Below are positions 1 through 64,000 of a stretch of DNA of 64,000 nt, piece after piece. The position numbers and the translations under genes were made by a program. This stretch comes from Candidatus Paraburkholderia kirkii. Lineage in GTDB: Bacteria; Pseudomonadota; Gammaproteobacteria; Burkholderiales; Burkholderiaceae. Under the pieces are notes generated by a model. That model made no database searches and had not been told where the DNA came from. It worked only from the letters and a program-made list of their open reading frames with translations. How positions within the stretch are numbered: position 1 is the first letter of the stretch; the number at the start of each line of letters is the position of its first letter. The stretch lies in the NCBI GenBank assembly GCA_001189345.1, contig LFKV01000029.1, forward strand, positions 1-64,000, in the 5' to 3' direction.

Positions 1-376
1 AGTTCGCGCTGGTGCAGTCGGACGTGTACCAGGCCTACATGGACATGGCGACCTCGGGCAACGCGGATGCCGGCAAGATCATCAAGCCGCTGCGGCTCAT
101 CATGCCGCTGTACGACGAGGAGATCTACTTCGTCGCACGCTCGGACTCGCCGATGAAATACATCCACGAGATCAAGGGCAAGAACATCAGCGTGGGGCCG
201 ATCGGCAGCGGCACCGCGCATCGGCGGAGACGCTCTACCGGCTGATGTTCGGCGAGCCGATCGCCGATGCGAATGAGCAGCATCTCAACAATGAGGATTC
301 TCTCGTGCGGCTGATCGTCGGCAAGATCGACGTGGCGGTGATCGTCGCGGGGCAGCCGGTGAAGCTCTTCCAGGAC
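1..376 (+). pseudogene. TAXI-family TRAP transporter solute-binding protein, fragment
   Basis: Remnant of a periplasmic TAXI-type solute-binding protein, the family that hands small organic acids to a TRAP permease. The window opens inside the gene. Family landmarks appear in order: the DVYQAYMD helix, EIYFVARSDSP, VGPIGSGTA, and KIDVAVIVAGQP. The reading frame changes near 220 (frame 3 before, frame 2 after), so it is frameshifted. The IS2-like element cuts it at 376, and the sequence beyond the element is an unrelated aminotransferase, so the 3' part was deleted rather than just displaced. No TRAP permease gene lies nearby. Family assignment is firm; the substrate cannot be inferred. Confidence 0.85.
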
Positions 377-413
377 TGGACTTGCCCCCGCATAACCGGA
401 CAGCCGGTCCCGC

Positions 414-1445
414 TTAGGTTGGAGGATTTGCTTGCCGACGAAACTCGCGCGGCGAGCGGTATTTAAGGGCGCTGTGCGGGTGTGACTCGTTATCGTGGTC
501 GAACGCGATGGCCAGATTTTGCAGCGCCGTCCTGGCGTCGGGTTTCGGCATCCACGAAACGTAATCACGCTTTATCGTTTCGTAATCACGCTTTATCGTT
601 TTAACGAAGCTCTCGGCCATCCCGTTGCTTTGCGGACTTCTGACGGGTGTCGTTACTGGCTTCAGTCCGATTTTTCGAGAGAACTTCAATGTGTCATCGG
701 CAATGTAGCAGGAACCATTGTCGCTTAACCACTCGACTTCCCTTTCGGCCTTCAACACGCCGGTGAAGCGGTTCTCGACGGCTTGAAGCATGACGTCACG
801 CACCATATCGCCAGTGTAACCGCCTGTGCTCGCGGCCCAACTCATGGCTTCGCGGTCGCAACAGTCGAGTGCGAAGACGACACGCAATGGGACACCGGCA
901 TCGCAGCGGAATTCGAAGCCATCCGAGCACCAGCGCATGTTGCTGCTATCCACCGCGACCTTGCCGTCATGCCGACGCGTAGACGAGGCGTGCCGAGGGC
1001 GATGTTCAAGCAGCAGGCCGTGGCGACGCATCACGCGATACACGCGCTTTGCATTTACTCGCGGTTGAGCCAGCATGTCCCGGCTTCGCCTCAGCAACGC
1101 CCAAGCACCTCGGTATCCATACGTCGGCGCGTCGCCTAACAACTCATGAAGTTCGGCGACAAGCGCCGTGTCGTCGAGCACGGGCATCTTGCGCCGGTCG
1201 ACCCAGTCAGCCGGCCGCTTCGACTTGACTGCGAGATTCGAGCGCGACACCCCCAGGACTTATAGGCTCCCGTCCTGATAGAGCTTGCGCCAGCCGAAGA
1301 CTTGGTTGGCATTCACTTGATGTCGGCGAGCGACGCCAGAGACCGTTGTACCGGGCTCGAAAGTCTCGCGAACTATCGCTAGTTTCTCTTCAATTGAACG
1401 CCGGCGGCGCTGCTCCGGCTGGGTCAGAACTTCTAGAGGTTCCAC
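414..1445 (-). pseudogene. IS2-like transposase orfA/orfB, internally deleted
   Basis: The orfA part (1260-1445, 61 codons) holds the helix-turn-helix, with [11 protein letters not shown] as recognition helix. The orfB part (414-1250) holds the DDE catalytic domain: MRWCSDGFEF, LDCCDREA, EWLSDNGSCY and SPQSNGMAES. In IS2 the two genes overlap in different frames and orfA is about 120 residues. Here they lie in the same frame separated by one TAA, and the second half of orfA plus the start of orfB are missing, so an internal deletion of roughly 200 bp is inferred. A perfect 21-bp tandem duplication at 560-601 adds seven residues (TIKRDYE repeated) just after the catalytic Glu region. Loss of the OrfAB fusion makes activity unlikely. 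Confidence 0.85.
560..601. repeat. 21-bp perfect tandem duplication inside IS2-like orfB
   Basis: Two adjacent identical 21-bp copies (560-580 and 581-601), beginning CGTAATCACG. The duplication is in frame and repeats seven residues around KRDY. IS2 transposase has this motif once, so the second copy looks recently gained. Confidence 0.95.
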
Positions 1446-1524
1446 GTTGTGACTAGGCTTAAAACATAGGCAGAAGACTACCTCAAAATTTAAGCGTCAC
1501 CGCATGTCCGGCTTTTGCGGGGGC

Positions 1525-2340
1525 GCGATGGATGCCGAAACCTTCGGCCTTGCGCGCGCGTCAGCTCGAAGCGAAGATTCTCGAACTCGGCGCGGAGAAC
1601 GTCGCGGCATTCATCGGCGAGCCGTTTCAGGGCGCGGGCGGCGTGATCTTTCCGCCCCCGGCTTACTGGCCCGAAATCGAGCGCATCTGCCGCAGACACG
1701 ACGTGCTCCTGATCGCCGACGAAGTCATCGGCGGATTCGGACGCGTCGGCGAATGGTTCGCGCATCGGCACTTCGGCTTCGAGCCGGACCTCATCACGAT
1801 GGCCAAGGGCCTCACGAGCGGTTATGTGCCGATGGGCGCGGTGGCGCTGTCGGATTCCATCGCGGATGCGATCGTCGATGGCGGCGAGTCCAATCACGGC
1901 TTTACTTATTCCGGGCATTCGGTCGCGGCCGCCGTCGCCGTCGCCGTCGCCAATCTGAAGCTGTTGCGCGACGAGGGCATCGTCGCGCGCGTAAAGGACG
2001 ATGCGGGACCGTATTTCCAGATGCGCTTGCGCGAGGCGCTCGGCGAGCATCCGGTTGTCGGAGAGATCGCGGGCGCGGGGCTCGTCGCGGGCATCCAGCT
2101 TGCCGAGGATCGCGCGACGCACAAGCGCTTCGCCAACGGCGACGAAATCGGCACGCTGTGCCGCGACTTCTGCTTCGCCGGCGATCTCGTGATGCGCGCG
2201 AGCCACGATCGCATGCTGCTGTCGCCGCCGCTCGTCGTCACGCATGGCGAGATCGACGAGATCGTGGACAAGGCCAGGGCCGCGATCGACGCCACCGCGC
2301 GCGCGATCAGGAACGCCGCCTGGCGAAGTATTCCGCGGCC
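1525..2340 (+). pseudogene. Class III aminotransferase, C-terminal remnant
   Basis: C-terminal half of a PLP-dependent class III aminotransferase, resembling the putrescine/omega-amino acid:pyruvate group. Visible landmarks are EPFQGAGGVIFPP, the PLP-binding Asp in LLIADEVIGGFGR, the Schiff-base Lys in MAKGLTSGYVPMG, and the TYSGHSVAAA segment of the family. The N-terminal half (about 200 of about 460 residues) is gone, replaced by the IS2-like end. The normal stop is also missing: the frame runs on past the terminator palindrome to 2608, into antisense of the next gene. A GCCGTC triplet repeat at about 1930-1950 lengthens an Ala-Val run. Substrate specificity cannot be read. Confidence 0.85.
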
Positions 2341-2373
2341 ACTCGTCCGGCGAAGCAGCGGCATCGAGCAGAC

Positions 2374-2399
2374 GAATCACGCCGCATGCGGCGTGATTC
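2374..2399. terminator. 26-bp perfect palindrome between convergent genes
   Basis: GAATCACGCCGCA and its exact inverted complement form a 26-bp palindrome, placed between the ends of the convergent aminotransferase and TetR genes. It could act as a bidirectional terminator. There is no U-tract on either side, so the role is inferred from position and symmetry. Confidence 0.5.
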
Positions 2400-2403
2400 C
2401 ATT

Positions 2404-3039
2404 TCAAAGCCCGTTTTCCACCATATCGAGCAGGCGCTCGGCAAGCGGCTCGATCCGCACGCGCTCCGGGTCCTGCAACGGCCCTTCGATCAGCAACAAC
2501 GCGAAACCGTGCGCCGCGCTCCACGCGAGATATTCAGCCTCGGGACGCCGCTTCGCATCGAGGGCGCCCGTCTCCACCATCTCGTCGAGCGCACAGCTCA
2601 GCAACTGAAACGGATCCAGTCCGCCCGGCCCCTTTCCGTAAGGCACTTCGTGCTCGCCCCATTCCGCTTGCGGCGCGGCAAACGCGGTGCGAAAAAGCCC
2701 CGTTTCAGTCTACGCGAATCGCAGATATCCCGTGCCGATGGCGCGCAAACCTGCGCGCGCCGTATCCGCGCGACGGCGTTTCCTGGGTCGCGCCGCCAGT
2801 TCCTTCTCCATCGCCTACGCAACGAACGACATCGCCGCCGAGCGCACCGCCGACAGCAATTCCTGACGACTCTCGAAGTGGCGATAGGCCGCGTTCGGCA
2901 CCACGCCGGCGCGGCGCGTGGCCTCGCGCAGCACGATCGCATCGGGGCCGCCTTCGCGCGCGAGCTCGATGCCCGCGTCGATCAGCGCGCGTCGCAAGTC
3001 GCCGTGCCGGTAGGTGCTGCGCGGTTTGCCATTCGTCAT
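2404..3039 (-). pseudogene. TetR/AcrR-family regulator with two nonsense codons
   Basis: TetR-type DNA-binding repressor. The N-terminal helix-turn-helix (roughly residues 8-55) is intact, with TRRAGVVPNAAYRHFESRQEL as the recognition region. The C-terminal ligand domain reads on in the same frame to the end, so there is no frameshift. It is broken by two in-frame TAG codons at 2815-2817 and 2710-2712; the second lies where YLRFA[Q]TETGLF would be expected, so a CAG to TAG change is likely. The start ATG at 3039 is the one that begins the family-like MTNGKPRSTYRHG. Likely nonfunctional: the truncated product would be about 74 residues. Confidence 0.85.
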
Positions 3040-3217
3040 TTCGATTTGCAGGGCTTTCCATATGTGGAACTGTCCATTACCTCTGCTACGTTTGGTGGAC
3101 GGTGTACACAACGCAAAAATAGTGCTGCATCAGTGCCTGCCGTTGCTTCGTCACGACGCGACGGCATGGTGTGCGATGCATGCGCGCAGTGCGCGCCGTC
3201 AACCGAAGGAGGCAGGC

Positions 3218-3648
3218 ATGACCCAGCCGAACGATCGTGCGCATGAGAGCGAGGATGTCGCGCGCATCCGCGCCTTGATCGAGGCGTGGCGGCAGACGGT
3301 GCTCGCGAAGGACGCCGCCGCGCTCGTGAGCCACTACGCAGCGGACGTGGTCGTGTTCGACGTCGTTCCGCCCGCGTCGCTGAGGGGCGTGGAGCGCTAT
3401 CGCGCGAACTGGCAACGCTGGTTCGACAGCATGAAGGGTCCGCTCGTGCTCGAGATGCGGGAAGTGGAAGTCGCCGCCAGCGGCGATCTGGCTTATGCGC
3501 ACTCCGTCAACCGGGTCGCCGTGGGCGAGCGGAAGATATCGTGCGCGCCACCGTGTGCTTCAGGAAGATCGGAGGCGACTGGCGTGTCGTGCACGAACAC
3601 GCATCGGTGCCACTCATCATGGATATGGACCCGGACGAGAAGTCATAA
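3218..3648 (+). pseudogene. NTF2-like (SnoaL/YybH-type) protein, frameshifted
   Basis: Small cone-fold protein of the nuclear transport factor 2-like superfamily. The N-terminal helix (RIRALIEAWRQTVLAKDAAA) is followed by HYAADVVVFDVVPP and a C-terminal sheet including VRATVCFRKIGGDWRVVHEH. A frameshift near 3528 separates the two halves. A clear Shine-Dalgarno AAGGAGG lies at 3206-3212, which fixes the ATG. It is followed after 14 bases by a VOC-family gene, so the two were probably co-transcribed. Role unknown; many relatives are uncharacterised. Confidence 0.8.
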
Positions 3649-3662
3649 CTCAAGGAGCAGAC

Positions 3663-4112
3663 ATGCAAGTGCAACCCTATCTGTTTTTCGAAGGCCGCTG
3701 CGAAGAGGCGGTCACGTTCTATCGCGAGAACCTGGGCGCGCGAGTGGTCATGATGATGCGCTTCAAAACCCCGAGGCGGACAAGCAAGGCGGCAGCGAGG
3801 CCGCCAGCGGCTGCGGCATGCCGCCCGGATCGGAAGAGAAGATCATGCACACGGCCTTCACCATCGGCGATTCCATGCTGATGGCGTCCGACGGCATGTG
3901 CAGCGGCAAGCCGGACTTCAAGGGCGTGTCGCTCTCGCTCACGGCCGACGACGAACAGCAGGCGGAAAAAATACTTCAACGCGCTCGCGAGCGGCGGCCA
4001 GGTACAGATGCCGATGACGCAGACCTTCTTCGCCAGGCGCTTCGGCATGGTGACCGACAAATTCGGTGTCGCCTGGATAGTGCTCGGAGGACTCGAGAAC
4101 AAGCCCGCCTGA
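3663..4112 (+). pseudogene. VOC/PhnB-like protein, two frameshifts
   Basis: Glyoxalase-fold (VOC) protein of the PhnB/3-demethylubiquinone methyltransferase-like group. It starts with VQPYLFFEGRCEEAVTFYRE, continues with IMHTAFTIGDSMLMASDG, and ends with RRFGMVTDKFGVAWIVLG. The frame is lost near 3768 and again in the A6 run at 3965-3970, where five A would keep the frame. The start follows AAGGAGCAG. It forms a likely two-gene unit with the NTF2-like gene just upstream. Function not predictable beyond the fold. Confidence 0.85.
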
Positions 4113-4184
4113 TGGCGTGCGAAGCGTCCGGCTGGAATGCCGCTTGCGTGCCCTTTCATCGCATCATTCGAAAGGAGAAGCGAC

Positions 4185-4388
4185 ATGAGCAACTACGCCG
4201 GACGTTCGCAGGAAGACCGCATCGCGCAGTGCAAGGGTCATCGGCAACCGTCGCAGGAACAGCCGGGCGGGTCCATGGCCCAGCCCGGCACGGAGCCTGA
4301 CAAGGAGCACAGCAGCGGGCAGCTGACTGAGGAAGGCAAGCAGGTATGGCGCACCGGCTCAGGCATCGATGGAGGCGGAAAGACCTGA
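4185..4388 (+). CDS. Hypothetical 67-residue protein
   Basis: Short hydrophilic protein rich in Gln, Gly, Glu and Ser, with no membrane segment or signal peptide. The ATG is preceded by AAAGGAGAAG at a good distance. It lies between the VOC pseudogene and folE. I do not recognise a family. The strong ribosome site and lack of lesions support a real gene. Confidence 0.55.
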
Positions 4389-4476
4389 CACCCATATCGA
4401 CCTTCTGAATCATGAAACAATGGCGGGGGGTGAATTGCACCGATTGCACTCGACCGACAGGAGACAGGAGCTTTCA

Positions 4477-5127
4477 ATGAGCGCCCCGCGCAAAAACCAT
4501 CTTTCAGGCTCGGACATGCCTGCTGACCAAGCCGATCGTCCGACCCGTGAGGAAGCCGAAGCCGCCGTGCGCGTCCTCTTGCGCTGGGCCGGCGACGACC
4601 CGGGCCGCGAGGGCCTCCTCGACACGCCGGCCCGCGTCGTGCGCGCATACGAGGAATTTTTCTCGGGCTACACGCAGAATCCGCACGACATTCTTGCGCG
4701 CACGTTTTCCGAAGTCCAAGGCTACGACGAGATGATCGTTCTCAAGGACATTCGTTTCGAAAGCTATTGCGAGCATCACATGGTGCCGATCATTGGCCGC
4801 GCGCATGTCGCGTATCTGCCGAACAAGCGTGTCGTCGGCATTTCGAAGCTCGCGCGACTCGTCGACGCATTCGCCAAGCGCCTGCAGATCCAGGAGAAAA
4901 TGACCGCGCAGATCGCCGATACGCTGGACGAAGTGCTGCAGCCGATCGGCGTCGGCGTGATCCTCGAGGCCGCGCATCAATGCATGTCCACGCGCGGCGT
5001 GCACAAGGCGGGCGTGTCGATGGTCACGTCGCGCATGCTCGGCTCGTTCCGCGACGATCCATCGACGCGTCGCGAATTCCTTTCCATCGTGGGCAATCAG
5101 AGCGCGTTCAGCGTATCGAATACCTGA
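4477..5127 (+). CDS. folE: GTP cyclohydrolase I
   Basis: Converts GTP to 7,8-dihydroneopterin triphosphate, the first step of tetrahydrofolate (and pterin) synthesis; works as a cytosolic homodecamer. All landmarks are present over 216 residues: the zinc ligands in [12 protein letters not shown] and HQCMSTRGV, the [20 protein letters not shown] helix region, and the C-terminal REFLSIVG. Length is normal for the family. The ATG at 4477 is chosen because GGAGACAGGAG lies just ahead; an in-frame start further up (4369) lacks this. The gene is free of lesions although its neighbours upstream are broken, so it is probably under selection. Confidence 0.97.
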
Positions 5128-5151
5128 GCTCGCGAATCGAAGCACGCAGGC

Positions 5152-5176
5152 AAAAAAAGGGCCGCGATGGCCCTTT
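5152..5176 (-). terminator. Intrinsic terminator of the serine acetyltransferase gene
   Basis: AAAGGGCC-GCGAT-GGCCCTTT stem-loop. Read on the minus strand it is followed by a run of seven T (A-run 5152-5158 on the plus strand), giving a classic rho-independent terminator for the leftward gene. It also lies 29 bases past the folE stop, so it may serve both convergent genes. Confidence 0.8.
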
Positions 5177-5208
5177 CGTCATTTCATGCGATCGTCGAAC
5201 GCGTTCGT

Positions 5209-6213
5209 TCACGCGCCGAAGCCGTTGGCGGGCGCATCCGCGCCGCTGCCCTCGTGCACCTTGCTCTGCGACACGTTGCTTCCTGGCGGCACGCTGTGCG
5301 TAAGCCACACGTTGCCGCCGATGACCGAGCCCTTGCCGATGGTCACGCGGCCGAGGATGGTCGCGCCCGCGTAAATGACGACGTCGTCCTCGACGATCGG
5401 ATGCCGCGCGTTGCCCTTCACGAGCGATCCGTCGCTCGTCGAAGGGAAGCTCTTCGCACCGAGCGTCACGGCCTGATAGACGCGCACATGCTGCCCGATG
5501 ACCGCCGTCTCGCCGATCACCACGCCCGTGCCGTGATCGATGAAGAAGCTCGGCCCGATGGTCGCGCCGGGGTGAATGTCGATGCCCGTCAACGAGTGCA
5601 CGATCTCGTTGATGAAGCGCGCGAGCAGCGGCACGCCGAGCTTGTGCAAGGCATGCGCGAGACGGTGATGCGTCATCGCCCAGATGCCCGGGTAGCACAG
5701 CAGGATCTCGGTGATGTGCTGCGCGGCCGGGTCGCCGGTAAACGCGGCCTGAATGTCGCTCACGAGCAGCACGCGAATGTCCGGCAGTTGTGCGCCGAAC
5801 TCGCGCGCAATCGCAAACGCTTGTGCGCCCAGTTCGGCCTCGCTCGTGTCGCGATGCTCGGGCAGAAAACGCAGTGCGCGGCGAATCTGCTCGTGCAGCA
5901 GACGCAAGGTGCTTTCGAGCGTCTGGCCGACGTAATAGTCGATGCTCTCGTCAGTCAGATCGGGGGCGCCGTAGTGCGTGGGAAAGAGCGCCGAACGCAG
6001 GCCATTGACGATCTTCACGATCGCCTCGCGCGACGGCAGCTCCCGTATGCCGAGCGGATGCCGCGTGCGATGCAGTTCCTCGCGCGACTGTCGCAGGTCC
6101 GCGACGATGCGCGCCAGGCCCCATTCCTGCGGTGTGGCATCGCGTGCGATGTCGTGAGCGGGTTCGAGCGGCGATGTGGCGCCAAACGTAGGCGTGTTCT
6201 GCATGTCGGCCAT
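5209..6213 (-). CDS. cysE: Serine O-acetyltransferase (EpsC/CysE type)
   Basis: Acetylates L-serine with acetyl-CoA to O-acetylserine, the direct precursor of cysteine. The long EpsC-type form is seen: an N-terminal helical domain of about 180 residues, then the left-handed beta-helix built from hexapeptide repeats (IHPGATIGPSFFIDHGTGVV, IVEDDVVIYAGATILG, IGKGSVIGGNVWLTHSVPPG). The catalytic His is in FIDHGTG. At 334 residues it has the usual length for the Burkholderia form. Intact, with its own terminator. The start is the first ATG of the open frame; a second Met four codons on is possible. Confidence 0.93.
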   Translation of the reverse strand: MADMQNTPTFGATSPLEPAHDIARDATPQEWGLARIVADLRQSREELHRTRHPLGIRELPSREAIVKIVNGLRSALFPTHYGAPDLTDESIDYYVGQTLESTLRLLHEQIRRALRFLPEHRDTSEAELGAQAFAIAREFGAQLPDIRVLLVSDIQAAFTGDPAAQHITEILLCYPGIWAMTHHRLAHALHKLGVPLLARFINEIVHSLTGIDIHPGATIGPSFFIDHGTGVVIGETAVIGQHVRVYQAVTLGAKSFPSTSDGSLVKGNARHPIVEDDVVIYAGATILGRVTIGKGSVIGGNVWLTHSVPPGSNVSQSKVHEGSGADAPANGFGA

Positions 6214-6326
6214 GAATCGAGAGAAGCGGACGCCGTGACGCGCACGGCGGATGGAACATCAAGCGTAACCTGTTTTGCGCAAGCCTGCCGCGCGACGGTC
6301 AGCGCGTCTCATCCCGGTGCTGCTTC

Positions 6327-6343
6327 CCGGGGCTTGTCCCCGG
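6327..6343 (-). terminator. GC-rich hairpin downstream of the 6368-6601 gene
   Basis: CCGGGG-CTTGT-CCCCGG, a perfect six-base stem just after the end of the leftward hypothetical gene. No T-tract follows on either strand, so terminator function is only suggested by position. Confidence 0.3.
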
Positions 6344-6367
6344 TCTCTGCCGGTTACCCGAACATCG

Positions 6368-6601
6368 TCACACCGTTACGTTGCTCGCGTCGATCCAGCG
6401 CACGGCCCAGTCGCGCGCGTGCGCGATGGCCTCGTTCTCGTCGCGGAATCGCAAGTCCGACGGAAAGAAGCGGTTCGCGACGAGCTCGCCATCGCTCGAT
6501 CGCGAGATCACCACATACGGCTGGTAGCTGCCATCTCCGGCCCGGGCGGGCGCGCAATTTAGAAGGTAGCCTCGGTGTGAAAAGGCTGCATCGTGTTGCA
6601 T
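6368..6601 (-). CDS. Hypothetical 77-residue protein
   Basis: Small soluble protein with a YLLNCAPARAGDGSYQPYVVI strand segment and a C-terminal helix EAIAHARDWAVRWID. This architecture recurs in short conserved proteins of Burkholderia that have no assigned function (recollection, not searched). A modest AGGTGAC lies ahead of the ATG. No lesion is visible. Confidence 0.55.
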   Translation of the reverse strand: MQHDAAFSHRGYLLNCAPARAGDGSYQPYVVISRSSDGELVANRFFPSDLRFRDENEAIAHARDWAVRWIDASNVTV

Positions 6602-6604
6602 GAG

Positions 6605-6823
6605 TCACCTGTGTGAAAGTGCCCTGCTCGTTCGAATCGCATTGCTCTTTCTCCGGCGGCATACGGGCGCACCCTCCTGCATCACACGCTTCGTATGTTG
6701 CGCTTTGCCGCCGACAGGTTCCAAATAATACTTGCAGGAAATAGGCTTGGGGTTGAAAAAAGCCTGATATTTTCGGGCATCGCTGAAGGCGCCCTGCGGC
6801 AAGGGTTGCGGTTCCGTCGCCAA
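6605..6823 (-). CDS. Doubtful hypothetical 72-residue ORF
   Basis: Open frame ending three bases before the next leftward gene. The centre (KYQAFFNPKPISCKYYLEPVG) looks protein-like, but the C-terminus is Arg/Ser-rich and resembles chance translation. The local DNA is lower in GC than its surroundings. I see no family and no strong ribosome site; it may be a leader region for the following gene. Confidence 0.25.
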   Translation of the reverse strand: MATEPQPLPQGAFSDARKYQAFFNPKPISCKYYLEPVGGKAQHTKRVMQEGAPVCRRRKSNAIRTSRALSHR

Positions 6824-6881
6824 AAAGCCGGAACGACTCTTGCTTCATAGTTTAATCAGTTCGGATCCAATGGAGCATGCA

Positions 6882-7514
6882 ATGAACAACGCTGAATCGA
6901 ACGAGCCGCAAGACAAACAGACGGATCGTACCGCCGACAGCCCGATCAAGACGCCGGGCGCGGAAACCGCTCACGTCAAGATGAGCGACGCCATGAAGGC
7001 GGCAGCGGGTGGCGAGGCGCATGCGGGCGCGGGCGCCCACACTAAGGAAGAGGCGAAGAAGGAGGGCATGGAGCTCGGCCCGCAAGGGCTCTACGAGAAG
7101 CCGCCGCGCGGGGTGGACGTCGCCAACGACGACGGTCTCGACGATACCGTCGACGCCGACGCGAAGAGCATTCAGGCCCGCAGCGACATCGAGATGCGCG
7201 CGCGCAAGCCCGACTCGGTCATCAATTCGAATGCGACGCCGGTGAACTACGTGCCCGAGCCCGGCGACGGCCTCGGCGGTTTCGACAGCCGGCCCGGCCG
7301 CAACGGCATCTTGCTCGCGCTGGAGCACGGATATCGCCTGATCGACCGGGGAATGGTCGCGCCGACGGTGCCCGAGGTGGAGAGCAAGGCGCGCTTCGAG
7401 GGGCGCGATGCGCACGGCCACGCCTTGCGCGGACGCAAGCACTATGCGCTCAACCATCTGCGCCCGTCACGGCTGTTTGAGCTCGAACGCAGTGGGGACA
7501 TCAGGCGAAGCTGA
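6882..7514 (+). CDS. Hypothetical hydrophilic protein, 210 residues
   Basis: Unrecognised protein. The first 100 residues are polar and low-complexity (TKEEAKKEGMELGPQGLYEK), probably disordered. A more ordered C-terminal part contains GRNGILLALEHGYRLIDRGMVAPTVPEVE in two stretches and ends GHALRGRKHYALNHLRPSRL. No signal peptide or membrane helix. The ATG at 6882 is preferred because GGAG lies six bases ahead; earlier in-frame starts lack this. A good terminator follows at 7544. It is intact. Confidence 0.7.
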   Translation: MNNAESNEPQDKQTDRTADSPIKTPGAETAHVKMSDAMKAAAGGEAHAGAGAHTKEEAKKEGMELGPQGLYEKPPRGVDVANDDGLDDTVDADAKSIQARSDIEMRARKPDSVINSNATPVNYVPEPGDGLGGFDSRPGRNGILLALEHGYRLIDRGMVAPTVPEVESKARFEGRDAHGHALRGRKHYALNHLRPSRLFELERSGDIRRS

Positions 7515-7543
7515 CATGAATACCGGTCATGCATGAAACGCGG

Positions 7544-7569
7544 GAGCCGCGTCGGCGACGCGGCTCTTT
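7544..7569 (+). terminator. Rho-independent terminator
   Basis: GAGCCGCGTC-GGC-GACGCGGCTC, a perfect ten-base stem with a three-base loop followed by TTT. It lies 30 bases past the stop of the rightward hypothetical gene and before the end of a convergent small gene. Confidence 0.75.
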
Positions 7570-7592
7570 CGACGAGGTCGAACTGCGATGCG

Positions 7593-7742
7593 CTATTTCT
7601 TCTCCGGCTTCGCGTCGTCGGGTTCGATGCGGGTCACGCCGCCCGTCGCGGGCGGATCGCTCGCGGGGAAGGTGTCTTCGACGGCCTTGTCGATGTCCTC
7701 GTCGTCGCGGTCCGAATGAGGGCGTTGCTCGTTGGGGGCCAT
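7593..7742 (-). CDS. Small conserved protein with DTFPASDPPA motif
   Basis: A 49-residue acidic protein with DDEDIDKAVEDTFPASDPPA in the middle. Proteins of this size carrying an FPASDPP motif are common in proteobacteria, but no function is known to me. GGAGT stands seven bases ahead of the ATG. It ends with TAG, one of the genuine uses of that stop in this window. Intact. Confidence 0.65.
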   Translation of the reverse strand: MAPNEQRPHSDRDDEDIDKAVEDTFPASDPPATGGVTRIEPDDAKPEKK

Positions 7743-7895
7743 GTTCAAACTCCGTTTGTCGTGGATCGTGGGGAAAGGTGAGCAACGGCTGTTCCAAGCG
7801 CCGATACGTCGAGCGCCTCGGATTTGGTACGATGTATGCGTATCGCTGCGATGCAAGACGGAGTCACGAATAGATCGACAAAGGGGAAAGGCCAG

Positions 7896-8344
7896 ATGAC
7901 CACGATTCGCGCATCCGACGGCTACACGAGCGACCACGAGCAACAACTGAAGGATCTCCGCGCTGACGCCGGCGCAGTTCCGCATCGGGCTCGACGACAA
8001 GCTGATGGGTCAGGTCAATCTCGTCCTCACCGCGCGCGACCACCTGAACGACGGCGGCTCGTTCACGCTGACGAGCGGCATCGTCGGCGCGGCGCCGATC
8101 CGGCAAGGCGCCAGCGCGGCCACGGTCAACGGCGCGATCGAAGGCTTCGTGCGCGGCGCGGCGATCGAGCTGCCGCGCGGCCTGCGCATCAACGCCGCCA
8201 GCCCGACGATGCTCGAGGAATCCCGCCGAGAGCTTCGGGCCGTTCTTCCGCGGCTTCGAGGCGGCGAGCGGCGCGCGCGTGGCGCTGGCGTACAGCCGCA
8301 GTGTCGAAGGCGCGGAGACGGGGCGCATCTACAATGTGCATTGA
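7896..8344 (+). pseudogene. Short-chain dehydrogenase remnant fused to a foreign 5' stub
   Basis: From about 7963 the sequence is the C-terminal 60 percent of a short (about 200-residue) SDR of the YbbO/Rossmann type: the AQFRIGLDDKLMGQVNLVL helix, GGSFTLTSGIVG, a shifted final part FGPFFRGFEAASGARVALAY and the ending GRIYNVH. The N-terminal nucleotide-binding half is absent. It is replaced by about 22 codons (MTTIRASDGYTSDHEQQLKD) with their own ribosome site AAGGGGAAAG, apparently the start of an unrelated gene. A frameshift near 8222 precedes the last 40 residues. So a deletion fused two genes, then a frameshift followed. Confidence 0.75.
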
Positions 8345-8421
8345 CAGGCGCGAAGTGTGCATGGAGCACGGCGCTTCGATCGCTTATCCTCGGCGCTTCA
8401 TGACGGCCAGGGAGCGGCGCG

Positions 8422-8846
8422 ATGCAATGGAACCGGGGCGACTATCGCCTGAGCACCGACATCGATGAGTTCGATTTCGACGTCGTGCACCGTTACCTGA
8501 GCGAAGTGGCGTACTGGTCGCCGGGCATCGCGCGCAAGAAGGTCGAGCGCGCCGCGCGCCGTTCGCTCCGTTCGGGCTCTTTCTGGGCGACGAGCAGATC
8601 GGCTACGCGTGCGTCATCACCGACACCGCGACCTTCGCCTATCTCGCCGACGTGTTCGTGCTGCCCGGGCATCAGGGCACCGGCCTTGGAAAATGGATGA
8701 TCCAGTGCGTGATGGCACACCCCGGCCTGCAGGGGCTGCGCCGCATGATGCTCGTCACCTCCGATGCGCACGGACTCTATGCGCGCCACAGCTTCGCGGC
8801 GAGCGCGCATCCCGAGCGCATCATGGAAAGGCTCGGCAAGCCCTGA
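8422..8846 (+). pseudogene. GNAT acetyltransferase, frameshifted
   Basis: Gcn5-related N-acetyltransferase of about 140 residues. The acetyl-CoA signature is visible in VLPGHQGTGLGKWMIQ, followed by GLRRMMLVTSDAHGLYARHSF. The first 50 residues (WNRGDYRLSTDIDEFDFDVV onward) are in another frame; the shift is near 8570. GGAG lies ahead of the ATG. Substrate unknown. One lesion only, so inactivation looks fairly recent. Confidence 0.85.
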
Positions 8847-8867
8847 CCCCACGGGCATCGACGGTCT

Positions 8868-9808
8868 TCAACCGCCCTTCGCGCCCTGCGTGTTGACGAC
8901 GTACAGCGAATAGAGCCCGTGGCTCGTCGCCATGAACAGACGATTGCGGTGCCGCCCGCCGAAGCACACGTTCGCGCAGCGCTCCGGCAAGTCGATATGG
9001 CCGATCGCCTTGCCCTGCGGCGTGAACACGCGCACGCCGTCGAGCTCCGCATCGCCCATGCCCCAGCCGCACCACAGATTGCCGTGCACATCGACGCGGA
9101 AGCCGTCCGGCGTACCCGCTCCCGCGTCGATCACGAGACGCGGTTCGCCGAGCCTACGGCCGCCGTCGAGCACGTCGAACGCGTAGATCCTGCGCGGCGT
9201 CGAGCGCGACTCGACCACGTACAGCACCGCTTCGTCCGGCGAGAACGCGAGACCGTTGGGGCCGACGAAGTCGTCGATCATCACCGTGATCTCGCCGCTG
9301 CGGCCATCGACCCGATACACGCACGGCTTCAGTTGCGGCTCCTGCCTTTCGCCTTCATAGAAGCCGTCGATGCCGAAGGTCGGATCCGTGAACCAGATCG
9401 AGCCGTCCGACTTCACGACCACGTCGTTCGGCGAATTGAGCGGCTTGCCGCCGTAGCCGTCGGCGAGCACGGTGACGGCGCCATCGTACTCGGTGCGCGT
9501 CACGCGGCGCGTCAGATGCTCGCAGGTCACGAAACGGCCTTCGCGGTCGCGCGTATTGCCGTTCGCGTTGTTCGACGGCTTGCGAAATACGCCGATCTGG
9601 CCGCTTTGCTCGTCCCAGCGCAGGATGCGATCGTTCGGGATGTCGCTCACAGGAGATAGCGGCCGTCGCCGAACCAGACCGGCCCTTCGGACCAGCACGC
9701 CCCCTGATAAAGGCACTCCACCGATGCCGACGCGATGCGCAACGCGTTGAAGCGCGGATCCAGCACGCGCACGGCGGGATCGGGATAGCGGCGCGAGTCG
9801 CTTGTTAT
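8868..9808 (-). pseudogene. SMP-30/gluconolactonase-like beta-propeller, frameshifted
   Basis: Calcium-dependent lactonase-type propeller (SMP-30/LRE family), usually hydrolysing sugar lactones. Motifs are NSPNDVVVKSDGSIWFTDPT, DDFVGPNGLAFSPDE and the C-terminal CANVCFGG. The N-terminal strand GACWSEGPVWFGDGRYLLWS is in a different frame; the shift is near 9650. The expected start codon after AGGAGACGAAAGAAC reads ATA rather than ATG, so the start may also be lost. No sugar genes adjoin it. Confident family call. Confidence 0.85.
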
Positions 9809-9862
9809 GTTCTTTCGTCTCCTGTTGTCCTGTTGAAGAGCGGACGCGCGCGTCCGTCGTGA

Positions 9863-11074
9863 TTACCTCGAATGCGCCGCGGCCGGCATCGCTTCCAGAG
9901 CGGCAACCGACTTCTGCATGCCGTCGAAAATGCGCTCCGCCACCCAAAGCGGGAAATCCCCGGGCAATTGCGCCGCGACCGCGTCGATGACCGCCGGCGT
10001 GCGCCCGATGATCCGTTGAATGATCGGCTCCGCGCTTTCTCCGAAGCCGCATTTCAGCGCCATCGCGTTGAAGTGCCGCCGCTGAATGTCCCGAAACCCC
10101 GTAGTGCCGGCTCCCGGCCGGGACGGCCATCGCGAGTTTGGCCCTGTACCACGACCACTGATTGGCGCCGTCGCCTTCCACCGGCCAGATCGACATGACG
10201 TCATAAAGCGGCGTGAGGCGGTATTGTCTGCCTCTCAGCAGATGGATGCTGAAGTTCTTTGCGTGACCGTCCGGCGCGGCAAGTAACCAGAACAGAATTT
10301 GCGTGCTCACCAGCGTTTCAATGTCGCGGCGCGCATCGCTCGATTGCTGCAGATCGCGCGCGAGATCCAGCACGCCCGGACCGCCGTCCTGCTCGTAATT
10401 CCTGTGCGGAGGCAATCCATTCACCTGGCAGAAGTCTTCCTGCGGCAGGCGAAGAATCCATTCGCCGCCCGGATGCATGCGCCGGTCGAAACGTTCCACG
10501 ACGAGCACGCGCTGCGCGCCGAACCGCGCGAGCTCCACGTTCGCAACCGGCACGCCGAACGCCCGCAGCAGGCGCATGCACAGCCATTCGTTCTCGACCG
10601 ACGTCGTGAGATCGGCGCGGCGGTTGCCCACGAGCCCCAGCGGCAGCTTGAGGATGTGGGTCGTCGGCGTCGCGCCCTGCGGCTTGAGCCATCGCCCTTC
10701 ATGCCGCAACAGCGCGGTCTTCTCCTGCGCGCCGGCGAGCGAGATGCGGAAGTCGTCTTCGTCGTCCGCGCCGAAGGGCGCGCCGCCGGCGATCTGGCTC
10801 AGCAGACTCTCCACGTCTGCGTCGCCGAGCGGCGTGCCCTCGATGCTTTCGACGCCTTCGGGCGACTCGTTCTCGCCGAGCAGCTGCACGGCGCCGACGC
10901 AGTCGCGACCGATGGCCTGCAGCAAGTCGAAGGCGTCGAGACTGCCGGTCTGGAAACGTTGCGCGATGCGACGCCGGATCGGCTCGCTGTCGGGGAGAAG
11001 ATTGTCGAAGTAATGACGACCGCGTCGCCTTTCAGCGGCGCGCCGTCGAGCCGGATCGGCAGCGACATGGAAAG
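9863..11074 (-). pseudogene. hipA: HipA-family Ser/Thr kinase, 5'-truncated and frameshifted
   Basis: Toxin kinase of HipBA-type systems, which phosphorylates a translation component and induces dormancy. Visible parts: FDNLLPDSEPIRRRIAQRF near the N-terminus, the ISLAGAQEKTALL loop, the catalytic PDGHAKNFS segment and the metal-binding Asp in PLYDVMSIWP. Frameshifts lie near 11015 and 10100. The first about 40-50 residues and any hipB antitoxin gene are missing; at 11074 the frame continues into an MFS transporter fragment. With the shifts no full kinase can be made. Confidence 0.88.
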
Positions 11075-11434
11075 CGGGCGCGGGTCGGGAAACAGATCGG
11101 GAATCGACGCGAACGCGGTCCCGACCATCATGCCGACGCCGACGCCCTGCAGGCCGCGCGCGAGCACGAGGAACAGCATGCCCGGCGCGAGGCCGCACAG
11201 CACCGACGCCACCGTGAACATGATCACCGCCGCGATCACGAAGCGCTTGCGCCCGAAATAATCGCCGAGCTGCCCGAACACCGGCACCGTCACGACCGAC
11301 GCGAGCAGATAGGCGCTCGCGATCCACGCGTAGAACTCGAAGCCGTGCAGCTCCACGACGATCGACGGCAGCGCGGTGCTGACCACCGTCTGGTCGAGCG
11401 CCACCAGCATGTTGACGAGGCCGATGCCGAGCAT
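11075..11434 (-). pseudogene. MFS (DHA2/EmrB-type) transporter, N-terminal stub
   Basis: First 120 residues of a drug:proton antiporter of the 14-helix DHA2 group. It shows membrane helix 1 with LVALDQTVVSTALP (motif typical of the family), helix 2, the loop GQLGDYFGRKRFV (motif A) and helix 4 GLQGVGVGMMVG. After PDLFPDPRP the frame enters hipA sequence, so a deletion removed the remaining helices. A natural upstream start is not visible: the frame continues back to a TAA near 11540 with no ATG. Certainly nonfunctional. Confidence 0.88.
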
Positions 11435-11779
11435 CGCGTAAAGAGCGGTTCTGAAGGGCAGTGCGGGGGCGGCGTGCGGCGCCTGGGTTACGATCGGGCG
11501 GGCTGGAGAAATGCTAAAGGGAGGTTGCGTCGGCTCGAATTAAGCGGGCGCTGATGTCGAGAACCACGAATTGTACGGCCGGCCTTACGCTGCATCGACT
11601 TATCGCCAAAAAGCTGCGGCGCGGCGCTTCGGGTACGCCCTATCATGCGTGGGCAACCGGACGCCGCCCGGAGCGCATGAAAAGGCGGCGTCCGCGCCGT
11701 ACGCCAACCGATCGTCAGCCTTGTACGAGGCCAGACCAGATGTCAAAATCGGCTCTGGCCGCAAATTGGGGAAAACGTC

Positions 11780-12253
11780 ATGTTCAAACGCATTCTCGTC
11801 GCCATCGACGGCAGCCGGACCTCGGAGCGCGCCTTTGCCGCCGCCCTCGATCTCGCCGTCACGCACCAGGCGATCATGCAGCCTTACTACGTTGTGGAAA
11901 GCGGGCCGATGTATCTCGACGTGCCCGGCTACGATCCCTCCTCGCTGCAGTCGAGTCTGATGGAGCAAGGCGCGGCACTTGCGCGCGAAGCCGCCGACGC
12001 GATGAAGGCGCGCGGCGTCGCGGGCGAAGTCGTGACCGTCGAGGCGACCGCGAGCGACGACGTGTCGACGCTCATCGTCGCGGCGTGCCGCGTCTTCAAC
12101 GCCGACCTGCTGATCATGGGTACGCATGGCCGCAAGGGATTCCAGCGGCTGATTCTCGGCAGCGTGGCCGAGCGCTGTCTGCGTCATGCCACCTTGCCGG
12201 TGCTGCTGATTCCGTCCGCCGCGGGTGCGCCGCCGGAAGCGCCAGCCGCCTGA
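11780..12253 (+). CDS. Universal stress protein (UspA family)
   Basis: Cytosolic stress protein of 157 residues with one Usp domain. It starts [19 protein letters not shown]. The ATP-binding signature [18 protein letters not shown] (G-x2-G-x9-G-S) is intact, so it belongs to the nucleotide-binding subgroup. The product ends in an Ala/Pro tail. Intact. Next gene (108 bases on) is an FNR-type regulator; stress proteins of this kind are often under FNR/ANR control, but I see no clear FNR box. Confidence 0.93.
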
Positions 12254-12360
12254 AGTTAAAAAGTTTCAAAAAAATCGCCGCCTGCGTCAATTTTTCACGT
12301 AGGCGGCCGGCGGCGCCATGGGAGAATCGTTTTGTCATTCATCAACAAAGCGAAGCCAAA

Positions 12361-13072
12361 TGAGCGCCCTGTCTGACTTCACCCGCGCGCGGCGCAATGC
12401 GGCGCACTGCTCGAGCTGCGCCATCTCTGCATGCCGGAAGGCCTCTGCTCCCACGACGTCGCCAAGCTGGAGAACATCACCTCGGTTACGCGCAAGGTCA
12501 AGCGCGGCGATGCGCTCTTTCGCGCCGGCGACCGCTTCGATGCGCTGTTCGCGGTGCGCTCCGGCTCGATCAAGACGGTCGTCACGCACGACGGCGGCCG
12601 CGAGCAGGTGACCAGATTGCTGCTCGCGGGCGATGCGCTCGGCTTCGAGGGCATCGAGGACGGCGAGCATACCTGCGACGCCATCGCGCTCGAGGACAGC
12701 ACCGTGTGCGTCGTGCCCTACGCGCTCTTCGAGCACATGTGCCGCGAAACCGACGCGCTGCAAAGACGCCTGCATCGCATGATGAGCCACGCCATGAACC
12801 GCGAGGCGAGCCACCTCGTGCGGCTCGGCATGCTGCGCGCCGACGAGCGCGTCGCGCGGCTGCTGCTCGATATCTCCTCGCGGCTGTCGCGGCGCGGCTA
12901 TGCGTCCTCGGAGTTCACGCTGCGCATGACGCGCGACGACATGGGCAGCTATCTCGGCATGACGCTCGAGACCGTAAGCCGCACCCTGTCGCGCTTCGAC
13001 AAGCTCGGGCTCATCGAGATGCAGGGCAAGTTCATCCGCATCCGCGACTTCGACGGCCTGCGCGCCGTCTGA
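12361..13072 (+). pseudogene. FNR/CRP-family oxygen-type regulator, frameshifted
   Basis: CRP-fold regulator of the FNR/ANR type. The N-terminus carries the start of an iron-sulfur cluster motif (AAHCSSC), and after the frame change the rest reads LCMPEGLCSH. A cyclic-nucleotide-type barrel follows (RAGDRFDALFAVRSGSIKTV), then the C-terminal helix-turn-helix TRDDMGSYLGMTLETVSRTL. The frame breaks near 12425, inside the cysteine cluster; the pattern fits loss of a few bases between CTGC repeats. If translation restarted at ATG 12431 the product would lack the N-terminal cluster Cys. Everything after is clean. Confidence 0.82.
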
Positions 13073-13129
13073 CGGCGTACCCCGCCCGATTGTTTCTGTC
13101 GCGAGAATAATCGACGCTCATATTTCGGT

Positions 13130-13144
13130 TGGCACGCGGTTGGC
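13130..13144 (+). promoter_or_regulatory. Candidate sigma-54 (-24/-12) promoter
   Basis: TGGCACGCGGTTGGC has the GG and GC doublets of a sigma-54 promoter at the exact 10-base interval and matches TGGCACG fully; the -12 half is TGGC rather than TTGC. It lies 45 bases upstream of the EgtB-like ATG. No enhancer site is recognised, so the call is tentative. Confidence 0.35.
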
Positions 13145-13189
13145 TACGCATTAGTCTTTTGAGTTGGCCAGCCACGGAGATTGGGCGAC

Positions 13190-14497
13190 ATGAATCGCGA
13201 ACCTTCCCTGCGTCACCCGCTGCTGGAGCGCCTCGCCGAGGCCCGCCGCGTCACCGACGAACTCTTCGACGTCGTCAGGCCCGAGCACCTCTACGATAGG
13301 CCGATCGCCGAGCGGCATCGCATCGTCTTCTATATCGGGCATCTCGAAGCCTTCGACCGCAATCTTTTCGACAAGCGGCTCTTCGACATGCCGAGCTCCA
13401 ATCCCGAATACGACCGCCTCTTTGCCTTCGGCATCGATCCGGTGGACGGCGACTTGCCGACCGATCAGCCTGCCGACTGGCCCTCACTCGAACACGTGCG
13501 CGCCTACAAGGACGAAGTCCGTGCCGATATCGACGGGCGCTTCGATCCGATCAGGATCGCGGTGGCGCCCGTTTCCGCCGACGAATCGCCCGCGCAGCTG
13601 CTCGAAGTCGCCATCGAGCATCGGCTGATGCATGCGGAGACGCTCACCTACATGCTGCATCAATTACCGGTCGACCGGAAAAAGGCGCCGGCCGATGCCC
13701 GTTCGGAGCGGGAGTCGGCTCGCGCGCTCGAACATGAAACGGTGCGCGTGCCGGCGGGCAGCACGACGCTCGGCCTCGCGCGCGAAAGCGGCCTGTTCGG
13801 CTGGGACAATGAGTTCGGCGCGGAGCGCGTCGAGGTGCCCGCGTTCGAGATCGACCGCTACATGGTGACGAACGGCGACTACCTGCGCTTCATCGAGGCG
13901 GGCGGCTACTGGAACCGCGCGCACTGGAGCGACGCCGACTGGACGTGGAAGGAGGAACAGCGCATCGTGCATCCGGCCTTCTGGATTCCCGGCGACGGCG
14001 ACGCTGACGATCCGCGCGGCGGGTGGAAACTGCGCACGATGTTCGACGAGATTCCGCTACCGCCCGACTGGCCCGTCTATGTGAGCTACGCGGAAGCGAA
14101 CGCGTATGCGCGCTGGGCCGGCAAGTCGCTGCCGAGCGAAGCGCAATGGCAGCGCGCGGCATCGGGCGCGCCGCAGGTCGCCGAAGGCAATTTCGATTTC
14201 CGTCGTTGGGATCCGTCGCCGGTGCAGGCGCATCCGGAGAATCGCAGCGAGTTCGGCGTCGGAGGACAGTTCGGCAACGGCTGGGAATGGACGTCGACGA
14301 CCTTCGGGCCGCTGAACGGATTCGAGCCGTTTCCGTTCTATCTCGGCTATTCGGCCAACTTCTTCGATGGCAAGCATTTCGTCATCAAGGGTGGCTCGCC
14401 GCGCACCGCCGCGTGCATGCTGCGGCCCAGTTTCCGCAACTGGTTCCAGGGGCATTATCAATATGTTTATGCGGGGTTTCGCTGCGTAAGCGCCTGA
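13190..14497 (+). CDS. EgtB-like non-haem iron sulfoxide synthase (DinB + SUMF1)
   Basis: Relative of EgtB, which joins a thiol to trimethylhistidine using oxygen in ergothioneine synthesis. Residues about 10-165 form a DinB-like helical domain with the expected iron ligands: His51 in YIGHLEAF, and His144 and His148 in the H-x3-H-x-E pattern EHRLMHAE. Residues about 185-435 form a formylglycine-generating-enzyme-like (SUMF1) domain (YMVTNGDYLRFIEAGGYW, GNGWEWTSTTFGP, KGGSPRTAACMLRPSFRNW). Length 435 and intact. The ATG is used because CACGGAGA lies ahead. No egtD methyltransferase is adjacent, so whether it makes ergothioneine, selenoneine or another thiohistidine is open. Confidence 0.85.
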   Translation: MNREPSLRHPLLERLAEARRVTDELFDVVRPEHLYDRPIAERHRIVFYIGHLEAFDRNLFDKRLFDMPSSNPEYDRLFAFGIDPVDGDLPTDQPADWPSLEHVRAYKDEVRADIDGRFDPIRIAVAPVSADESPAQLLEVAIEHRLMHAETLTYMLHQLPVDRKKAPADARSERESARALEHETVRVPAGSTTLGLARESGLFGWDNEFGAERVEVPAFEIDRYMVTNGDYLRFIEAGGYWNRAHWSDADWTWKEEQRIVHPAFWIPGDGDADDPRGGWKLRTMFDEIPLPPDWPVYVSYAEANAYARWAGKSLPSEAQWQRAASGAPQVAEGNFDFRRWDPSPVQAHPENRSEFGVGGQFGNGWEWTSTTFGPLNGFEPFPFYLGYSANFFDGKHFVIKGGSPRTAACMLRPSFRNWFQGHYQYVYAGFRCVSA

Positions 14498-14596
14498 CCG
14501 CAGCAGGACCGCTCCGCTGCGTCGGGTTCCCGACGTCGCAGGTCTTGCAGTCCGGCGGCCGACCCGCAAACGGTCGCTCCCGTCGTCGCGGGTCGC

Positions 14597-15714
14597 TCAC
14601 TGCGCGGCCGCTTCCTCGTATCGAGACATTTGATAATCGCTGTCGCCGAAGAGCGGATCGAACATCGTCAGGCGCTTGAAGTAGTCACCCACGTCCAGTT
14701 CGTCGGTCATTCCCATTCCGCCGTGGAGTTGCACGGCTTGCTGGCCGACATAGCGTCCCGCTTTCGCGACCGTCACCTTCGCCGCCGCGATCCTGCGCGT
14801 GCGCTCCCGAGGATCGGGTTCGTCGAGCGCCTGCGCAGCGACATACGCCATCGACAGACCGAGCTCCTTCTGGATCAGCATGTCTGCCATGCGGTGCTGC
14901 AGTGCCTGGAAGGCCCCGAGCGGTTTGCCGAACTGCTGGCGCGTGCGCAGATACTCGGCCGTGATCTCGATCAGCCGCTCCATCGCTCCGGACGCCTCGG
15001 CACAGAGCGCGGCGATGCCATGATCGAAGCCATGCTGAAGCGCGCTCAGGCCGCCTTCGATCAACCCGTCGGCCGCGACCTTCACACCGTCCAGCGCGAC
15101 ATCGGCTGCGCGGAGCCCGTCCATGGTCGGGTAGCCTGTCGTCGTCACGCCTTTTGCGTTGCGCGGCACCATGAACAGGCCGATCTCGCTGCCGCCCGCG
15201 ATGCGCGCCGTAACGATCAGCGCATCAGCCACTTCGCCGTGCCACACGAGCGACTTCCGGCCATCCGGGACGTAGCCTTCGCCGTTTCGTTCCGCGACCG
15301 CCTTCACTGCCTCCGGGCGGTAGCGTGAATCACGTCGAGGTACGCAACCGAGACGATCTTCTCGCTGCCGGCGAGCGCCGGCAGCCATTGCTGCTTCTGC
15401 GCATCGCTGGCGTAGCGGCCGATTACCGCGGCCGCGACCACCGCCGACGAGATGACGGGCTCCAGCACGAGCCCCCGGCCGAGCTCGCGCTGCACGACGA
15501 GCCGGCTCGCCGGCCCTTCGCCGAAGCCGCCATGATCGGCGTCGATCGTGAGCCCGAGCACGCCCAATTCGCCGAGCGTCGACCAGACCGCGCGATCGAA
15601 CGCCCCGCCTTCGCGCGAGCGTCTGCGACGGCGGTCGAATGCATATTCGGTATCCACGAACCGGCGCAGGCTGTCGGCCATCATCTGCTGCTCTTCGCTG
15701 TAGGTAAAGTCCAT
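14597..15714 (-). pseudogene. pimD: Acyl-CoA dehydrogenase, pimeloyl-CoA dehydrogenase small-subunit type
   Basis: Flavoprotein that oxidises acyl-CoA to enoyl-CoA. Resembles the small subunit of two-subunit pimeloyl-CoA dehydrogenases. It starts MDFTYSEEQQMMADSLRRFV, has GGLSALQHGFDHGIAALCAE and ends in the FAD-binding AVQLHGGMGMTDELDVGDYF. One frameshift near 15330 separates residues 1-128 from the rest. The partner large-subunit gene ends nine bases upstream, so they formed an operon. Symbol is by similarity and position. Confidence 0.8.
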
Positions 15715-15723
15715 GCCCGTTCC

Positions 15724-16931
15724 TTAGAAGCCGAGGATCATTTTCGAGATGATGTTCTTTTGCACTTCCGTCGCACCGCCGAAGATCGAGATTTTGCGCA
15801 TATCGAAGTACGCCGAAGCGGCGGGCGACGCCCAGTCCGGACCGCTGACGGGCTGCGTGGCGCCGTCGAGCAGCCAGTCCGGCGAATACGGCCAGCTGTG
15901 CGGTCCCGCCACCTCCTGTTGCAGCCGCGATATCCTGCTGGATCTCGGAGGCGCGGATCTTCAGAATTGACGCTTCCGGACCGGGTCCGCTGCCGGCCCC
16001 CTGCGTGGCGACGCGCAGCAGCATCTCCAGCGCCATCACGTCCATCTCGATGCGCGCGAGTTTGTCGCGCATCCGCGCATCGTCGATCATCACGCCGCCT
16101 TTTCCGTCCGGCGCGATCGAAGCGTAGTGCTTGAGCTGCCGCAGCTCACGGTAGCAATGGCCGATGCCCGCAATACTCGTGCGCTCGTGTCCGAGCAGGT
16201 ATTTCGCATAGGTCCAGCCCTTGTTTTCTTCGCTGACCAGATTTTCGACCGGCACCTCGACGTCTTCGAGCCATGTCTCGTTTACGTCGTGACCGCCGTC
16301 GAGCGTCACGATCGGGCGCACGCTCACGCCGAGCGTCCTCATGTCGATCAGCAGCAGCGAGATGCCCTCCTGCGGCTTCACGTCGGGATCGGTGCGCACC
16401 AGGCAGAAGATCCAGTCCGGCGAAGATCCAGTCCGGCGAAATGCGCCATCGTGGTCCACGTCTTCTGGCCGTTCACGACGTACTTGTCGCCCTTCTTCAC
16501 CGCCCGCGCCTTCAGCGACGCCAGGTCGCTGCCCGCGCCCGGCTTGGAATAGCCCTGACACCAGAAATCCTCGACGCTCGGAATGCGCGGCAGAAACCGC
16601 GCCTGCATCTGCGGGGATGCATACTTCATCAGCACCGGCCCGATCATCAGCAGGCCGAAGGGCAGCGGGCGCGGCGCGCCAAGCTTGAACGCCTCGACTT
16701 CGAAGATCAGCCGCTGCAGCGGGCTCCAGCCCGTGCCGCCGTGCTCTTTCGGCCACGCCGGCGCACCCCAGCCGTGCGCGTTCAGGATTCGGTGCCAGCG
16801 CACGTAATCCTCCTTCTCGACGCGACGGTGGCCCAGCACCTTGTCTCGTTATCGTTCGGCCAATTCGCGTCCACGAACGCGCGCACTTCGTCGTGGAAAG
16901 CCTGTTCGTCCGCGGTATAACGCAAGTCCAT
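15724..16931 (-). pseudogene. pimC: Acyl-CoA dehydrogenase, pimeloyl-CoA dehydrogenase large-subunit type
   Basis: Larger partner of the preceding subunit. Starts MDLRYTADEQAFHDEVRAFV; then [58 protein letters not shown], and finally ISIFGGATEVQKNIISKMI, the typical large-subunit ending. Frameshifts are at about 16840, at 16406-16437 and near 15925. The middle one is caused by a perfect 16-bp tandem duplication. At least three lesions, so long dead. Together with the CoA transferase and other dehydrogenases nearby it belonged to a beta-oxidation-like route. Confidence 0.82.
16406..16437. repeat. 16-bp perfect tandem duplication causing a frameshift
   Basis: Two adjacent copies of GAAGATCCAGTCCGGC (16406-16421, 16422-16437). 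Removing one copy restores the acyl-CoA dehydrogenase frame between TWTTMAHFAGLD and the downstream IFCLVRTDPD segment, which shows the single-copy state was ancestral. Confidence 0.95.
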
Positions 16932-17403
16932 CCCGATGTCCTCCTCGATGTGCGCGCTGCGCGCGGCCAGGGTCGCGCGCACCTCTGTTTCGTTTCCAGT
17001 CCTTCTCTGCGACGTCGACTGCGCCCCTGCGATGCAATACCCGGGAGCGCGCGGCTGTCGGCAATGAGTGTGTGGGGACCCTTGCGCGCGACGCAACTTG
17101 TATTCGACGAACGCGGCATTCGGCGTCCGCGAACACGCGCCCTTCCTGCAAGGATCATCGGACGTCGCGGTTCTGAAAGCACGAACGCGGCCGTCGCAAC
17201 TTGCGATTTGAACCCGGACACCTGCCTTGTTACATTGAATTGCCGAGGCCGGCGTGCTGGCCGGCCTCACCTCGAACGACACCGGGATTCGCAGCACTGC
17301 CGTTCTTTGCTCGACATTCCGGCCCGGGAATCGATCGGTTCTACCAAGCGATCGCCGAACATCCATCAAGCGGAGGAAGACTTATCCAAGCTGAAAAACC
17401 CCG
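16932..17403. other. Intergenic region with one strong hairpin, no gene seen
   Basis: No supported gene in 472 bases between the divergent acyl-CoA dehydrogenase and nitronate monooxygenase-like genes; open frames here are Arg-rich and lack ribosome sites. A perfect nine-base stem GAGGCCGGC-GTGCTG-GCCGGCCTC at 17245-17268 has no T-tract and could be a transcript structure or operator. Promoters for both flanking genes should lie here. Confidence 0.5.
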
Positions 17404-18469
17404 TTGTGCGAACTGCTCAACATCGACTACCCCATTCTGCAGGCAGGCATGGGCGGCGTGGCGTTCGGGCCGCTGGCCGCGGCCGTTTCGAAAGCCGGCG
17501 GGCTCGGCACCATCGCCGCCATTTCGCCGACGCCCGAGCGCGTCGAACAGGAGATCCTGCTGGCTCGCAGCCTGACCGACAAGCCGATCTGCGTCGACAT
17601 TTTTCCCGCTTCGCGCGCCCAAGGACAAGTCCGATGTCGAACTCCCGGATCTGCCGGGGCCGCTCAAGCGGCTGCACAAGGAAATCGAAGAGCTGGGCGT
17701 CGAGATAAAGCCGGCCGACGACCAGGCCATGAGCATCGAAGATGCGAAGACCAAGCTCGAAATCTGCTTCAAGCATAGCATCGAAGTGATCGCCTGCGCA
17801 CTCGGCACGCCCAAATGGGTGGTCGATGCCTGCCACGAACGCGGCGTCAAGACCATCAGCATCGTCGGCCGCACATCGCACGCCGCGTCGGCCATCCGCG
17901 CCGGCACCGATGTCGTCGTCGTGCAGGGGACCGAAGGCGGGGGGCCATACCGGCGACGTCGGTCTCATCAAGCTGCTCCAGGAAGTGCTGGAATTTTCGA
18001 CGGTGCCGGTGGCGGCGGCCGGCGGGATCGTCAACGGCGCGCAGATCGCGGACGTGATGACGCAAGGCGCACAGGGCGTGTGGGTCGGTACGCGTTTCAT
18101 CGGCAGCGAGGAATCGAGCGTGGGGCCGAACTACAAGCAATCGATCGTCGAGGCGGAGAACGACAGCACGATCCGTTCGCTGCTCTTCGATGGCTTTTAC
18201 GTCCGTCAACTGCAGAATCGGTTCACGGAAGTCTGGGAAGGTCACGAGAGCGAACTCCTGCCGTATCCGATCCAGCGCATCGTCATCGCGCCGTCGCGTT
18301 TCGCGGCCGCCGCTGCGGACCTCAAGGACCATCAAGCGCCGCCGGCGGGTCAAGGCTCGGGCATGATCCGCGACGTTTTCCGCCGGCGGCCGTCGTGCTG
18401 CAACGACTCGTCGACGAGACGATCGCGACGCTCAGACAGTCGCGCGGCCGGATCGACATCGACGCCTGA
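17404..18469 (+). pseudogene. Nitronate monooxygenase/NPD-type flavoprotein, frameshifted
   Basis: FMN-dependent TIM-barrel enzyme of the 2-nitropropane dioxygenase family. Seen in order: IDYPILQAGMGGVAFGPLAA, AGGLGTIAAISPTPERVEQE, the linker with KRLHKEIEELGVEIK, VVQGTEGGG followed in another frame by HTGDVGLIKLL, and PVAAAGGIVNG with GTRFIGSEES, the phosphate-binding region. Frameshifts near 17615, 17943 and 18365. The best start is TTG at 17404, so the original ATG may be lost. In this neighbourhood such proteins often accompany acyl-CoA dehydrogenase and CoA-transferase genes. Confidence 0.85.
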
Positions 18470-18822
18470 TCCGAAGGCTGACGTGCTGCTCGCTTTCCGG
18501 CGGCGGCTGCGAACCCACTTCGATTTCGCTAGGCAATCCAGAGCACGCGGCGGCACGATCGTGTTGTCGCCTCGACCAGTGCTCGCCACGCCTTGCCGGC
18601 AGGATATCGACGCATCGGACCGGGCCAGCGCCCATCTGATTCGACTCGTGCCGGAAGGAGCCGCATCGCCGGCCGGCCTCGAGGAAACCCGTCATCGCTT
18701 CGCTGGTCGCGGGATGAACCCGGTCGAACGCGACCCGCCTCACGGATGCCGCTCGCCGCCGAAGTACGGACCGCCGGGCCGTATGTCGACGCACCGAATT
18801 GCCGTTCCGGCAACGGAGCAGC
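18470..18822. other. Gap with no recognisable gene
   Basis: About 350 bases between convergent pseudogenes. Two overlapping leftward frames (18432-18794 and 18529-18813) are open but Arg/Ser/Gly-rich with no recognisable motif or ribosome site. I see no terminator or repeat. It may be remains of a deleted gene. Confidence 0.4.
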
Positions 18823-20470
18823 CTACCGGCTGGCTTCCTCTCGCGCGATCAGGCCGCGTCCGACCACCTGCGCCTGGATCTCCGCCGCACCTTCGAAGAT
18901 GTTCAGGATGCGCGCGTCACACAGGATGCGGCTCATCTCGAACTCCAGCGCATAGCCGTTTCCGCCGTGGATCTGCACGCCCGCATCGGCATTGCTCCAC
19001 GCGACGCGCACGGCCAGCAGCTTGGCCATGCCCGCTTCGATGTCGCAGCGATGGCCCTTGTCTTTCTCGGATGCCGCGTAAGTACGTGATCTATCGCGCC
19101 ATCGCGGTCTCGGCCATCATCATCGCGAGCTTGTCGCCGACGCGCGGGAATTCGACGATCGGCTTGCGGAACTGCTTGCGCTCGCCGGCGTAGCGCCACG
19201 CGAGCTCGAATGCGCGCCAGGCAACGCCCACGGCACGCGATGCGGTCTGGATGCGCGCGCCCTCGAAGGTCTGCATCAGCTGCTTGAAGCCCTGGCCCCG
19301 CATGCCGCCGAGCAGACCGTCCTCGGGCACACGGAAACCATCGAAGCCGATTTCGTACCCCTTCATCCCGCGATAGCCCAGGACATGAATTTCCCCCGCC
19401 GGTCATGCCCTCCGCCGGAAACGGCTCGCCGTTCACGCCGCGCGGCTTCGGCGCGAGGAACATGCTGAGGCCCGTGTGCCCCGCAATGTCCTGCTCCGAA
19501 CGCGCCAGCACCGTCATCAGATCGCTGCGCGAGGCGTGCATGATCCAGGTCTTGTTGCCGTCGATACGCCAGCCCTCTGCGTCCCGGATCGCACGGGTTC
19601 TCAGTGACGCGAGGTCCGAACCCGCGTCGGGCTCGGTGAATACCGCCGTGGGCAGCACCTCGCCGGACGCAATGCGCGGAAGCCACCGCGCCTTCTGATC
19701 CGGCGTGCCGGCACTCGATATCAGCTCGCCCGCGATTTCCGAACGCGTGCCGAGCGAACCCGCTGCGATCCAGCCGCGGCTCAGCTCTTCGGTCACGATG
19801 CACATGGTGAGCTTGCCGAGTCCCATGCCCCCGTATTCCGGATCGATGCATACACCAAACGTTCCGAGGTTACCCAGCTGGGTGATCAGCGCGTCGGGAA
19901 TCAGCTCGTCGGCCAGATGCCACGCGTGCGCATGCGGCAGGATTTCGTTGTCGGTAAAGCGGCGGAACTGGTCGCGGATTGCGTCCATATCCTCGTCGAA
20001 GACCGTATCGGAAATCGCCGCGCCCTGACGATACGCATCGATCAGCGCGGCGCGCGCCCTGGCGCTGCCGCCATGCTCGACAAACCAGCGCACGCTACTG
20101 TGCCGGCCAGCTGCGCTGCTTCGCCTTCGAGCACCAGCTCGTGCGGCCGGAAGATCTCGCTTTGCGACATCGGAATGCCTCCGGTCAGCTGATTCACATA
20201 CTCGGCCACGCCGATGCATACCGCCAGTTCGTCGGACTGCCCGAGCCGCCCCGCGTCGGCCAGGCGCTCCGCCCACTGCACCGCCCGGAGAATGGTTTCG
20301 ACAGTCGTTGCGACCCATGCGAGCCCGTGTGCCGCGCGCTGATGCCGATCCAGCAGACCGGGATCGGCGCGGCCGTCGGCCCTGCAGCGCCGCGCCACCG
20401 CTGCTTCGTAGGTTCGCAGGGCAGGCGCCATGGCCGCGGCATGCTCAATGAAGTTTGAGTAACTGGACAT
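18823..20470 (-). pseudogene. Acyl-CoA dehydrogenase (about 550-residue type), frameshifted
   Basis: Large acyl-CoA dehydrogenase with an extra N-terminal helical domain (about residues 1-130; [40 protein letters not shown]). The core follows: [57 protein letters not shown], then [19 protein letters not shown] in another frame, and [20 protein letters not shown] at the FAD/acyl end. Frameshifts lie near 20095, 19385 and 19090. The ATG at 20470 gives the family-like start [10 protein letters not shown]. It sits seven codons' worth of sequence from a CaiB-type CoA-transferase gene upstream, a typical pairing. Confidence 0.85.
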
Positions 20471-20512
20471 GATGTTCGGATCGCGGCCGGGACGGCGCCG
20501 CATCAAGGTTGA

Positions 20513-21724
20513 CTAACGTTGTTCGGGACCGGCGACGATGCCGGCGTCGTGCAGCTCGCCGATTCGCGCCGACGACAGCGACAGCACGTCGGCGAGCACC
20601 TCGTCCGTGTGCTCGCCGAGGCGCGGCGCACGCTCGACGGGCTGACGCGCGGCGCCGTCGAAGCTCGCCATCGCACCGGGCGCCGGGTAGCGATATCCGC
20701 TCGGATGATCGAGCGTCGTGAACAACTCGCACTCGGTCGAGCAATGCGGGTCTTCGCGCAGCGCCGCATGCAGCGTCCAGTACGGCGACCAGCAGACCGC
20801 ATTCGCGTCGAACACGCGCTGCAGGTCGTCGAGCGCGAGCCTGCCGATCGCGCGCTCGAACGACGGGAACAGCGCGTCGCGATGCACGAAGCGCACGCCT
20901 TCGTTATGCGCGAACGACACGCCGAGCGACGCCTCGAGCGCGGCGATTTCGGCACCGAGCTCGAGCACCTTCACGAGGCCCGACCATTGCCGCGCGGTGA
21001 TCGCGACCACCATCACGCGCCGTCCGTCGGCGGTGACGAAATCCCGGCCGAAGGCGCCGAACAGATCGTTGCCCTGCCGCGGACGATCGTCGCCCGTCAG
21101 CACTTCGGCGATCTGCCCCATATGGCCGATCAATGCCAGCGCAACGTTCGAGAGCGGCACCAGCACTTCCTACCCCTGCCCCTGCCCCGTGTCGCGTCGG
21201 AACCGCTCGGCGGCGAGCAGTGCGAACGCCGCGTACGAGCCGCTCAGCAGATCCCAGGCGGGCAGCACGTGATTCACCGGCGCATCGCCGTTCGCGGAAG
21301 AGCCGGTCATGTACGGCAGACCGAGCGCCGCGTTGACCGTGTAGTCGAGCGCCTGCGAGCCGTCATTCCAGCCCGTCACGCGGACCGTGATCAGATCGGG
21401 CCGCTGCTCGCGCAACGCGTCGTGAGACAGGAAACCGCCCTTCGGAAAGTTGGTGACGAACAGGCCCGCGCCCGGCCCCGGAGCAGTGACGACGTCGGCC
21501 GCGAGACGCCTGCCCTCCGGTCGCAACAGGTCGATCGCGATGGACTTCTTCCCCTTGTTGAGCCCTTCCCAGTAGAAACTTCGCCCTTCGCCGGATACCG
21601 GCCAGCGACAAAAGTCGGGGCCGCCGCCGATCGGATCGATGCGAATCACCTCCGCGCCGAGTTGCAGCAAATGCAGCGCGCTCGAAGGCGCGGCGATGAA
21701 GGAGGCGCATTCGACCACCCGCAT
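20513..21724 (-). pseudogene. CaiB/BaiF-family CoA transferase, nonsense mutation, 5' end cut
   Basis: Class III CoA transferase that moves CoA between carboxylic acids. N-terminal Rossmann part VVECASFIAAPSSALHLLQL and VIRIDPIGGGPDFCRWP; VTGWNDGSQALDYTVNAALG; a C-terminal segment ending SARIGELHDAGIVAGPEQ. One frame covers the gene, broken only by TAG at 21170-21172 in TGQGQG[Q]EVLVPLSN, where Gln (CAG) is the obvious ancestor. Roughly ten N-terminal residues are replaced by AT-rich sequence, so the 5' end is also truncated, at about 21730. Would have supplied the CoA thioester for the dehydrogenases beside it. Confidence 0.88.
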
Positions 21725-21754
21725 CCCGCCTAGTACAATATCCCTTAAATGGCT

Positions 21755-22054
21755 TTAATAATTATCGCGCTGCAAATATGGCTGTAGGAGCGTGACGACG
21801 ATCTCGGCCATCTCGTGGAGCGAACCTGTGCCCGGCAGCGGTTCCCATCGGCCGGTTTGGCTGCGAAAGGCTGCACTATAACGATTCCGGGCGAGCTCGG
21901 TAAGGCGCGCCACAACAGTCGGTTCGTCATCGTCGAGACGTTTGATCAGCAGGTGCCGCCCGTAGGTTTGTGTGACGATCTGCTCATGGCCGAGCAAGCT
22001 GCGCAGTTGACGCTGGAGTTCAGTCGCGTAATGCTTAGTGGGTATGGCTGGCAT
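21755..22054 (-). CDS. Hypothetical 99-residue protein
   Basis: Soluble protein starting MPAIPTKHYATELQRQLRSL, with GRHLLIKRLDDDEPTVVARL and RWEPLPGTGSLHEMAEIVVT. I recognise no family. GAGAGAC precedes the ATG. It is intact but embedded between a truncated CoA transferase and IS debris, so it may be IS-associated cargo. Base composition is lower in GC than the flanking catabolic genes. Confidence 0.55.
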   Translation of the reverse strand: MPAIPTKHYATELQRQLRSLLGHEQIVTQTYGRHLLIKRLDDDEPTVVARLTELARNRYSAAFRSQTGRWEPLPGTGSLHEMAEIVVTLLQPYLQRDNY

Positions 22055-22106
22055 GTCTGTCTCTCGATTACGATGTGCCCGTTTGCAACGGATAGCCCCG
22101 GAAAGT

Positions 22107-22292
22107 TCATGTGTAGGGGCGTGCTGCCTGATTATGCTCGTGCATAAACTGCTCGGTGCGCTCGCGCAGATGCGCCGTGCTGGTATGATTGGCATGGCGT
22201 AGCACCCACCGCGTATAGCGGGCAAACCACAGTTCGATCTGATTGACCCAACTCGCGTGCAGCGGGGTGAAGTGGAAGTGACTGGGCCGTCT
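22107..22292 (-). pseudogene. IS630-family transposase, C-terminal fragment
   Basis: About 60 codons of the C-terminal catalytic region of an IS630-type transposase: FHFTPLHASWVNQIELWF matches the family motif around the last Asp/Glu, and RERTEQFMHEHNQAARPYT is the usual tail. It differs from the full IS630 copy next to it, so it derives from another member. It abuts the IS2-like end remnant directly. Confidence 0.75.
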
Positions 22293-22359
22293 CCCGCAAA
22301 AGCCGGACATGCGGTGACGCTTAAATTTTGAGGTAGTCTTCTGCCTATGTTTAAGCCTA
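22293..22359. repeat. IS2-like right-end remnant
   Basis: Inverted copy, nearly identical, of the 1451-1517 end region of the IS2-like element (contains GCAAAAGCCGGACATGCGG and CTTAAATTTTGAGGTAGTC); one T is missing from a T-run relative to the other copy. IS630 copy 1 is inserted at the TA of its AAGCCTAG. Confidence 0.9.
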
Positions 22360-23473
22360 GTCCATTGCGTTATTGAATTAGCACCCTGTCTGTGTTCAGA
22401 TACAGGTCATGGGTCAAAATGAACCTGACAGATATCGAACGTGAGCAACTGTTGTCGGCGGCGCGCAGCCGAACGGTGCGTGCGGCGGACGTGCGACGCG
22501 CAAAGTTGATCCTGATGCTCGAGGACGGCGAATCGCGCGACAGTATCATGCGCACACTGGGTTGCGATTCGCGCTTCATCGCACGCTGGTCGGGGCGCTT
22601 CCTCAGCGAGCGACTAGCCGGCATGTACGCCCGGCACCGCGGGCGGGCGCCTACGCAGCCACCGGCCAAACTGGAAGCGCGGGTGCTCAAGTGCACCCTC
22701 AAGCACAAACCCGCCGACGGTTCGACACACTGGAGTAGCTACAAGCTCGCAGCAGAACTCGGCGACGTATCGGTCTCGGCCGTGCAGCGCATCTGGCGCA
22801 AGCACGGCATCAAGCCGCAGCAGTTGGAGCGGCACATGGTCTCCAACGACCCGGACTTCGAGACCAAGGCAGCCGACGTGATCGGGCTGTACCTGAACCC
22901 GCCGGCGCACGCAGCGGTGTTCTGCGTGGACGAGAAGACCGCGATCCAGGCACTCGATCGCAAGGACCGTATGCTGCCGCTGTCGCCCGGGCGCGCCGAG
23001 AGTCACGGCTTCGAGTACAAGCGCAACGGCACGCTCAGCCTGTTCGCGGCGTTCAATACTGCCACCGGCGAGGTGCTGGGCAAGACGGTGGCGCGCCACA
23101 CCAGCGAGCAGTTCGTGGCCTTCCTGACCGACGTCGTCGCCAGCCAGCCCAAACGCCGGGAAATCCACGCGATCTGCGACAACGTCAGCAGCCATAAGAC
23201 GCAGCGGGTTGCCGACTTCCTTGATGCGCAGCGCAACGTGCACCTGCACTTCACGCCGACCTACTCGTCGTGGCTCAACCAGGTGGAGAACTGGTTCTCG
23301 CGCATTCAGCGTGAAGTGATCGCTCGCGGCATCTTCACTTCGGTGAAGGATTGGGATCGCAAACTGATGCCGATACATCCGCGAACACAACAAGAACCCG
23401 AAACCGATCAAGTGGAAATATGACGATCCTTCGCGCCGGATTCGACCAGTGCCAATTCAATGACGCAATGGAA
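22360..23473 (+). mobile_element. IS630-family element, copy 1 (1114 bp)
   Basis: Complete element bounded by TA on both sides (22358-22359 and 23474-23475), the target duplication of the family. Imperfect terminal repeats: GTCCATTGCGTTATTGAATT on the left and, inverted, TTCCATTGCGTCATTGAATT on the right. A second copy of equal length and, as far as I can compare, identical transposase sequence lies inverted at 42501-43614. The left flank is IS2-like debris and the right flank is chromosomal, so the site was already rearranged. Confidence 0.93.
22419..23423 (+). CDS. IS630-family transposase
   Basis: DDE transposase with N-terminal helix-turn-helix (LTDIEREQLLSAARSRTVRA), LEDGESRDSIMRTLGCDSRF, and catalytic acidic residues in VFCVDEKTAIQALDR, IHAICDNVSSHKT and SSWLNQVENWF. 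The ATG at 22419 follows an unremarkable leader. Compared with relatives, one extra C in CTGATGCCGATACATC shifts the last about 20 residues, giving RKLMPIHPRTQQEPETDQV. The same insertion is in the second copy, so it predates that transposition and did not prevent movement, unless both copies were mobilised in trans. Confidence 0.9.
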   Translation: MNLTDIEREQLLSAARSRTVRAADVRRAKLILMLEDGESRDSIMRTLGCDSRFIARWSGRFLSERLAGMYARHRGRAPTQPPAKLEARVLKCTLKHKPADGSTHWSSYKLAAELGDVSVSAVQRIWRKHGIKPQQLERHMVSNDPDFETKAADVIGLYLNPPAHAAVFCVDEKTAIQALDRKDRMLPLSPGRAESHGFEYKRNGTLSLFAAFNTATGEVLGKTVARHTSEQFVAFLTDVVASQPKRREIHAICDNVSSHKTQRVADFLDAQRNVHLHFTPTYSSWLNQVENWFSRIQREVIARGIFTSVKDWDRKLMPIHPRTQQEPETDQVEI

Positions 23474-23489
23474 TAGGCTGGCGGTTCGC

Positions 23490-23993
23490 TCAGATTTCCT
23501 CATCTCCCTCCGTCCGCGCCGCATCATCCAGCTTCTTCATGTTGTCGAGCAGCTTGAGCAGGTAATGCAGCGTGTGCGTGACGTCATCGATGGAAAAGTC
23601 CTTCAGCACTTCCTCGTAGTAACCGTGAATCTTCGGCGTCGCCTGCTGCGTCCACAGCCTGCGGCCCGGCTCCGTCATGGTGATGAGTCGCGAACGGCGG
23701 TCGCGGCTATCCGCGCTCACGCGCACGTGGCCGTCGCGTTCCATCCGACTCACGAGTCCGGACAGGTTCTGCCGGCTCACCATCAGATACCGCGCCAGAT
23801 CTCCGACGCTCATGCCTCCTTCAGCCTCCGGCCGCGAGAGCGCGCCCAGCACGGTCCACTGCTGCGTCGTCAGGCCCTCCGTTTCCACCGCGCGGCTTCC
23901 GGTTTTATGCAACATATTGGCGCACTGATACAAACGGAAGAACAGCCGGTTGGCGAGCTCCAGCTTTGCCGCCGTATTTTTTGCTGAAACCAA
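23490..23993 (-). CDS. badR: MarR-family regulator, BadR-like
   Basis: Winged-helix repressor of 167 residues: QWTVLGALSRPEAEGGMSVG, recognition helix RYLMVSRQNLSGLVSRMERD, and wing VRVSADSRDRRSRLITMTEP. It is divergent from badH-badI-aliB-aliA, the same arrangement as BadR in Rhodopseudomonas palustris, where it represses cyclohexanecarboxylate genes until a CoA-ester intermediate appears. A 20-bp perfect palindrome lies 53 bases upstream of its start. It is intact while all its presumed targets are broken. Specific name rests on context. Confidence 0.8.
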   Translation of the reverse strand: MVSAKNTAAKLELANRLFFRLYQCANMLHKTGSRAVETEGLTTQQWTVLGALSRPEAEGGMSVGDLARYLMVSRQNLSGLVSRMERDGHVRVSADSRDRRSRLITMTEPGRRLWTQQATPKIHGYYEEVLKDFSIDDVTHTLHYLLKLLDNMKKLDDAARTEGDEEI

Positions 23994-24045
23994 GGGATTC
24001 TCCTAATCGGGTTGCGCTTGTCATCGCCGGAAGGTGTTTTTAGTA

Positions 24046-24065
24046 TACGTCAATATATTGACGTA
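24046..24065. promoter_or_regulatory. 20-bp perfect palindrome, candidate BadR operator
   Basis: TACGTCAATATATTGACGTA, an exact inverted repeat in the 139-base intergenic space between badR and badH. MarR regulators bind such AT-centred palindromes. The position would allow control of both directions. Function is inferred. Confidence 0.65.
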
Positions 24066-24132
24066 ATTACGCGGCGCGAGCGCTATGTTCGATGGCCGCA
24101 ATGGTAACCCCTGACCATTCACGGAGAAGACT

Positions 24133-24900
24133 GTGCAAAGACTGCAAGGCAAGACGGCGATCGTCACGGGCGGTGGCGGCGGCATCGGCGGAGCGACGTG
24201 CCGCCGGTTCGCGGCGGAAGGCGCGCGCGTCGCGGTGCTGGATCGGTCGCTCGACGCCGCGGAAAAAGTGCGCGACGGCATTCGCGAAGCGGGCGGCGTC
24301 GCCGAGGCAATCCGTTGCGACATCACGAGTCGCCCGGACGTCGACGCCGCCGTCGCATCGACCGAAGCGCGACCTCGGTCCCGTTGACGTGCTCGTGAAC
24401 AACGCCGGCTGGGACGTATCAGGCCGTTCACGAAGACCGAGCCGAGCCAGTGGGAGCGTCTCATCGCGATCAATCTGACGGGCGCGCTGCATCTGCATCA
24501 CGCGGTGCTGCCGCGCATGGCCGAGCGCAAGTCGGGACGCATCGTCAACATCGCCTCGGACGCGGCGCGCGTCGGGTCTTCCGGCGAGGCCGTCTATGCG
24601 GCGTGCAAGGGCGGCCTGGTGTCGTTCCCCAAGACCATCGCGCGCGAGCACGCGCGTCACGGCATCACGGTCAACGTCGTATGCCCCGGTCCGACCGATA
24701 CCGCGCTCTTCGCCGAATACAAGGAAGGCGCGGGCAATCCCGAGAAGCTCCTGGAAGCCTTCCAGCGCTCGATTCCGCTGGGCCGCATCGGCCAGCCCGA
24801 CGACCTGCCGGGCGCGATCATCTTCTTCGCGAGCGACGACGCGCGCTACATCACGGGCCAGGTGCTGAGCGTATCCGGCGGCCTGACGATGGCCGGCTGA
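24133..24900 (+). pseudogene. badH: 2-hydroxycyclohexanecarboxyl-CoA dehydrogenase (SDR), frameshifted
   Basis: SDR that oxidises 2-hydroxycyclohexanecarboxyl-CoA to the 2-keto form. NAD-binding TGGGGGIGGATCRRF, VDVLVNNAGWDV, the catalytic Ser/Tyr/Lys region IVNIASDAARVGSSGEAVYA with CKGG, and the ending YITGQVLSVSGGLTMAG are visible. Frame changes near 24362 and 24418 remove the middle. GTG start after ACGGAGAAG. First gene of the divergent operon opposite badR; badI begins 26 bases on. Confidence 0.85.
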
Positions 24901-24925
24901 ACCGATCGAGGACAAGGACCCCGTC

Positions 24926-25723
24926 ATGAACTACGAAGACATCCTCTACGAAGTGCGCAACGGTGCCGTGTGGGATCACCATCAACCGTCCCGAGAAGAT
25001 GAACGCGTTTCGCGGACGCACCTGCGACGAGCTCATCCACGCGATCAATCGCGCGGGCTATTCGCGGGAGATCGGCGTGATCGTGCTCGCGGGCGCGGGC
25101 GACAAGGCGTTCTGCACCGGCGGCGACCAGTCCGCGCATGAAGGGCAGTACGACGGCCGCGGCACCATCGGCTTGCCGATGGAAGAGCTGCACAACGCGA
25201 TCCGCGACGTGCCCAAGCCCGTGTGATCGCGCGCGTGCAGGGCTACGCGGTCGGCGGCGGCAATGTGCTGTGCACGATCTGCGACTTCACCATCGCCTCG
25301 GAGAAGGCCGTGTTCGCGCAGGCGGGCCCGAAGGTCTGCTCGGTCGACCCGGGCTACGGCACGGTGTTCCTCGCGCGCGTGGTCGGCGAGAAGAAGGCGC
25401 GCGAGATCTGGTATCTGTGCCGCCGCTATCCGGCCTCCGAGGCGCTCGCGATGGGCCTCGTCAACGCGGTCGTCCCGCACGAGCAGCTCGACGCCGAAGT
25501 ACGGAGATGGTGCGACGAAATCATGGAGAAGAGCCCGACGGCGATCGCCATCGCGAAGCGCTCGTTCAACATGGATATGGCGCATCAGGCGGGCATCGCG
25601 GGCATGGGCATGTACGCGCTCAGGCTCTATTACGACACCGAGGAATCGCGCGAAGGCGTCAGAGCCTTCCAGGAAAAGCGCAAGCCGGATTTCCGGCGCT
25701 ACGCGAAATACCGGGGCGACGCC
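24926..25723 (+). pseudogene. badI: 2-ketocyclohexanecarboxyl-CoA hydrolase, frameshifted
   Basis: Crotonase-family ring-opening hydrolase giving pimeloyl-CoA. It follows R. palustris BadI closely as I recall it: INRPEKMNAFRGRTCDELI, GAGDKAFCTGGDQSAHEGQY, RVQGYAVGGGNVLCTICDF, GYGTVFLARVVGEKKAREIW, IAKRSFNMDMAHQAGIAGMG. Lesions: an extra G at about 24971 (GTGTGGGATC) and a TG duplication at about 25222 creating an early stop. In addition one A seems lost near 25709 (GCGAAATACC for GCGAAATAACC), deleting the stop and running the frame into aliB. A KVCSVDPGYG stretch has Cys where Gly is expected. Confidence 0.88.
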
Positions 25724-26870
25724 ATGAATCCCTATCTCGATGAAGACCTCGTCGCGCTCGGCGAACACGCGCGCCGCTTTGCTTGGGGACGCATCGCGCC
25801 CGGCTTCGAGGCGCGCGATACCACGTGCACGCTCGATCGCGAACTCATGCTCGAAATGGGACAGATGGGGTTCATCGCGCCGGAGCTGCCGGAGGAGTAC
25901 GGCGGGCAGGGGCTCGGCTGCCTAGCGGCGGGCGTCATTCACGAAGAGATCGCGCGCGGATCTGAGCCTCTCGTACGTCAACCTGCTGGCATCGCTCAAC
26001 GGGCAGATTCTCGCACATCACGCCGCGCCGGACATCGCGCGTCCCTGGTTCGAAAGACTGACTCAGGGACGCGCGCTGCTGGCCATCGCGCTGACCGAGC
26101 CGCGCGGCGGCTCGGATGCCGCGAACCTGCGTCTGCGCATGGAGCGCGTCGGCGATCACTACGTCCTCAACGGCGAGAAGACGTCGATCTCGGCGGCCGA
26201 TCAGGCCGATGCGGCCATCGTGTTCGCGCGCACCGGCAGCGTCGAGGACGGCGCGCGCGGCGTCTCGGCGGTGCTCGTGCCGATGGATCTGCCGGGCATC
26301 ACGCGCAATCGCTTCGATTGTCACGGGCAGCGCGAGATCGACCGTGGCTCGATCTTCTTCGAGAACGTGCGGGTGCCCGCCGATCATCAGCTGGGCGACG
26401 AAAGCAAGGGCTTCGTGCAGGTGATGCAGGGCTTCGATTTCTCGCGCGCGCTGATCGGCTTGCAGGTGCTCGCGGTCGCGAAGGCGAGCCTCGAGGAGAC
26501 GTGGGAATACGTCGCGCAGCGCGAGGCGTTCGGCAAGCCGCTCTCGGCGTTTCAGGGCGTGTCGCATCCGCTCGCCGAATACGAGACCCAGGTCGAGGCG
26601 GCGCGCCTCCTCTGCCTGCAGACGCTCTGGCTCAAGGACCGTGGCCTGCCGCACACCGCCGAGGCCGCGATGTGCAAGTGGTGGGGCCCGAAGCTCGCGT
26701 ACGACGCGGTGCATCAATGGCTGCTGTCGTTCGGGCATGGCGGCTACGATCGCGGACCGATGGAGCAGCGCTTGCGCGACGTGCTCAGCCAGATCGGCGA
26801 CGGCACCGCGCAGATCATGAAGACGATCATCGCCCGCACGCGCGCGGGGCGCGATGCGGTTCCGGCGTGA
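25724..26870 (+). pseudogene. aliB: Cyclohexanecarboxyl-CoA dehydrogenase, frameshifted
   Basis: Acyl-CoA dehydrogenase introducing the ring double bond in cyclohexanecarboxyl-CoA. N-terminal ELMLEMGQMGFIAPELPEEY, then after a shift near 25955 the core SYVNLLASLNGQILAHHAAP, ALTEPRGGSDAANLRLRMER, LNGEKTSISAADQADAAIVF, QREAFGKPLSAFQGVSHPLA and FGHGGYDRGPMEQRLRDVL. Only the one frameshift, but the ATG is now inside a frame that reads through from badI. Product name depends on operon context, which is strong. Confidence 0.85.
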
Positions 26871-26897
26871 AGCACTTCAGACCATCGGGGACAGCTT

Positions 26898-28606
26898 ATG
26901 GATTTCGACGCCGTTCTGATTCCGGCAAGACGCGCCGATAGCATCGCCCGCGGATACTGGCACGACCGCACCGTCAACGACGATCTCGACGCATGGGCCG
27001 GGCGCTGTCCCGACAAGATCGCGCTCACGGCCTTCGAGGCGGAAAGCGGCACGACGACGCGCTTCACGTATCGCGAGATGGCGTCGATGGCCGATCGCAT
27101 CGCGGTGGGTCTCGCGCGGCTCGGCGTCGGGAACCACGACGTCGTATCGATGCAATGCCCAACTGGTGGCAGTTCACGCTGACCTATCTGGCGTGCTCGC
27201 GTATCGGCGCGGTGGTCAATCCGCTGATGCCTATCTTTCGCGAGCGCGAGCTTGCGTTCATGCTGGCCCACAGCGAGAACAAGGTGCTGATCGTGCCGCG
27301 CGTGTTTCGCGGCTTCGATTTCGGGCAGATGGCGACGAATCTGCAAGCGAGCCTGCCTCGGCTGGAGCATGTCGTCGTAATTGGCGGCAAGGACGCCGGC
27401 AGCTTCGAAGCGCTTCTCAGCGAGCCTGCATGGGAGCGCGAACCCGATGCGCGCGAGATCCTGACGCGGCATCGTCCCGGCCCCGACGACGTCACGCAAC
27501 TGCTCTACACGTCGGGCACGACGGGCGAGCCCAAGGGCGTGATGCACACGGCGAACACGCTGATGTCGAACATTCGCCCCTATGCCGACGCCATGCGCCT
27601 CGGCCCCGACGATGTCGTGCTGATGGCCTCGCCGATGGCGCATCAGACCGGCTTCATGTATGGCCTCATGAGCCGGTCATGCTCGGCGCGAACGCGGTGT
27701 TGCAGGACATCTGGCAGCCGAGGACGGCGGCTGCGCTGATCGAGAGCGAGCGCGTGAGCTTCACGATGGCCTCGACCGTGTTCCTGACCGACCTCGCCGA
27801 CGCGCTCGGCGACAGCGGACGGTCCGTGCCGACGCTGCGCGTTTTCCTGTGCGCGTGCGCGCCGATTCCCGGTCCGCTCGTCGAGAAGGCGCGCGCGGCG
27901 CTCGGCGCGAAGATCGTGCCGGCGTGGGGCATGACGGAGATGGGCGCGGTCACCCTGACGCGTCTTGATGACGACGAACGCGCCTTCGCGACCGACGGCC
28001 GTCCTCTGCCGGGCGTCGAAGTGCGAGTGGTCGACGCATGCGATGCGCCGTTGCCGGCCGGCACGGTGGGGCGCCTGCTGGTACGCTCGTGCTCGAGCTT
28101 CGGCGGCTATCTGCATCGCGCGCATCTCAACGCGACCGATCCGCACGGCTGGTTCGATACCGGCGATCTCGCGTATCTCGACGCGCGGCTATATCCGCAT
28201 CAGCGGGCGCAGCAAGGACGTGATCATTCGCGGGGGAGAGAACATTCCGGTGGTGGAGATCGAGGCGCTCCTGTATCGGCATCCCGCGATCGCGGCGGCG
28301 GTGCTCGTCGCCTATCCCGACGAGCGTCTCGGCGAGCGCGCGTGCGCGGTCGTCGTCAGCAAGCCGGGCGAGTACATCGATCTGCCGTCGATCGCCGGCT
28401 TTCTCAAAGCGCACAAGGTCGCGATGCAATACATTCCGGAGCGCCTGCTCGTGTGCGACAGCCTGCCCACGACGCCCTCCGGCAAGGTACAGAAGTTCAA
28501 GCTGCGCGAGTGGCTGCGCGAAGGCGAATCGCAACAGGAAGCACGACGATGGAGGCGCGACCTGCCGTCGAGGAAACCGTCGGGCGCGTCGGCGTCATCG
28601 CGCTGA
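26898..28606 (+). pseudogene. aliA: Cyclohexanecarboxylate-CoA ligase, frameshifted
   Basis: Acyl-CoA synthetase of the AMP-forming family, first step of cyclohexanecarboxylate use. P-loop-like YTSGTTGEPKGVMHTANTL, then VPAWGMTEMGAVTLTRL, HGWFDTGDLAYLDA, GRSKDVIIRGGENIPVVEIE and the catalytic Lys in TTPSGKVQKFKLREWL. Frameshifts near 27158, 27668 and 28190. Begins 27 bases after aliB. The C-terminal frame runs on over the start of the next gene, so its own stop is uncertain; the true end is probably near 28545. Confidence 0.87.
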
Positions 28607-28640
28607 ACCGGCAGTGGCAGCTGAAGGCGCGCCGGCATCA
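28549..28640 (+). pseudogene. Enoyl-CoA hydratase N-terminal stub (BadK-like by position)
   Basis: About 30 codons starting MEARPAVEETVGRVGVIALNR, the beginning of a crotonase-family hydratase (the usual continuation is P-x-LNAL). It is cut off after about 28640. In the R. palustris set a hydratase (BadK) completes this pathway, which fits its position directly after aliA. Short fragment, so the name is tentative. Confidence 0.6.
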
Positions 28641-28669
28641 CGGCCGAAGGGTCGGGGAACAGGTAATTG

Positions 28670-29321
28670 ATGGGCGAAGTCGGCACCCCGCCGCCTGCGA
28701 TATTTTCGACCCCATTTCGTCACGGGCTGGGCGTGCGCGTTCGCGCAGAAGTGATCGAACTCGAACCACGCTTCCTCATAGTCGCCTTCGCGGGCGAGCT
28801 CGAACTGCCTGCCGCGGGTCGCGCACGACGCAAGATTCATGAACTGCATCAGAATCGGCCGGCATGCATGGCCAATGTAAGCGTCCGCTTCCTCTCTCGG
28901 CCGCTCGTTCGCCGCGCAGAGCATCTGACGCCACGCGAGTATCGTCTCGCGGCAGGCGTTGCATTGCGCATCGCCCGCGATGAGCGCGCTTGCTTCCAGA
29001 ACCGCGATCGCAAGCTCCTCGAATTTCGCGAGTTTGATCCATGCTGCGCGCGTGAGCGAGTCCGCCGTGCCGCCGTCCAGGTCGACGGATGGATCGAGCG
29101 CCGCGCCGGCCGTCTCGGAGACGGCTCAACCTTCATAACAATGCCTTCCTCGTGCAGCATGACGCGTGCGCCGAAATCCGCGACGAGCATCGCGAGGCGG
29201 CATCCCCGCCCATGCTCATGTCCTGAAGCCAGGCTTCGTCCGACGTTCGCAGCGCCGCGGCGATTTCCTCGCGCGCATCGGCGAACCAGCGGCTCTGGGC
29301 AAACCCTTCGATTCGACTCAT
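28670..29321 (-). pseudogene. Hypothetical protein, frameshifted
   Basis: About 210 residues spread over three leftward frames: MSRIEGFAQSRWFADAREEI and AALRTSDEAWLQDMSMGG; RMLVADFGARVMLHEEGIVM-like middle; then SLTRAAWIKLAKFEELAIAV and DYEEAWFEFDHFCANAHAQP. These parts read as one alpha-helical soluble protein with Trp/Phe-rich helices. Frame changes near 29205 and 29110. I do not recognise the family. The exact end is uncertain. It is convergent with the aliphatic-ring operon and divergent from frmA. Confidence 0.5.
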
Positions 29322-29496
29322 GGCGTCCTCTCGACGCGAGCGGGGAACGATTAGCTTAACGCGCACGCGTGAACCTTGCGCGCACCGAGCTTCGGCCAAC
29401 ATGCACTGCATTTTCGCCAGCGCGAGCGCGGATCCTGCCGCTGCCGGCCGGCGTGACCGATGATTCGTCCAATCGAAAACCGAGTGACAAGGAAAC

Positions 29497-30603
29497 ATGA
29501 AAACACGAGCCGCCATTGCATGGGAAGCCGGAAAACCTCTGACGATCGAGGAAGTCGATCTCGAAGGCCCGCGCGCGGGTGAAGTGCTGATCGAAGTCAA
29601 GGCGACGGGCATTTGCCATACCGATTACTACACGCTGTCCGGCGCGGATCCCGAAGGCATTTTTCCGGCGATTCTCGGGCACGAGGGGGCGGGCGTGGTC
29701 GTGGACGTCGGGCCGGGCGTCGGCACGCTGAAGAAGGGCGATCACGTCATTCCGCTCTACACGCCGGAGTGCCGCCAGTGCAAGTTCTGCCTGTCGCGCA
29801 AGACCAATCTCTGTCAGGCGATTCGCGCCACGCAGGGCCGTGGCCTGATGCCCGATGCGACCTCGCGCTTTTCGCTCGATGGCAAGCCGCTGTTCCACTA
29901 CATGGGCACGTCGACGTTTTCCAACTACATCGTGGTACCGGAGATCGCGGTGGCGAAGGTGCGCGAGGACGCGCCGTTCGACAAGATCTGCTACATCGGC
30001 TGCGGCGTGACGACGGGCGTGGGTGCGGTCGTGTATTCGGCAAAGGTGGAGGCGGGCGCGAACGTGGTCGTGTTCGGTCTGGGCGGCATCGGGCTGAACG
30101 TGATTCAGGGCGCGAAGATGGTCGGCGCGGACAGGATCATCGGCGTCGACATCAATCCGGGGCGCGTCGAGCTGGCGAAGAAGTTCGGCATGACGCACTT
30201 CATCAACCCGAAAGAGGTCGAGAACGTCGTCGATCAAATCGTGCAACTGACCGATGGCGGCGTGGATTACTCGTTCGAATGCGTGGGTAACGTGAAGCTG
30301 ATGCGTCAGGCGCTCGAATGCACGCACAAAGGCTGGGGGCAGTCGTTCATCATCGGCGTGGCGGCGGCGAGCGAGGAAATCGGCACGCGGCCGTTCCAGC
30401 TCGTCACGGGCCGCCAGTGGAAGGGCTCGGCGTTCGGCGGCGCGCGCGGGCGCACCGACGTGCCGAAGATCGTCGACTGGTACATGGAAGGCAAGATCAA
30501 CATCGACGATCTGATCACGCATCATCTGCCGCTGGAGCGCATCAACGAGGGCTTCGAGCTGATGAAGAAGGGCGAGTCGATTCGTTCCATCGTGGTCTAT
30601 TGA
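29497..30603 (+). CDS. frmA: S-(hydroxymethyl)glutathione dehydrogenase (class III alcohol dehydrogenase)
   Basis: Oxidises the glutathione adduct of formaldehyde to S-formylglutathione with NAD. 368 residues, normal length. Catalytic zinc ligands in ATGICHTDYYT, GHEGAGVVVDVG and GCGVTTGVGAV; structural zinc in CRQCKFCLSRKTNLC (four Cys); Rossmann GLGGIGLNVIQGAKMVGADR. No lesion. fghA follows after 14 bases, so the two steps of the pathway are co-transcribed. No frmR-type repressor gene is adjacent. Confidence 0.97.
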   Translation: MKTRAAIAWEAGKPLTIEEVDLEGPRAGEVLIEVKATGICHTDYYTLSGADPEGIFPAILGHEGAGVVVDVGPGVGTLKKGDHVIPLYTPECRQCKFCLSRKTNLCQAIRATQGRGLMPDATSRFSLDGKPLFHYMGTSTFSNYIVVPEIAVAKVREDAPFDKICYIGCGVTTGVGAVVYSAKVEAGANVVVFGLGGIGLNVIQGAKMVGADRIIGVDINPGRVELAKKFGMTHFINPKEVENVVDQIVQLTDGGVDYSFECVGNVKLMRQALECTHKGWGQSFIIGVAAASEEIGTRPFQLVTGRQWKGSAFGGARGRTDVPKIVDWYMEGKINIDDLITHHLPLERINEGFELMKKGESIRSIVVY

Positions 30604-30617
30604 GCGAGGAGGGGTTC

Positions 30618-31466
30618 ATGCTGGAACTCGTGGAAGAGCATCGCTGTTTCGACGGCGTGCAGCGCATCTACCGGCACGATTCGGAAACGATCGGCCTGCC
30701 GATGCGCTTTTCGGTCTTTCTGCCGAAAGAAGCGTCGTCGCGGAAGGTGCCGGCGCTGTTCTATCTCACCGGTCTCACCTGCACCGAGGAGACGTTCCCG
30801 ATCAAGGCGGGCGCTCAGCGCTACGCGGCCGAGCACGGCATTGCGCTAATCGCGCCGGATACGAGCCCGCGCGGCGCGGGCGTGCCGGGCGAGACGGATG
30901 CCTGGGATTTCGGCGTCGGCGCAGGCTTCTATGTTGATGCGACGCGCGAGCCGTGGGCGCAGCGTTATCGCATGTACTCGTATGTGACGCAGGAGCTGCG
31001 CAAGACGGTCGTCGCCCGGTTGCCGGTGCGCGAGGACCGGCTCGGCATTTTCGGTCATTCGATGGGCGGGCACGGCGCGCTCGTGCTCGCGTTGCGCAAT
31101 CCGGACCTGTACAGGTCGGTGTCGGCGTTCGCGCCGATTGCGGCGCCGTCGCACTGTCCCTGGGGCGTGAAGGCGTTTTCGGGCTATCTCGGCGACGATC
31201 GCGAAGCGTGGAAGCAATACGATGCGAGCGAGCTCATCAAGGGCGACGCCGCGTCACGCTTCGAGGGCGGCATCCTGATCGATCAGGGGCTCGCGGATCA
31301 GTTTCTCGCGGAGCAGCTTCATCCCGAGCGCTTCGAGCGCAATGCACGCGGCGCCGGACACAGCGTGACCGTGCGCCGTCACGAAGGCTACGACCACGGG
31401 TATTTCTTTATCTCGACTTTCATCGGCGAGCATATTGCGCATCATGCGCGGACGCTCTGCAAGTAG
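30618..31466 (+). CDS. fghA: S-formylglutathione hydrolase
   Basis: Releases formate and glutathione from S-formylglutathione. Alpha/beta hydrolase of the esterase D family, 282 residues. Nucleophile Ser in IFGHSMGGHGALVLAL, Asp in IDQGLADQFLAEQL, His in RRHEGYDHGYFFISTFI; N-terminal SVFLPKEASSRKVPALFYLT and GLTCTEETF. GAGGAGGGG stands just ahead of the ATG. Ends with TAG. Intact. Confidence 0.97.
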   Translation: MLELVEEHRCFDGVQRIYRHDSETIGLPMRFSVFLPKEASSRKVPALFYLTGLTCTEETFPIKAGAQRYAAEHGIALIAPDTSPRGAGVPGETDAWDFGVGAGFYVDATREPWAQRYRMYSYVTQELRKTVVARLPVREDRLGIFGHSMGGHGALVLALRNPDLYRSVSAFAPIAAPSHCPWGVKAFSGYLGDDREAWKQYDASELIKGDAASRFEGGILIDQGLADQFLAEQLHPERFERNARGAGHSVTVRRHEGYDHGYFFISTFIGEHIAHHARTLCK

Positions 31467-32540
31467 GTACCGCGAACCGGTGAGGCAGGGCGGCGTTGTT
31501 GCGCCGTCATGCCTCAACCGGAACCTGAACTGGGAATCGTCCAATGGAGTCTCAAGGGATACTGCCCTAACCTGTCGGTCTCGGAACCCTCTGGGACAGG
31601 CCGCCGGCGCGATTGCGTCGCCGAACCCCGCTCCAACGCACGATCCCCATGCAAGAAGTCCGCAACGCCGACGCATCCCTGGCCGCATATGCCTTCGCGG
31701 AAACGCTCTATTGCCGCGGACGGTTCGCCGACGCGCTCGCGCTTCTCGAGCGTTCTTCTTTCACCCGCACGCAAGCGCCGATGCTCAACCTCGCGGCTGC
31801 GTGCTGCCTCACGCTCGAGCGTGTCGCCGAAGCCGAAGCCGAAGCGTATTATCGCCGGTCGATCGACATCCGCCCGGATTTCGTCGAAGCGCATAACAAC
31901 CTCGGCATCGTCCTGAGCCGAAGCGAGCGCCTTCGGGAGGCGGAGGCGGCCTACCGGCATGTGCTGGAAATCCGGCCGAATCATGCTTCCGCGCATCCTA
32001 ATCTCGGACGCATTCTCGAGACGCGTGGCGTGCTCGATGCGGCGCGGGCCACGCATCTGCGGGCGCTCGAATGCAATCCGGACGACGCGAGCGTCCACAC
32101 CAATCTCGGCGCGTGCTGCATGCAGCTTGATCGCTTCGGCGAAGCGGAGGCGGCGTTCCGGCGCGCCGCATCGCTCGTGCCGAACGATGCGCGTGCCCGT
32201 TTCAATCTCGGCACGGCACTGAAGAAGCTTGCCCGCTTTGAGGAAACCGAGGCCGCCTATCGGTAGGCGCTGGCGCTGTATCCCGGGCACGTGGACCCAC
32301 GCCTCAAGCACGACGCTCGAATCCGTGCCCGCCGCGCTGCCTTATCTGCGGGTGCCGCGCGAGCGGGCGCTCGCCTGGCGAGACCGGCTGCCCGCGGGTG
32401 GCTTCAAGGTCGGTCTGGTGTGGGCCGGCGATCCGCGCCATCACACGGCGCATCTGCACGCCGTGGACCGGCTCCGCTCGCTTTCGGCGCAGACCTATTT
32501 GCCGATTCTGCGCGTGCCGGGCGCGACCTTCGTCAGCTTA

Positions 32541-33454
32541 GAAGTGGTTTCAAAAAGATTTATTAGGGGCTGTTAACCCGTAACGCAACCTGTTAACCTC
32601 GATCGTTGTGACAACAGGATCGAGGAGATGGGCAAACCAATCATCGACGACGAACTGTGGGCACTGATCGAGCCACTGCTACCACCAGCGAAGCCGCGCC
32701 GCTTCAAGTATCCGGGCCGCAAGCCGGTACCGGATCGGGCTGCGCTGACCGGCATCTTGTTCGTGCTGAAGACCGGCATCCGGTGGCGAGATCTGCCAGC
32801 GGAGATGGGATGTGGCTCTGGCGTCAGTTGCTGGCGCAGGCTGCGCGATTGGCAGCAAGCCGGCGTGTGGGATCGACTGCACGCACTGCTGCTGGCGAAA
32901 CTACGAGCGGCCGGGAAGATCGACTTCTCCCGCGTCGTCGTCGACTCATCGTCGATTCGTGCGGTTGGGGCGGGCGAAAAACTGGCCCGAACCCCACCGA
33001 CCGAGCACGACCCGGTTCCAAGCACCACGTCACCACCGACGCCAACGGTACGCCGATCGCGGCAATCCTGACCGGCGCCAATCGTCACGACGTCACCCAA
33101 CTGATCCCGTTGATCGAGGCCATCGTACCGATTGGCGGCGTGCGCGGCCGGCCGCTGAGTCGCCCTGGCTGTGTTTATGCCGACCGCGGTTACGATCATG
33201 ACAAGTACCGGTGCCTCCTTCACGCGCGCAACATTCCCACCAGCATCGCGCGGCGCGGTCACCCGCACGGTAGCGGCCTTGGGAAAGTCCGTTGGGTCGT
33301 CGAACGTACACATGCCTGGTTGCATAACTTCCGCCGTCTACGTACTCGCTTCGAACGTCGTGCGGACATTCATGAAGCGTTCCTCAAACTCGGTTGTTGC
33401 TTGATCTGCTGGAACACTCTTCGGCAATCTCAACAGCCTTTATGAAACCGTCTC
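32541..33454 (+). mobile_element. IS5-family element (IS427-like), 914 bp
   Basis: Clean insertion in the glycosyltransferase gene. TTA target duplication on both sides (32538-32540, 33455-33457), as expected for this group. Ends read GAAGTGGTTTCA and, inverted, GAGACGGTTTCA. The transposase is encoded in two frames with a slippery A-run. Looks potentially active. Confidence 0.85.
32628..33445 (+). CDS. IS5-family transposase (two frames, -1 frameshift)
   Basis: First frame (32628-33071) begins GKPIIDDELWALIEPLLPPA and carries TGIRWRDLPAEMGCGSGVSC and VVVDSSSIRAVGAG. The second frame takes over at about 32980 and reads GSKHHVTTDANGTPIAAIL, YADRGYDHDKYR, and VRWVVERTHAWLHNFRRLRT, holding the remaining Asp and Glu of the DDE triad. 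The switch is -1 at GCGAAAAACTGG. IS427-group elements normally use such programmed frameshifting, so this is not called a lesion. Confidence 0.85.
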
Positions 33455-33790
33455 TTAGAAGGGCGCGTCGACGCAGCCGCAGATCGGCACGCTTGCGCCG
33501 GCGTTGCGGCCTGTCGACCTGATGAAGGAGGTGAAGGACTTCGCCGATACCGCCGCGATCATCGAGCAACTGGATCTGGTGATTACGGTCGATACGTCGG
33601 TCGCGCATCTGGCGGGCGCGCTGAATCGTCGGGTGTGGATACTTTCGCGCTACGACGGCTGCTGGCTATACGAGGGCGATGATTCGTCGCCCTCGTATCC
33701 GAACGCGCGGCTCTTCCGGCAGAGGCGCCCGGGCGAATGGGATGAGGTGATCGAGCGCGTGGCGGTCGCGCTGCGAGACGCGCTGAACGC

Positions 33791-34579
33791 TCAGTGCCCG
33801 CGCCGCCCGAGCAGGCTTGCGCCGTAGACCAGCGCGGCGAGCATCGTGATCCAGAAGCTCGTCGGCCAGTCGGTGAAAAAGGCGAGCGTGAGACCAACCC
33901 AGGCTTGCCCGAGCGCGAACGCGGCAGCGAGGACCAATCCGGACGACAGCCGCGTCGTCACGTTCTGCGCCGCGGCCGCGGGCCCCACCATCAGCGCGAA
34001 CACGAGCAGCACGCCGACGATCTGCGTGCCCGCCGCGACCGCGAGCGCGGTGATCGCGAGAAACAACACGGAAACGAGCCGCAGCGACACGCCCTTGGCT
34101 TCGGCAAGCTCCGGCTGTAACGACGCGAACATCAACGGCCGCATGATGAACGCGAGCGCGGCAAGGCTCACGATCGCGAGTCCCGCCAGCACGACGAGCG
34201 TCTCGTGACTCACGCCGAGCACGTTGCCGAACAGAAGCGCCGTTGTTTGCGTGGCATAGGCGGTGAAGAAGTGCAGAAACAGCAGGCCGAAACCGAGCGA
34301 TAACGAAAGAATCACGCCGATCGCCACGTCGCGGCCCGACAGGCGCTCGCCGAGCGCGCCCATGCCGATGCCCGCCGCGAGCGTGAAGCCGACCATTCCC
34401 CAGAGCGGCGGAATGCCGAGCAGCACCGCGCCGGTCGCGCCGGTGAAGCCGACGTGCGAGAGCGCGTGGCCCGCGAAGGTCTGCCCGCGCATCACGAGAA
34501 AGTACCCGACGATTCCCGACAGCACCGCGACGATCCCCGACGCCGCGAATGCATTCACCATGAAGTCGTATTCGAACAT
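33791..34579 (-). CDS. znuB: Zinc ABC transporter permease
   Basis: Inner-membrane permease of the ZnuABC high-affinity zinc importer, 262 residues with about eight hydrophobic helices (AFAASGIVAVLSGIVGYFLV, LVVLAGLAIVSLAALAFIM, TQIVGVLLVFALMVGPAAAA). The conserved AGHALSHVGFTGATGA loop and the EAKGVSLRL segment are present. Starts eight bases after znuC. Intact. Confidence 0.92.
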   Translation of the reverse strand: MFEYDFMVNAFAASGIVAVLSGIVGYFLVMRGQTFAGHALSHVGFTGATGAVLLGIPPLWGMVGFTLAAGIGMGALGERLSGRDVAIGVILSLSLGFGLLFLHFFTAYATQTTALLFGNVLGVSHETLVVLAGLAIVSLAALAFIMRPLMFASLQPELAEAKGVSLRLVSVLFLAITALAVAAGTQIVGVLLVFALMVGPAAAAQNVTTRLSSGLVLAAAFALGQAWVGLTLAFFTDWPTSFWITMLAALVYGASLLGRRGH

Positions 34580-34587
34580 TGTGCTTT

Positions 34588-35454
34588 TTATTTGACGTGG
34601 CTGTGGCCGTGACTGTGTGCATGGTCGTGGCCATGTTCATGCTCGTCGCCTTCCTCGTGAGCGTGATCGAGCTTGTCGATCTCGACGTCGCCCGACATCA
34701 CGAAGATGCGGCCGTTCACGCGCATCACGTCGATGGGCGAGCCGTACAGGCGCGACAGCACTGGCTTCGAGATCACCTCGTCGACAGTGCCGAGCGCCGC
34801 GCGGCCGCTGCCGAGATAAAGCACGCGGTCGAGCGAGTTCAGAAGCGGATTGAGCTCATGCGCCGAGAACAGCACGGTGATGTTGAGCTCGCGCTGTACG
34901 CGCCGCACCAGCTTGACGACGCCTGTCTGGTGACGCGGATCGAGGCTGATGAGCGGTTCGTCGAGCAGCAGCAGACGCGGATCGCCGAGCAGGCACTGCG
35001 CGAGCAGCAGGCGCTGACGTTCGCCGCCAGACAGCTCCGACAGCGGGCGCGCGGCCAGCTGATGCGCGCCGACGAGCTCGAGCACGCGCTCCACGTCCGC
35101 GCGGACGCGCGCATTGCGATGCGGTAGTCCCCAGTGATGCCCGTCCGCGGCCATCGCCACGAAATCGCGGCCGAGCACGCGCCGGTTCGCGAGGCCGGTG
35201 CGGATCTGCGGCATGTAGCCGATCGACGCATTGCCGCGCGCGACCGCCTCGCCGTTCACGCGGATCGTCCCGCTCCCGACCGGCACGAGCCCGAGCAGCG
35301 CGCGCATCAAGGTGGTCTTACCTGCACCGTTCGGGCCGAGCACGCCGATGAACTCACCGTTCCGGACCGTAAAACTCGTGTCGTTGAGAATCTCGCGGTC
35401 GCCGAGCGCAAGCGTCACGCGATCGACTTCGAGCGCGGGTTGCGCGGCGCTCAT
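34588..35454 (-). CDS. znuC: Zinc ABC transporter ATP-binding protein with His-rich tail
   Basis: ATPase of the zinc importer. Walker A GPNGAGKTT, signature LSGGERQRLLLAQ, Walker B RLLLLDEPLISLD, switch His in LFSAHELNPLL. The C-terminus (last about 25 residues) alternates His with Asp/Glu/Gly, a likely zinc-binding or sensing tail. ATG at 35454 is favoured: it overlaps the znuA stop as ATGA, typical of translational coupling. Intact although znuA is not. Confidence 0.93.
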   Translation of the reverse strand: MSAAQPALEVDRVTLALGDREILNDTSFTVRNGEFIGVLGPNGAGKTTLMRALLGLVPVGSGTIRVNGEAVARGNASIGYMPQIRTGLANRRVLGRDFVAMAADGHHWGLPHRNARVRADVERVLELVGAHQLAARPLSELSGGERQRLLLAQCLLGDPRLLLLDEPLISLDPRHQTGVVKLVRRVQRELNITVLFSAHELNPLLNSLDRVLYLGSGRAALGTVDEVISKPVLSRLYGSPIDVMRVNGRIFVMSGDVEIDKLDHAHEEGDEHEHGHDHAHSHGHSHVK

Positions 35455-35943
35455 CGTTGCCATCCTTGCAGGGCGCCCGCGAGTGCGTCCAGTTGCGACT
35501 GCATCCATTGCTGATACTCTTCTTTGCGGGCAAGGTCTCCGTCACGCTGATGCTCGGCACATGCGCGTCCTTACCAGAGATGCGGATTGTCGCCGGCCTT
35601 CCTGCCGACGAGCTGCGCCGCGACGATCACCGTGCGCTTCTCGTTGCTCTTCGATGCCGCGAACAGCTTGTCCATCCACGGGTCGTAATCCGCGCAGTTA
35701 TAGACGACGAGCGCCGCGTGCTGCAGCGCGCGCGGTTTTCGGGCTCGCTTCGAAGAGATGCGGGTCTTCGTCCGGGTTGCTGAGGATGCTCGTCACCTGC
35801 ACGCGATCGCCGCCGAGCTGGCGAATGACGTCGCCGTAGAAGTTCTCCGCCGCGACGACCGGCACCCGCGCGGTCTGCGCCGATGCCGCGTTGCAAAAGC
35901 CGAGCGCGATGGCGAAGCAGGTCAGGACGTGCGCGAATTTCAT
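35451..35943 (-). pseudogene. znuA: Zinc-binding periplasmic protein, internally deleted
   Basis: Solute-binding component of ZnuABC. The signal peptide (KFAHVLTCFAIALGFCNAAS-A) and mature start VPVVAAENFYGDVIRQLGGD are clean, followed by SILSNPDEDPHLFEASPKTA, then a frameshift near 35705. The middle resumes with VVYNCADYDPWMDKLFAASK and GDNPHLW, after which about 130 residues are missing; the sequence jumps to the C-terminal VPSISVTETLP and (shifted) EYQQWMQSQLDALAGALQG. The zinc-binding C-lobe is gone. Stop overlaps the znuC start. Confidence 0.88.
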
Positions 35944-36002
35944 CGATTTCCTTGTGTTGGGCAGCGCGTAGCGCGTGTGCGGGTTGTGATCGGACGAACG
36001 GC

Positions 36003-36461
36003 TCAGGCGCCGCGATGCCTTTTCTGACAGTCACCGCACAGCCCGCTCAGTTCGACGACCTGGTGATGCACCTGAAAACCATGCGCGGGCGGGCTTGCCG
36101 ACAGCGACGACGCCAGCTCGCGGCCCTGGATTTCGAGCGTCGCGCCGCATTCGTCGCAGATGAGGAATTGGCTCTCGTGCGGCTTGCCGGCATCGCAGCA
36201 GGCAACGAACGCGTTCTTCGATTCGATGCGATGCACGAAGCCGTTTTCGACGAGAAAGTCGAGCGCGCGATACACGGTGGTCGGGGGCACGCGCGCGCCG
36301 CGCTGCGGCTCCATGGCATCGATCAGGTCGTAGGCGCCGATCGGCTTGTGCGCCTTGAGCACCAGTTCATACACCTGTCGGCGCAACGGCGTGAGCGCGA
36401 CGCCGCGCTCGCCCGCGAGGGCTTCGGCGCGCGCCAGCATGGTTTCGACGGATGCGGTCAT
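36003..36461 (-). CDS. zur: Zinc uptake regulator (Fur family)
   Basis: Metal-responsive repressor of 152 residues. Winged helix with VPPTTVYRALDFLVENGFVH as recognition region; metal site residues in KPHESQFLICDECGATLEI; C-terminal Cys pair in LCGDCQKRH. First gene of the zur-znuA-znuC-znuB operon (59 bases to znuA), so it would autoregulate the whole unit. The ATG at 36461 gives the usual family start; the open frame extends further upstream without a ribosome site. Intact. Confidence 0.92.
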   Translation of the reverse strand: MTASVETMLARAEALAGERGVALTPLRRQVYELVLKAHKPIGAYDLIDAMEPQRGARVPPTTVYRALDFLVENGFVHRIESKNAFVACCDAGKPHESQFLICDECGATLEIQGRELASSLSASPPAHGFQVHHQVVELSGLCGDCQKRHRGA

Positions 36462-36543
36462 GTCATGTCGGCCACGCGAGACGTGGCCCGTGCAAAGAGG
36501 TTGAAGCACGAGCAGGCGCGCCGCTCGTCGGACGATCCAGAGA

Positions 36544-36558
36544 TGATATAACGTATCA
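36544..36558. promoter_or_regulatory. Candidate Zur operator
   Basis: TGATATAACGTATCA: perfect five-base arms TGATA/TATCA around an AT-rich centre, 83 bases upstream of the zur start. Zur sites in proteobacteria are AT-rich dyads with TATAAC cores, which this resembles. Inference from position and shape only. Confidence 0.35.
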
Positions 36559-36832
36559 GAAATGCCTGCACGTTTGCGCACGTCTTTTCTCTCCATTCGG
36601 CACGCCAGTTGCTGTGCCGCGCCTTGCCAGGCGGGTTTTCCCGAAGCTCCCGGACGTTTGTGCGCCGCAACATCGAAACCTGTGCCGACGCCTTGACACG
36701 ATCGCGCGCAACGCCGATCATTCGATCAAACATAGAGCAATTGTTCAGCTGCGGAGCGTTCGCTCACATGGGCGAAGCGCAGAGCGAGATGCGGAGCACG
36801 CTGCCGGACAACGCAAAGATTCGGAGACATCG

Positions 36833-37587
36833 GTGAGGCTGAGAGACAAGGTCTCGATCATCACGGGCGCCGCGAGCGGCATCGGCGAGGCGGTCGCGCG
36901 GCGCTATCTGGACGAGGGCGCGCAGATCGTGGTCGTCGACGTGAAGGAGACATGGCGGAGCGCTTTGCGGACGTATCCGCGCGCGTTCTGGCGCTCAAGG
37001 CCGACGTCACGCGCCGCGAAGACATCGAGCGCAGCGTCGAGCGCTTCGGCGGCATCGACATCCTCTTCAACAACGCGGCGCTGTTCGACATGCGTCCGCT
37101 TCTCGACGAATCCTGGGACGTCTACGACCGCCTCTTCGCGGTCAACGTCAAGGGCATGTTCTTCCTGATGCAGGCGGTCGCGAGGCGCATGGTCGAGCAG
37201 GGTCGCGGCGGCAAGATCATCAACATGTCGTCGCAGACCGGACGGCGCGGCGAGGCGCTCGTGTCGCACTACTGCGCGACCAAGGCGGCGGTGATCAGCT
37301 ATACGCAATCGGCGGCGCTCGCGCTCGCGAAAGAGCGCATCAACGTGAACGGCATCGCGCCGGGCGTCGTCGACACGCCGATGTGGGAGCAGGTCGATGC
37401 GCTCTTCGCGCGTTACGATAACCGCCCGCTTGGCGAGAAGAAGCGGCTCGTCGGCGAGGAAGTGCTGCTCGGACACATGGGCGTGCCGGCTGATCTGACC
37501 GGCGCGGCGCTGTTTCTGGCGTCGTCGGATTCGGATTACATCACCGCCCAGACGATCAACGTCGACGGCGGCAACTGGATGAGTTGA
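36833..37587 (+). pseudogene. Sorbitol (L-iditol) dehydrogenase-type SDR, frameshifted
   Basis: SDR at the head of a sugar-alcohol operon; relatives oxidise sorbitol to fructose. TGAASGIGEAVARRYLDEGA (NAD site), DILFNNAALFDMRPLLDESW, catalytic IINMSSQTGRRGEALVSHYC-ATK, and DYITAQTINVDGGNWMS at the end. A single frameshift near 36950 separates the NAD site from the rest. GTG start preceded by CGGAGA. The gene order dehydrogenase, binding protein, two permeases, HAD phosphatase, ATPase is the one I know for sorbitol/mannitol operons of Burkholderia. Confidence 0.82.
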
Positions 37588-37875
37588 TGCACCGCACTCG
37601 CCTGCGGCATGCGGCTTGAAGCGCGGAAGGTACCGTCTATAGTGAAACGGCGTCGCGGCGAATGCGCGCGACGCGAGGCCGAAGGCGAAAGCGCTACGAG
37701 CACTGCGAAGGCAGACGCAGCAGACGTGCCGTGCGAAACGCGACACAAGGAAGACCCGGCAACCACGCGATCCCGATCGCGCACTCTCGAAGGCAGGCAG
37801 CGGCATACACAGCGCTTGCGGTCATGCAACGAAACCGTCCGCGGGCCCGTGCCAACAAAAAGGAGACGAACCAAC

Positions 37876-39244
37876 ATGAAACGCACTCAACGCATCGTTC
37901 GGGCACAACCGCGCGCGCGGCGCCGTCAAGGCGCTTTCGGCCGCGCTCGCCGCTGCCGCGCTCGTGCCGCTATCGGGACATGCGGCGACGACCATTACCA
38001 CCATTACCATCGCCACGCTCAACAACCCCGACATGATCGAGCTGAAGAAGCTCGAGCCGGCGTTCGAGAAGGCCAATCCGGACATCCAGCTGAAGTGGGT
38101 GATTCTCGAGGAGAACGTCCTGCGCCAGCGCGCGACGACGGACATCACCACCAACAGCGCCAGTTCGACGTGGTCACCATCGGCACGTATGAAGCGCCGC
38201 AGTGGGGCAAGCGCGGCTGGCTCTCGCCGATGACGGGCCTGCCCGCCAACTACGATCTCGACGACGTCGTGAAGACGGCGCGCGACGGCCTTTCGTACAA
38301 TGGCCAGCTCTACGCGCTGCCGTTCTACGTCGAAAGCTCGATGACGTATTACCGCAAGGACCTGTTCCAGGCCGCGGGCCTCAAGATGCCCGACCAGCCG
38401 ACCTACGATCAGATCAAGCAATTCGCCGACAAGCTTACCGACAAGTCCAAGGGCCAGTACGGCATCTGCCTGCGCGGCAAGGCCGGCTGGGGCGAGAACA
38501 TGGCGTACGTGTCGACAGACGTGAACACCTTCGGCGGCGAATGGTTCAACGAGAAGTGGCAGGCGCAACTCGACACGCCGGAATGGCACAAGGCCGTGAC
38601 CTTCTACTCGGATCTGCTGAAGAACGATGGCCCGCCGGGAGCGAGCTCGAACGGCTTCAACCAGAACCTTACGCTGATGTCCTCCGGCAAGTGCGCGATG
38701 TGGATCGACGCGACGGTCGCCGCGGGCATGCTCTACAACAAGTCGCAATCGTAGGTGTCGGACAAGATCGGCTTCGCGGCGGCACCCGTCGCCGTCACGC
38801 CGAAGGGCTCGCACTGGCTGTGGTCGTGGTCGCTCGCGATTCCGAAGACCTCGAAGCAGCAGGACGCCGCGAAGAAGTTCGCCGCTTGGGCAACGTCGAA
38901 GGAAGGAGTACATCGAGATGGTCGGCAAGGACGAGGGCTGGGCCTCGGTGCCGCCGGGCACGCGCAAGTCCACCTACGCGCGTCCCGAGTACAAGCAGGC
39001 CGCGCCGTTCGACGACTTCGTGCTGCAGGCGATCGAGACCGCGAACCCAAACGACGCGACGCTCAAGAAGGTGCCGTATAGCGGCATCCAGTTCGTCGGC
39101 ATTCCGGAGTTCCAGTCGTTCGGCACGGTAGTCGGCCAGTCGATCGCAGGCGTCGTGGCAGGTCAGACGAGCGTCGACAACGCGCTGAAGGCGGCCAATG
39201 CCGCAGCCGATCGCGCCGTCAAGCAAGTCGGTTATCAGAAGTAA
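37876..39244 (+). pseudogene. Sugar-alcohol ABC transporter binding protein, multiply broken
   Basis: Periplasmic binding protein of the sorbitol/mannitol (SmoE-like) type. Signal peptide region AVKALSAALAAAALVPLSGH, then ATLNNPDMIELKKLEPAFEK, FDVVTIGTYEAPQWGKRGWL, YGICLRGKAGWGENMAYVST, GSHWLWSWSLAIPKTSKQQD and the C-terminal VKQVGYQK. Lesions: frameshifts near 37920, 38160 and 38900, TAG at 38752-38754 (NKSQS[Q]VSDKIGF, apparent CAG ancestor), and a 9-bp tandem duplication at the mature N-terminus. Confidence 0.87.
37991..38008. repeat. 9-bp perfect tandem duplication
   Basis: ACCATTACC twice in a row, repeating Thr-Ile-Thr at the predicted mature N-terminus of the binding protein. In frame. 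Confidence 0.85.
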
Positions 39245-39324
39245 ATCCGCGTGGTACACGGGCCGCTTCGTTTCGTGCGAAGCAACGAAGCGGCCCGCAT
39301 GCATCATCATCGAGAGGTGACACG

Positions 39325-40259
39325 ATGAGTCAACTGAATCCCCCCCTCACCGATCATCACATGGAGAAGTCCGCGGCCGAGCGCGACAAGCAGCGCGCGA
39401 AGTCGGTGCGCTGGCTGATCACGCCGTCGACCGGACTCCTGTTCCTGTGGATGGCCATTCCGCTCGCGATGACGATCTGGTTTTCGTTCTCACGCTACAA
39501 CCTGCTGAACCCCGACGTCAAGGGATTCGCGGGCCTCGACAACTTCGAGTTTCTCGTCACCGATCCGGCGTTCGGCCCCTCGATCGGCCTACGCTGACGC
39601 TGATCATCTCGGTGCTTGCCATCACGGTCGTGGGCGGCGTGCTGCTCGCCGTGCTGTTCGACCGCAAGTTCCTGGGTCAGGGCATCGCGCGCCTGCTCGT
39701 GATCGCGCCGTTCTTCGTGATGCCCACGGTTTCCGCGCTCATCTGGAAGAACATGATCCTGCATCCGGTGTACGGCCTGATCGTCGGCCTGATGCGCTCG
39801 CTGGGCATGCAGCCGATCGACTGGTTCGCCGAATATCCGCTCTTCGCGGTCATTCTGATCGTCGCGTGGCAATGGCTGCCGTTCGCCTTCCTGATTCTCT
39901 TCACGGCGATTCAATCGCTCGACCAGGAGCAGAAGGAAGCGGCGCGCATCGACGGCGCGGGTCCGTTCTCGATGTTCTTCTTCATCACGCTGCCGCACTT
40001 GAAGCGTGCGATCGCCGTGGTCGTGATGATGGAAACCATTTTCCTGCTGTCGATCTTCGCTGAAATCTACACGACGACGGGCGGCGGTCCCGGCACCGCG
40101 ACGACCAACCTGTCGTATCTGATCTACGCGCTCGGCCTGCAGCAATTCGACGTCGGCCTTGCATCGCGGGCGGCATTCTCGCGGTCATTCTGGCCAACAT
40201 TGTCGCGTTCTTCCTCGTGAGAATGCTCGCGAAGAACCTCAAAGGGGGGAGTACGAGTC
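39325..40259 (+). pseudogene. Sugar ABC transporter permease (MalF/SmoF type), frameshifted
   Basis: Inner-membrane permease. First helices in RWLITPSTGLLFLWMAIPLA, then after a shift near 39590 LIISVLAITVVGGVLLAVLF; the EAA loop KEAARIDGAGPFSMFFFITL contacts the ATPase. A second shift near 40165 precedes ILAVILANIVAFFLVRML. The stop is also lost: with seven G instead of six at 40244-40249 the frame would end TCATGA overlapping the next ATG, so one G appears deleted. Confidence 0.85.
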
Positions 40260-41107
40260 ATGAGCACGCATCCGGTCACTGCAACCACGCGCACCCCCGT
40301 GCTCGATCACGTCAAGAACGTGGTGCCCGGGATCGTCGCGTGGCTCGTCTCCTCCTGCTGTTCTTTCCGATCTTCTGGATGACGATCACCGCGTTCAAGA
40401 CGGAGCAGCAAGCGTATTCGTCGTCGCTGTTCTTCACGCCGACGCTGGAGAGCTTCAGGGAAGTGTTCGCGCGCAGCAACTACTTCGGCTTCGCGTGGAA
40501 CTCGGTGCTGATCTCGGTCGGCGTCACGGTGATCTGCCTGATCCTCGCCGTGCCGTGCACCTATGCGATGGCGTTCTTCCCGACGAAGAAGACGCAGTCG
40601 GTCCTGCTGTGGATGCTTTCCACGAAGATGATGCCGTCGGTCGGCGTGCTCGTGCCGATCTATCTGCTGTGGAAGAACACGGGCCTGCTCGACACCGTGT
40701 CCGGCCTCGTCATCGTGTACACGCTGATCAATCTGCCAATCGCCGTGTGGATGGCCTTCACGTATTTCAACGAGGTGCCGAAGGACATTCTGGAGGCGGG
40801 CCGCATCGACGGCGCGACGACGTGGCAGGAGATCGTCTATCTGCTGATGCCGATGGCGCTGCCCGGACTGGCTTCGACGGGCCTTCTGCTCATCATCCTG
40901 TCGCGGAACGAGGCGTTCTGGAGCATCAACCTGTCGAGCTCGAACGCGGCGCCGCTGACGGTGTTCATCGCGTCGTACTCGAGTCCGGAGGGACTCTTCT
41001 GGGCGAAGCTCTCGGCGGCCTCGTTACTCGCGGTCGCGCCGATCCTGATCGTCGGCTGGGTCTCGCAGAAGCAGCTGCGCGGCCTCACGTTCGGCGCCGT
41101 GAAGTGA
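40260..41107 (+). pseudogene. Sugar ABC transporter permease (MalG/SmoG type), frameshifted
   Basis: Partner permease. Starts MSTHPVTATTRTPVLDHVKN; after one frameshift near 40350 it reads LLLLFFPIFWMTITAFKTEQ, LLWMLSTKMMPSVGVLVPIY, the EAA loop DILEAGRIDGATTWQEIVYL and ends QKQLRGLTFGAVK. Only one lesion. Start probably overlapped the stop of the preceding permease. Confidence 0.87.
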
Positions 41108-41117
41108 GGATGCGAGC

Positions 41118-41847
41118 GTGAATCTCACTCCATCCACCGAGGCCAGACATCTCGAGGATCGCCTGATGATCTGCGACTGCGACGGCGTCCTGATCGACAG
41201 CGAGACCGTGGCGGCGCGCATACTCGTCACTGGGCTGCAGATGCTGTGGCCGGGCATCGACGTCGAGCCGGTCGTGATGCCACTGCTCGGCCTGCGCATC
41301 GAGGCGGTGCTGGCGAGCGCCGCCGACACGGTCGGCCGCACGCTGACGCACGAGCAGGTCGTCGCGATCCGCCGCGCCGTCGAAGCGGCGGCGATTCAGG
41401 CGCCGATGGTGCCGGGCATCGCCGAGGCGCTGGCGGCTGTGCCGTTCACCAAGGCGTGCGCGAGCAACAGTTTTCGCCATACGTTTTCGCCATACGTCGA
41501 TGCGGTGCTGCAGCGCACCGGCCTCGTGCGTTTTTTCGGCGAGCGTCGTTTCTGCGCGGACATGGTCGAGAACCCGAAGCCGGCGCCCGAGTGTATCTCG
41601 CCGCGGCGCGCGCGATGCGCCATCGATCCGCTGCGCTGCCTCGTCGTGGAGGACAAGCGTGACCGGCGTGACGGCGGCGACAGCGGCGGGCATGCCGGTG
41701 CTCGGCTTCATCGGCGGCGGGCACGCCACCGAAGGACAGGTCGGCGCGCTGGAGAAGGCGGGCGCGCAGGTCGTATTCGACGACATGACGCGACTGCCCG
41801 CGCTTGTCGAGCAATGGCTGCAGAACGCGACGTTTGAAATCAGATAG
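41118..41847 (+). pseudogene. HAD-family phosphatase of the sugar-alcohol operon, frameshifted
   Basis: Haloacid-dehalogenase phosphatase, probably dephosphorylating a sugar-phosphate side product. Nucleophile motif ICDCDGVLIDSE; PMVPGIAEALAAVPF; then ADMVENPKPAPE; the last motif VVED followed in another frame by SVTGVTAATAAGMPVLGFIG. Small indels between 41590 and 41660 move it through three frames. A 13-bp tandem duplication at 41471-41496 lies mid-gene; with one copy the two halves would be out of frame, so the duplication may have followed a one-base loss. Confidence 0.8.
41471..41496. repeat. 13-bp perfect tandem duplication
   Basis: TTTTCGCCATACG twice in a row inside the HAD phosphatase gene. 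It gives NSFRHTFSPYVDAV; without it the upstream and downstream parts would differ by one base in frame. Confidence 0.92.
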
Positions 41848-41883
41848 CGATGCGCTTCAAGCGTCGCGAAGGAGACATACATC

Positions 41884-42317
41884 ATGGCTAGCCTGACACT
41901 GTGCAACATCAGCAAGCGTTATAAGGAAACCGAGGTGATGCGCAACATCAACCTCGATATCGAGGACGGCGAGTTCGTCGTGTTCGTGGGCCCGTCCGGC
42001 TGCGGCAAGTCGACGTTGATGCGCATGATCGCGAGTCTGGAGGACATCAGCGGTGGCGATCTGATGATCGACAACGCGCGCGTGAACGAACTGCCGCCCG
42101 CGAAGCGCGGCATCGCGATGGTGTTCCAGTCGTACGCGCTCTATCCGCACATGACGCTGTACGACAACATGGCGTTCGGCCTCAAGCTCGCGGGCGAGAA
42201 GAAGCCCGCGATCGACGCCGCCGTGAAGAATGCGGCGAAGATCCTGCACATCGACCATCTGCTCGACCGCAAGCCGAAGCAATTGTCGGGCGGCCAGCGT
42301 CAGCGCGTCGCGACGAT
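41884..42317 (+). pseudogene. Sugar ABC transporter ATPase (MalK/UgpC/SmoK type), 3'-deleted
   Basis: N-terminal about 145 residues of the importer ATPase: [20 protein letters not shown], Walker [19 protein letters not shown]-loop [18 protein letters not shown] and signature [10 protein letters not shown]. The Walker B, switch and regulatory domains are missing; at 42318 the sequence changes to a MOSC-protein fragment. So the operon ends in a deletion, and transport must be dead. Confidence 0.9.
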
Positions 42318-42441
42318 CTCAATGCGCGCCTGTCGACGAAAGACGCGCAAGGCGTTCCAGCGAATCGTTTCCGGCCGAATCTCGTGATCGGCGGTCTCGA
42401 TGCCTACGAAGAGGATTACGTCGGCGACATGCAGATCCGCG
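42318..42441 (+). pseudogene. MOSC-domain (YcbX-like) protein, internal fragment
   Basis: About 40 codons reading [18 protein letters not shown] and [20 protein letters not shown], the junction between the N-terminal beta-barrel and the MOSC domain of YcbX-like molybdenum-cofactor sulfurase relatives. It is flanked by a truncated ATPase and an IS66 end, so both borders are deletion points. Identification by recall of the R-F-R-P-N motif. Confidence 0.65.
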
Positions 42442-42500
42442 GTAAGCGCTCGATCAGTACCGTCGAGGGTCGACATTGACCTTTGAAGGCGGCGCTGCTA
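42442..42500. repeat. IS66 left-end remnant
   Basis: 59 bases starting GTAAGCGCTCGATCAGTACC, matching the IS66 element end at 59172-59230 with one difference. IS630 copy 2 is inserted at its terminal TA. Confidence 0.9.
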
Positions 42501-43614
42501 TTCCATTGCGTCATTGAATTGGCACTGGTCGAATCCGGCGCGAAGGATCGTCATATTTCCACTTGATCGGTTTCGGGTTCTTGTTGTGTTCGCGGATGTA
42601 TCGGCATCAGTTTGCGATCCCAATCCTTCACCGAAGTGAAGATGCCGCGAGCGATCACTTCACGCTGAATGCGCGAGAACCAGTTCTCCACCTGGTTGAG
42701 CCACGACGAGTAGGTCGGCGTGAAGTGCAGGTGCACGTTGCGCTGCGCATCAAGGAAGTCGGCAACCCGCTGCGTCTTATGGCTGCTGACGTTGTCGCAG
42801 ATCGCGTGGATTTCCCGGCGTTTGGGCTGGCTGGCGACGACGTCGGTCAGGAAGGCCACGAACTGCTCGCTGGTGTGGCGCGCCACCGTCTTGCCCAGCA
42901 CCTCGCCGGTGGCAGTATTGAACGCCGCGAACAGGCTGAGCGTGCCGTTGCGCTTGTACTCGAAGCCGTGACTCTCGGCGCGCCCGGGCGACAGCGGCAG
43001 CATACGGTCCTTGCGATCGAGTGCCTGGATCGCGGTCTTCTCGTCCACGCAGAACACCGCTGCGTGCGCCGGCGGGTTCAGGTACAGCCCGATCACGTCG
43101 GCTGCCTTGGTCTCGAAGTCCGGGTCGTTGGAGACCATGTGCCGCTCCAACTGCTGCGGCTTGATGCCGTGCTTGCGCCAGATGCGCTGCACGGCCGAGA
43201 CCGATACGTCGCCGAGTTCTGCTGCGAGCTTGTAGCTACTCCAGTGTGTCGAACCGTCGGCGGGTTTGTGCTTGAGGGTGCACTTGAGCACCCGCGCTTC
43301 CAGTTTGGCCGGTGGCTGCGTAGGCGCCCGCCCGCGGTGCCGGGCGTACATGCCGGCTAGTCGCTCGCTGAGGAAGCGCCCCGACCAGCGTGCGATGAAG
43401 CGCGAATCGCAACCCAGTGTGCGCATGATACTGTCGCGCGATTCGCCGTCCTCGAGCATCAGGATCAACTTTGCGCGTCGCACGTCCGCCGCACGCACCG
43501 TTCGGCTGCGCGCCGCCGACAACAGTTGCTCACGTTCGATATCTGTCAGGTTCATTTTGACCCATGACCTGTATCTGAACACAGACAGGGTGCTAATTCA
43601 ATAACGCAATGGAC
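42501..43614 (-). mobile_element. IS630-family element, copy 2 (1114 bp)
   Basis: Inverted copy of the element at 22360-23473, same length, bounded by TA at 42499-42500 and 43615-43616. Left neighbour is the IS66 remnant, right neighbour is truncated glgC, so the insertion site was joined to a deletion. Confidence 0.93.
42551..43555 (-). CDS. IS630-family transposase
   Basis: Protein sequence identical to the first copy over the parts compared, including the altered last about 20 residues caused by an extra C. Start taken at the ATG giving MNLTDIEREQ. Identity of two copies in a decaying genome indicates recent transposition. Confidence 0.9.
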   Translation of the reverse strand: MNLTDIEREQLLSAARSRTVRAADVRRAKLILMLEDGESRDSIMRTLGCDSRFIARWSGRFLSERLAGMYARHRGRAPTQPPAKLEARVLKCTLKHKPADGSTHWSSYKLAAELGDVSVSAVQRIWRKHGIKPQQLERHMVSNDPDFETKAADVIGLYLNPPAHAAVFCVDEKTAIQALDRKDRMLPLSPGRAESHGFEYKRNGTLSLFAAFNTATGEVLGKTVARHTSEQFVAFLTDVVASQPKRREIHAICDNVSSHKTQRVADFLDAQRNVHLHFTPTYSSWLNQVENWFSRIQREVIARGIFTSVKDWDRKLMPIHPRTQQEPETDQVEI

Positions 43615-43616
43615 TA

Positions 43617-44532
43617 GTTGGTCCAGATCGGCCATTTGCGGTCGTAGAGGTCGAGTTCGGGAATCGTCGACGCGAGGTCGAGGTTCGCGGCCCAGTAGGC
43701 ATCGACGGTTCCGACGTCGCGCCAGTAGGCAGGCGCGTCCGGATCGCTGCTGGAAGTCACGCACGACATGCCGAACGGATGCGCGATGGCCTTCCCCGTC
43801 GTCACGACGCGCGGAATGATGTCCTTGCCGAAGTCGTGATCGATGTTCGAGGTTTCGATGTTCTCCTGCAGCATCTCGTAGAGATACTTCGCGCTGAACA
43901 CATAGATGCCCATGCGCGCGAGCGCGACGTCGGGCTTGCCGGGCATCGCGGGCGGATCGGCGGGCTTTTCCAGGAAATCGGTGACGCGGCGGTTTTCGTC
44001 GACGTGCATCACCCCGAACGCGACCGCGTCCATGCGCGGCACCTCGATGCAACCGACCGTGCAGTCGGCGCCGCTCTCGACGTGATCGAGGACCATGCGC
44101 GTGTAGTCCATCTTGTAGATGTGATCGCCCGCCAGCACGATGACGAATTCCGGGCCGATCGAGCGGATGATGTCAAGGTTCTGATACACCGCGTCCGCCG
44201 TGCCGCGATACCAGCTCGAATCGACGCGCTGTTGCGCCGGCCAGATGTCGATGAACTCGTTGAATTCGCCGCGCAGAAGCCCCAGCCGTGCTGCAGGTGA
44301 CGGATGAGCGAATGGGCCTTGTATTGCGTGACGACGGCGATGCGGCGGATGCCGGAATTGAGGCAGTTGGACAGCGCGAAGTCGATGATACGGTACTTGC
44401 CGCCGAAGTGGACGGTGGGCTTGACCCGCTTGTCGGTGAGCGGCCCGAGACGAGTGCCGCGCCCGCCGGCGAGAACGATTGCGAGGGTCGACTTCTGCAA
44501 ATCGGTGCGATTTTCTTAGACAGCGTCTCCAT
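43617..44532 (-). pseudogene. glgC: Glucose-1-phosphate adenylyltransferase, truncated and frameshifted
   Basis: Makes ADP-glucose for glycogen. N-terminal start [10 protein letters not shown], pyrophosphorylase signature [40 protein letters not shown], then [27 protein letters not shown] and [15 protein letters not shown]. Frameshifts near 44500 and 44275. IS630 copy 2 removes the C-terminal beta-helix (about 120 residues) and provides the TAG stop after WPIWTN. CAGGAGG precedes the ATG. The rest of the glg operon is not in the window. Confidence 0.9.
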
Positions 44533-45120
44533 GTCAGCCTCCTGATTTGACCTGCGACTACCTGCGACTATTGGTTTCTTGGTTTCTTGCGGTGTGTTCG
44601 TCCTCGTATGCTTTCGATGCTTGTGGTGATTGCGTCGCGGGCCGCCGGAATGCGCGGGCGCGCGACGCCATTGAAGCAATATCCGGCGCGCATCGGAATT
44701 CGTGTATGGAAGTCGCTCTTTTTTTGGCGCTGTCGCTCAGCCGCGTGATGCCCGCGGCCGATCCCGCGGATCAAGCAAGCGGTGTGCCGAACGCCGCACG
44801 AGCGTGCGCGGCGGCCGTCGACGCGCCGCGCAGTGTTGCAGGCGCGCGACCTTTTGGCTTTCCCGCCGATCGCGTCGCTCGACAAGATGCCTGCGCGCAA
44901 TTTATAACTATAACCGTTAGGCCATGCCGCAGTGCGGCGAGGTGCGGCACAATAGAAACATGCGGTCCGGACACGCGTTCGCAAGCGGCATCCGCGCGCA
45001 TGCCTGGCCGCGTGTCGCTTGCGCTGCACTGCGGGATGCGGACGGCAATGGACCCGCGAAGCCCGCCCGGATAAGCGTTTCATCTGACCGAACAACCTGG
45101 AATCAGTCGGGAATCAGAAC
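44533..45120. other. Intergenic region, no gene seen; two small tandem duplications
   Basis: 588 bases between divergent glgC and pdxY. Open frames are Arg/Ala-rich and unsupported. Next to glgC are two tandem duplications: CCTGCGACTA at 44551-44570 and TTGGTTTC at 44571-44586. An AT-rich stretch near 44900-44920 (TTTATAACTATAACCG) may hold the pdxY promoter. Confidence 0.5.
44551..44586. repeat. Adjacent 10-bp and 8-bp tandem duplications
   Basis: CCTGCGACTA twice (44551-44570), directly followed by TTGGTTTC twice (44571-44586). Both perfect, both in the glgC leader. Confidence 0.88.
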
Positions 45121-46020
45121 ATGAACAACGTCCTGAGCATTCAATCGCATGTGGTGTTTGGCCATGCGGGCAACAGCGCGGCGGTTTTCCCCATGCGGCG
45201 TCTCGGCGTCAACGTGTGGCCGCTCAACACCGTGCAGTTCTCCAATCACACGCAGTACGGCCGCTGGACCGGCAGCACCTTCGACGCGGACGAATTGCAG
45301 AACGTGATCGAAGGCATCGGCGCGATCGGCGTGCTCGCGCGCTGCAACGCAGTGCTTTCGGGCTATCTCGGCGCGCCGGAGCAGGGCCGGGCGGTCGTCG
45401 AGATCGTGAAGATGGTGAAGGCGGTGAATTCGCGCGCGCTCTTCTTCTGCGACCCGGTCATGGGCCAGACGGGCGGCTGCACGGTCGCGCCGGGCATCGA
45501 GGACTTCCTCGTCACCGTCATGCCCGGCATCGCCGATGCGATGATGCCCAATCACGTCGAGCTGGAGAAACTCGTCGGGCGGACCATCGAGACGGTGGAG
45601 GAAGCCGTCGACGCCTGTCACGAAGTACTCGCGCGCGGTCCGCGCATCGTGCTGGTCAAGCATCTGCTGGATCGCAACAGCCGCGCCGACACCTTCAACA
45701 TGCTCGCCGTCAGCCCGACCGAAGCGTGGTTTGCGCAGCGTCCGCTCTATCCGTTCGCACGTCAGCCGGTCGGCGTGGGTGATCTGACGAGCGGCGTGTT
45801 CGTCGCGCGCACGCTGCTCGGCGATTCGCTGCGCAAGGCGCTCGAGCACACGCTCGCGGCGGTCAACGCAGTGGTCCGGGCGACGTACGATGCGGGGCGC
45901 TACGAACTGGAGATCGTCGCCTCGCAGGACGAGATCGCCAACCCGACCGACCGTTTTCCCGCGATTCGCGTGACCGGAACGGAAGCGGCGGCTAGCTCGC
46001 CTCGCGGCCGGTTTCCATGA
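45121..46020 (+). CDS. pdxY: Pyridoxal kinase PdxY
   Basis: Phosphorylates pyridoxal to PLP in the salvage route. Ribokinase-fold, 299 residues: [20 protein letters not shown] at the start, [40 protein letters not shown], and the catalytic [16 protein letters not shown] slightly longer Ala/Ser/Arg tail than E. coli overlaps the end of the convergent IclR gene. Intact. Confidence 0.95.
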
Positions 46021-46833
46021 ACCCGAAGCGCCACGACAGCCGCCGCGTCGCAGCCAGAAGGGCGCGCGCTAGCGGACCGTCCGCGGCGCTGTCGAAGCCG
46101 CCCGCCGAACCGATCAGGGCGAGCACGAGGCACACGCTGCCGGTGTGATCGAACACCGGCGCCGCCAGCGTGTGGATGCCGGGCACCGGTGCGCCGAGCG
46201 CCGTATCGAAGCCGGGTGTCCGGATCTCGTCGAGGCGCGCGCGACAGCCGGCATCCAGCGCGCCGGCATGCCGTTCATCGCCTGCGAGGATTGAACCCGG
46301 CTGCACGCCCGCGAGCCGGATGCCGTCCTGCTCCATCAGGCTCGCCAGCATCTCCCCGGAAAGATGCGCGGCGTACACCCGGCCGATGGCCGTATTGACG
46401 AGCGACATCACGGTGCCCACCCGCAGGCTCACATGCTGCGGCCGCGCCGATTCCTCCAGACGGATCACCGTCGGTTCGAGCGGCCCGAGCGTGGCCGCCG
46501 CGACCGTCATCGACGTGCCGGCGGCGAGTGCGACGATCTCGGCTTCGGCGTCGCGGATCGGCGAGAACCGCTGCAGCGCGATGAGCCTGAGCTCGCGGCT
46601 CAGCGGCCCCGCGTGGAAAAGCCCCGTCTCGTCGCGCGCCAGCAGCTCGACCTTCACGAGACTCACGAGATGCGCGAACGCCTTCGCGGGCGGCATGCCG
46701 GCCGCCGCGGCGAGATCGCGCAGCGTCAGCGGCCGGCCCGCCGCGACCAGGGCGCGCAGCAGGTCGCAGGTCGCGTCGAGCGCGTGATGCCGCGTTGCGG
46801 CCAGGTATCGGCGTCGTCCTCGAACATCGTCAT
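45992..46833 (-). pseudogene. IclR-family regulator 1, frameshifted
   Basis: Regulator with N-terminal winged helix (LDATCDLLRALVAAGRPLTL, RDLAAAAGMPPAKAFAHLVS) and C-terminal effector domain (PTVIRLEESARPQHVSLRVG, SLVNTAIGRVYAAHL, APVPGIHTLAAPVFDHTGSV). A frameshift near 46785 separates the first 16 codons from the helix-turn-helix. Its ATG overlaps the stop of the upstream IclR gene as ATGA, so the two were translationally coupled. Targets probably the divergent 47.7-51 kb cluster. Confidence 0.82.
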
Positions 46834-47550
46834 GAGAGCAGCCCGGCGATATCGCGCGCCGCCGCCTTCAAGGCGCGCGCGAGCGGGCCGTTCCAGTCGA
46901 CGTCGCACGAGCCGATCGGGCCGATCGCCGTCAGCGCGAGCTCCATGCGCTGCGCGCCGTCGAACACCGGCACGCTCATGCTGCTCACGCCCGGGCTCGG
47001 CGCATCGATGCCGCGTTCGATGCCGCGCGCGCGAATCTCGTCGATGCGCGCGGCCATTTCCGGCGCGTTGGTTTCTGCCTGATGCGCGAGCATCGCGGCG
47101 ACGCGGGCTTGGTCGTCGAAGGCGCGGAACACGCGTCCGGTCGACGTCGCTGACAGCGACATCACCGTGCCCACGTGCAGATTGACGTGCAGCGGAAAGC
47201 CGCCGCGCTCGTAACGCACGACGGTCGGCCCCTGCGGTCCGGCTACGCTGACCGCGACGCTCGCCCGTCGCGAGCGCGAGCGCCGCCACGCGCGGCGCCG
47301 CCGCGCAATACGCGGGCTGACGTTCTAGATTCAATAGACCGAGCCGGAGCGAAAGCGGGCCCGGCTCGTAGTTGCCGGTGAGCACGTCGCGCTTGACGAG
47401 CCCGAGACGCGTCAGGCTGACGAGATACGTATGCGCCTGCGCGGTCGACAGCGCCGCGGCTTCGGCGAGCGCGTCGAGCAGGCGCGCGCCGACCTCGACG
47501 CTCTGGATGCCGCGCTGCTTTTTTTCTTCGCCAGATTCGGAACGAGCCAA
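46830..47550 (-). pseudogene. IclR-family regulator 2, deletion in the DNA-binding domain
   Basis: Paralogue of the next gene: QRGIQSVEVGARLLDALAEA, then directly LSTAQAHTYLVSLTRLGLVK. About 15-18 residues of the helix-turn-helix region between these are missing. A frameshift near 47250 leads into VAGPQGPTVVRYERGGFPLH, VGTVMSLSATSTGRVFRAFD and IDAPSPGVSSMSVPVFDGAQ. Start is unclear, probably TTG at 47550 or GTG at 47556. Divergent from the metallo-hydrolase gene. Confidence 0.8.
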
Positions 47551-47730
47551 GAGCACTCCGCGATCGATGAAAGTAAACGAATGGCCGATGTTAGCCGAGC
47601 AGGAATCATCCGATGAAGCCGTTCGGTATTTACCCGTAATTTGCAAATAGCAAGTACGCTTGCTGTTGACAAAAACGGCGCGACACCGATCATCCACCCA
47701 TCCCCACGAGAATGGAAGCGAGACACGATC

Positions 47731-48687
47731 ATGGCAAAGGCATTCGCATCGCAGGCCGATCTGGAAGAGAAGAAGATCACCTTCACCCAGCTTTCCGAGA
47801 ACGCGTACGCGTATACGGCGGAGGGCGATCCGAACTCCGGCGTGATCGTCGGCGACGACGGCGTGCTGATCGTCGACACGACCGCCACGCCCGCGATGGC
47901 GCAGGACCTGATCGCGAAGATCCGCAGCGTCACCGACAAGCCGATCAAGTATGTCGTGCTGTCGCATTACCACGCGGTGCGCGTGCTCGGCGCGTCGGCG
48001 TATTTCAAGGAAGGCGCGCAGCAGATCATCGCGAGCCGCGGTACGTACGAAATGATCGTCGAGCGCGGCGAGGCCGACATGAAATCGGAGATCGAGCGCT
48101 TTCCGCGCCTGTTCGCGGGCGTGGAGACCGTGCCCGGCCTCACGTGGCCGACGCTCGTCTTCGAGAAGGAAATCACGCTGTGGCTCGGCAAGCTCGAAGT
48201 GAGGATCGCGCATCTGGGCTCGGGCCACACGAAGGGCGATACGGTCGTCTGGCTGCCGTCGCAGAAGGTGCTTTTCTCAGGCGACCTCGTCGAATACGAT
48301 GTGGCCTGTTATTGCGGCGACGCGCAGCTCGAGGAATGGCCCGCGACGCTCGAAGTGCTGCGCGCGCTGAAGGCGAAAAAGCTCGTGCCGGACCGCGCCC
48401 CGCGCTGCTGTCGCCCGTGGAAGTGGACCGGGGCTCGACTACACGAAGGATTTCGTCACGACGCTGCTGCAGGCCGGCCGCGAAGCCGTCGCCGACAAGC
48501 TCGACCTGAAGGGCTCGATGGCGCACACCCGCAAGGCCATGGACCCGAAGTTCGGCCACGTCTTCGTCTACGAGCACTGCCTGCGTTCGACGTCTCGCGT
48601 GCCTATGACGAGGCGAGCGGCATCCGGCATCCGCGCATCTGGACGGCCGAGCGCGACCAGGAAATGTGGGCTGCCCTGCAGGACTAA
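47731..48687 (+). pseudogene. Metallo-beta-lactamase-fold hydrolase, frameshifted
   Basis: MBL-fold enzyme of about 315 residues. SGVIVGDDGVLIVDTTATPA, zinc motif region KYVVLSHYHAVRVLGAS (His-x-His present), AHLGSGHTKGDTVVWLPSQK and VLFSGDLVEYDVACYCGD, then frames change near 48395, 48430 and 48580 before SRAYDEASGIRHPRIWTAER. The core fold is readable but the C-terminal third is scrambled. First gene of a rightward catabolic cluster under the IclR pair. Confidence 0.82.
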
Positions 48688-48797
48688 GCTTCTTCCCTCG
48701 CGGCGCGTTTCGAGGAAGGCGCGCCGTATTCCCCTCCAAAGGCGCTCAACAGGCGCGACCAAGACGCCGGCCTTCCTACGCCCATCTGGAGCGAGAC

Positions 48798-48986
48798 ATG
48801 TCGAAGTCGATCAGCACGGCGGCGCTCAGCCTGAGCGCCGCCGCGGAGCCGCACGCCCTGTCGGACTATGCGCTGTTCCGCAAAGTCGCGTGGCGCATCA
48901 TTCCGTTTCTGTTCCTGTGCTACGTGGTCTCGTTTCTGGACCGCATCAACATCGGCTTCGCGCAATTGCAGATGAAGCACGATCTC
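48798..48986 (+). pseudogene. MFS anion:cation symporter, N-terminal stub
   Basis: First 63 residues of a major facilitator of the galactonate/phthalate permease group: FRKVAWRIIPFLFLCYVVSF and LDRINIGFAQLQMKHDL (helix 1 and the D-R-x-N motif). The next sequence belongs to a flavoprotein, so about 370 residues were lost in a deletion that left one open frame across the join. Confidence 0.85.
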
Positions 48987-49613
48987 GCGCATTTTCTGAA
49001 CGCGACGCGACACCCGAAGTCGGCATGGCACGTGACGAAGCGCTTCGCCGCGTTCGCTTGGCACAGGCTACGCTATGGCCGCTCGATGCATCTCGTCAAC
49101 GGCAACGCGCTCGTCGCGCGTTTGCTCAAGTCGGCCGCGGATCGCGGCGTCGATCTGCGCACGCGGGCGAAGGCCGTATCGCTCGTGCGCGAAGGCGGGC
49201 GGGTGACGGGCGCGCGGGTCGAGATCGAAGGCGTGATGCACGAAGTGCGCGCGTGGCGCGGCGTCGTGCTCGCGTGCGGGGGGCCGGCCCAGCGCCGAAC
49301 CCGTGTCTCGCGCCGATCGTCGAGGGCCCGTTTCATGCGGTGAAGGTTCTGCCGGGCAGCCTCGGCGCTTTCGCCGGCCTTTCGACGGACGACCGCGCGC
49401 GTGCTCGATGAGTCGCGCGCGCCGATTCCCGGCCTCTACGCGGTCGGCAACGACGCGGCGAGCATGATGGGCGGGCATTATTCGGCCGGCGGCATCACGC
49501 TCGGGCCGGCGATGACCTTCGGCTATCTCGCGGGACTGGAACTGGCGGCGGCGCCGCGCGCGGAAGCCGTCACGGATCTCTCAATCTTCAAACAGGCAAG
49601 GACTCTGCAATGA
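48987..49613 (+). pseudogene. FAD-dependent dehydrogenase (ketosteroid-dehydrogenase-like), 5'-deleted
   Basis: C-terminal part of a fumarate-reductase/3-ketosteroid-dehydrogenase-type flavoprotein: AHFLNATRHPKSAWHVTKRF, GNALVARLLKSAADRGVDLR, WRGVVLACGG, then in other frames FHAVKVLPGSLGAFAGLSTD and GLYAVGNDAASMMGGHYSAG-GITLGP (FAD-binding end). The N-terminal FAD-binding half is missing, replaced by the MFS stub. Frameshifts near 49290 and 49395. The stop overlaps the next gene's ATG (ATGA). Confidence 0.82.
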
Positions 49614-50221
49614 CTCTGTACGATACGGTCACGTTGACGGTGAGGATCGGCGCGAACGCGCAGGTCTTCGAGAACATCAAGGCGAGCGGCGACGCGCCCG
49701 GCTCGAAACTGCTCGGCTGCTGGTATTCGGACATCGGCGCGCTCGGCCGCGTGATGGTGCTGCGCGGGTTCGAATCGGAGGCGGCGCTGGTCACGGAGCG
49801 CCAGCGTCTCCTGCTCGAAGGCAATCCGTTCGGCTGCGGAGAATTCATCACCGACGTCGAGGTCAGCAGCTACGCGCTGTTTCCGTTCCTCCCGCCGATC
49901 GAGCCGGCCGTGCACGGCGGCATTTACGAGATGCGCGTCTACGGGACGAAGCTCGCGAGCCTGCAGCATACGATCGACGCATGGCGGAACGCCGTGCCGG
50001 AGCGCGCGAAGCGCTCGCCGCTCATCGGCGCGATGTACGCGCTCGACGGCGCCGTGCCGCGCTTTCTCAACATCTGGCCGTACAAGAGCGTCGACGAGCG
50101 TTCGCGCATCCGCGCGGAGGCCGTGGCGGACGGCATCTGGCCGCCGAAGGGCGGACCGGCCCATCTGACGACGATGGAATCGACCATCTACGTGCCCGCG
50201 CCGTTCTCGCCGCTGCGCTAA
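49610..50221 (+). CDS. NIPSNAP-family protein
   Basis: 203-residue protein with two alpha/beta ferredoxin-like halves (VTLTVRIGANAQVFENIKAS; YEMRVYGTKLASLQHTIDAW and NIWPYKSVDERSRIRAEAVA). NIPSNAP proteins occur in many degradation clusters but the biochemical role is unclear. Start overlaps the stop of the flavoprotein gene, so it was coupled to a now dead gene. Intact. TIM-barrel gene follows after 13 bases. Confidence 0.85.
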   Translation: MTLYDTVTLTVRIGANAQVFENIKASGDAPGSKLLGCWYSDIGALGRVMVLRGFESEAALVTERQRLLLEGNPFGCGEFITDVEVSSYALFPFLPPIEPAVHGGIYEMRVYGTKLASLQHTIDAWRNAVPERAKRSPLIGAMYALDGAVPRFLNIWPYKSVDERSRIRAEAVADGIWPPKGGPAHLTTMESTIYVPAPFSPLR

Positions 50222-50234
50222 CCGGAGGCATTCG

Positions 50235-51056
50235 ATGTCACGACGCAAGCTATCCCTGTCCGCGCTGACGGTGCTCGAGCTGACGCCGCCGCGGATGGTC
50301 GAGTGCGCGGCGCAGGCGGGCTACGATTTCGTCGGCCTGCGTCTCTTGCTCGCGACCGACACGGAAGTGCGCCACGAGATCGTCGGCGCGACGCCGCTCA
50401 GGCGCGAAACGCTCGCCGCGATCCGGGACACGGGCATCGGCGTGCTCGATGCCGAAATCCTGTGCCTGAAGCCCGGCACGAACGTCGCCGATTACGAGCC
50501 GATGCTCGAAACCGCCGCCGAACTGGGCGCGCGCTACGTGCTCGTCGCGGGCAACGATCCCGATGAAGCGCGCACGGCCGAACGGTTCGCGCAACTGTGC
50601 GATCTGGCGAAGCCATACGGCCTTTCGCCATCGCTCGAACCGATGCCGTGGACCGACGCGAAGGACATCGTGCAGGGGGCGCGCATCGTGAAGGCGGCGG
50701 GCCGCGCGAACACCGGATTGATCGCCGATCCGATTCATTTCGACCGCGCCGGTTCGTCGACCGACACGCTGCGCGAGTTGCCGCGCGAATGGTTCGGCTA
50801 CGTGCAGTTCTGCGACGCGCCCGCCGAGCGTCCGGCCGATCTCGACACGCTGCTGTATCAGGCGCGCGCCGAGCGCATGATTCCGGGCGAGGGCGGTCTC
50901 GATCTCGCGGGCATCCTGCGCGCGCTGCCGGACGGCCTGCCGCTGTCGATCGAAGTGCCGATGAACGAATGGGCGAAGACTGCGAACGCGCTCACGCGCG
51001 CGAAGCGCCTGCGCGAGGCGACGCTCGCCGTGCTGGCGGAGGCTGCCGAACATTGA
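50235..51056 (+). CDS. TIM-barrel sugar isomerase/epimerase-like protein
   Basis: 273-residue xylose-isomerase-like barrel (AP endonuclease family 2). SALTVLELTPPRMVECAAQA, GARYVLVAGNDPDEARTAER, the metal-ligand strands LSPSLEPMPW, TGLIADPIHFDRAGSSTD, FGYVQFCDAPAERPADLDTL and GLPLSIEVPMNEWAKTANAL. Glu, Asp and His of the metal site look present. Ribosome site CGGAGG precedes the ATG. Intact. Substrate unknown; relatives include dehydroshikimate dehydratase and sugar epimerases. Confidence 0.88.
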   Translation: MSRRKLSLSALTVLELTPPRMVECAAQAGYDFVGLRLLLATDTEVRHEIVGATPLRRETLAAIRDTGIGVLDAEILCLKPGTNVADYEPMLETAAELGARYVLVAGNDPDEARTAERFAQLCDLAKPYGLSPSLEPMPWTDAKDIVQGARIVKAAGRANTGLIADPIHFDRAGSSTDTLRELPREWFGYVQFCDAPAERPADLDTLLYQARAERMIPGEGGLDLAGILRALPDGLPLSIEVPMNEWAKTANALTRAKRLREATLAVLAEAAEH

Positions 51057-51133
51057 CGCGATCGCGGCGCGCCAGTTGAATTCCGAGGTGGAATCGTGCT
51101 CTCATTCCGAATCGGAACTTCGAGAGACTGAAG

Positions 51134-51868
51134 ATGGCAGGAAACCTGGAGCGGGCGTTGTCGATCATCGAGCTGCTGGCGAAGAACGGCGGGCGCATGC
51201 AGCTCGCCACGATCGCCGACACGCTCAACATTCCGCGCAGCGGCACGCACCGCCTGCTCGCGATGCTGATCGACGAGGGCTATGTCCGGCAGGACGAGGA
51301 TCACGGCGAGTACATGCTCGCGCTGAAGCTCGTGTCGCTCGCGCTCATCTATCTCTCGACGGGCGGCGTGCTCGACGTGTCGCAGCTCGACGTGTCGCAG
51401 CCGGTGCTCGACCGGCTCGCGGCGCAGTCGGGGGAGCTGGCGCGGCTGGGCGTCGTAAGCGCTGGCGCTCGTCTCGAAGCAGGGCGGGCTGGGCAAGCCG
51501 GGTTCGGGCGGCCCGAAGGCGCCGAAGACGATCCAGCAGTTTCTCGCCGATCTGCACGCGGCCCGCAAGCGCGGCTACGGCATCGCGAGCGAGACCTACG
51601 AGGCCGGCATGACGTCGATGGCCGCGCGATCCATCATCCGGTGACGGGCGTCGTGGTGGGCGTGGTGAGCCTCGCCGGGCCGACGAGCCGCTTGCCCGAG
51701 GCGCGTCTCGACGAGCTTGCACCCGCGCTGTTCGAAGCGGCATCGGATATGGGCGCGGCGACGTTGAGTTCGCCGTATTTCAAGCGGTCGGTCGCGAAGG
51801 CGGAGGGGGCGGTGAGGTTTCGGCGGCGGCTGAAAAGGCGGTGGGGAAAGGGAAGGCGAACAACGTGA
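51134..51868 (+). pseudogene. IclR-family regulator 3, internally deleted
   Basis: Winged helix is sound (ATIADTLNIPRSGTHRLLAM), followed by EYMLALKLVSLALIYLSTGG. After GELARLGVV about 45 residues of the effector domain are missing; the sequence resumes in another frame with ALALVSKQGGLGKPGSGGPK and a further shift near 51625 leads to HPVTGVVVGVVSLAGPTSRL. A 15-bp tandem duplication at 51371-51400 adds five residues. Likely the regulator of the upstream NIPSNAP/TIM-barrel genes. Confidence 0.82.
51371..51400. repeat. 15-bp perfect tandem duplication
   Basis: CTCGACGTGTCGCAG twice in a row, in frame, repeating Leu-Asp-Val-Ser-Gln in the IclR protein. Confidence 0.95.
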
Positions 51869-51979
51869 ACGCTGTTTAGCGTCGGGGCGGGCCGCTCGCA
51901 AGAACTGGCCGTATGGTCGAGGTGACGCGTCCGGCGCCCCTGCGATATCATCGTTTTCATCATGAAACGAGAACCTCAA

Positions 51980-52100
51980 ATGACAACCCCGCTCGATCCC
52001 ATCGTGTCCGAGTTCGCCACCGTCGAAGAAGCGGAAGCCTATGACAAATGGTTTCGCGAGAAGGTACGGCGCTCGATGGCGGATACGCGGCCGCGTTGGC
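51980..52100 (+). pseudogene. Antitoxin-like (RelB/StbD 'stability determinant') N-terminal stub
   Basis: About 40 codons reading TTPLDPIVSEFATVEEAEAY and DKWFREKVRRSMADTRP, which matches the N-terminal ribbon-helix part of short antitoxins annotated as stability determinants. The usual C-terminal toxin-binding part and a following RelE/ParE toxin gene are not seen; the sequence becomes unrecognisable after about 52100 and the P450 gene starts at 52223. Confidence 0.5.
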
Positions 52101-52222
52101 GGGCACGATCTGGAAAGTCCAATCGAAGCGCCAGCGCCGCTCCACGCGGCGCTTCGCACTTTGTGCCCTCATATCCCGCGCCTGCACTATCCTGCACAGA
52201 TCAAGCCCTCGCAAGGCCGATC

Positions 52223-53666
52223 ATGAACGCAGCGTCCGCCAGCGCGTCCCTGCGCGAAGTCGGTGATCTACCGTCGCCGCGCGGCCTGCCGTTGCTCGGC
52301 AATCTGTATCAATTGCCGCCCGCCACGCATCATCTGACGCTCGAACGCTGGGCCGCCAAACTGGGCACGCCCTATGTCTTTCGCTTCGGCACGACGCCCG
52401 TCACGGTCTGGAGCGACATCGAACTGTCGCACGCCGTGTTGCGCGAGCGGCCGCACCGTTATCGCCGCTATGCGCCTATCGAACGAATCCTGAAGGAATT
52501 CGGCTGCAACGGCCTGTTCTCGATCGAGGGCCCAGCGTGGGAGCCGCAGCGGCGGCTCGTGATGTAGGCGCTGTCGATTCCTCACATCAAGGCGTTCTAT
52601 CCGACGCTCGCGGCGATCACCGAGCGGCTGCGGCGCCGCTGGGAAGCCGCCGCGCGCGCCGGGCGCGTCGTCGACATGATGGAGGACCTGAAACGCTTCA
52701 CCGTCGACGTGACGAGCGCACTCGCATTCGGCGAGGATCCGAACACGCTCGAAAACGAGCACGTGCTGATCCAGGAGCAACTGGCGATGCTGCTGCCGAT
52801 GCTGATGGCGCGCGTGAATTCGCCCGTCGCACATACTGGCACTACGTGAAGCTTCCGCGCGACCGCAAGTTCGACGAAGCGCTGATCGACGTGCACCGCC
52901 ATATCCGCGAGCTGATGGCGCGCACGCGCGCCCGGATGCGCGAGGAGGCGTCGGTGGAAGCGTGCGAAACCTTGCTCGCGCACACACCCCGCGCGCCCCG
53001 CAACCTGCTCGAAGCGATGCTCGCGCTGCGCGACGCGCCGGGCTCCGGCATCACCGACGACGAAGTCGCCCGCCAACGTGCTAACGATGCTCGTCGCCGG
53101 CGAGGAGACGACGGCGACGTCGATCGCGTGGGCGCTGCTCTTTCTCGGCGCCGACGATACCTTACAGACGCGCGCCGCGTGCTGGGCGACGCAGCCGTGT
53201 GTCCGGGCTACGGCGCGATGCGCGCGCTCGACCTGTGCGAGGCGCTGTGCACGGAAGCGAGCCGCCTGCATCCCGTGGCCCCATATCTTTCGTTCGAGCC
53301 GCTCGAGGAAGTGAGGCTGCAGGGCGTGCGCCTGCCCGCCGGCACGAAGATGTTCCTGCTGCATCGTCCCGCGATGATGGACCCGCGCAATTTCGCGAAT
53401 CCCGAACGTTTCGATCCCGATCGCTGGGTGCACGAGCATCGGCATGTGCCGAGTGCATCGCCGGGCGGCGCGCCTACCTGCAGTTCGGCGCGGGACCGCG
53501 CGTATGTCCGGGGCGGCATCTGGCGGCGGTGGAAATGCGCCTCGTCCTGTCGATGCTGACGGCGAACTTCACCGCGCGACTGGCGATCGACCCGGCGAGG
53601 ATCCACGAGGTCTGCGCATTCACGGCGGTGCCGAGCGCGATGCCGATGCATCTCGCCCTGCGATAG
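52223..53666 (+). pseudogene. Cytochrome P450, nonsense and frameshifts
   Basis: Haem monooxygenase of about 450 residues. Proline-rich start LPSPRGLPLLGNLYQLPPAT; I-helix oxygen motif VAGEETTATSIAW; K-helix region CTEASRLHPVAPYL (E-x-x-R); PERFDPDRWV; haem-binding FGAGPRVCPGRHLAAVEM with its Cys. TAG at 52565-52567 in QRRLVM[Q]ALSIPHIKAF looks like CAG to TAG. Frameshifts near 52830, 53080 and 53470, and about 20-30 residues missing near 53165. No redox partner gene nearby. Confidence 0.88.
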
Positions 53667-53672
53667 GAACCG

Positions 53673-54293
53673 TCACTGCGCATCGACGGCATCCGCCGCC
53701 GTCGGCACGCCGCCGCCCGTCGCCATCCACAGCACTTCGGCGTCTTCCTCGCTCGTCGAAATGGCCGCGTGGCCGGTGCGGCTGTCGAAGTAGATGCTGT
53801 CGCCGGCATTCAGATGCGTCGGCGCGTAGAGTTCCGAATAGAGGCACACGCTGCCGCTGATCACGTAAAGGAACTCCTCGCCTTCGTGACGGCCCCAGGC
53901 GTCGAACGCGTGCGCGGAAATGCGGATGCGGAACGGTAGCATCGCCTTGTGCGCGAGTTCGGTGGCGAGCAGTTCCATCTGATAGCCGCGATAGGCGTGG
54001 CGCTGCCCCTCGTCCTTGCGCGTGAGGGCGCGCCGCCCGCTCGCGCTGGGCGCCGGCGCCGTGTCGAAGAGCTCGGCGAGATCGATCTGCAGGCCGCGCA
54101 CGATTTTCTGCAGCACGTCGAAGGTCGGCGACATCAGCCCGTTCTCGATCTTCGACAGCGCCGAGCGCGACACGCCGCACAGGCGGCTCGCCGTCTCGAG
54201 CGTCAGGTCATGCGCGAGCCGCGCGTGCTTCACCCGTCGTCCGAGATCGGCCGTGGACGGTTCCGCTGAGTTTTTCGTGCTGAGGCTGGACAT
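53673..54293 (-). CDS. XRE-cupin transcriptional regulator
   Basis: 206 residues: N-terminal helix-turn-helix (LETASRLCGVSRSALSKIEN, GLMSPTFDVLQKIVRGLQ) and a C-terminal cupin (AWGRHEGEEFLYVISGSVCL, LNAGDSIYFDSRTGHAAIST). Regulators of this kind bind small metabolites in the cupin and often control amine or amino-acid catabolism. Divergent from amaB with a dyad in between, so amaB and the FAD oxidoreductase are likely targets. ATG at 54293 gives the family-sized protein; the frame is open further up. Intact. Confidence 0.88.
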   Translation of the reverse strand: MSSLSTKNSAEPSTADLGRRVKHARLAHDLTLETASRLCGVSRSALSKIENGLMSPTFDVLQKIVRGLQIDLAELFDTAPAPSASGRRALTRKDEGQRHAYRGYQMELLATELAHKAMLPFRIRISAHAFDAWGRHEGEEFLYVISGSVCLYSELYAPTHLNAGDSIYFDSRTGHAAISTSEEDAEVLWMATGGGVPTAADAVDAQ

Positions 54294-54429
54294 GGAAGGA
54301 TCGATGAATGCAGGGAGGACGAGGCACTTTTTGTTTCCGATCATAACATCGCGGCAGTGCGCGAGGCGCCCGGCCGCGCTGCCCGAAAACAAGCCGAATC
54401 TACTGCGACGCAATGCCGGACGCATGAGT

Positions 54430-54447
54430 GACAATCCCAATATTGTC
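54430..54447. promoter_or_regulatory. Candidate operator between XRE-cupin gene and amaB
   Basis: GACAATCCCAATATTGTC: six-base perfect arms GACAAT/ATTGTC with a six-base spacer, in the divergent intergenic space. Shape suits an XRE-type dimer. Inference only. Confidence 0.4.
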
Positions 54448-54591
54448 CGGTGTTGTGGGCACCGGCGGTAACGCGTATACTTTCCGAAGTTAATCAAGTT
54501 TCAGATAGGAAACCGGCATACGACACATCGTCGCTTCGCGGCCGATCCGCGGGCGATCCGACGAACGAACCTGTTTCGAAAGGACTTCATC

Positions 54592-56091
54592 GTGGACGCA
54601 CAATCGATTCTTTCCGACCTCGGCATCGCGAGCCTCGTCGCCGACGGCGATCTGGCCGTCACTTCCCCGATCACGGGCGAGGTCATCGGCCGCGTGAAGC
54701 AGAACAGCGCCGCCGACGTCGACGCCACGCTCTCTGCCGCGCGCACCGCATTCGCCGCGTGGCGCAACGTGCCTGCGCCGCGCCGCGGCGAGCTGGTGCG
54801 GCTGCTCGGCAACCGCCTACGCGAGAAGAAGGAGGCGCTCGGGCGGCTGGTGTCGCTCGAAGCAGGCAAGATCCTGCAGGAAGGCCTGGGCGAAGTGCAG
54901 GAGATGATCGACATCTGCGATTTCGCCGTCGGCCTGTCGCGCCAGCTGTACGGTCTCACGATCGCGTCCGAGCGGCCGGGGCATCGCATGGCCGAGACGT
55001 GGCATCCGTTCGGCGTGTGCACGATCATCTTGGCGTTCAACTTCCCGGTCGCGGTGTGGTCGTGGAACGCAGCGCTCGCGCTCGTATGCGGCAACGCGGT
55101 CGTGTGGAAGCCGTCGGAAAAGACCCCGCTTACCGCGCTCGCCGTCGATCGCATCCTGCGCGACGCCATCGGCGAGTTGGGCTCGGCGCCCGAGGGTCTT
55201 GCCTCGGTGATCGTCGGCGGGCGCGACGTCGGCACGGCGCTCGTCGCGGACCAGCGCTCGGACATCGTTAGCGCGACCGGCAGCACAGAAATGGGCCGGA
55301 AGGTGGGCGTCGCGGTGGCGGAGCGTTTCGGCCGCTCGATTCTCGAACTGGGCGGCAACAACGCGGGCATCGTCTCTCAGACGGCCAACCGCGATCTCGC
55401 CCTGCGCGGCATCCTGTTCTCGGCGGTCGGTACAGCGGGCCAGCGCTGCACGTCGCTGCGGCGTCTGTTCATGCACGACAGCATCTACGACGACGTCGTC
55501 GCGCGCCTCAAGGCGCTCTACGCGAAAGTGCCCGTCGGCAATCCGCTGGAGCCGGGCGTGCTGATGGGCCCGCTGATCGACGCGCAGGCGTTCGCGCGCA
55601 TGCAGGACGTGCTCGAGCAGGCGAAGGGCGAGGGCGGCTCGATCTTCGGCGGCGAGCGCGTCACCGTGAAGGGCTACGAGAACGGCTACTACGTGCGCCC
55701 GGCGCTCGTGGAAATGCCAGCGCAGACGGAAGTGGTCCTGAAGGAAACCTTCGCGCCGATTCTCTACGTGATGCGCTATTCCGATTTCGACGAAGCCATC
55801 GCCGCGAACAACGCCGCCGCGCACGGCCTGTCGTCGTGCGCGTTCACGACCGACCTGCGCGAGGCCGAGCGCTTCCTGTCCGCGTCGGGCAGCGATTGCG
55901 GCATCGCCAACGTGAACATCGGGCCGAGCGGAGCGGAGATCGGCGGCGCGTTCGGCGGCGAGAAGGAAACCGGCGGCGGGCGCGAATCGGGCTCGGACGC
56001 ATGGAAGGCCTACATGCGCCGCGCGACCAACACGATCAACTATTCGTCGGCGCTGCCGCTCGCGCAGGGCATCGACTTCAATCTCGGCTGA
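54592..56091 (+). CDS. amaB: Piperidine-6-carboxylate (aminoadipate semialdehyde) dehydrogenase
   Basis: NAD-dependent aldehyde dehydrogenase of the ALDH7 type, 499 residues, turning piperidine-6-carboxylate into 2-aminoadipate in lysine/pipecolate breakdown. ILAFNFPVAVWSWNAALALV, ATGSTEMGRKVGVAVAERFG, catalytic Glu in LELGGNNAGIVS, catalytic Cys in GTAGQRCTSLRRLFM, and the ALDH7 end SDAWKAYMRRATNTINYSSA. GTG start after AAAGGACTTCATC. Entirely intact, unlike the flavoprotein gene that follows. Confidence 0.92.
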   Translation: MDAQSILSDLGIASLVADGDLAVTSPITGEVIGRVKQNSAADVDATLSAARTAFAAWRNVPAPRRGELVRLLGNRLREKKEALGRLVSLEAGKILQEGLGEVQEMIDICDFAVGLSRQLYGLTIASERPGHRMAETWHPFGVCTIILAFNFPVAVWSWNAALALVCGNAVVWKPSEKTPLTALAVDRILRDAIGELGSAPEGLASVIVGGRDVGTALVADQRSDIVSATGSTEMGRKVGVAVAERFGRSILELGGNNAGIVSQTANRDLALRGILFSAVGTAGQRCTSLRRLFMHDSIYDDVVARLKALYAKVPVGNPLEPGVLMGPLIDAQAFARMQDVLEQAKGEGGSIFGGERVTVKGYENGYYVRPALVEMPAQTEVVLKETFAPILYVMRYSDFDEAIAANNAAAHGLSSCAFTTDLREAERFLSASGSDCGIANVNIGPSGAEIGGAFGGEKETGGGRESGSDAWKAYMRRATNTINYSSALPLAQGIDFNLG

Positions 56092-56134
56092 GCGCGGCGA
56101 ATCGGTATCGGTATCGGCATCGGACGGAGGCGGC

Positions 56135-56800
56135 GTGGCTTCTCAAGTGGTGATCGTGGGTGGTGGCGTGATCGGCAGCTCGGTCGCGTATTTTCTGCGG
56201 GCGTCGGACCCGACCGTGCAGGTCACGGTGATCGAGCGCGATCCGACTTACGCGCGCTCGTCGTCGGCGCTCTCGGTGCGCATGTCGCTCTTCGGCATCG
56301 AGTTCCTGCGCTCGATCGGCGAGCGCTTGGAGGTGAACGGCGAGCGTCCGTCGATCGATTCGATCTGCACGAAGGCGGCTATCTCTTCCTCGCGACCGCA
56401 CCGGGCGAAGCGACGCTGCGCGAGAATCACGCGCTGCAACGCGAGCTGGGGGGACATCAGCCTCCTCGGTCTCGCGCAGCTACGGGCGCGCTTTCCCTGG
56501 CTCAACACGGAAGACCTCGCGGCGGGCGCGTTCGGCGAAAGCGGCGAGGGCTGGTTCGACGGCTACGGGCTCGTGCGGGCGCTAAGGCGCAAGGCGCAAT
56601 CGCTCGGAGCGCGCTATGTGGCAACGGAGGTCGTGGGCATCGAGCGCGACGGGCGGCGTGTACGCGCGGTGCCAGCGGCGAAACCTGGGCATGCGACGCT
56701 GTTGTGAACGCGGCGGGCGCATGGGCGCGCCCGATCGCGTCGATGCTCGGCATCGATCTCCCGGTGCATGCCCGGCGGCGCAGCATCTTCAACGTGTCGT
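56135..56800 (+). pseudogene. FAD-dependent amino-acid oxidase-like protein, truncated
   Basis: DadA/glycine-oxidase-type flavoprotein. FAD site VVIVGGGVIGSSVAYFLRAS, ERDPTYARSSSALSVRMSLF, EGWFDGYGLVRALRRKAQSL. Frameshifts near 56355, 56450 and 56690; the last readable part is NAAGAWARPIASMLGIDLPV and RRRSIFNVSSPA, after which the C-terminal third is gone. GTG start. Next to amaB it may have been the pipecolate oxidase (amaA) that feeds it; this is inference from order. Confidence 0.8.
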
Positions 56801-56994
56801 CGCCGGCGAATATAGAGAAATAGTAAGCGGATTGCCGCCGATCCGACTTGCGCTTCGAGCAGGCATTCTGTTCAATATCGGCGTGGTTTCCGGTGGCGTC
56901 CACTAATGAAATCCACTAGGGCCAGCCGGTTTTAAGAAGCGCATTCTGGAACCGTTACACGCTTTTTCGCGCCTTAGCCGATAGGAGAGAAAAC

Positions 56995-57194
56995 ATGAAA
57001 GCCAATACGAGCGCGCACTTCTACGCCTGGATCGAGGACGGTGAACTCCCTCCGGATACGAGTGTTCCCGTCTCGCATCGTTCCAGTTAGAGGTATCGGC
57101 CGAGCCCGATTATGTCGCCGAGATTTGCGGACGTTTTGCAAGCGAGAAATCCGAGGAGGAACAAAAATCCTGCGTGATCCGCGAATATAATTAA
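56995..57194 (+). pseudogene. Unrecognised small protein, frameshifted
   Basis: Strong ribosome site ATAGGAGAGAAAAC ahead of an ATG. First frame reads MKANTSAHFYAWIEDGELPP and DTSVPVSHRSS, then stops. A second frame overlapping from about 57065 reads FQLEVSAEPDYVAEICGRFA and SEKSEEEQKSCVIREYN to a TAA. Joined, they make an acidic protein of about 65 residues with two Cys. I do not know the family. Either a frameshifted gene or two unrelated short frames. Confidence 0.4.
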
Positions 57195-57417
57195 TTGCGG
57201 TAAATCAGTGTGTTGTACGCGTGACACGACTTGTCACCGCGCACATAAATACGCACCAAAGACGCCGATAAGCATTTCATGACGTTACTGCATGAAATGC
57301 CGAGTCCGGTTGAATTGACCGGCGCAGTGTCTTTATGTGTGCGGTATCAGACGGAACCGAATCCTCGTAAATCGCCGATTGACGAGCGATGATTATCGAT
57401 TCGGCCGTCGACGATCG

Positions 57418-57441
57418 AAACCCGCCGCGCGCGGGTTTTTT
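57418..57441 (+). terminator. Rho-independent terminator
   Basis: AAACCCGC-CGCGC-GCGGGTTT followed by TTT, an eight-base stem and six T in a row. It faces rightward, ending transcription that enters from the AT-rich island, before the thioesterase promoter. Confidence 0.75.
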
Positions 57442-57537
57442 CGCGCCCGACGCTGTCCCGCGCGTATTCGCTCCCTGCGGCAACCTGTGCGCGCCGATGG
57501 CACAATCGCACGCAACGCCGGCATAAAGGGAGCAAAG

Positions 57538-57897
57538 GTGGCCAATCTGGATCTGGACAATCCGTTTCTCGAGGCGCTCGGCGCGACATTCACCGAATGG
57601 CGCGCGGGCTATGCCGAGTTCACCATGCCGATCGGGCGCGACGCCGGCGCACGGCTTCACGCTCTCGTTCACGGTGAATTATCTCGACCGCGGCATCGGC
57701 GACAGGGTGGTCGCGAAGGGCTTTCTCGAACGCCAGGGCCGCTCGGTGTATTTCGCGCACGGCGAGGCGTGGGTCGACGATCGCGTGATGATCGCGAGCG
57801 CGTGATGATCGCGAGCGCGTGATGATCGCGAGCGCGTGATGATCGCGAGCGCGTGATGATCGCGAGCGCGCAGGGCAAGTTCAAGTACGCACACTGA
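57538..57897 (+). pseudogene. PaaI-type thioesterase, catalytic deletion and repeat expansion
   Basis: Hotdog-fold thioesterase. Starts VANLDLDNPFLEALGATFTE with GTG after AAAGGGAGC, reaches FTMPIGRDA, then jumps to PAHGFTLSFTVNYLDRGIGD in another frame. About 40 residues holding the catalytic G-G-x4-L-x-D helix are missing. The end should read RVMIASAQGKFKYAH, which is found at 57853-57897, but a 17-bp unit is repeated five times (57785-57869) and places TGA after the first RVMIASA. So it is inactivated twice. Confidence 0.85.
57785..57869. repeat. Five perfect copies of a 17-bp tandem repeat
   Basis: GTGATGATCGCGAGCGC five times without a mismatch (85 bp). The unit derives from the codons for Val-Met-Ile-Ala-Ser of the thioesterase; since 17 is not a multiple of three, each added copy shifts frame and introduces GCG TGA. 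Homogeneity of all copies points to recent expansion. Confidence 0.97.
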
Positions 57898-57902
57898 CAT
57901 CG

Positions 57903-58828
57903 ATGGCCACCCGGAATCTGCTCAGACGCCTCGATCTCACGACGCTGCAGCTATTCCTCGCCCGTGTTCGAGGAAGGCACGCTCACGCGGGTGGCGGAGC
58001 GCGAGGCGATCGCGGTGTCGGCGGCCAGCAAGCGGCTGCTCGAACTGGAGCAGGCGGTCGGCGCCGCGCTGTTCGAGCGCAAGGCGCGCGGCATGGCGCT
58101 GACGCCCGCCGGCGAAACGCTGCTGCATCACGCGCGGCGCGTGCTGCGCGACGTCGAGAACATCGGCATCGAGCTGGCGGAGCACGCGAGCGGCGTGCGC
58201 GGCTACGTGCGGATGATGGCGAACCTCTCCGCGATCGTCGAATTCCTGCCGGAAGACCTGCGCGCGTTTCTCTCGATGCATGACCGGATCAAGATCGATC
58301 TGGAGGAGCGGCCGAGCGGCGGCATCGTCGAGGGCGTGGCGGACAGTCTCGTCGATCTCGGCATCTGCTCCGGCGAAGCCGACACGCGCGGCCTCGAAAC
58401 CGCGCATTACCGGCGCGATCGCCTCGTCATCGTGACGCCGCGCGAACATCCGCTCACGCGGCGCGATAGCGTGTCCTTCGCGGACACGCTCGATTTCGAT
58501 CACATCGGCCTGCATTCGGCGAGCTCCATCAACATGCGCACCCATCTGGCCGCGCGCCAGGCGGGCCGCGCGCTGCGGCTGCTCATCCACGTGCCCGGCT
58601 TCGACGCCGTGTGCCGCGGTTCAGGCGGGCATGGGCGTCGGCGTGCTGCCGCTGCAGGTATTCGAGGCGATGGGCCACCCGCTCGGTCTCGCCGCCGTCG
58701 CGCTCGATGAGGACTGGGCGGCGCGCAGCCTCGTCATCGTCGTGCGTGACTCGGAAGCGTTGTCGCCCGTGAGCCGCCTGCTGTTCGAGCATCTGCGCTC
58801 GGTCGAGGCGGCGGGCGCGCACGCCTAG
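57903..58828 (+). pseudogene. LysR-family regulator, frameshifted
   Basis: LysR-type activator of about 305 residues: start MATRNLLRRLDLTTLQLFLA, helix-turn-helix VAEREAIAVSAASKRLLELE and QAVGAALFERKARGMALTPA, effector domain SGGIVEGVADSLVDLGICSG, and AGMGVGVLPLQVFEAMGHPL. Frameshifts near 57960 and 58620. Possible control of the CoA transferase gene that follows. Confidence 0.87.
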
Positions 58829-58949
58829 CTGTCGGAAAAGCGGCGAGCGTTCGCGTTTGACGAACGATCCTTGCCGAAATGAGGTTGGACGCCGGGGAGC
58901 GTTCGCCAATAAGCTTGCCTCCACATACAAGTTCCAGGAGACGAGCGGC

Positions 58950-59171
58950 ATGAGCGGCCCCTTCGAGGCATCCGGGTCATCGAGATCGGCACCCTTATCG
59001 CCGCGCCTTTCGCGGCGCGCATGTTGGCCGAGTTCGGCGCGGAAGTCATCAAGATCGAGACGCCCAATGGCGGCGATCCCTTACGCAAATGGCGCAAGCT
59101 CCACGAGGGCACGTCGCTCTGGTGGTATTTGCAGTCGCGCAACAAGAAGTCAGTTTGCGCGAACCTCAAGT
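58950..59171 (+). pseudogene. CaiB/BaiF-family CoA transferase, N-terminal stub
   Basis: First about 73 residues of a class III CoA transferase: MSGPFE, then after a shift near 58970 RVIEIGTLIAAPFAARMLAE, FGAEVIKIETPNGGDPLRKW and SLWWYLQSRNKKSVCANLK. The catalytic Asp region lies further on and is lost; IS66 begins at 59172 and the other side of the IS is metE. Ribosome site CAGGAGACGAGCGGC. Confidence 0.87.
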
Positions 59172-59227
59172 GTAAGCGCTCGATCAGTACCATCGAGGGT
59201 CGACATTGACCTTTGAAGGCGGCGCTG

Positions 59228-60077
59228 CTAGCGAATGGAATCGATGTGCGCGGAGGCGGGCAACACAGGAGCGACGTTCCAGGGTAACAGGTCGTCGATG
59301 CGGTTTATCGGGTAATCGGCAACGCGCTCGATGACGTAGTGCAGATAGGCTTCGGGATCGATACCATTCAGGCGTGCTGAGCCGATCAGGCTGTACATCG
59401 CGGCTGCACGTTCGCCGCCTGTGTCTGCGCCGGCAAACAGATAATTCCGCCTTCCAATTGCGACGCCGCGTAGCGCCCGCTCGGCGATCAGATTGTCGAT
59501 CTCCGCCTGACCATCACCGCAGTAGTAGACAAGCGCAGGCCAGCGATTCAACGAGTACTGGATCGCCTTGGTGGTGTCCGATTTCGCGGAGAGTGTGAGA
59601 ATCGTCGCTTCGAACCACCGCTTCATATCCTCAAGCAGCGGCACCGCCTGCGTCTGGCGAACTCGCAGCCGTTCCCCCGGAGGCTTGCCGTGAATGTGTT
59701 CCTCTATGCCATAGAGCGCGCCAAAGCGCTCGAGTGCTTCGTTGGTAATCGACGACGGTCGCACAGCGTGCAGATCGTGCAGCTTTCGACGTGCATGTGC
59801 CAGGCACGCAGCTTCCCGGATCTGACCACCGGCGTAGAGTTCCGCGTAGCCGGCAAACGCGTCAGCCTGCAGTACGCCCTTGAAGCTGGCAAGGTGTCGC
59901 TGCGGATGTTCGCCGCGACGATCCGGTGTATCAGCGAACCAGACTGCTTTCGGCCGGACGGTGCATGCGCTCTTCGCGTTCCAGATGATTGCGACCGAAC
60001 TGCATGCGACGCAACTTCGCGATCCTCAGCTTCAGATCATCGATGTCGTCGGGCAGGTCGCTACCGGTCAGATCCAT
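59228..60077 (-). pseudogene. IS66 transposase TnpC, large internal deletion
   Basis: N-terminal start MDLTGSDLPDDIDDLKLRIA and KLRRMQFGRNHLERE is present, and the C-terminal part VWFADTPDRRGEHPQRHLAS, YAELYAGGQIREAACLAHAR, DMKRWFEATILTLSAKSDTT and NLIAERALRGVAIGRRNYLF reads in one frame. About 230-250 residues between them, including the first catalytic Asp, are deleted at about 59960. Confidence 0.87.
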
Positions 60078-60128
60078 GGCAGCAGTTTACGACTGTCTGC
60101 TGCACGCGGATCATCAGGTAACTGACGT

Positions 60129-60476
60129 TTACAAAGCGCTGCGCGGGCGTGCTGCCTCGATCGGTTCGCGCCAGTCAAACCCTTCGAGAAGCAGCGCCAG
60201 TTGAGCCGTTGTCAGCGCCACAACACCAGTGTCAGCACGTGGCCATGCAAAACGTCCTTTCTCAAGGCGCTTTGCAAACGGACATAGGCCGCCATCGCTC
60301 CAGTACAACGCCTTCATAAGGTCACCACGGCGCCCTCTGAAGATAAAAACCTGGCCACCGTACGGATCCTTCTCAAGCACTGTCTGCACCTTCGCTGCAA
60401 GCGCATTAAAGCCGGATCACATGTCAGTGACGCCTGCGGCGATCCAGATCCGCGTATTTGCAGGCAGGCCGATCAT
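60129..60476 (-). pseudogene. IS66 accessory protein TnpB, nonsense mutation
   Basis: About 115 codons: MIGLPANTRIWIAAGVTDM, then TGA at 60417-60419 where family members have Arg (CGA to TGA fits), then SGFNALAAKVQTVLEKDPYG and GQVFIFRGRRGDLMKALYWS, CPFAKRLEKGRFAWP. Otherwise colinear. Start overlaps the tnpA stop as TGATG. Confidence 0.87.
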
Positions 60477-60912
60477 CAGAGAAGCCGCTCGAGTACCAGG
60501 CGCAAGATCGTCGCGTCGGGCGTGCCTTCTATCCGGACGGAAGTATTGCCGTGCTGAAGCTCAATCCTGCCGCTCGTAGTAACTGGAGCGGCCTGCACAA
60601 CTTCGTCGAATCCGGCAGATGGTCAGTTGCCCGATCGGGCTGAACATCGACAACAACAGGCAACATGGCCTGCGTCTGAGCATCTTCGACCAGCAGGCCC
60701 TGCGCGTACAGTTTGCGCCACGCCCATACCTGGTTGGCATTGACGTTGTTGTCGCGGGCGACCCGAGCGACCGAGGCTCCTGGTTCAAATGTCTGCTCGA
60801 CGACCGTTCGTTTCCATTCCAACGGATGCCGCCGGTTCTGGCGCTTGGCCGGCAATTCGACTGTCTGAGACACTGTGTCCATTCTCCGCAGTTCGTGGAC
60901 ACTGTCGGTCAA
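60476..60912 (-). pseudogene. IS66 accessory protein TnpA, frameshifted
   Basis: Helix-turn-helix protein: RRHPLEWKRTVVEQTFEPGA, RVARDNNVNANQVWAWRKLY. A frameshift near 60605 precedes the C-terminal SGRIELQHGNTSVRIEGTPD and ILRLVLERLL. All else fits an IS66 TnpA. Confidence 0.85.
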
Positions 60913-60982
60913 TCGCGTCCGTTGCGGCTGATGATTGCATCTTCTACCTAGAACGAGACAACGGTACAGATCGAGCGCTTAC

Positions 60983-62618
60983 CTTGATCCATTCGACCGT
61001 CATCGCCTTCGGACGGCTGATGTTGCCGAAGAGGATAAGCGGCTTCACGCAGCGCGAGCCGTACGACTGCACCCAGTCTAACTGGCTGAACGCATAGCCG
61101 TCGAGTTGTTCGCCGAAATATTCGACCATGTCGTTGCGTTCGGCTTCGCCGTGCACCAGCACGTCCAGACCCAGCGCCTTTTGCTCCTTCACGGCACGCG
61201 TGATTTCCTTTTCCATCGCCGCCTTGTAGCCGGCCGCATCGAGCGCTCCGCTCTTGAACTGGCTACGCGCGTGGCGGATCTCGCCGGTCTGCGGGAAAGA
61301 GCCGATGGTCGTCGTCGGGAACGCGGGCAGGCCGAGAATGATCGCCTGTTTCTTCGCACGCTGTTCATAAGCGCTTTGACGCTTGCCGAGCGAGGCATCG
61401 AGCTTTGCGAGGGCTGCCTTGACCGTCGGGATTGTTCACGCGCGGCGAGTTGCGACGGCTTTGGATCGCGGCGGCGTTCGCGGCGAGCGCGTCGCCGACC
61501 GATTCGCGGCCGTTGTTCAACGCACCCGCGAGGACGCTCAGCTCATCGAGCTTTTGCAGCGCGAAGGCGAGCCACGACTTGATTTCGGCATCGAGCTTGA
61601 CTTCGCTGTTCAGATCGACCGGAACGTGCAAGAGAGAGCACGACGGCGCGATCCACAGACGCTTGCCGAGTTGCTCGTGAAGCGGTTCGAGCCATTCGAG
61701 CGTCGCGTTCAGGTCGGTCTTCCAGATATTGCGGCCATTGATCGCGCCGACCGACAGCACGGACGTATCCGGCAATTGTGCGACGACATCCTTGATTTCA
61801 TCGCGGGCGTTGATTGCGTCGATATGCAGGCCATCGACCGGCAGACGGCAGGCGAGCGAGAGGTTTTCCTGCAACTGACCGAAGTAGGTGGCCAGGAGCA
61901 GGCGCACGCGCCGCGCCGATAGCGCGTCAGTCACGAAGGCGTCGCGCCACTTTGCATTGAGTTCGGTCACGAGCGCGGCTCGTCGATCTGCACCCAGATC
62001 TGCACCCAGTCCACGCCTTGCGCCGCGAAATGATCGAGCAATGCCGCATAGACCGGCAGCAGTTCGAGCTTGTCCGAATCGTCCTTGGCCTTGCCGAGCC
62101 AGAGATAGGTGACCGGGCCGATGATCACGGGCTTGACGTTCACGCCGACCGCGCGCGCCTCTCCGACCTGTTCGATGAGACGCGAGGTATCGAGCTTGAA
62201 CTGCGAGTTCGCATCGAACTCGGGGACGATGTAGTGGTAATTGGTGTCGAACCATTTGGTCATCTCGCCGGCGACGCCGCCACAGCAGGCTGCATGCTCT
62301 TCGGCGCTCGCGGCGGAGCGGCCGCGTGCGACACGGAAGTAGTTGTCCAGTGCATCGCCATGGAAATCGCGGACACGCTCCGGCAGATTGCCGAGCGTGA
62401 AGCTCATTCATGTCGAGCACCTGGTCATAGAACGCGAAGTCGCCCACGGGAACCTGATCCAGGCGCGCCTGATCCTTCCAGTAGCGCTCGCGCAACCGGG
62501 CGGCGGCGGCCTTGAGGCCTTCACGCGAAGACTCGTTCTTCCAGTACTTCTCGAGTGCGAATTTCAGCTCGCGCTTTGCGCCGATGCGCGGAAAACCCAG
62601 GTTGTGTGTCGTGACCAT
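60983..62618 (-). pseudogene. metE: Cobalamin-independent methionine synthase, 3'-truncated
   Basis: Transfers methyl from methyltetrahydrofolate polyglutamate to homocysteine. N-terminal domain: [60 protein letters not shown]; linker; C-terminal domain beginning [40 protein letters not shown], ending at [13 protein letters not shown]66 removes the last about 200-250 residues with the zinc and homocysteine site. Frameshifts near 62405, 61975 and 61430. A 12-bp tandem duplication (61985-62008) repeats Trp-Val-Gln-Ile. Divergent from metR. Confidence 0.92.
61985..62008. repeat. 12-bp perfect tandem duplication in metE
   Basis: GATCTGCACCCA twice in a row, in frame; the protein reads [11 protein letters not shown] where MetE has WVQIDEP. 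Confidence 0.95.
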
Positions 62619-62728
62619 CGTGCGTATCGTCCGTAGAAGGTTGATCGCTGTCGATGATAGAATTTTTAACGTATGAATAAAAATGGTATGTTTTCATATA
62701 TCAATTAATGTTTTTCATGGAGCGGGCG
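62619..62728. promoter_or_regulatory. AT-rich metE-metR divergent promoter region
   Basis: 110 bases, much richer in A/T than the coding DNA around it. Contains ATGAA..TTCAT half-sites around TAAAAATGGTATGTT (62675-62698 approx.), resembling the TGAA-N-TTCA type half-sites of MetR. Control of both genes by MetR and homocysteine is the rule in proteobacteria; the exact site is not proven. Confidence 0.45.
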
Positions 62729-63647
62729 ATGCTCGAGCGCAGTCATCTGATGGTCGTGCGGGAGGTCGAGAAGCAGGGTTCGCTGACTGCAGCGGCCGAG
62801 GTGCTGAATCTCACGCAATCCGCGCTGAGCCATACGGTCAAGAAGCTGGAGCAGCAACTGGGCGCGCCGGTCTGGACGCGCGAGGGGCGCATCATGTGGA
62901 TCACGCAGGCCGGCCACTATCTGCTCGGTCTCGCGAACCGCATGTTGCCGCAGTTCGAACAGGCCGAAGTGCGCATGAAGCAGTACGCGCAGGGCGAGCG
63001 CGGCACGTTGCGCATCGGCATGGAGTGTCATCCGTGCTATCAGTGGCTGCTGAAGGTCGTGTCGCCGTATCTCTCGCGCTGGCCCGATGTCGACGTGGAT
63101 GTGAAGCAGCGCTTCCAGTTCGGCGGTATCGGCGCGCTGTTCGCGCTTCAATATCGACGTACTGGTCACGCCCGATCCGCTGAAAAAGGATGGTCTGCGG
63201 TTCGAGCCGGTGTTCGATTATGAGCAGGTGCTGGTCGTCTCCGAGGAGCACGCGCTGGCGTGCGCTTCGCACATCACGCCAGAGCAGCTTGCGTCCGAAA
63301 CGCTCATCACGTATCCGGTCGAGACCGACCGCCTCGACATCTACACGCAGTTCTTGACGCCCTCCAATGTGGTGCCGAGGCGGCAGAAGGTGATTGAAAC
63401 GACCGACATCATGATGCAGATGGTCGCGAGCGGACGAGGCGTGGCGGCATTGCCGCGCTGGCTTGCGGAAGAGTACGCGGACCGCATGCCGATCACGCCC
63501 GTGAAGCTGGGCAAGAAGGGCATCGCGAAGAAGATCTACCTCGGGATCCGCGAGAGCGAGCGGAGCATCGATTACATCGATTATCTTGCGGCGTTCGTCG
63601 AGCTGGCTCGCGACGCCGACTGGGCGCGGGCCCGAATCCGGACATAA
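62729..63647 (+). pseudogene. metR: MetR-type LysR regulator, frameshifted
   Basis: Homocysteine-responsive activator of metE. MLERSHLMVVREVEKQGSLT, helix-turn-helix AAEVLNLTQSALSHTVKKLE, QGERGTLRIGMECHPCYQWL (effector region typical of MetR), then after one frameshift near 63145 VLVTPDPLKKDGLRFEPVFD and MMQMVASGRGVAALPRWLAE. ATG at 62729 is chosen: GGAG lies six bases ahead and the protein starts as in the family. Confidence 0.88.
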
Positions 63648-63653
63648 CCCGAA

Positions 63654-64000
63654 TCAGCAGTGTTCCAGCGCCTGGGACAGATCGGCGATGAGGTCGTCGG
63701 GGTGCTCCAGTCCGACCGACACGCGAATAAGCCCTTCCGACACGCCCGCTGCCGCCCGCACGTCGGCCGGGACGCCCGAATGTGTCGTCGATGCGGGGTG
63801 ACAGATGAGCGATTCCGTGCCGCCCAGACTTACGGCCGATTTGAACAGCGTCAGGCCGTTGATGAGCCGGAACGCCTGCTCCCGGCCGCCATCGAGCACG
63901 AAAGCGAACGTCGACCCCGGGCCGCTGCATTGACGTCGATACACCGCCTGATAAGCGGGGTCGTCGATGAATTCGGAGTGGAGTACTTTCACCGGCTTGA
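63654..64000 (-). CDS. Cys/Met-metabolism PLP-dependent enzyme, C-terminal part
   Basis: C-terminal about 115 residues of a cystathionine beta-lyase/gamma-synthase family enzyme: GGREQAFRLINGLTLFKSAV, SLGGTESLICHPASTTHSGV (substrate-carboxylate region), EGLIRVSVGLEHPDDLIADL, ending SQALEHC. The PLP lysine lies outside the window, as the gene runs off the right edge. Visible part is unbroken. Convergent with metR, so methionine functions cluster here. MetB versus MetC cannot be decided from this part. Confidence 0.88.
   Translation of the reverse strand, partial: KPVKVLHSEFIDDPAYQAVYRRQCSGPGSTFAFVLDGGREQAFRLINGLTLFKSAVSLGGTESLICHPASTTHSGVPADVRAAAGVSEGLIRVSVGLEHPDDLIADLSQALEHC

What the first reader, a model, noticed from the sequence alone, without database searches (positions are those of the whole stretch)
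560..62008. A genome-wide signature of perfect 8-21 bp tandem duplications
At least nine sites carry a short sequence immediately duplicated without mismatch: 560-601 (21 bp), 16406-16437 (16), 37991-38008 (9), 41471-41496 (13), 44551-44570 (10), 44571-44586 (8), 51371-51400 (15), 57785-57869 (17, five copies), 61985-62008 (12). Eight of the nine lie in broken genes or their leaders, several in or next to conserved motifs that exist once in the family. They are unrelated in sequence, so this is a mutational process (slippage, nick-gap repair or loss of a repair function), not a mobile repeat. Such a spectrum is not a commonly described feature of genome erosion.
Basis: partly seen in the sequence, partly recalled or inferred. 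Interest (0 to 1): 0.7.

Follow-up and report, generated by a model that had tools for sequence, protein, structure and literature searches.

The report
Short DNA doublings in decaying genome
A bacterium that is losing its genes carries many small stretches of DNA copied twice in a row; they are real and recent, but they look mostly like ordinary mutations left standing because the broken genes no longer matter, apart from a hint about how the doubling happens.

Summary
All nine repeats are present. The window belongs to a 3.91-Mb Caballeronia-group genome; its nearest held relative, C. ptereochthonis, has 7.7 Mb. At the eight chromosomal sites the relatives that align hold one copy, so the duplications are derived. 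The 21-bp site lies in an IS3 transposase and recurs in 8 of 11 sampled IS copies covering it: one mobile event. The 8- and 9-bp repeats are near chance frequency.

Exact duplications of 12 bp or more: 20 in 463 kb here, 13 in 1,409 kb of four large-genome relatives (P=1e-5); in noncoding DNA alone 2.6-fold, P=0.09. Small indels rise too: 1-bp ones 66 to 13. MutS, MutL, RecJ and XseA frames are open and full-size. So relaxed selection explains this better than repair loss.

One feature remains: duplication ends show only chance homology (24 here, 35 in small-genome relatives), while deletions show excess. The contrast is significant pooled (P=0.003), not for this genome alone (P=0.08). It hints at fill-in of staggered breaks, although no Ku was found here.

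The parts
560..601 (-). 21-bp (7-codon, in-frame) duplication inside an IS3-family transposase ORF (414-1250, -); IS-borne
   Evidence: Pfam rve/HTH_21; doubled in 8 of 11 sampled IS copies covering the site; the Caballeronia sp. Sq4a IS aligns with a 21-base gap here
16406..16440 (.). 16-bp duplication (3 bp extra) in ORF 14597-17221 (-), whose C-terminal part matches acyl-CoA dehydrogenase
37991..38009 (.). 9-bp duplication in a gene with other lesions
   Evidence: 9-base gap in G055, 12-base gap in G054 and G001; period 9 is near chance frequency
41470..41497 (.). 13-bp duplication, net +12 (one base fewer than the unit), in a gene with other frameshifts
   Evidence: 12-base gap in all three relatives; lesions
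44550..44589 (.). two abutting duplications, 10 bp and 8 bp (A-A-B-B from ancestral A-B), intergenic
   Evidence: one 18-base gap in G055, G054 and G001
51370..51401 (.). 15-bp duplication in a gene with other lesions
   Evidence: 15-base gap in G055, G054 and G001; five frameshifting indels
57782..57870 (.). five copies of a 17-bp unit in a gene with other lesions
   Evidence: single copy in G055, G054 and G001; G054 net +68 = 4 x 17
61985..62009 (-). 12-bp duplication, net +11, in a broken metE-like gene (Meth_synt_1)
   Evidence: single copy in G055 and G054; Pfam; other lesions
4456..4470 (.).
   Evidence: +7 against G055 and G054
13990..14003 (.).
   Evidence: +6 against G055 and G054
31826..31845 (.).
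   Evidence: +6 against G055 and G001
44903..44914 (.).
   Evidence: +6 against all three relatives

Best explanation
The repeats are independent, lineage-specific short insertions (about 6-22 bp) that copy the neighbouring sequence. They stayed because much of this 3.9-Mb genome evolves without purifying selection after its lineage shrank from a larger Caballeronia ancestor. One of them was captured in an IS3 element and multiplied with it. Shown: derived state, spread over the sampled genome, rise of small indels together with duplications, open full-size frames for four mismatch-repair and single-strand-exonuclease genes, chance-level junction homology. Inferred: host restriction with drift as the cause; and formation by copying of staggered ends (two nearby nicks on opposite strands, both overhangs filled in, ends rejoined) rather than by slippage between pre-existing repeats.
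For: Single copies in the aligned relatives at all eight chromosomal sites; of the 12 non-IS repeats of 10 bp or more in window, L039 and L045 that have an aligned relative, 12 of 12 are single-copy in G055 or, for 16406, in six other relatives. 20 exact duplications of 12 bp or more in 463 kb against 13 in 1,409 kb of four large-genome relatives. On 71.7 kb of three-way alignment, own against G055 branch: substitutions 2228 to 1714, 1-bp indels 66 to 13. By my reading 12 of 15 polarised own-branch insertions of 5 bp or more are (near-)exact copies of their neighbour. Of 15 derived duplications of 8 bp or more that I listed, 8 lie in genes with other lesions, 5 between genes, 2 in lesion-free genes (a 9-bp in-frame one and an 18-bp one overlapping a gene end). 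Small-genome relatives pool to 30 in 452 kb. MutS, MutL, RecJ, XseA frames open. Extra homology at duplications of 11 bp or more: 0/1/2/3/4+ = 12/6/3/1/2 against 12.8/6.9/2.8/1.0/0.5 expected (per-base match set at 0.27); small-genome relatives 18/12/3/2/0 against 18.7/10.1/4.1/1.5/0.7. Deletions: 6 of 17 polarised have 5 bp or more of homology (two of the six are contractions of existing repeats) against 1.3% by chance.
Against: Noncoding density differs little from large-genome relatives (8 in 117 kb against 6 in 231 kb, P=0.087), which supports relaxed selection but also means that most of the contrast rests on called coding DNA; G054's noncoding value (10.1 per 100 kb) exceeds this genome's 6.8. 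Avoidance of intact genes is not significant in the aligned sample (2 of 15 in 24% of bases, P=0.55). In a wider, unpolarised set only 9 of 50 insertion-like gaps of 6 bp or more were exact tandem copies as aligned; alignment placement hides some, but 'most insertions are duplications' rests on my reading of 15. Several small-genome relatives have higher noncoding densities (G044 27.5, G065 24.2, G042 16.1 per 100 kb), so a modest mutational increase there is not excluded; others are low (G047 0, G051 0, G071 6.1). The contrast in homology between duplications and deletions is not significant for this genome alone once contractions are dropped (P=0.085; wider set P=0.19), only pooled (P=0.003). 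Overhang fill-in duplications in mammals need Ku80 (PMC5730883 and PMC8355091, passages), and no Ku match was found in this genome.
Confidence: 0.7

Rival explanations
1. Loss of a repair function (mismatch repair, single-strand exonucleases or another) gives this lineage a duplication-specific mutator spectrum.
For: 4.7-fold higher density of exact duplications of 12 bp or more than in large-genome relatives; no Ku match here; duplications 9-18 against none on the G055 branch.
Against: MutS, MutL, RecJ, XseA frames open and full-size. Substitutions 1.3-fold and 1-bp indels fivefold up; no significant duplication-specific rise (P=0.07 to 0.35 by strictness). G042 and G071, with an open Ku frame, also carry duplications. 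Not tested: polA, recG, radA, exoI, sbcCD, ligA.
Confidence: 0.1
2. Replication slippage between short direct repeats made the duplications.
For: Slippage is the classical bacterial mechanism (recalled) and the deletions here carry direct repeats; the five-copy 17-bp array probably grew by slippage once doubled (inference).
Against: Junction homology of the duplications equals chance in two sets (24 and 35), multi-copy arrays left out (1 and 4). They differ from deletions at 4 bp or more when pooled (2 of 59 against 5 of 15 with contractions dropped, P=0.003), but not significantly here alone (2 of 24, P=0.085).
Confidence: 0.15
3. Target-site duplications left when inserted IS elements were lost.
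For: IS3- and IS630-type sequences are present.
Against: Unit lengths spread over 10-22 bp with no fixed size, and copies abut exactly without remnant; IS3 and IS630 make short fixed duplications (recalled).
Confidence: 0.02
4. Assembly artefact.
For: Draft assembly of 48 contigs; raw reads not available.
Against: Units are shorter than usual reads (recalled); sizes vary; G055 and G054, also drafts (about 120 and 80 contigs), show 0 and 8 repeats of 12 bp or more in 448 and 312 kb; separately assembled small-genome relatives show 30 in 452 kb.
Confidence: 0.03

Closest known systems
[quoted passage not shown]
   Same: Small insertions commonly copy the adjacent sequence.
   Different: Eukaryote; seen only as cited in passages of PMC5730883.
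Patch-mediated double-strand-break duplications in rice (Vaughn & Bennetzen 2014)
   Same: Natural insertions that are tandem duplications, attributed to offset nicks on opposite strands.
   Different: Plant; I saw only the title and two papers' descriptions (passages). Insertions there range over 10-1000 bp (PMC7407515 passage); here non-IS exact repeats end at 22 bp in a scan to 1500 bp.
Ku-dependent small tandem duplications at breaks with overhangs in mammalian cells (PMC5730883, PMC8355091)
   Same: Small duplications explained by fill-in of complementary overhangs; those made by the microhomology route differ in showing more junction homology.
   Different: Needs Ku80 and, for 3' overhangs, CST and Pol alpha-primase (passages); no Ku match in this genome.
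Pseudogene decay in Sodalis glossinidius (PMC3091646)
   Same: Most pseudogenes broken by frameshifts or stops, IS-rich genome.
   Different: The passages I saw do not describe a class of tandem duplications.

Membership tests
Neutral indel spectrum of an eroding genome | Small indels rise together with duplications relative to substitutions on the eroding branch | tested here: met
   1-bp indels 66 against 13, 2-bp 20 against 4, substitutions 2228 against 1714 (ambiguous events left out)
Neutral indel spectrum of an eroding genome | Density in unconstrained DNA similar to that of large-genome relatives | tested here: inconclusive
   noncoding 6.8 against 2.6 per 100 kb, P=0.087
Neutral indel spectrum of an eroding genome | Duplications avoid intact genes | tested here: inconclusive
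   2 of 15 in lesion-free genes, 24% of bases, P=0.55
Mismatch-repair-deficient mutator | mutS or mutL lost or broken | tested here: not met
   MutS_I and MutL_C in open frames of 920 and 688 aa
Single-strand-exonuclease-deficient mutator | recJ or xseA lost or broken | tested here: not met
   RecJ_OB and Exonuc_VII_L in open frames of 572 and 504 aa
Slippage between direct repeats | Excess microhomology at junctions | tested here: not met
   duplications equal chance; excess for deletions
Staggered-break fill-in and end joining | Duplications without excess junction microhomology | tested here: met
   two sets
Staggered-break fill-in and end joining | Ku-type end joining present | tested here: not met
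   no Ku match in G000 (97% complete); 55 of 58 genus genomes have one. The duplications may predate its loss (untested)
Staggered-break fill-in and end joining | Break intermediate or enzyme dependence shown | not testable with these tools
   needs experiment
Transposon target-site duplications | Fixed length and element or remnant between copies | tested here: not met
   units vary from 10 to 22 bp and abut exactly
VNTR / minisatellite | Three or more copies | tested here: not met
   1 of 28 own non-IS repeats of 10 bp or more has three or more copies, the 57782 array

The most novel reading that the evidence does not exclude
Bacteria of this genus make 10-22 bp tandem duplications by a microhomology-independent route (filling in and rejoining staggered ends) that is separate from the microhomology-guided route that makes their deletions, and that does not depend on Ku, since such repeats are abundant in lineages whose Ku gene is missing or broken (G000, G044, G065). 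The abutting A-A-B-B repeat at 44550-44589, and a similar adjacent pair at L039:12230 (net +23, 11 bp exact plus 12 bp imperfect), would be single events that captured a copy of the break site.
Probability: 0.25. Interest if true: 0.6.

Novelty: new member of a known kind. Interest (0 to 1): 0.33.

Why it matters
It shows that a signature read from raw sequence as an exotic mutator is largely what neutral decay would leave behind. It also points to a natural record of how a bacterium makes short insertions: several small-genome Caballeronia with large-genome neighbours should let one polarise many events genome-wide. If the split between homology-free duplications and homology-flanked deletions holds in a larger set, the bacterial origin of short tandem duplications becomes testable.

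Tried and rejected
Repair loss as cause: four repair genes have open full-size frames; only one domain of each was sought. Ku loss as the explanation of the excess: G042 and G071 have an open Ku frame and still carry duplications, so density does not follow Ku state. Target-site duplications: sizes vary, no remnants. Sharp length limit: non-IS exact repeats end at 22 bp in a scan to 1500 bp, but 24-25 events cannot exclude a plain decay. Recent burst: repeats with one mismatch are not in excess (15 in 463 kb against 71 in 1,409 kb), which fits young duplications but is not decisive. A small control (2 repeats of 12 bp or more in 609 kb) exaggerated the contrast and was replaced by a larger one (13 in 1,409 kb); likewise the first noncoding comparison at 10 bp or more. 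The first duplication-deletion test (P=0.02 own, 2e-4 pooled) counted contractions of existing repeats as deletions; without them P is 0.085 and 0.003. Papers: ten searches; from titles and abstract starts of the listed papers (lists capped) none reports homology-free short tandem duplications in eroding bacterial genomes; most subscription journals are not held. Passages only were read of PMC8355091, PMC5730883, PMC7407515 and PMC3091646.

Dropped rows: the IS-borne 21-bp repeats (7 in the sample, 1 in the window) were left out of the density counts from then on; ten tiny G055 contigs (L061-L070) and four tiny G065 contigs (L093-L096) were fetched but not counted, ambiguous events (28 of 1 bp among them) and 465 three-way-different substitution sites were left out, arrays of three or more copies were left out of the homology counts (1 own, 4 small-genome); G051 was kept in the pooled small-genome set; in the large-genome list one locus (L188) gives two overlapping rows. 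L045:4123 (14 bp) had no aligned relative. One search failed for a BLAST parameter and was rerun.
Full report
What was checked. The nine listed repeats were read directly from the window and all are exact as stated; Tandem Repeats Finder lists them too. Chance was set by 40 order-4 Markov simulations: mean 0.425 exact repeats of period 10 or more per 64 kb (maximum 2), 2.45 of period 8 and 0.93 of period 9. The window has 7, 3 and 3. The longer ones are therefore real; the 8- and 9-bp ones are not remarkable by number.

Where it comes from. The window is contig 29 of a genome of 3,914,712 bases in 48 contigs. In a search of 58 genomes of its genus with one 1.95-kb query the best match outside the own genome is G055 (7.7 Mb); the long aligned blocks are mostly 91-95% identical. 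G055 contig 60 and G054 contig 43 have the lengths of contigs of Caballeronia ptereochthonis LMG 29326 and of 'Burkholderia' (Caballeronia) peredens LMG 29314. That the window genome is a host-restricted symbiont is inference from size, pseudogenes and IS load. 42 of 53 gene pieces projected from G055 onto the window carry a frameshift or a stop in the pairwise alignment.

Are the duplications derived? Yes. With L039 and L045, 12 of 12 non-IS repeats of 10 bp or more that have an aligned relative are single-copy there. Two are not simple additions: at 41470 and 61985 the net gain is one base less than the unit. At 44550-44589 two units of 10 and 8 bp are doubled side by side, so that ancestral A-B became A-A-B-B; a single insertion of an 18-base copy of A-B at the A/B boundary would explain it (inference). 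At L039:12230 the net gain of 23 reads as an exact 11-bp and an imperfect 12-bp duplication next to each other (my reading). A 9-bp repeat at 34427 is ancestral.

The 21-bp site is different. It lies in an IS3-family transposase, in frame, adding seven residues. In 463 kb of the own genome 8 of the 11 IS copies that cover the site carry the doubled form; three more diverged ones (L033, L047, L044; 92-96% identical) gave no doubled match, and the short end motifs occur once in each. The IS of Caballeronia sp. Sq4a aligns with a 21-base gap. So one duplication in an IS copy was multiplied by transposition.

Density. Repeats of period 12 or more, IS-borne ones left out: own 20 in 463 kb; large-genome relatives 13 in 1,409 kb (G055 0 in 448, G054 8 in 312, G001 5 in 550, G012 0 in 100), ratio 4.7, P=1.3e-5. 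In noncoding DNA by my own simple gene caller: own 8 in 117 kb, those relatives 6 in 231 kb, ratio 2.6, P=0.087; G054 alone (10.1 per 100 kb) exceeds the own genome (6.8). In called coding DNA, which here includes pieces of broken genes: own 12 (6 not a multiple of three), those relatives 7 (1 not a multiple of three). Small-genome relatives: G044 16 in 130 kb, G065 7 in 60, G042 3 in 59, G066 with G056 2 in 50, G071 1 in 53, G051 1 in 72, G047 0 in 28; 30 in 452 kb together. The feature thus occurs in several small genomes of the genus but not in all samples. The smaller control first used (2 in 609 kb) overstated the contrast.

Is duplication specially raised? In 71.7 kb of three-way alignment (window, L039, L045) the own branch has 2228 substitutions, 66 one-base and 20 two-base indels; the G055 branch has 1714, 13 and 4; ambiguous events were left out. 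The own branch has 9 tandem insertions of 6 bp or more by the automatic rule and about 15-18 by my reading with ambiguous ones, the G055 branch none. Against 1-2 bp indels that is not significant (P=0.35, 0.12 and 0.07 for 9, 15 and 18). Of the 15 polarised insertions of 5 bp or more, 12 read as copies of their neighbour; in a wider, unpolarised set of 50 insertion-like gaps of 6 bp or more only 9 were exact tandem copies as aligned. Of 15 derived duplications of 8 bp or more that I listed, 8 lie in genes with independent lesions, 5 between genes and 2 in lesion-free genes (one in frame, one overlapping a gene end); avoidance of intact genes is not significant by itself (P=0.55).

Repair genes. 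MutS, MutL, RecJ and XseA domains lie in open frames of 920, 688, 572 and 504 aa. Ku is the one repair family of the five sought that is missing: 55 of 58 genus genomes have it; G000 (97% complete), G047 and the 60%-complete G003 do not. It is interrupted or fragmentary in G044, G056, G065 and G066, and open in G042 and G071; G051 has a partial match in an open frame. Duplication density does not follow Ku state.

Mechanism. If duplications arose by slippage, their ends should share more homology than chance. For 24 own repeats of 11 bp or more (the five-copy array left out) the extra homology is 0/1/2/3/4+ in 12/6/3/1/2, chance 12.8/6.9/2.8/1.0/0.5; for 35 in small-genome relatives 18/12/3/2/0, chance 18.7/10.1/4.1/1.5/0.7 (per-base match taken as 0.27). 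Not all of these were polarised. Own-branch deletions of 5 bp or more do show homology: 6 of 17 at 5 bp or more, chance 1.3%; two of the six are contractions of an existing repeat. In a wider, unpolarised set of 46 deletion-like gaps of 6 bp or more, 3 are contractions and 10 of the other 43 have 4 bp or more, against 3.3% by chance. Duplications against polarised deletions at 4 bp or more, contractions dropped: 2 of 24 against 5 of 15, P=0.085; pooled 2 of 59, P=0.003; against the wider set P=0.19 and 0.0035. So the chance-level homology of duplications is firm in two sets, and the contrast with deletions rests on pooling. Repeats in large-genome relatives are more often of the partial third-copy type (9 of 20 with 4 or more extra, against 3 of 25 own with the array; P=0.019). 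Mammalian cells make such duplications by filling in overhangs and Ku-dependent joining (PMC5730883 and PMC8355091, passages), and rice insertions were explained by offset nicks (PMC7407515, passage; the rice paper itself was not read). I infer the same type of event here. That no Ku is found today is against it, unless the events are older than the loss or another ligase joins the ends; neither was tested.

Verdict. The lasting point is the chance-level homology at the junctions.

Noticed in passing
window 44550-44589; also L039:12230-12270: Two abutting duplications (10 and 8 bp) meet exactly at one boundary, A-A-B-B from A-B; one insertion of an 18-base copy of the break site would explain it better than two independent events. 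L039 holds a similar adjacent pair (11 bp exact, 12 bp imperfect).
   Followed up: partly
window 370-1530; L031, L035, L037, L039, L041, L046: The IS3 copies that carry the in-frame 21-bp duplication are 98.9-99.9% identical to the window copy over the aligned parts, so the altered transposase may have kept moving.
   Followed up: partly
genome G000 (not in window): Ku (PF02735) is found in 55 of 58 genus genomes but not here, and is interrupted or fragmentary in four other small genomes.
   Followed up: partly
window 60975-62618: A metE-like gene (cobalamin-independent methionine synthase, N-terminal domain) carries many lesions; it is only about 80% identical to G055 while most long blocks of the window are 91-95%, so it may have a different history.
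   Followed up: no
window 14597-17221: This acyl-CoA-dehydrogenase-like ORF has no close match in G055 (71%) and is nearest to G022 (73%) among 41 genomes searched, so it was probably acquired or lost separately.
   Followed up: no
window 8868-11327: One 819-residue open frame joins HipA-type domains and an SMP-30/gluconolactonase domain, possibly a frame fused by decay.
   Followed up: no
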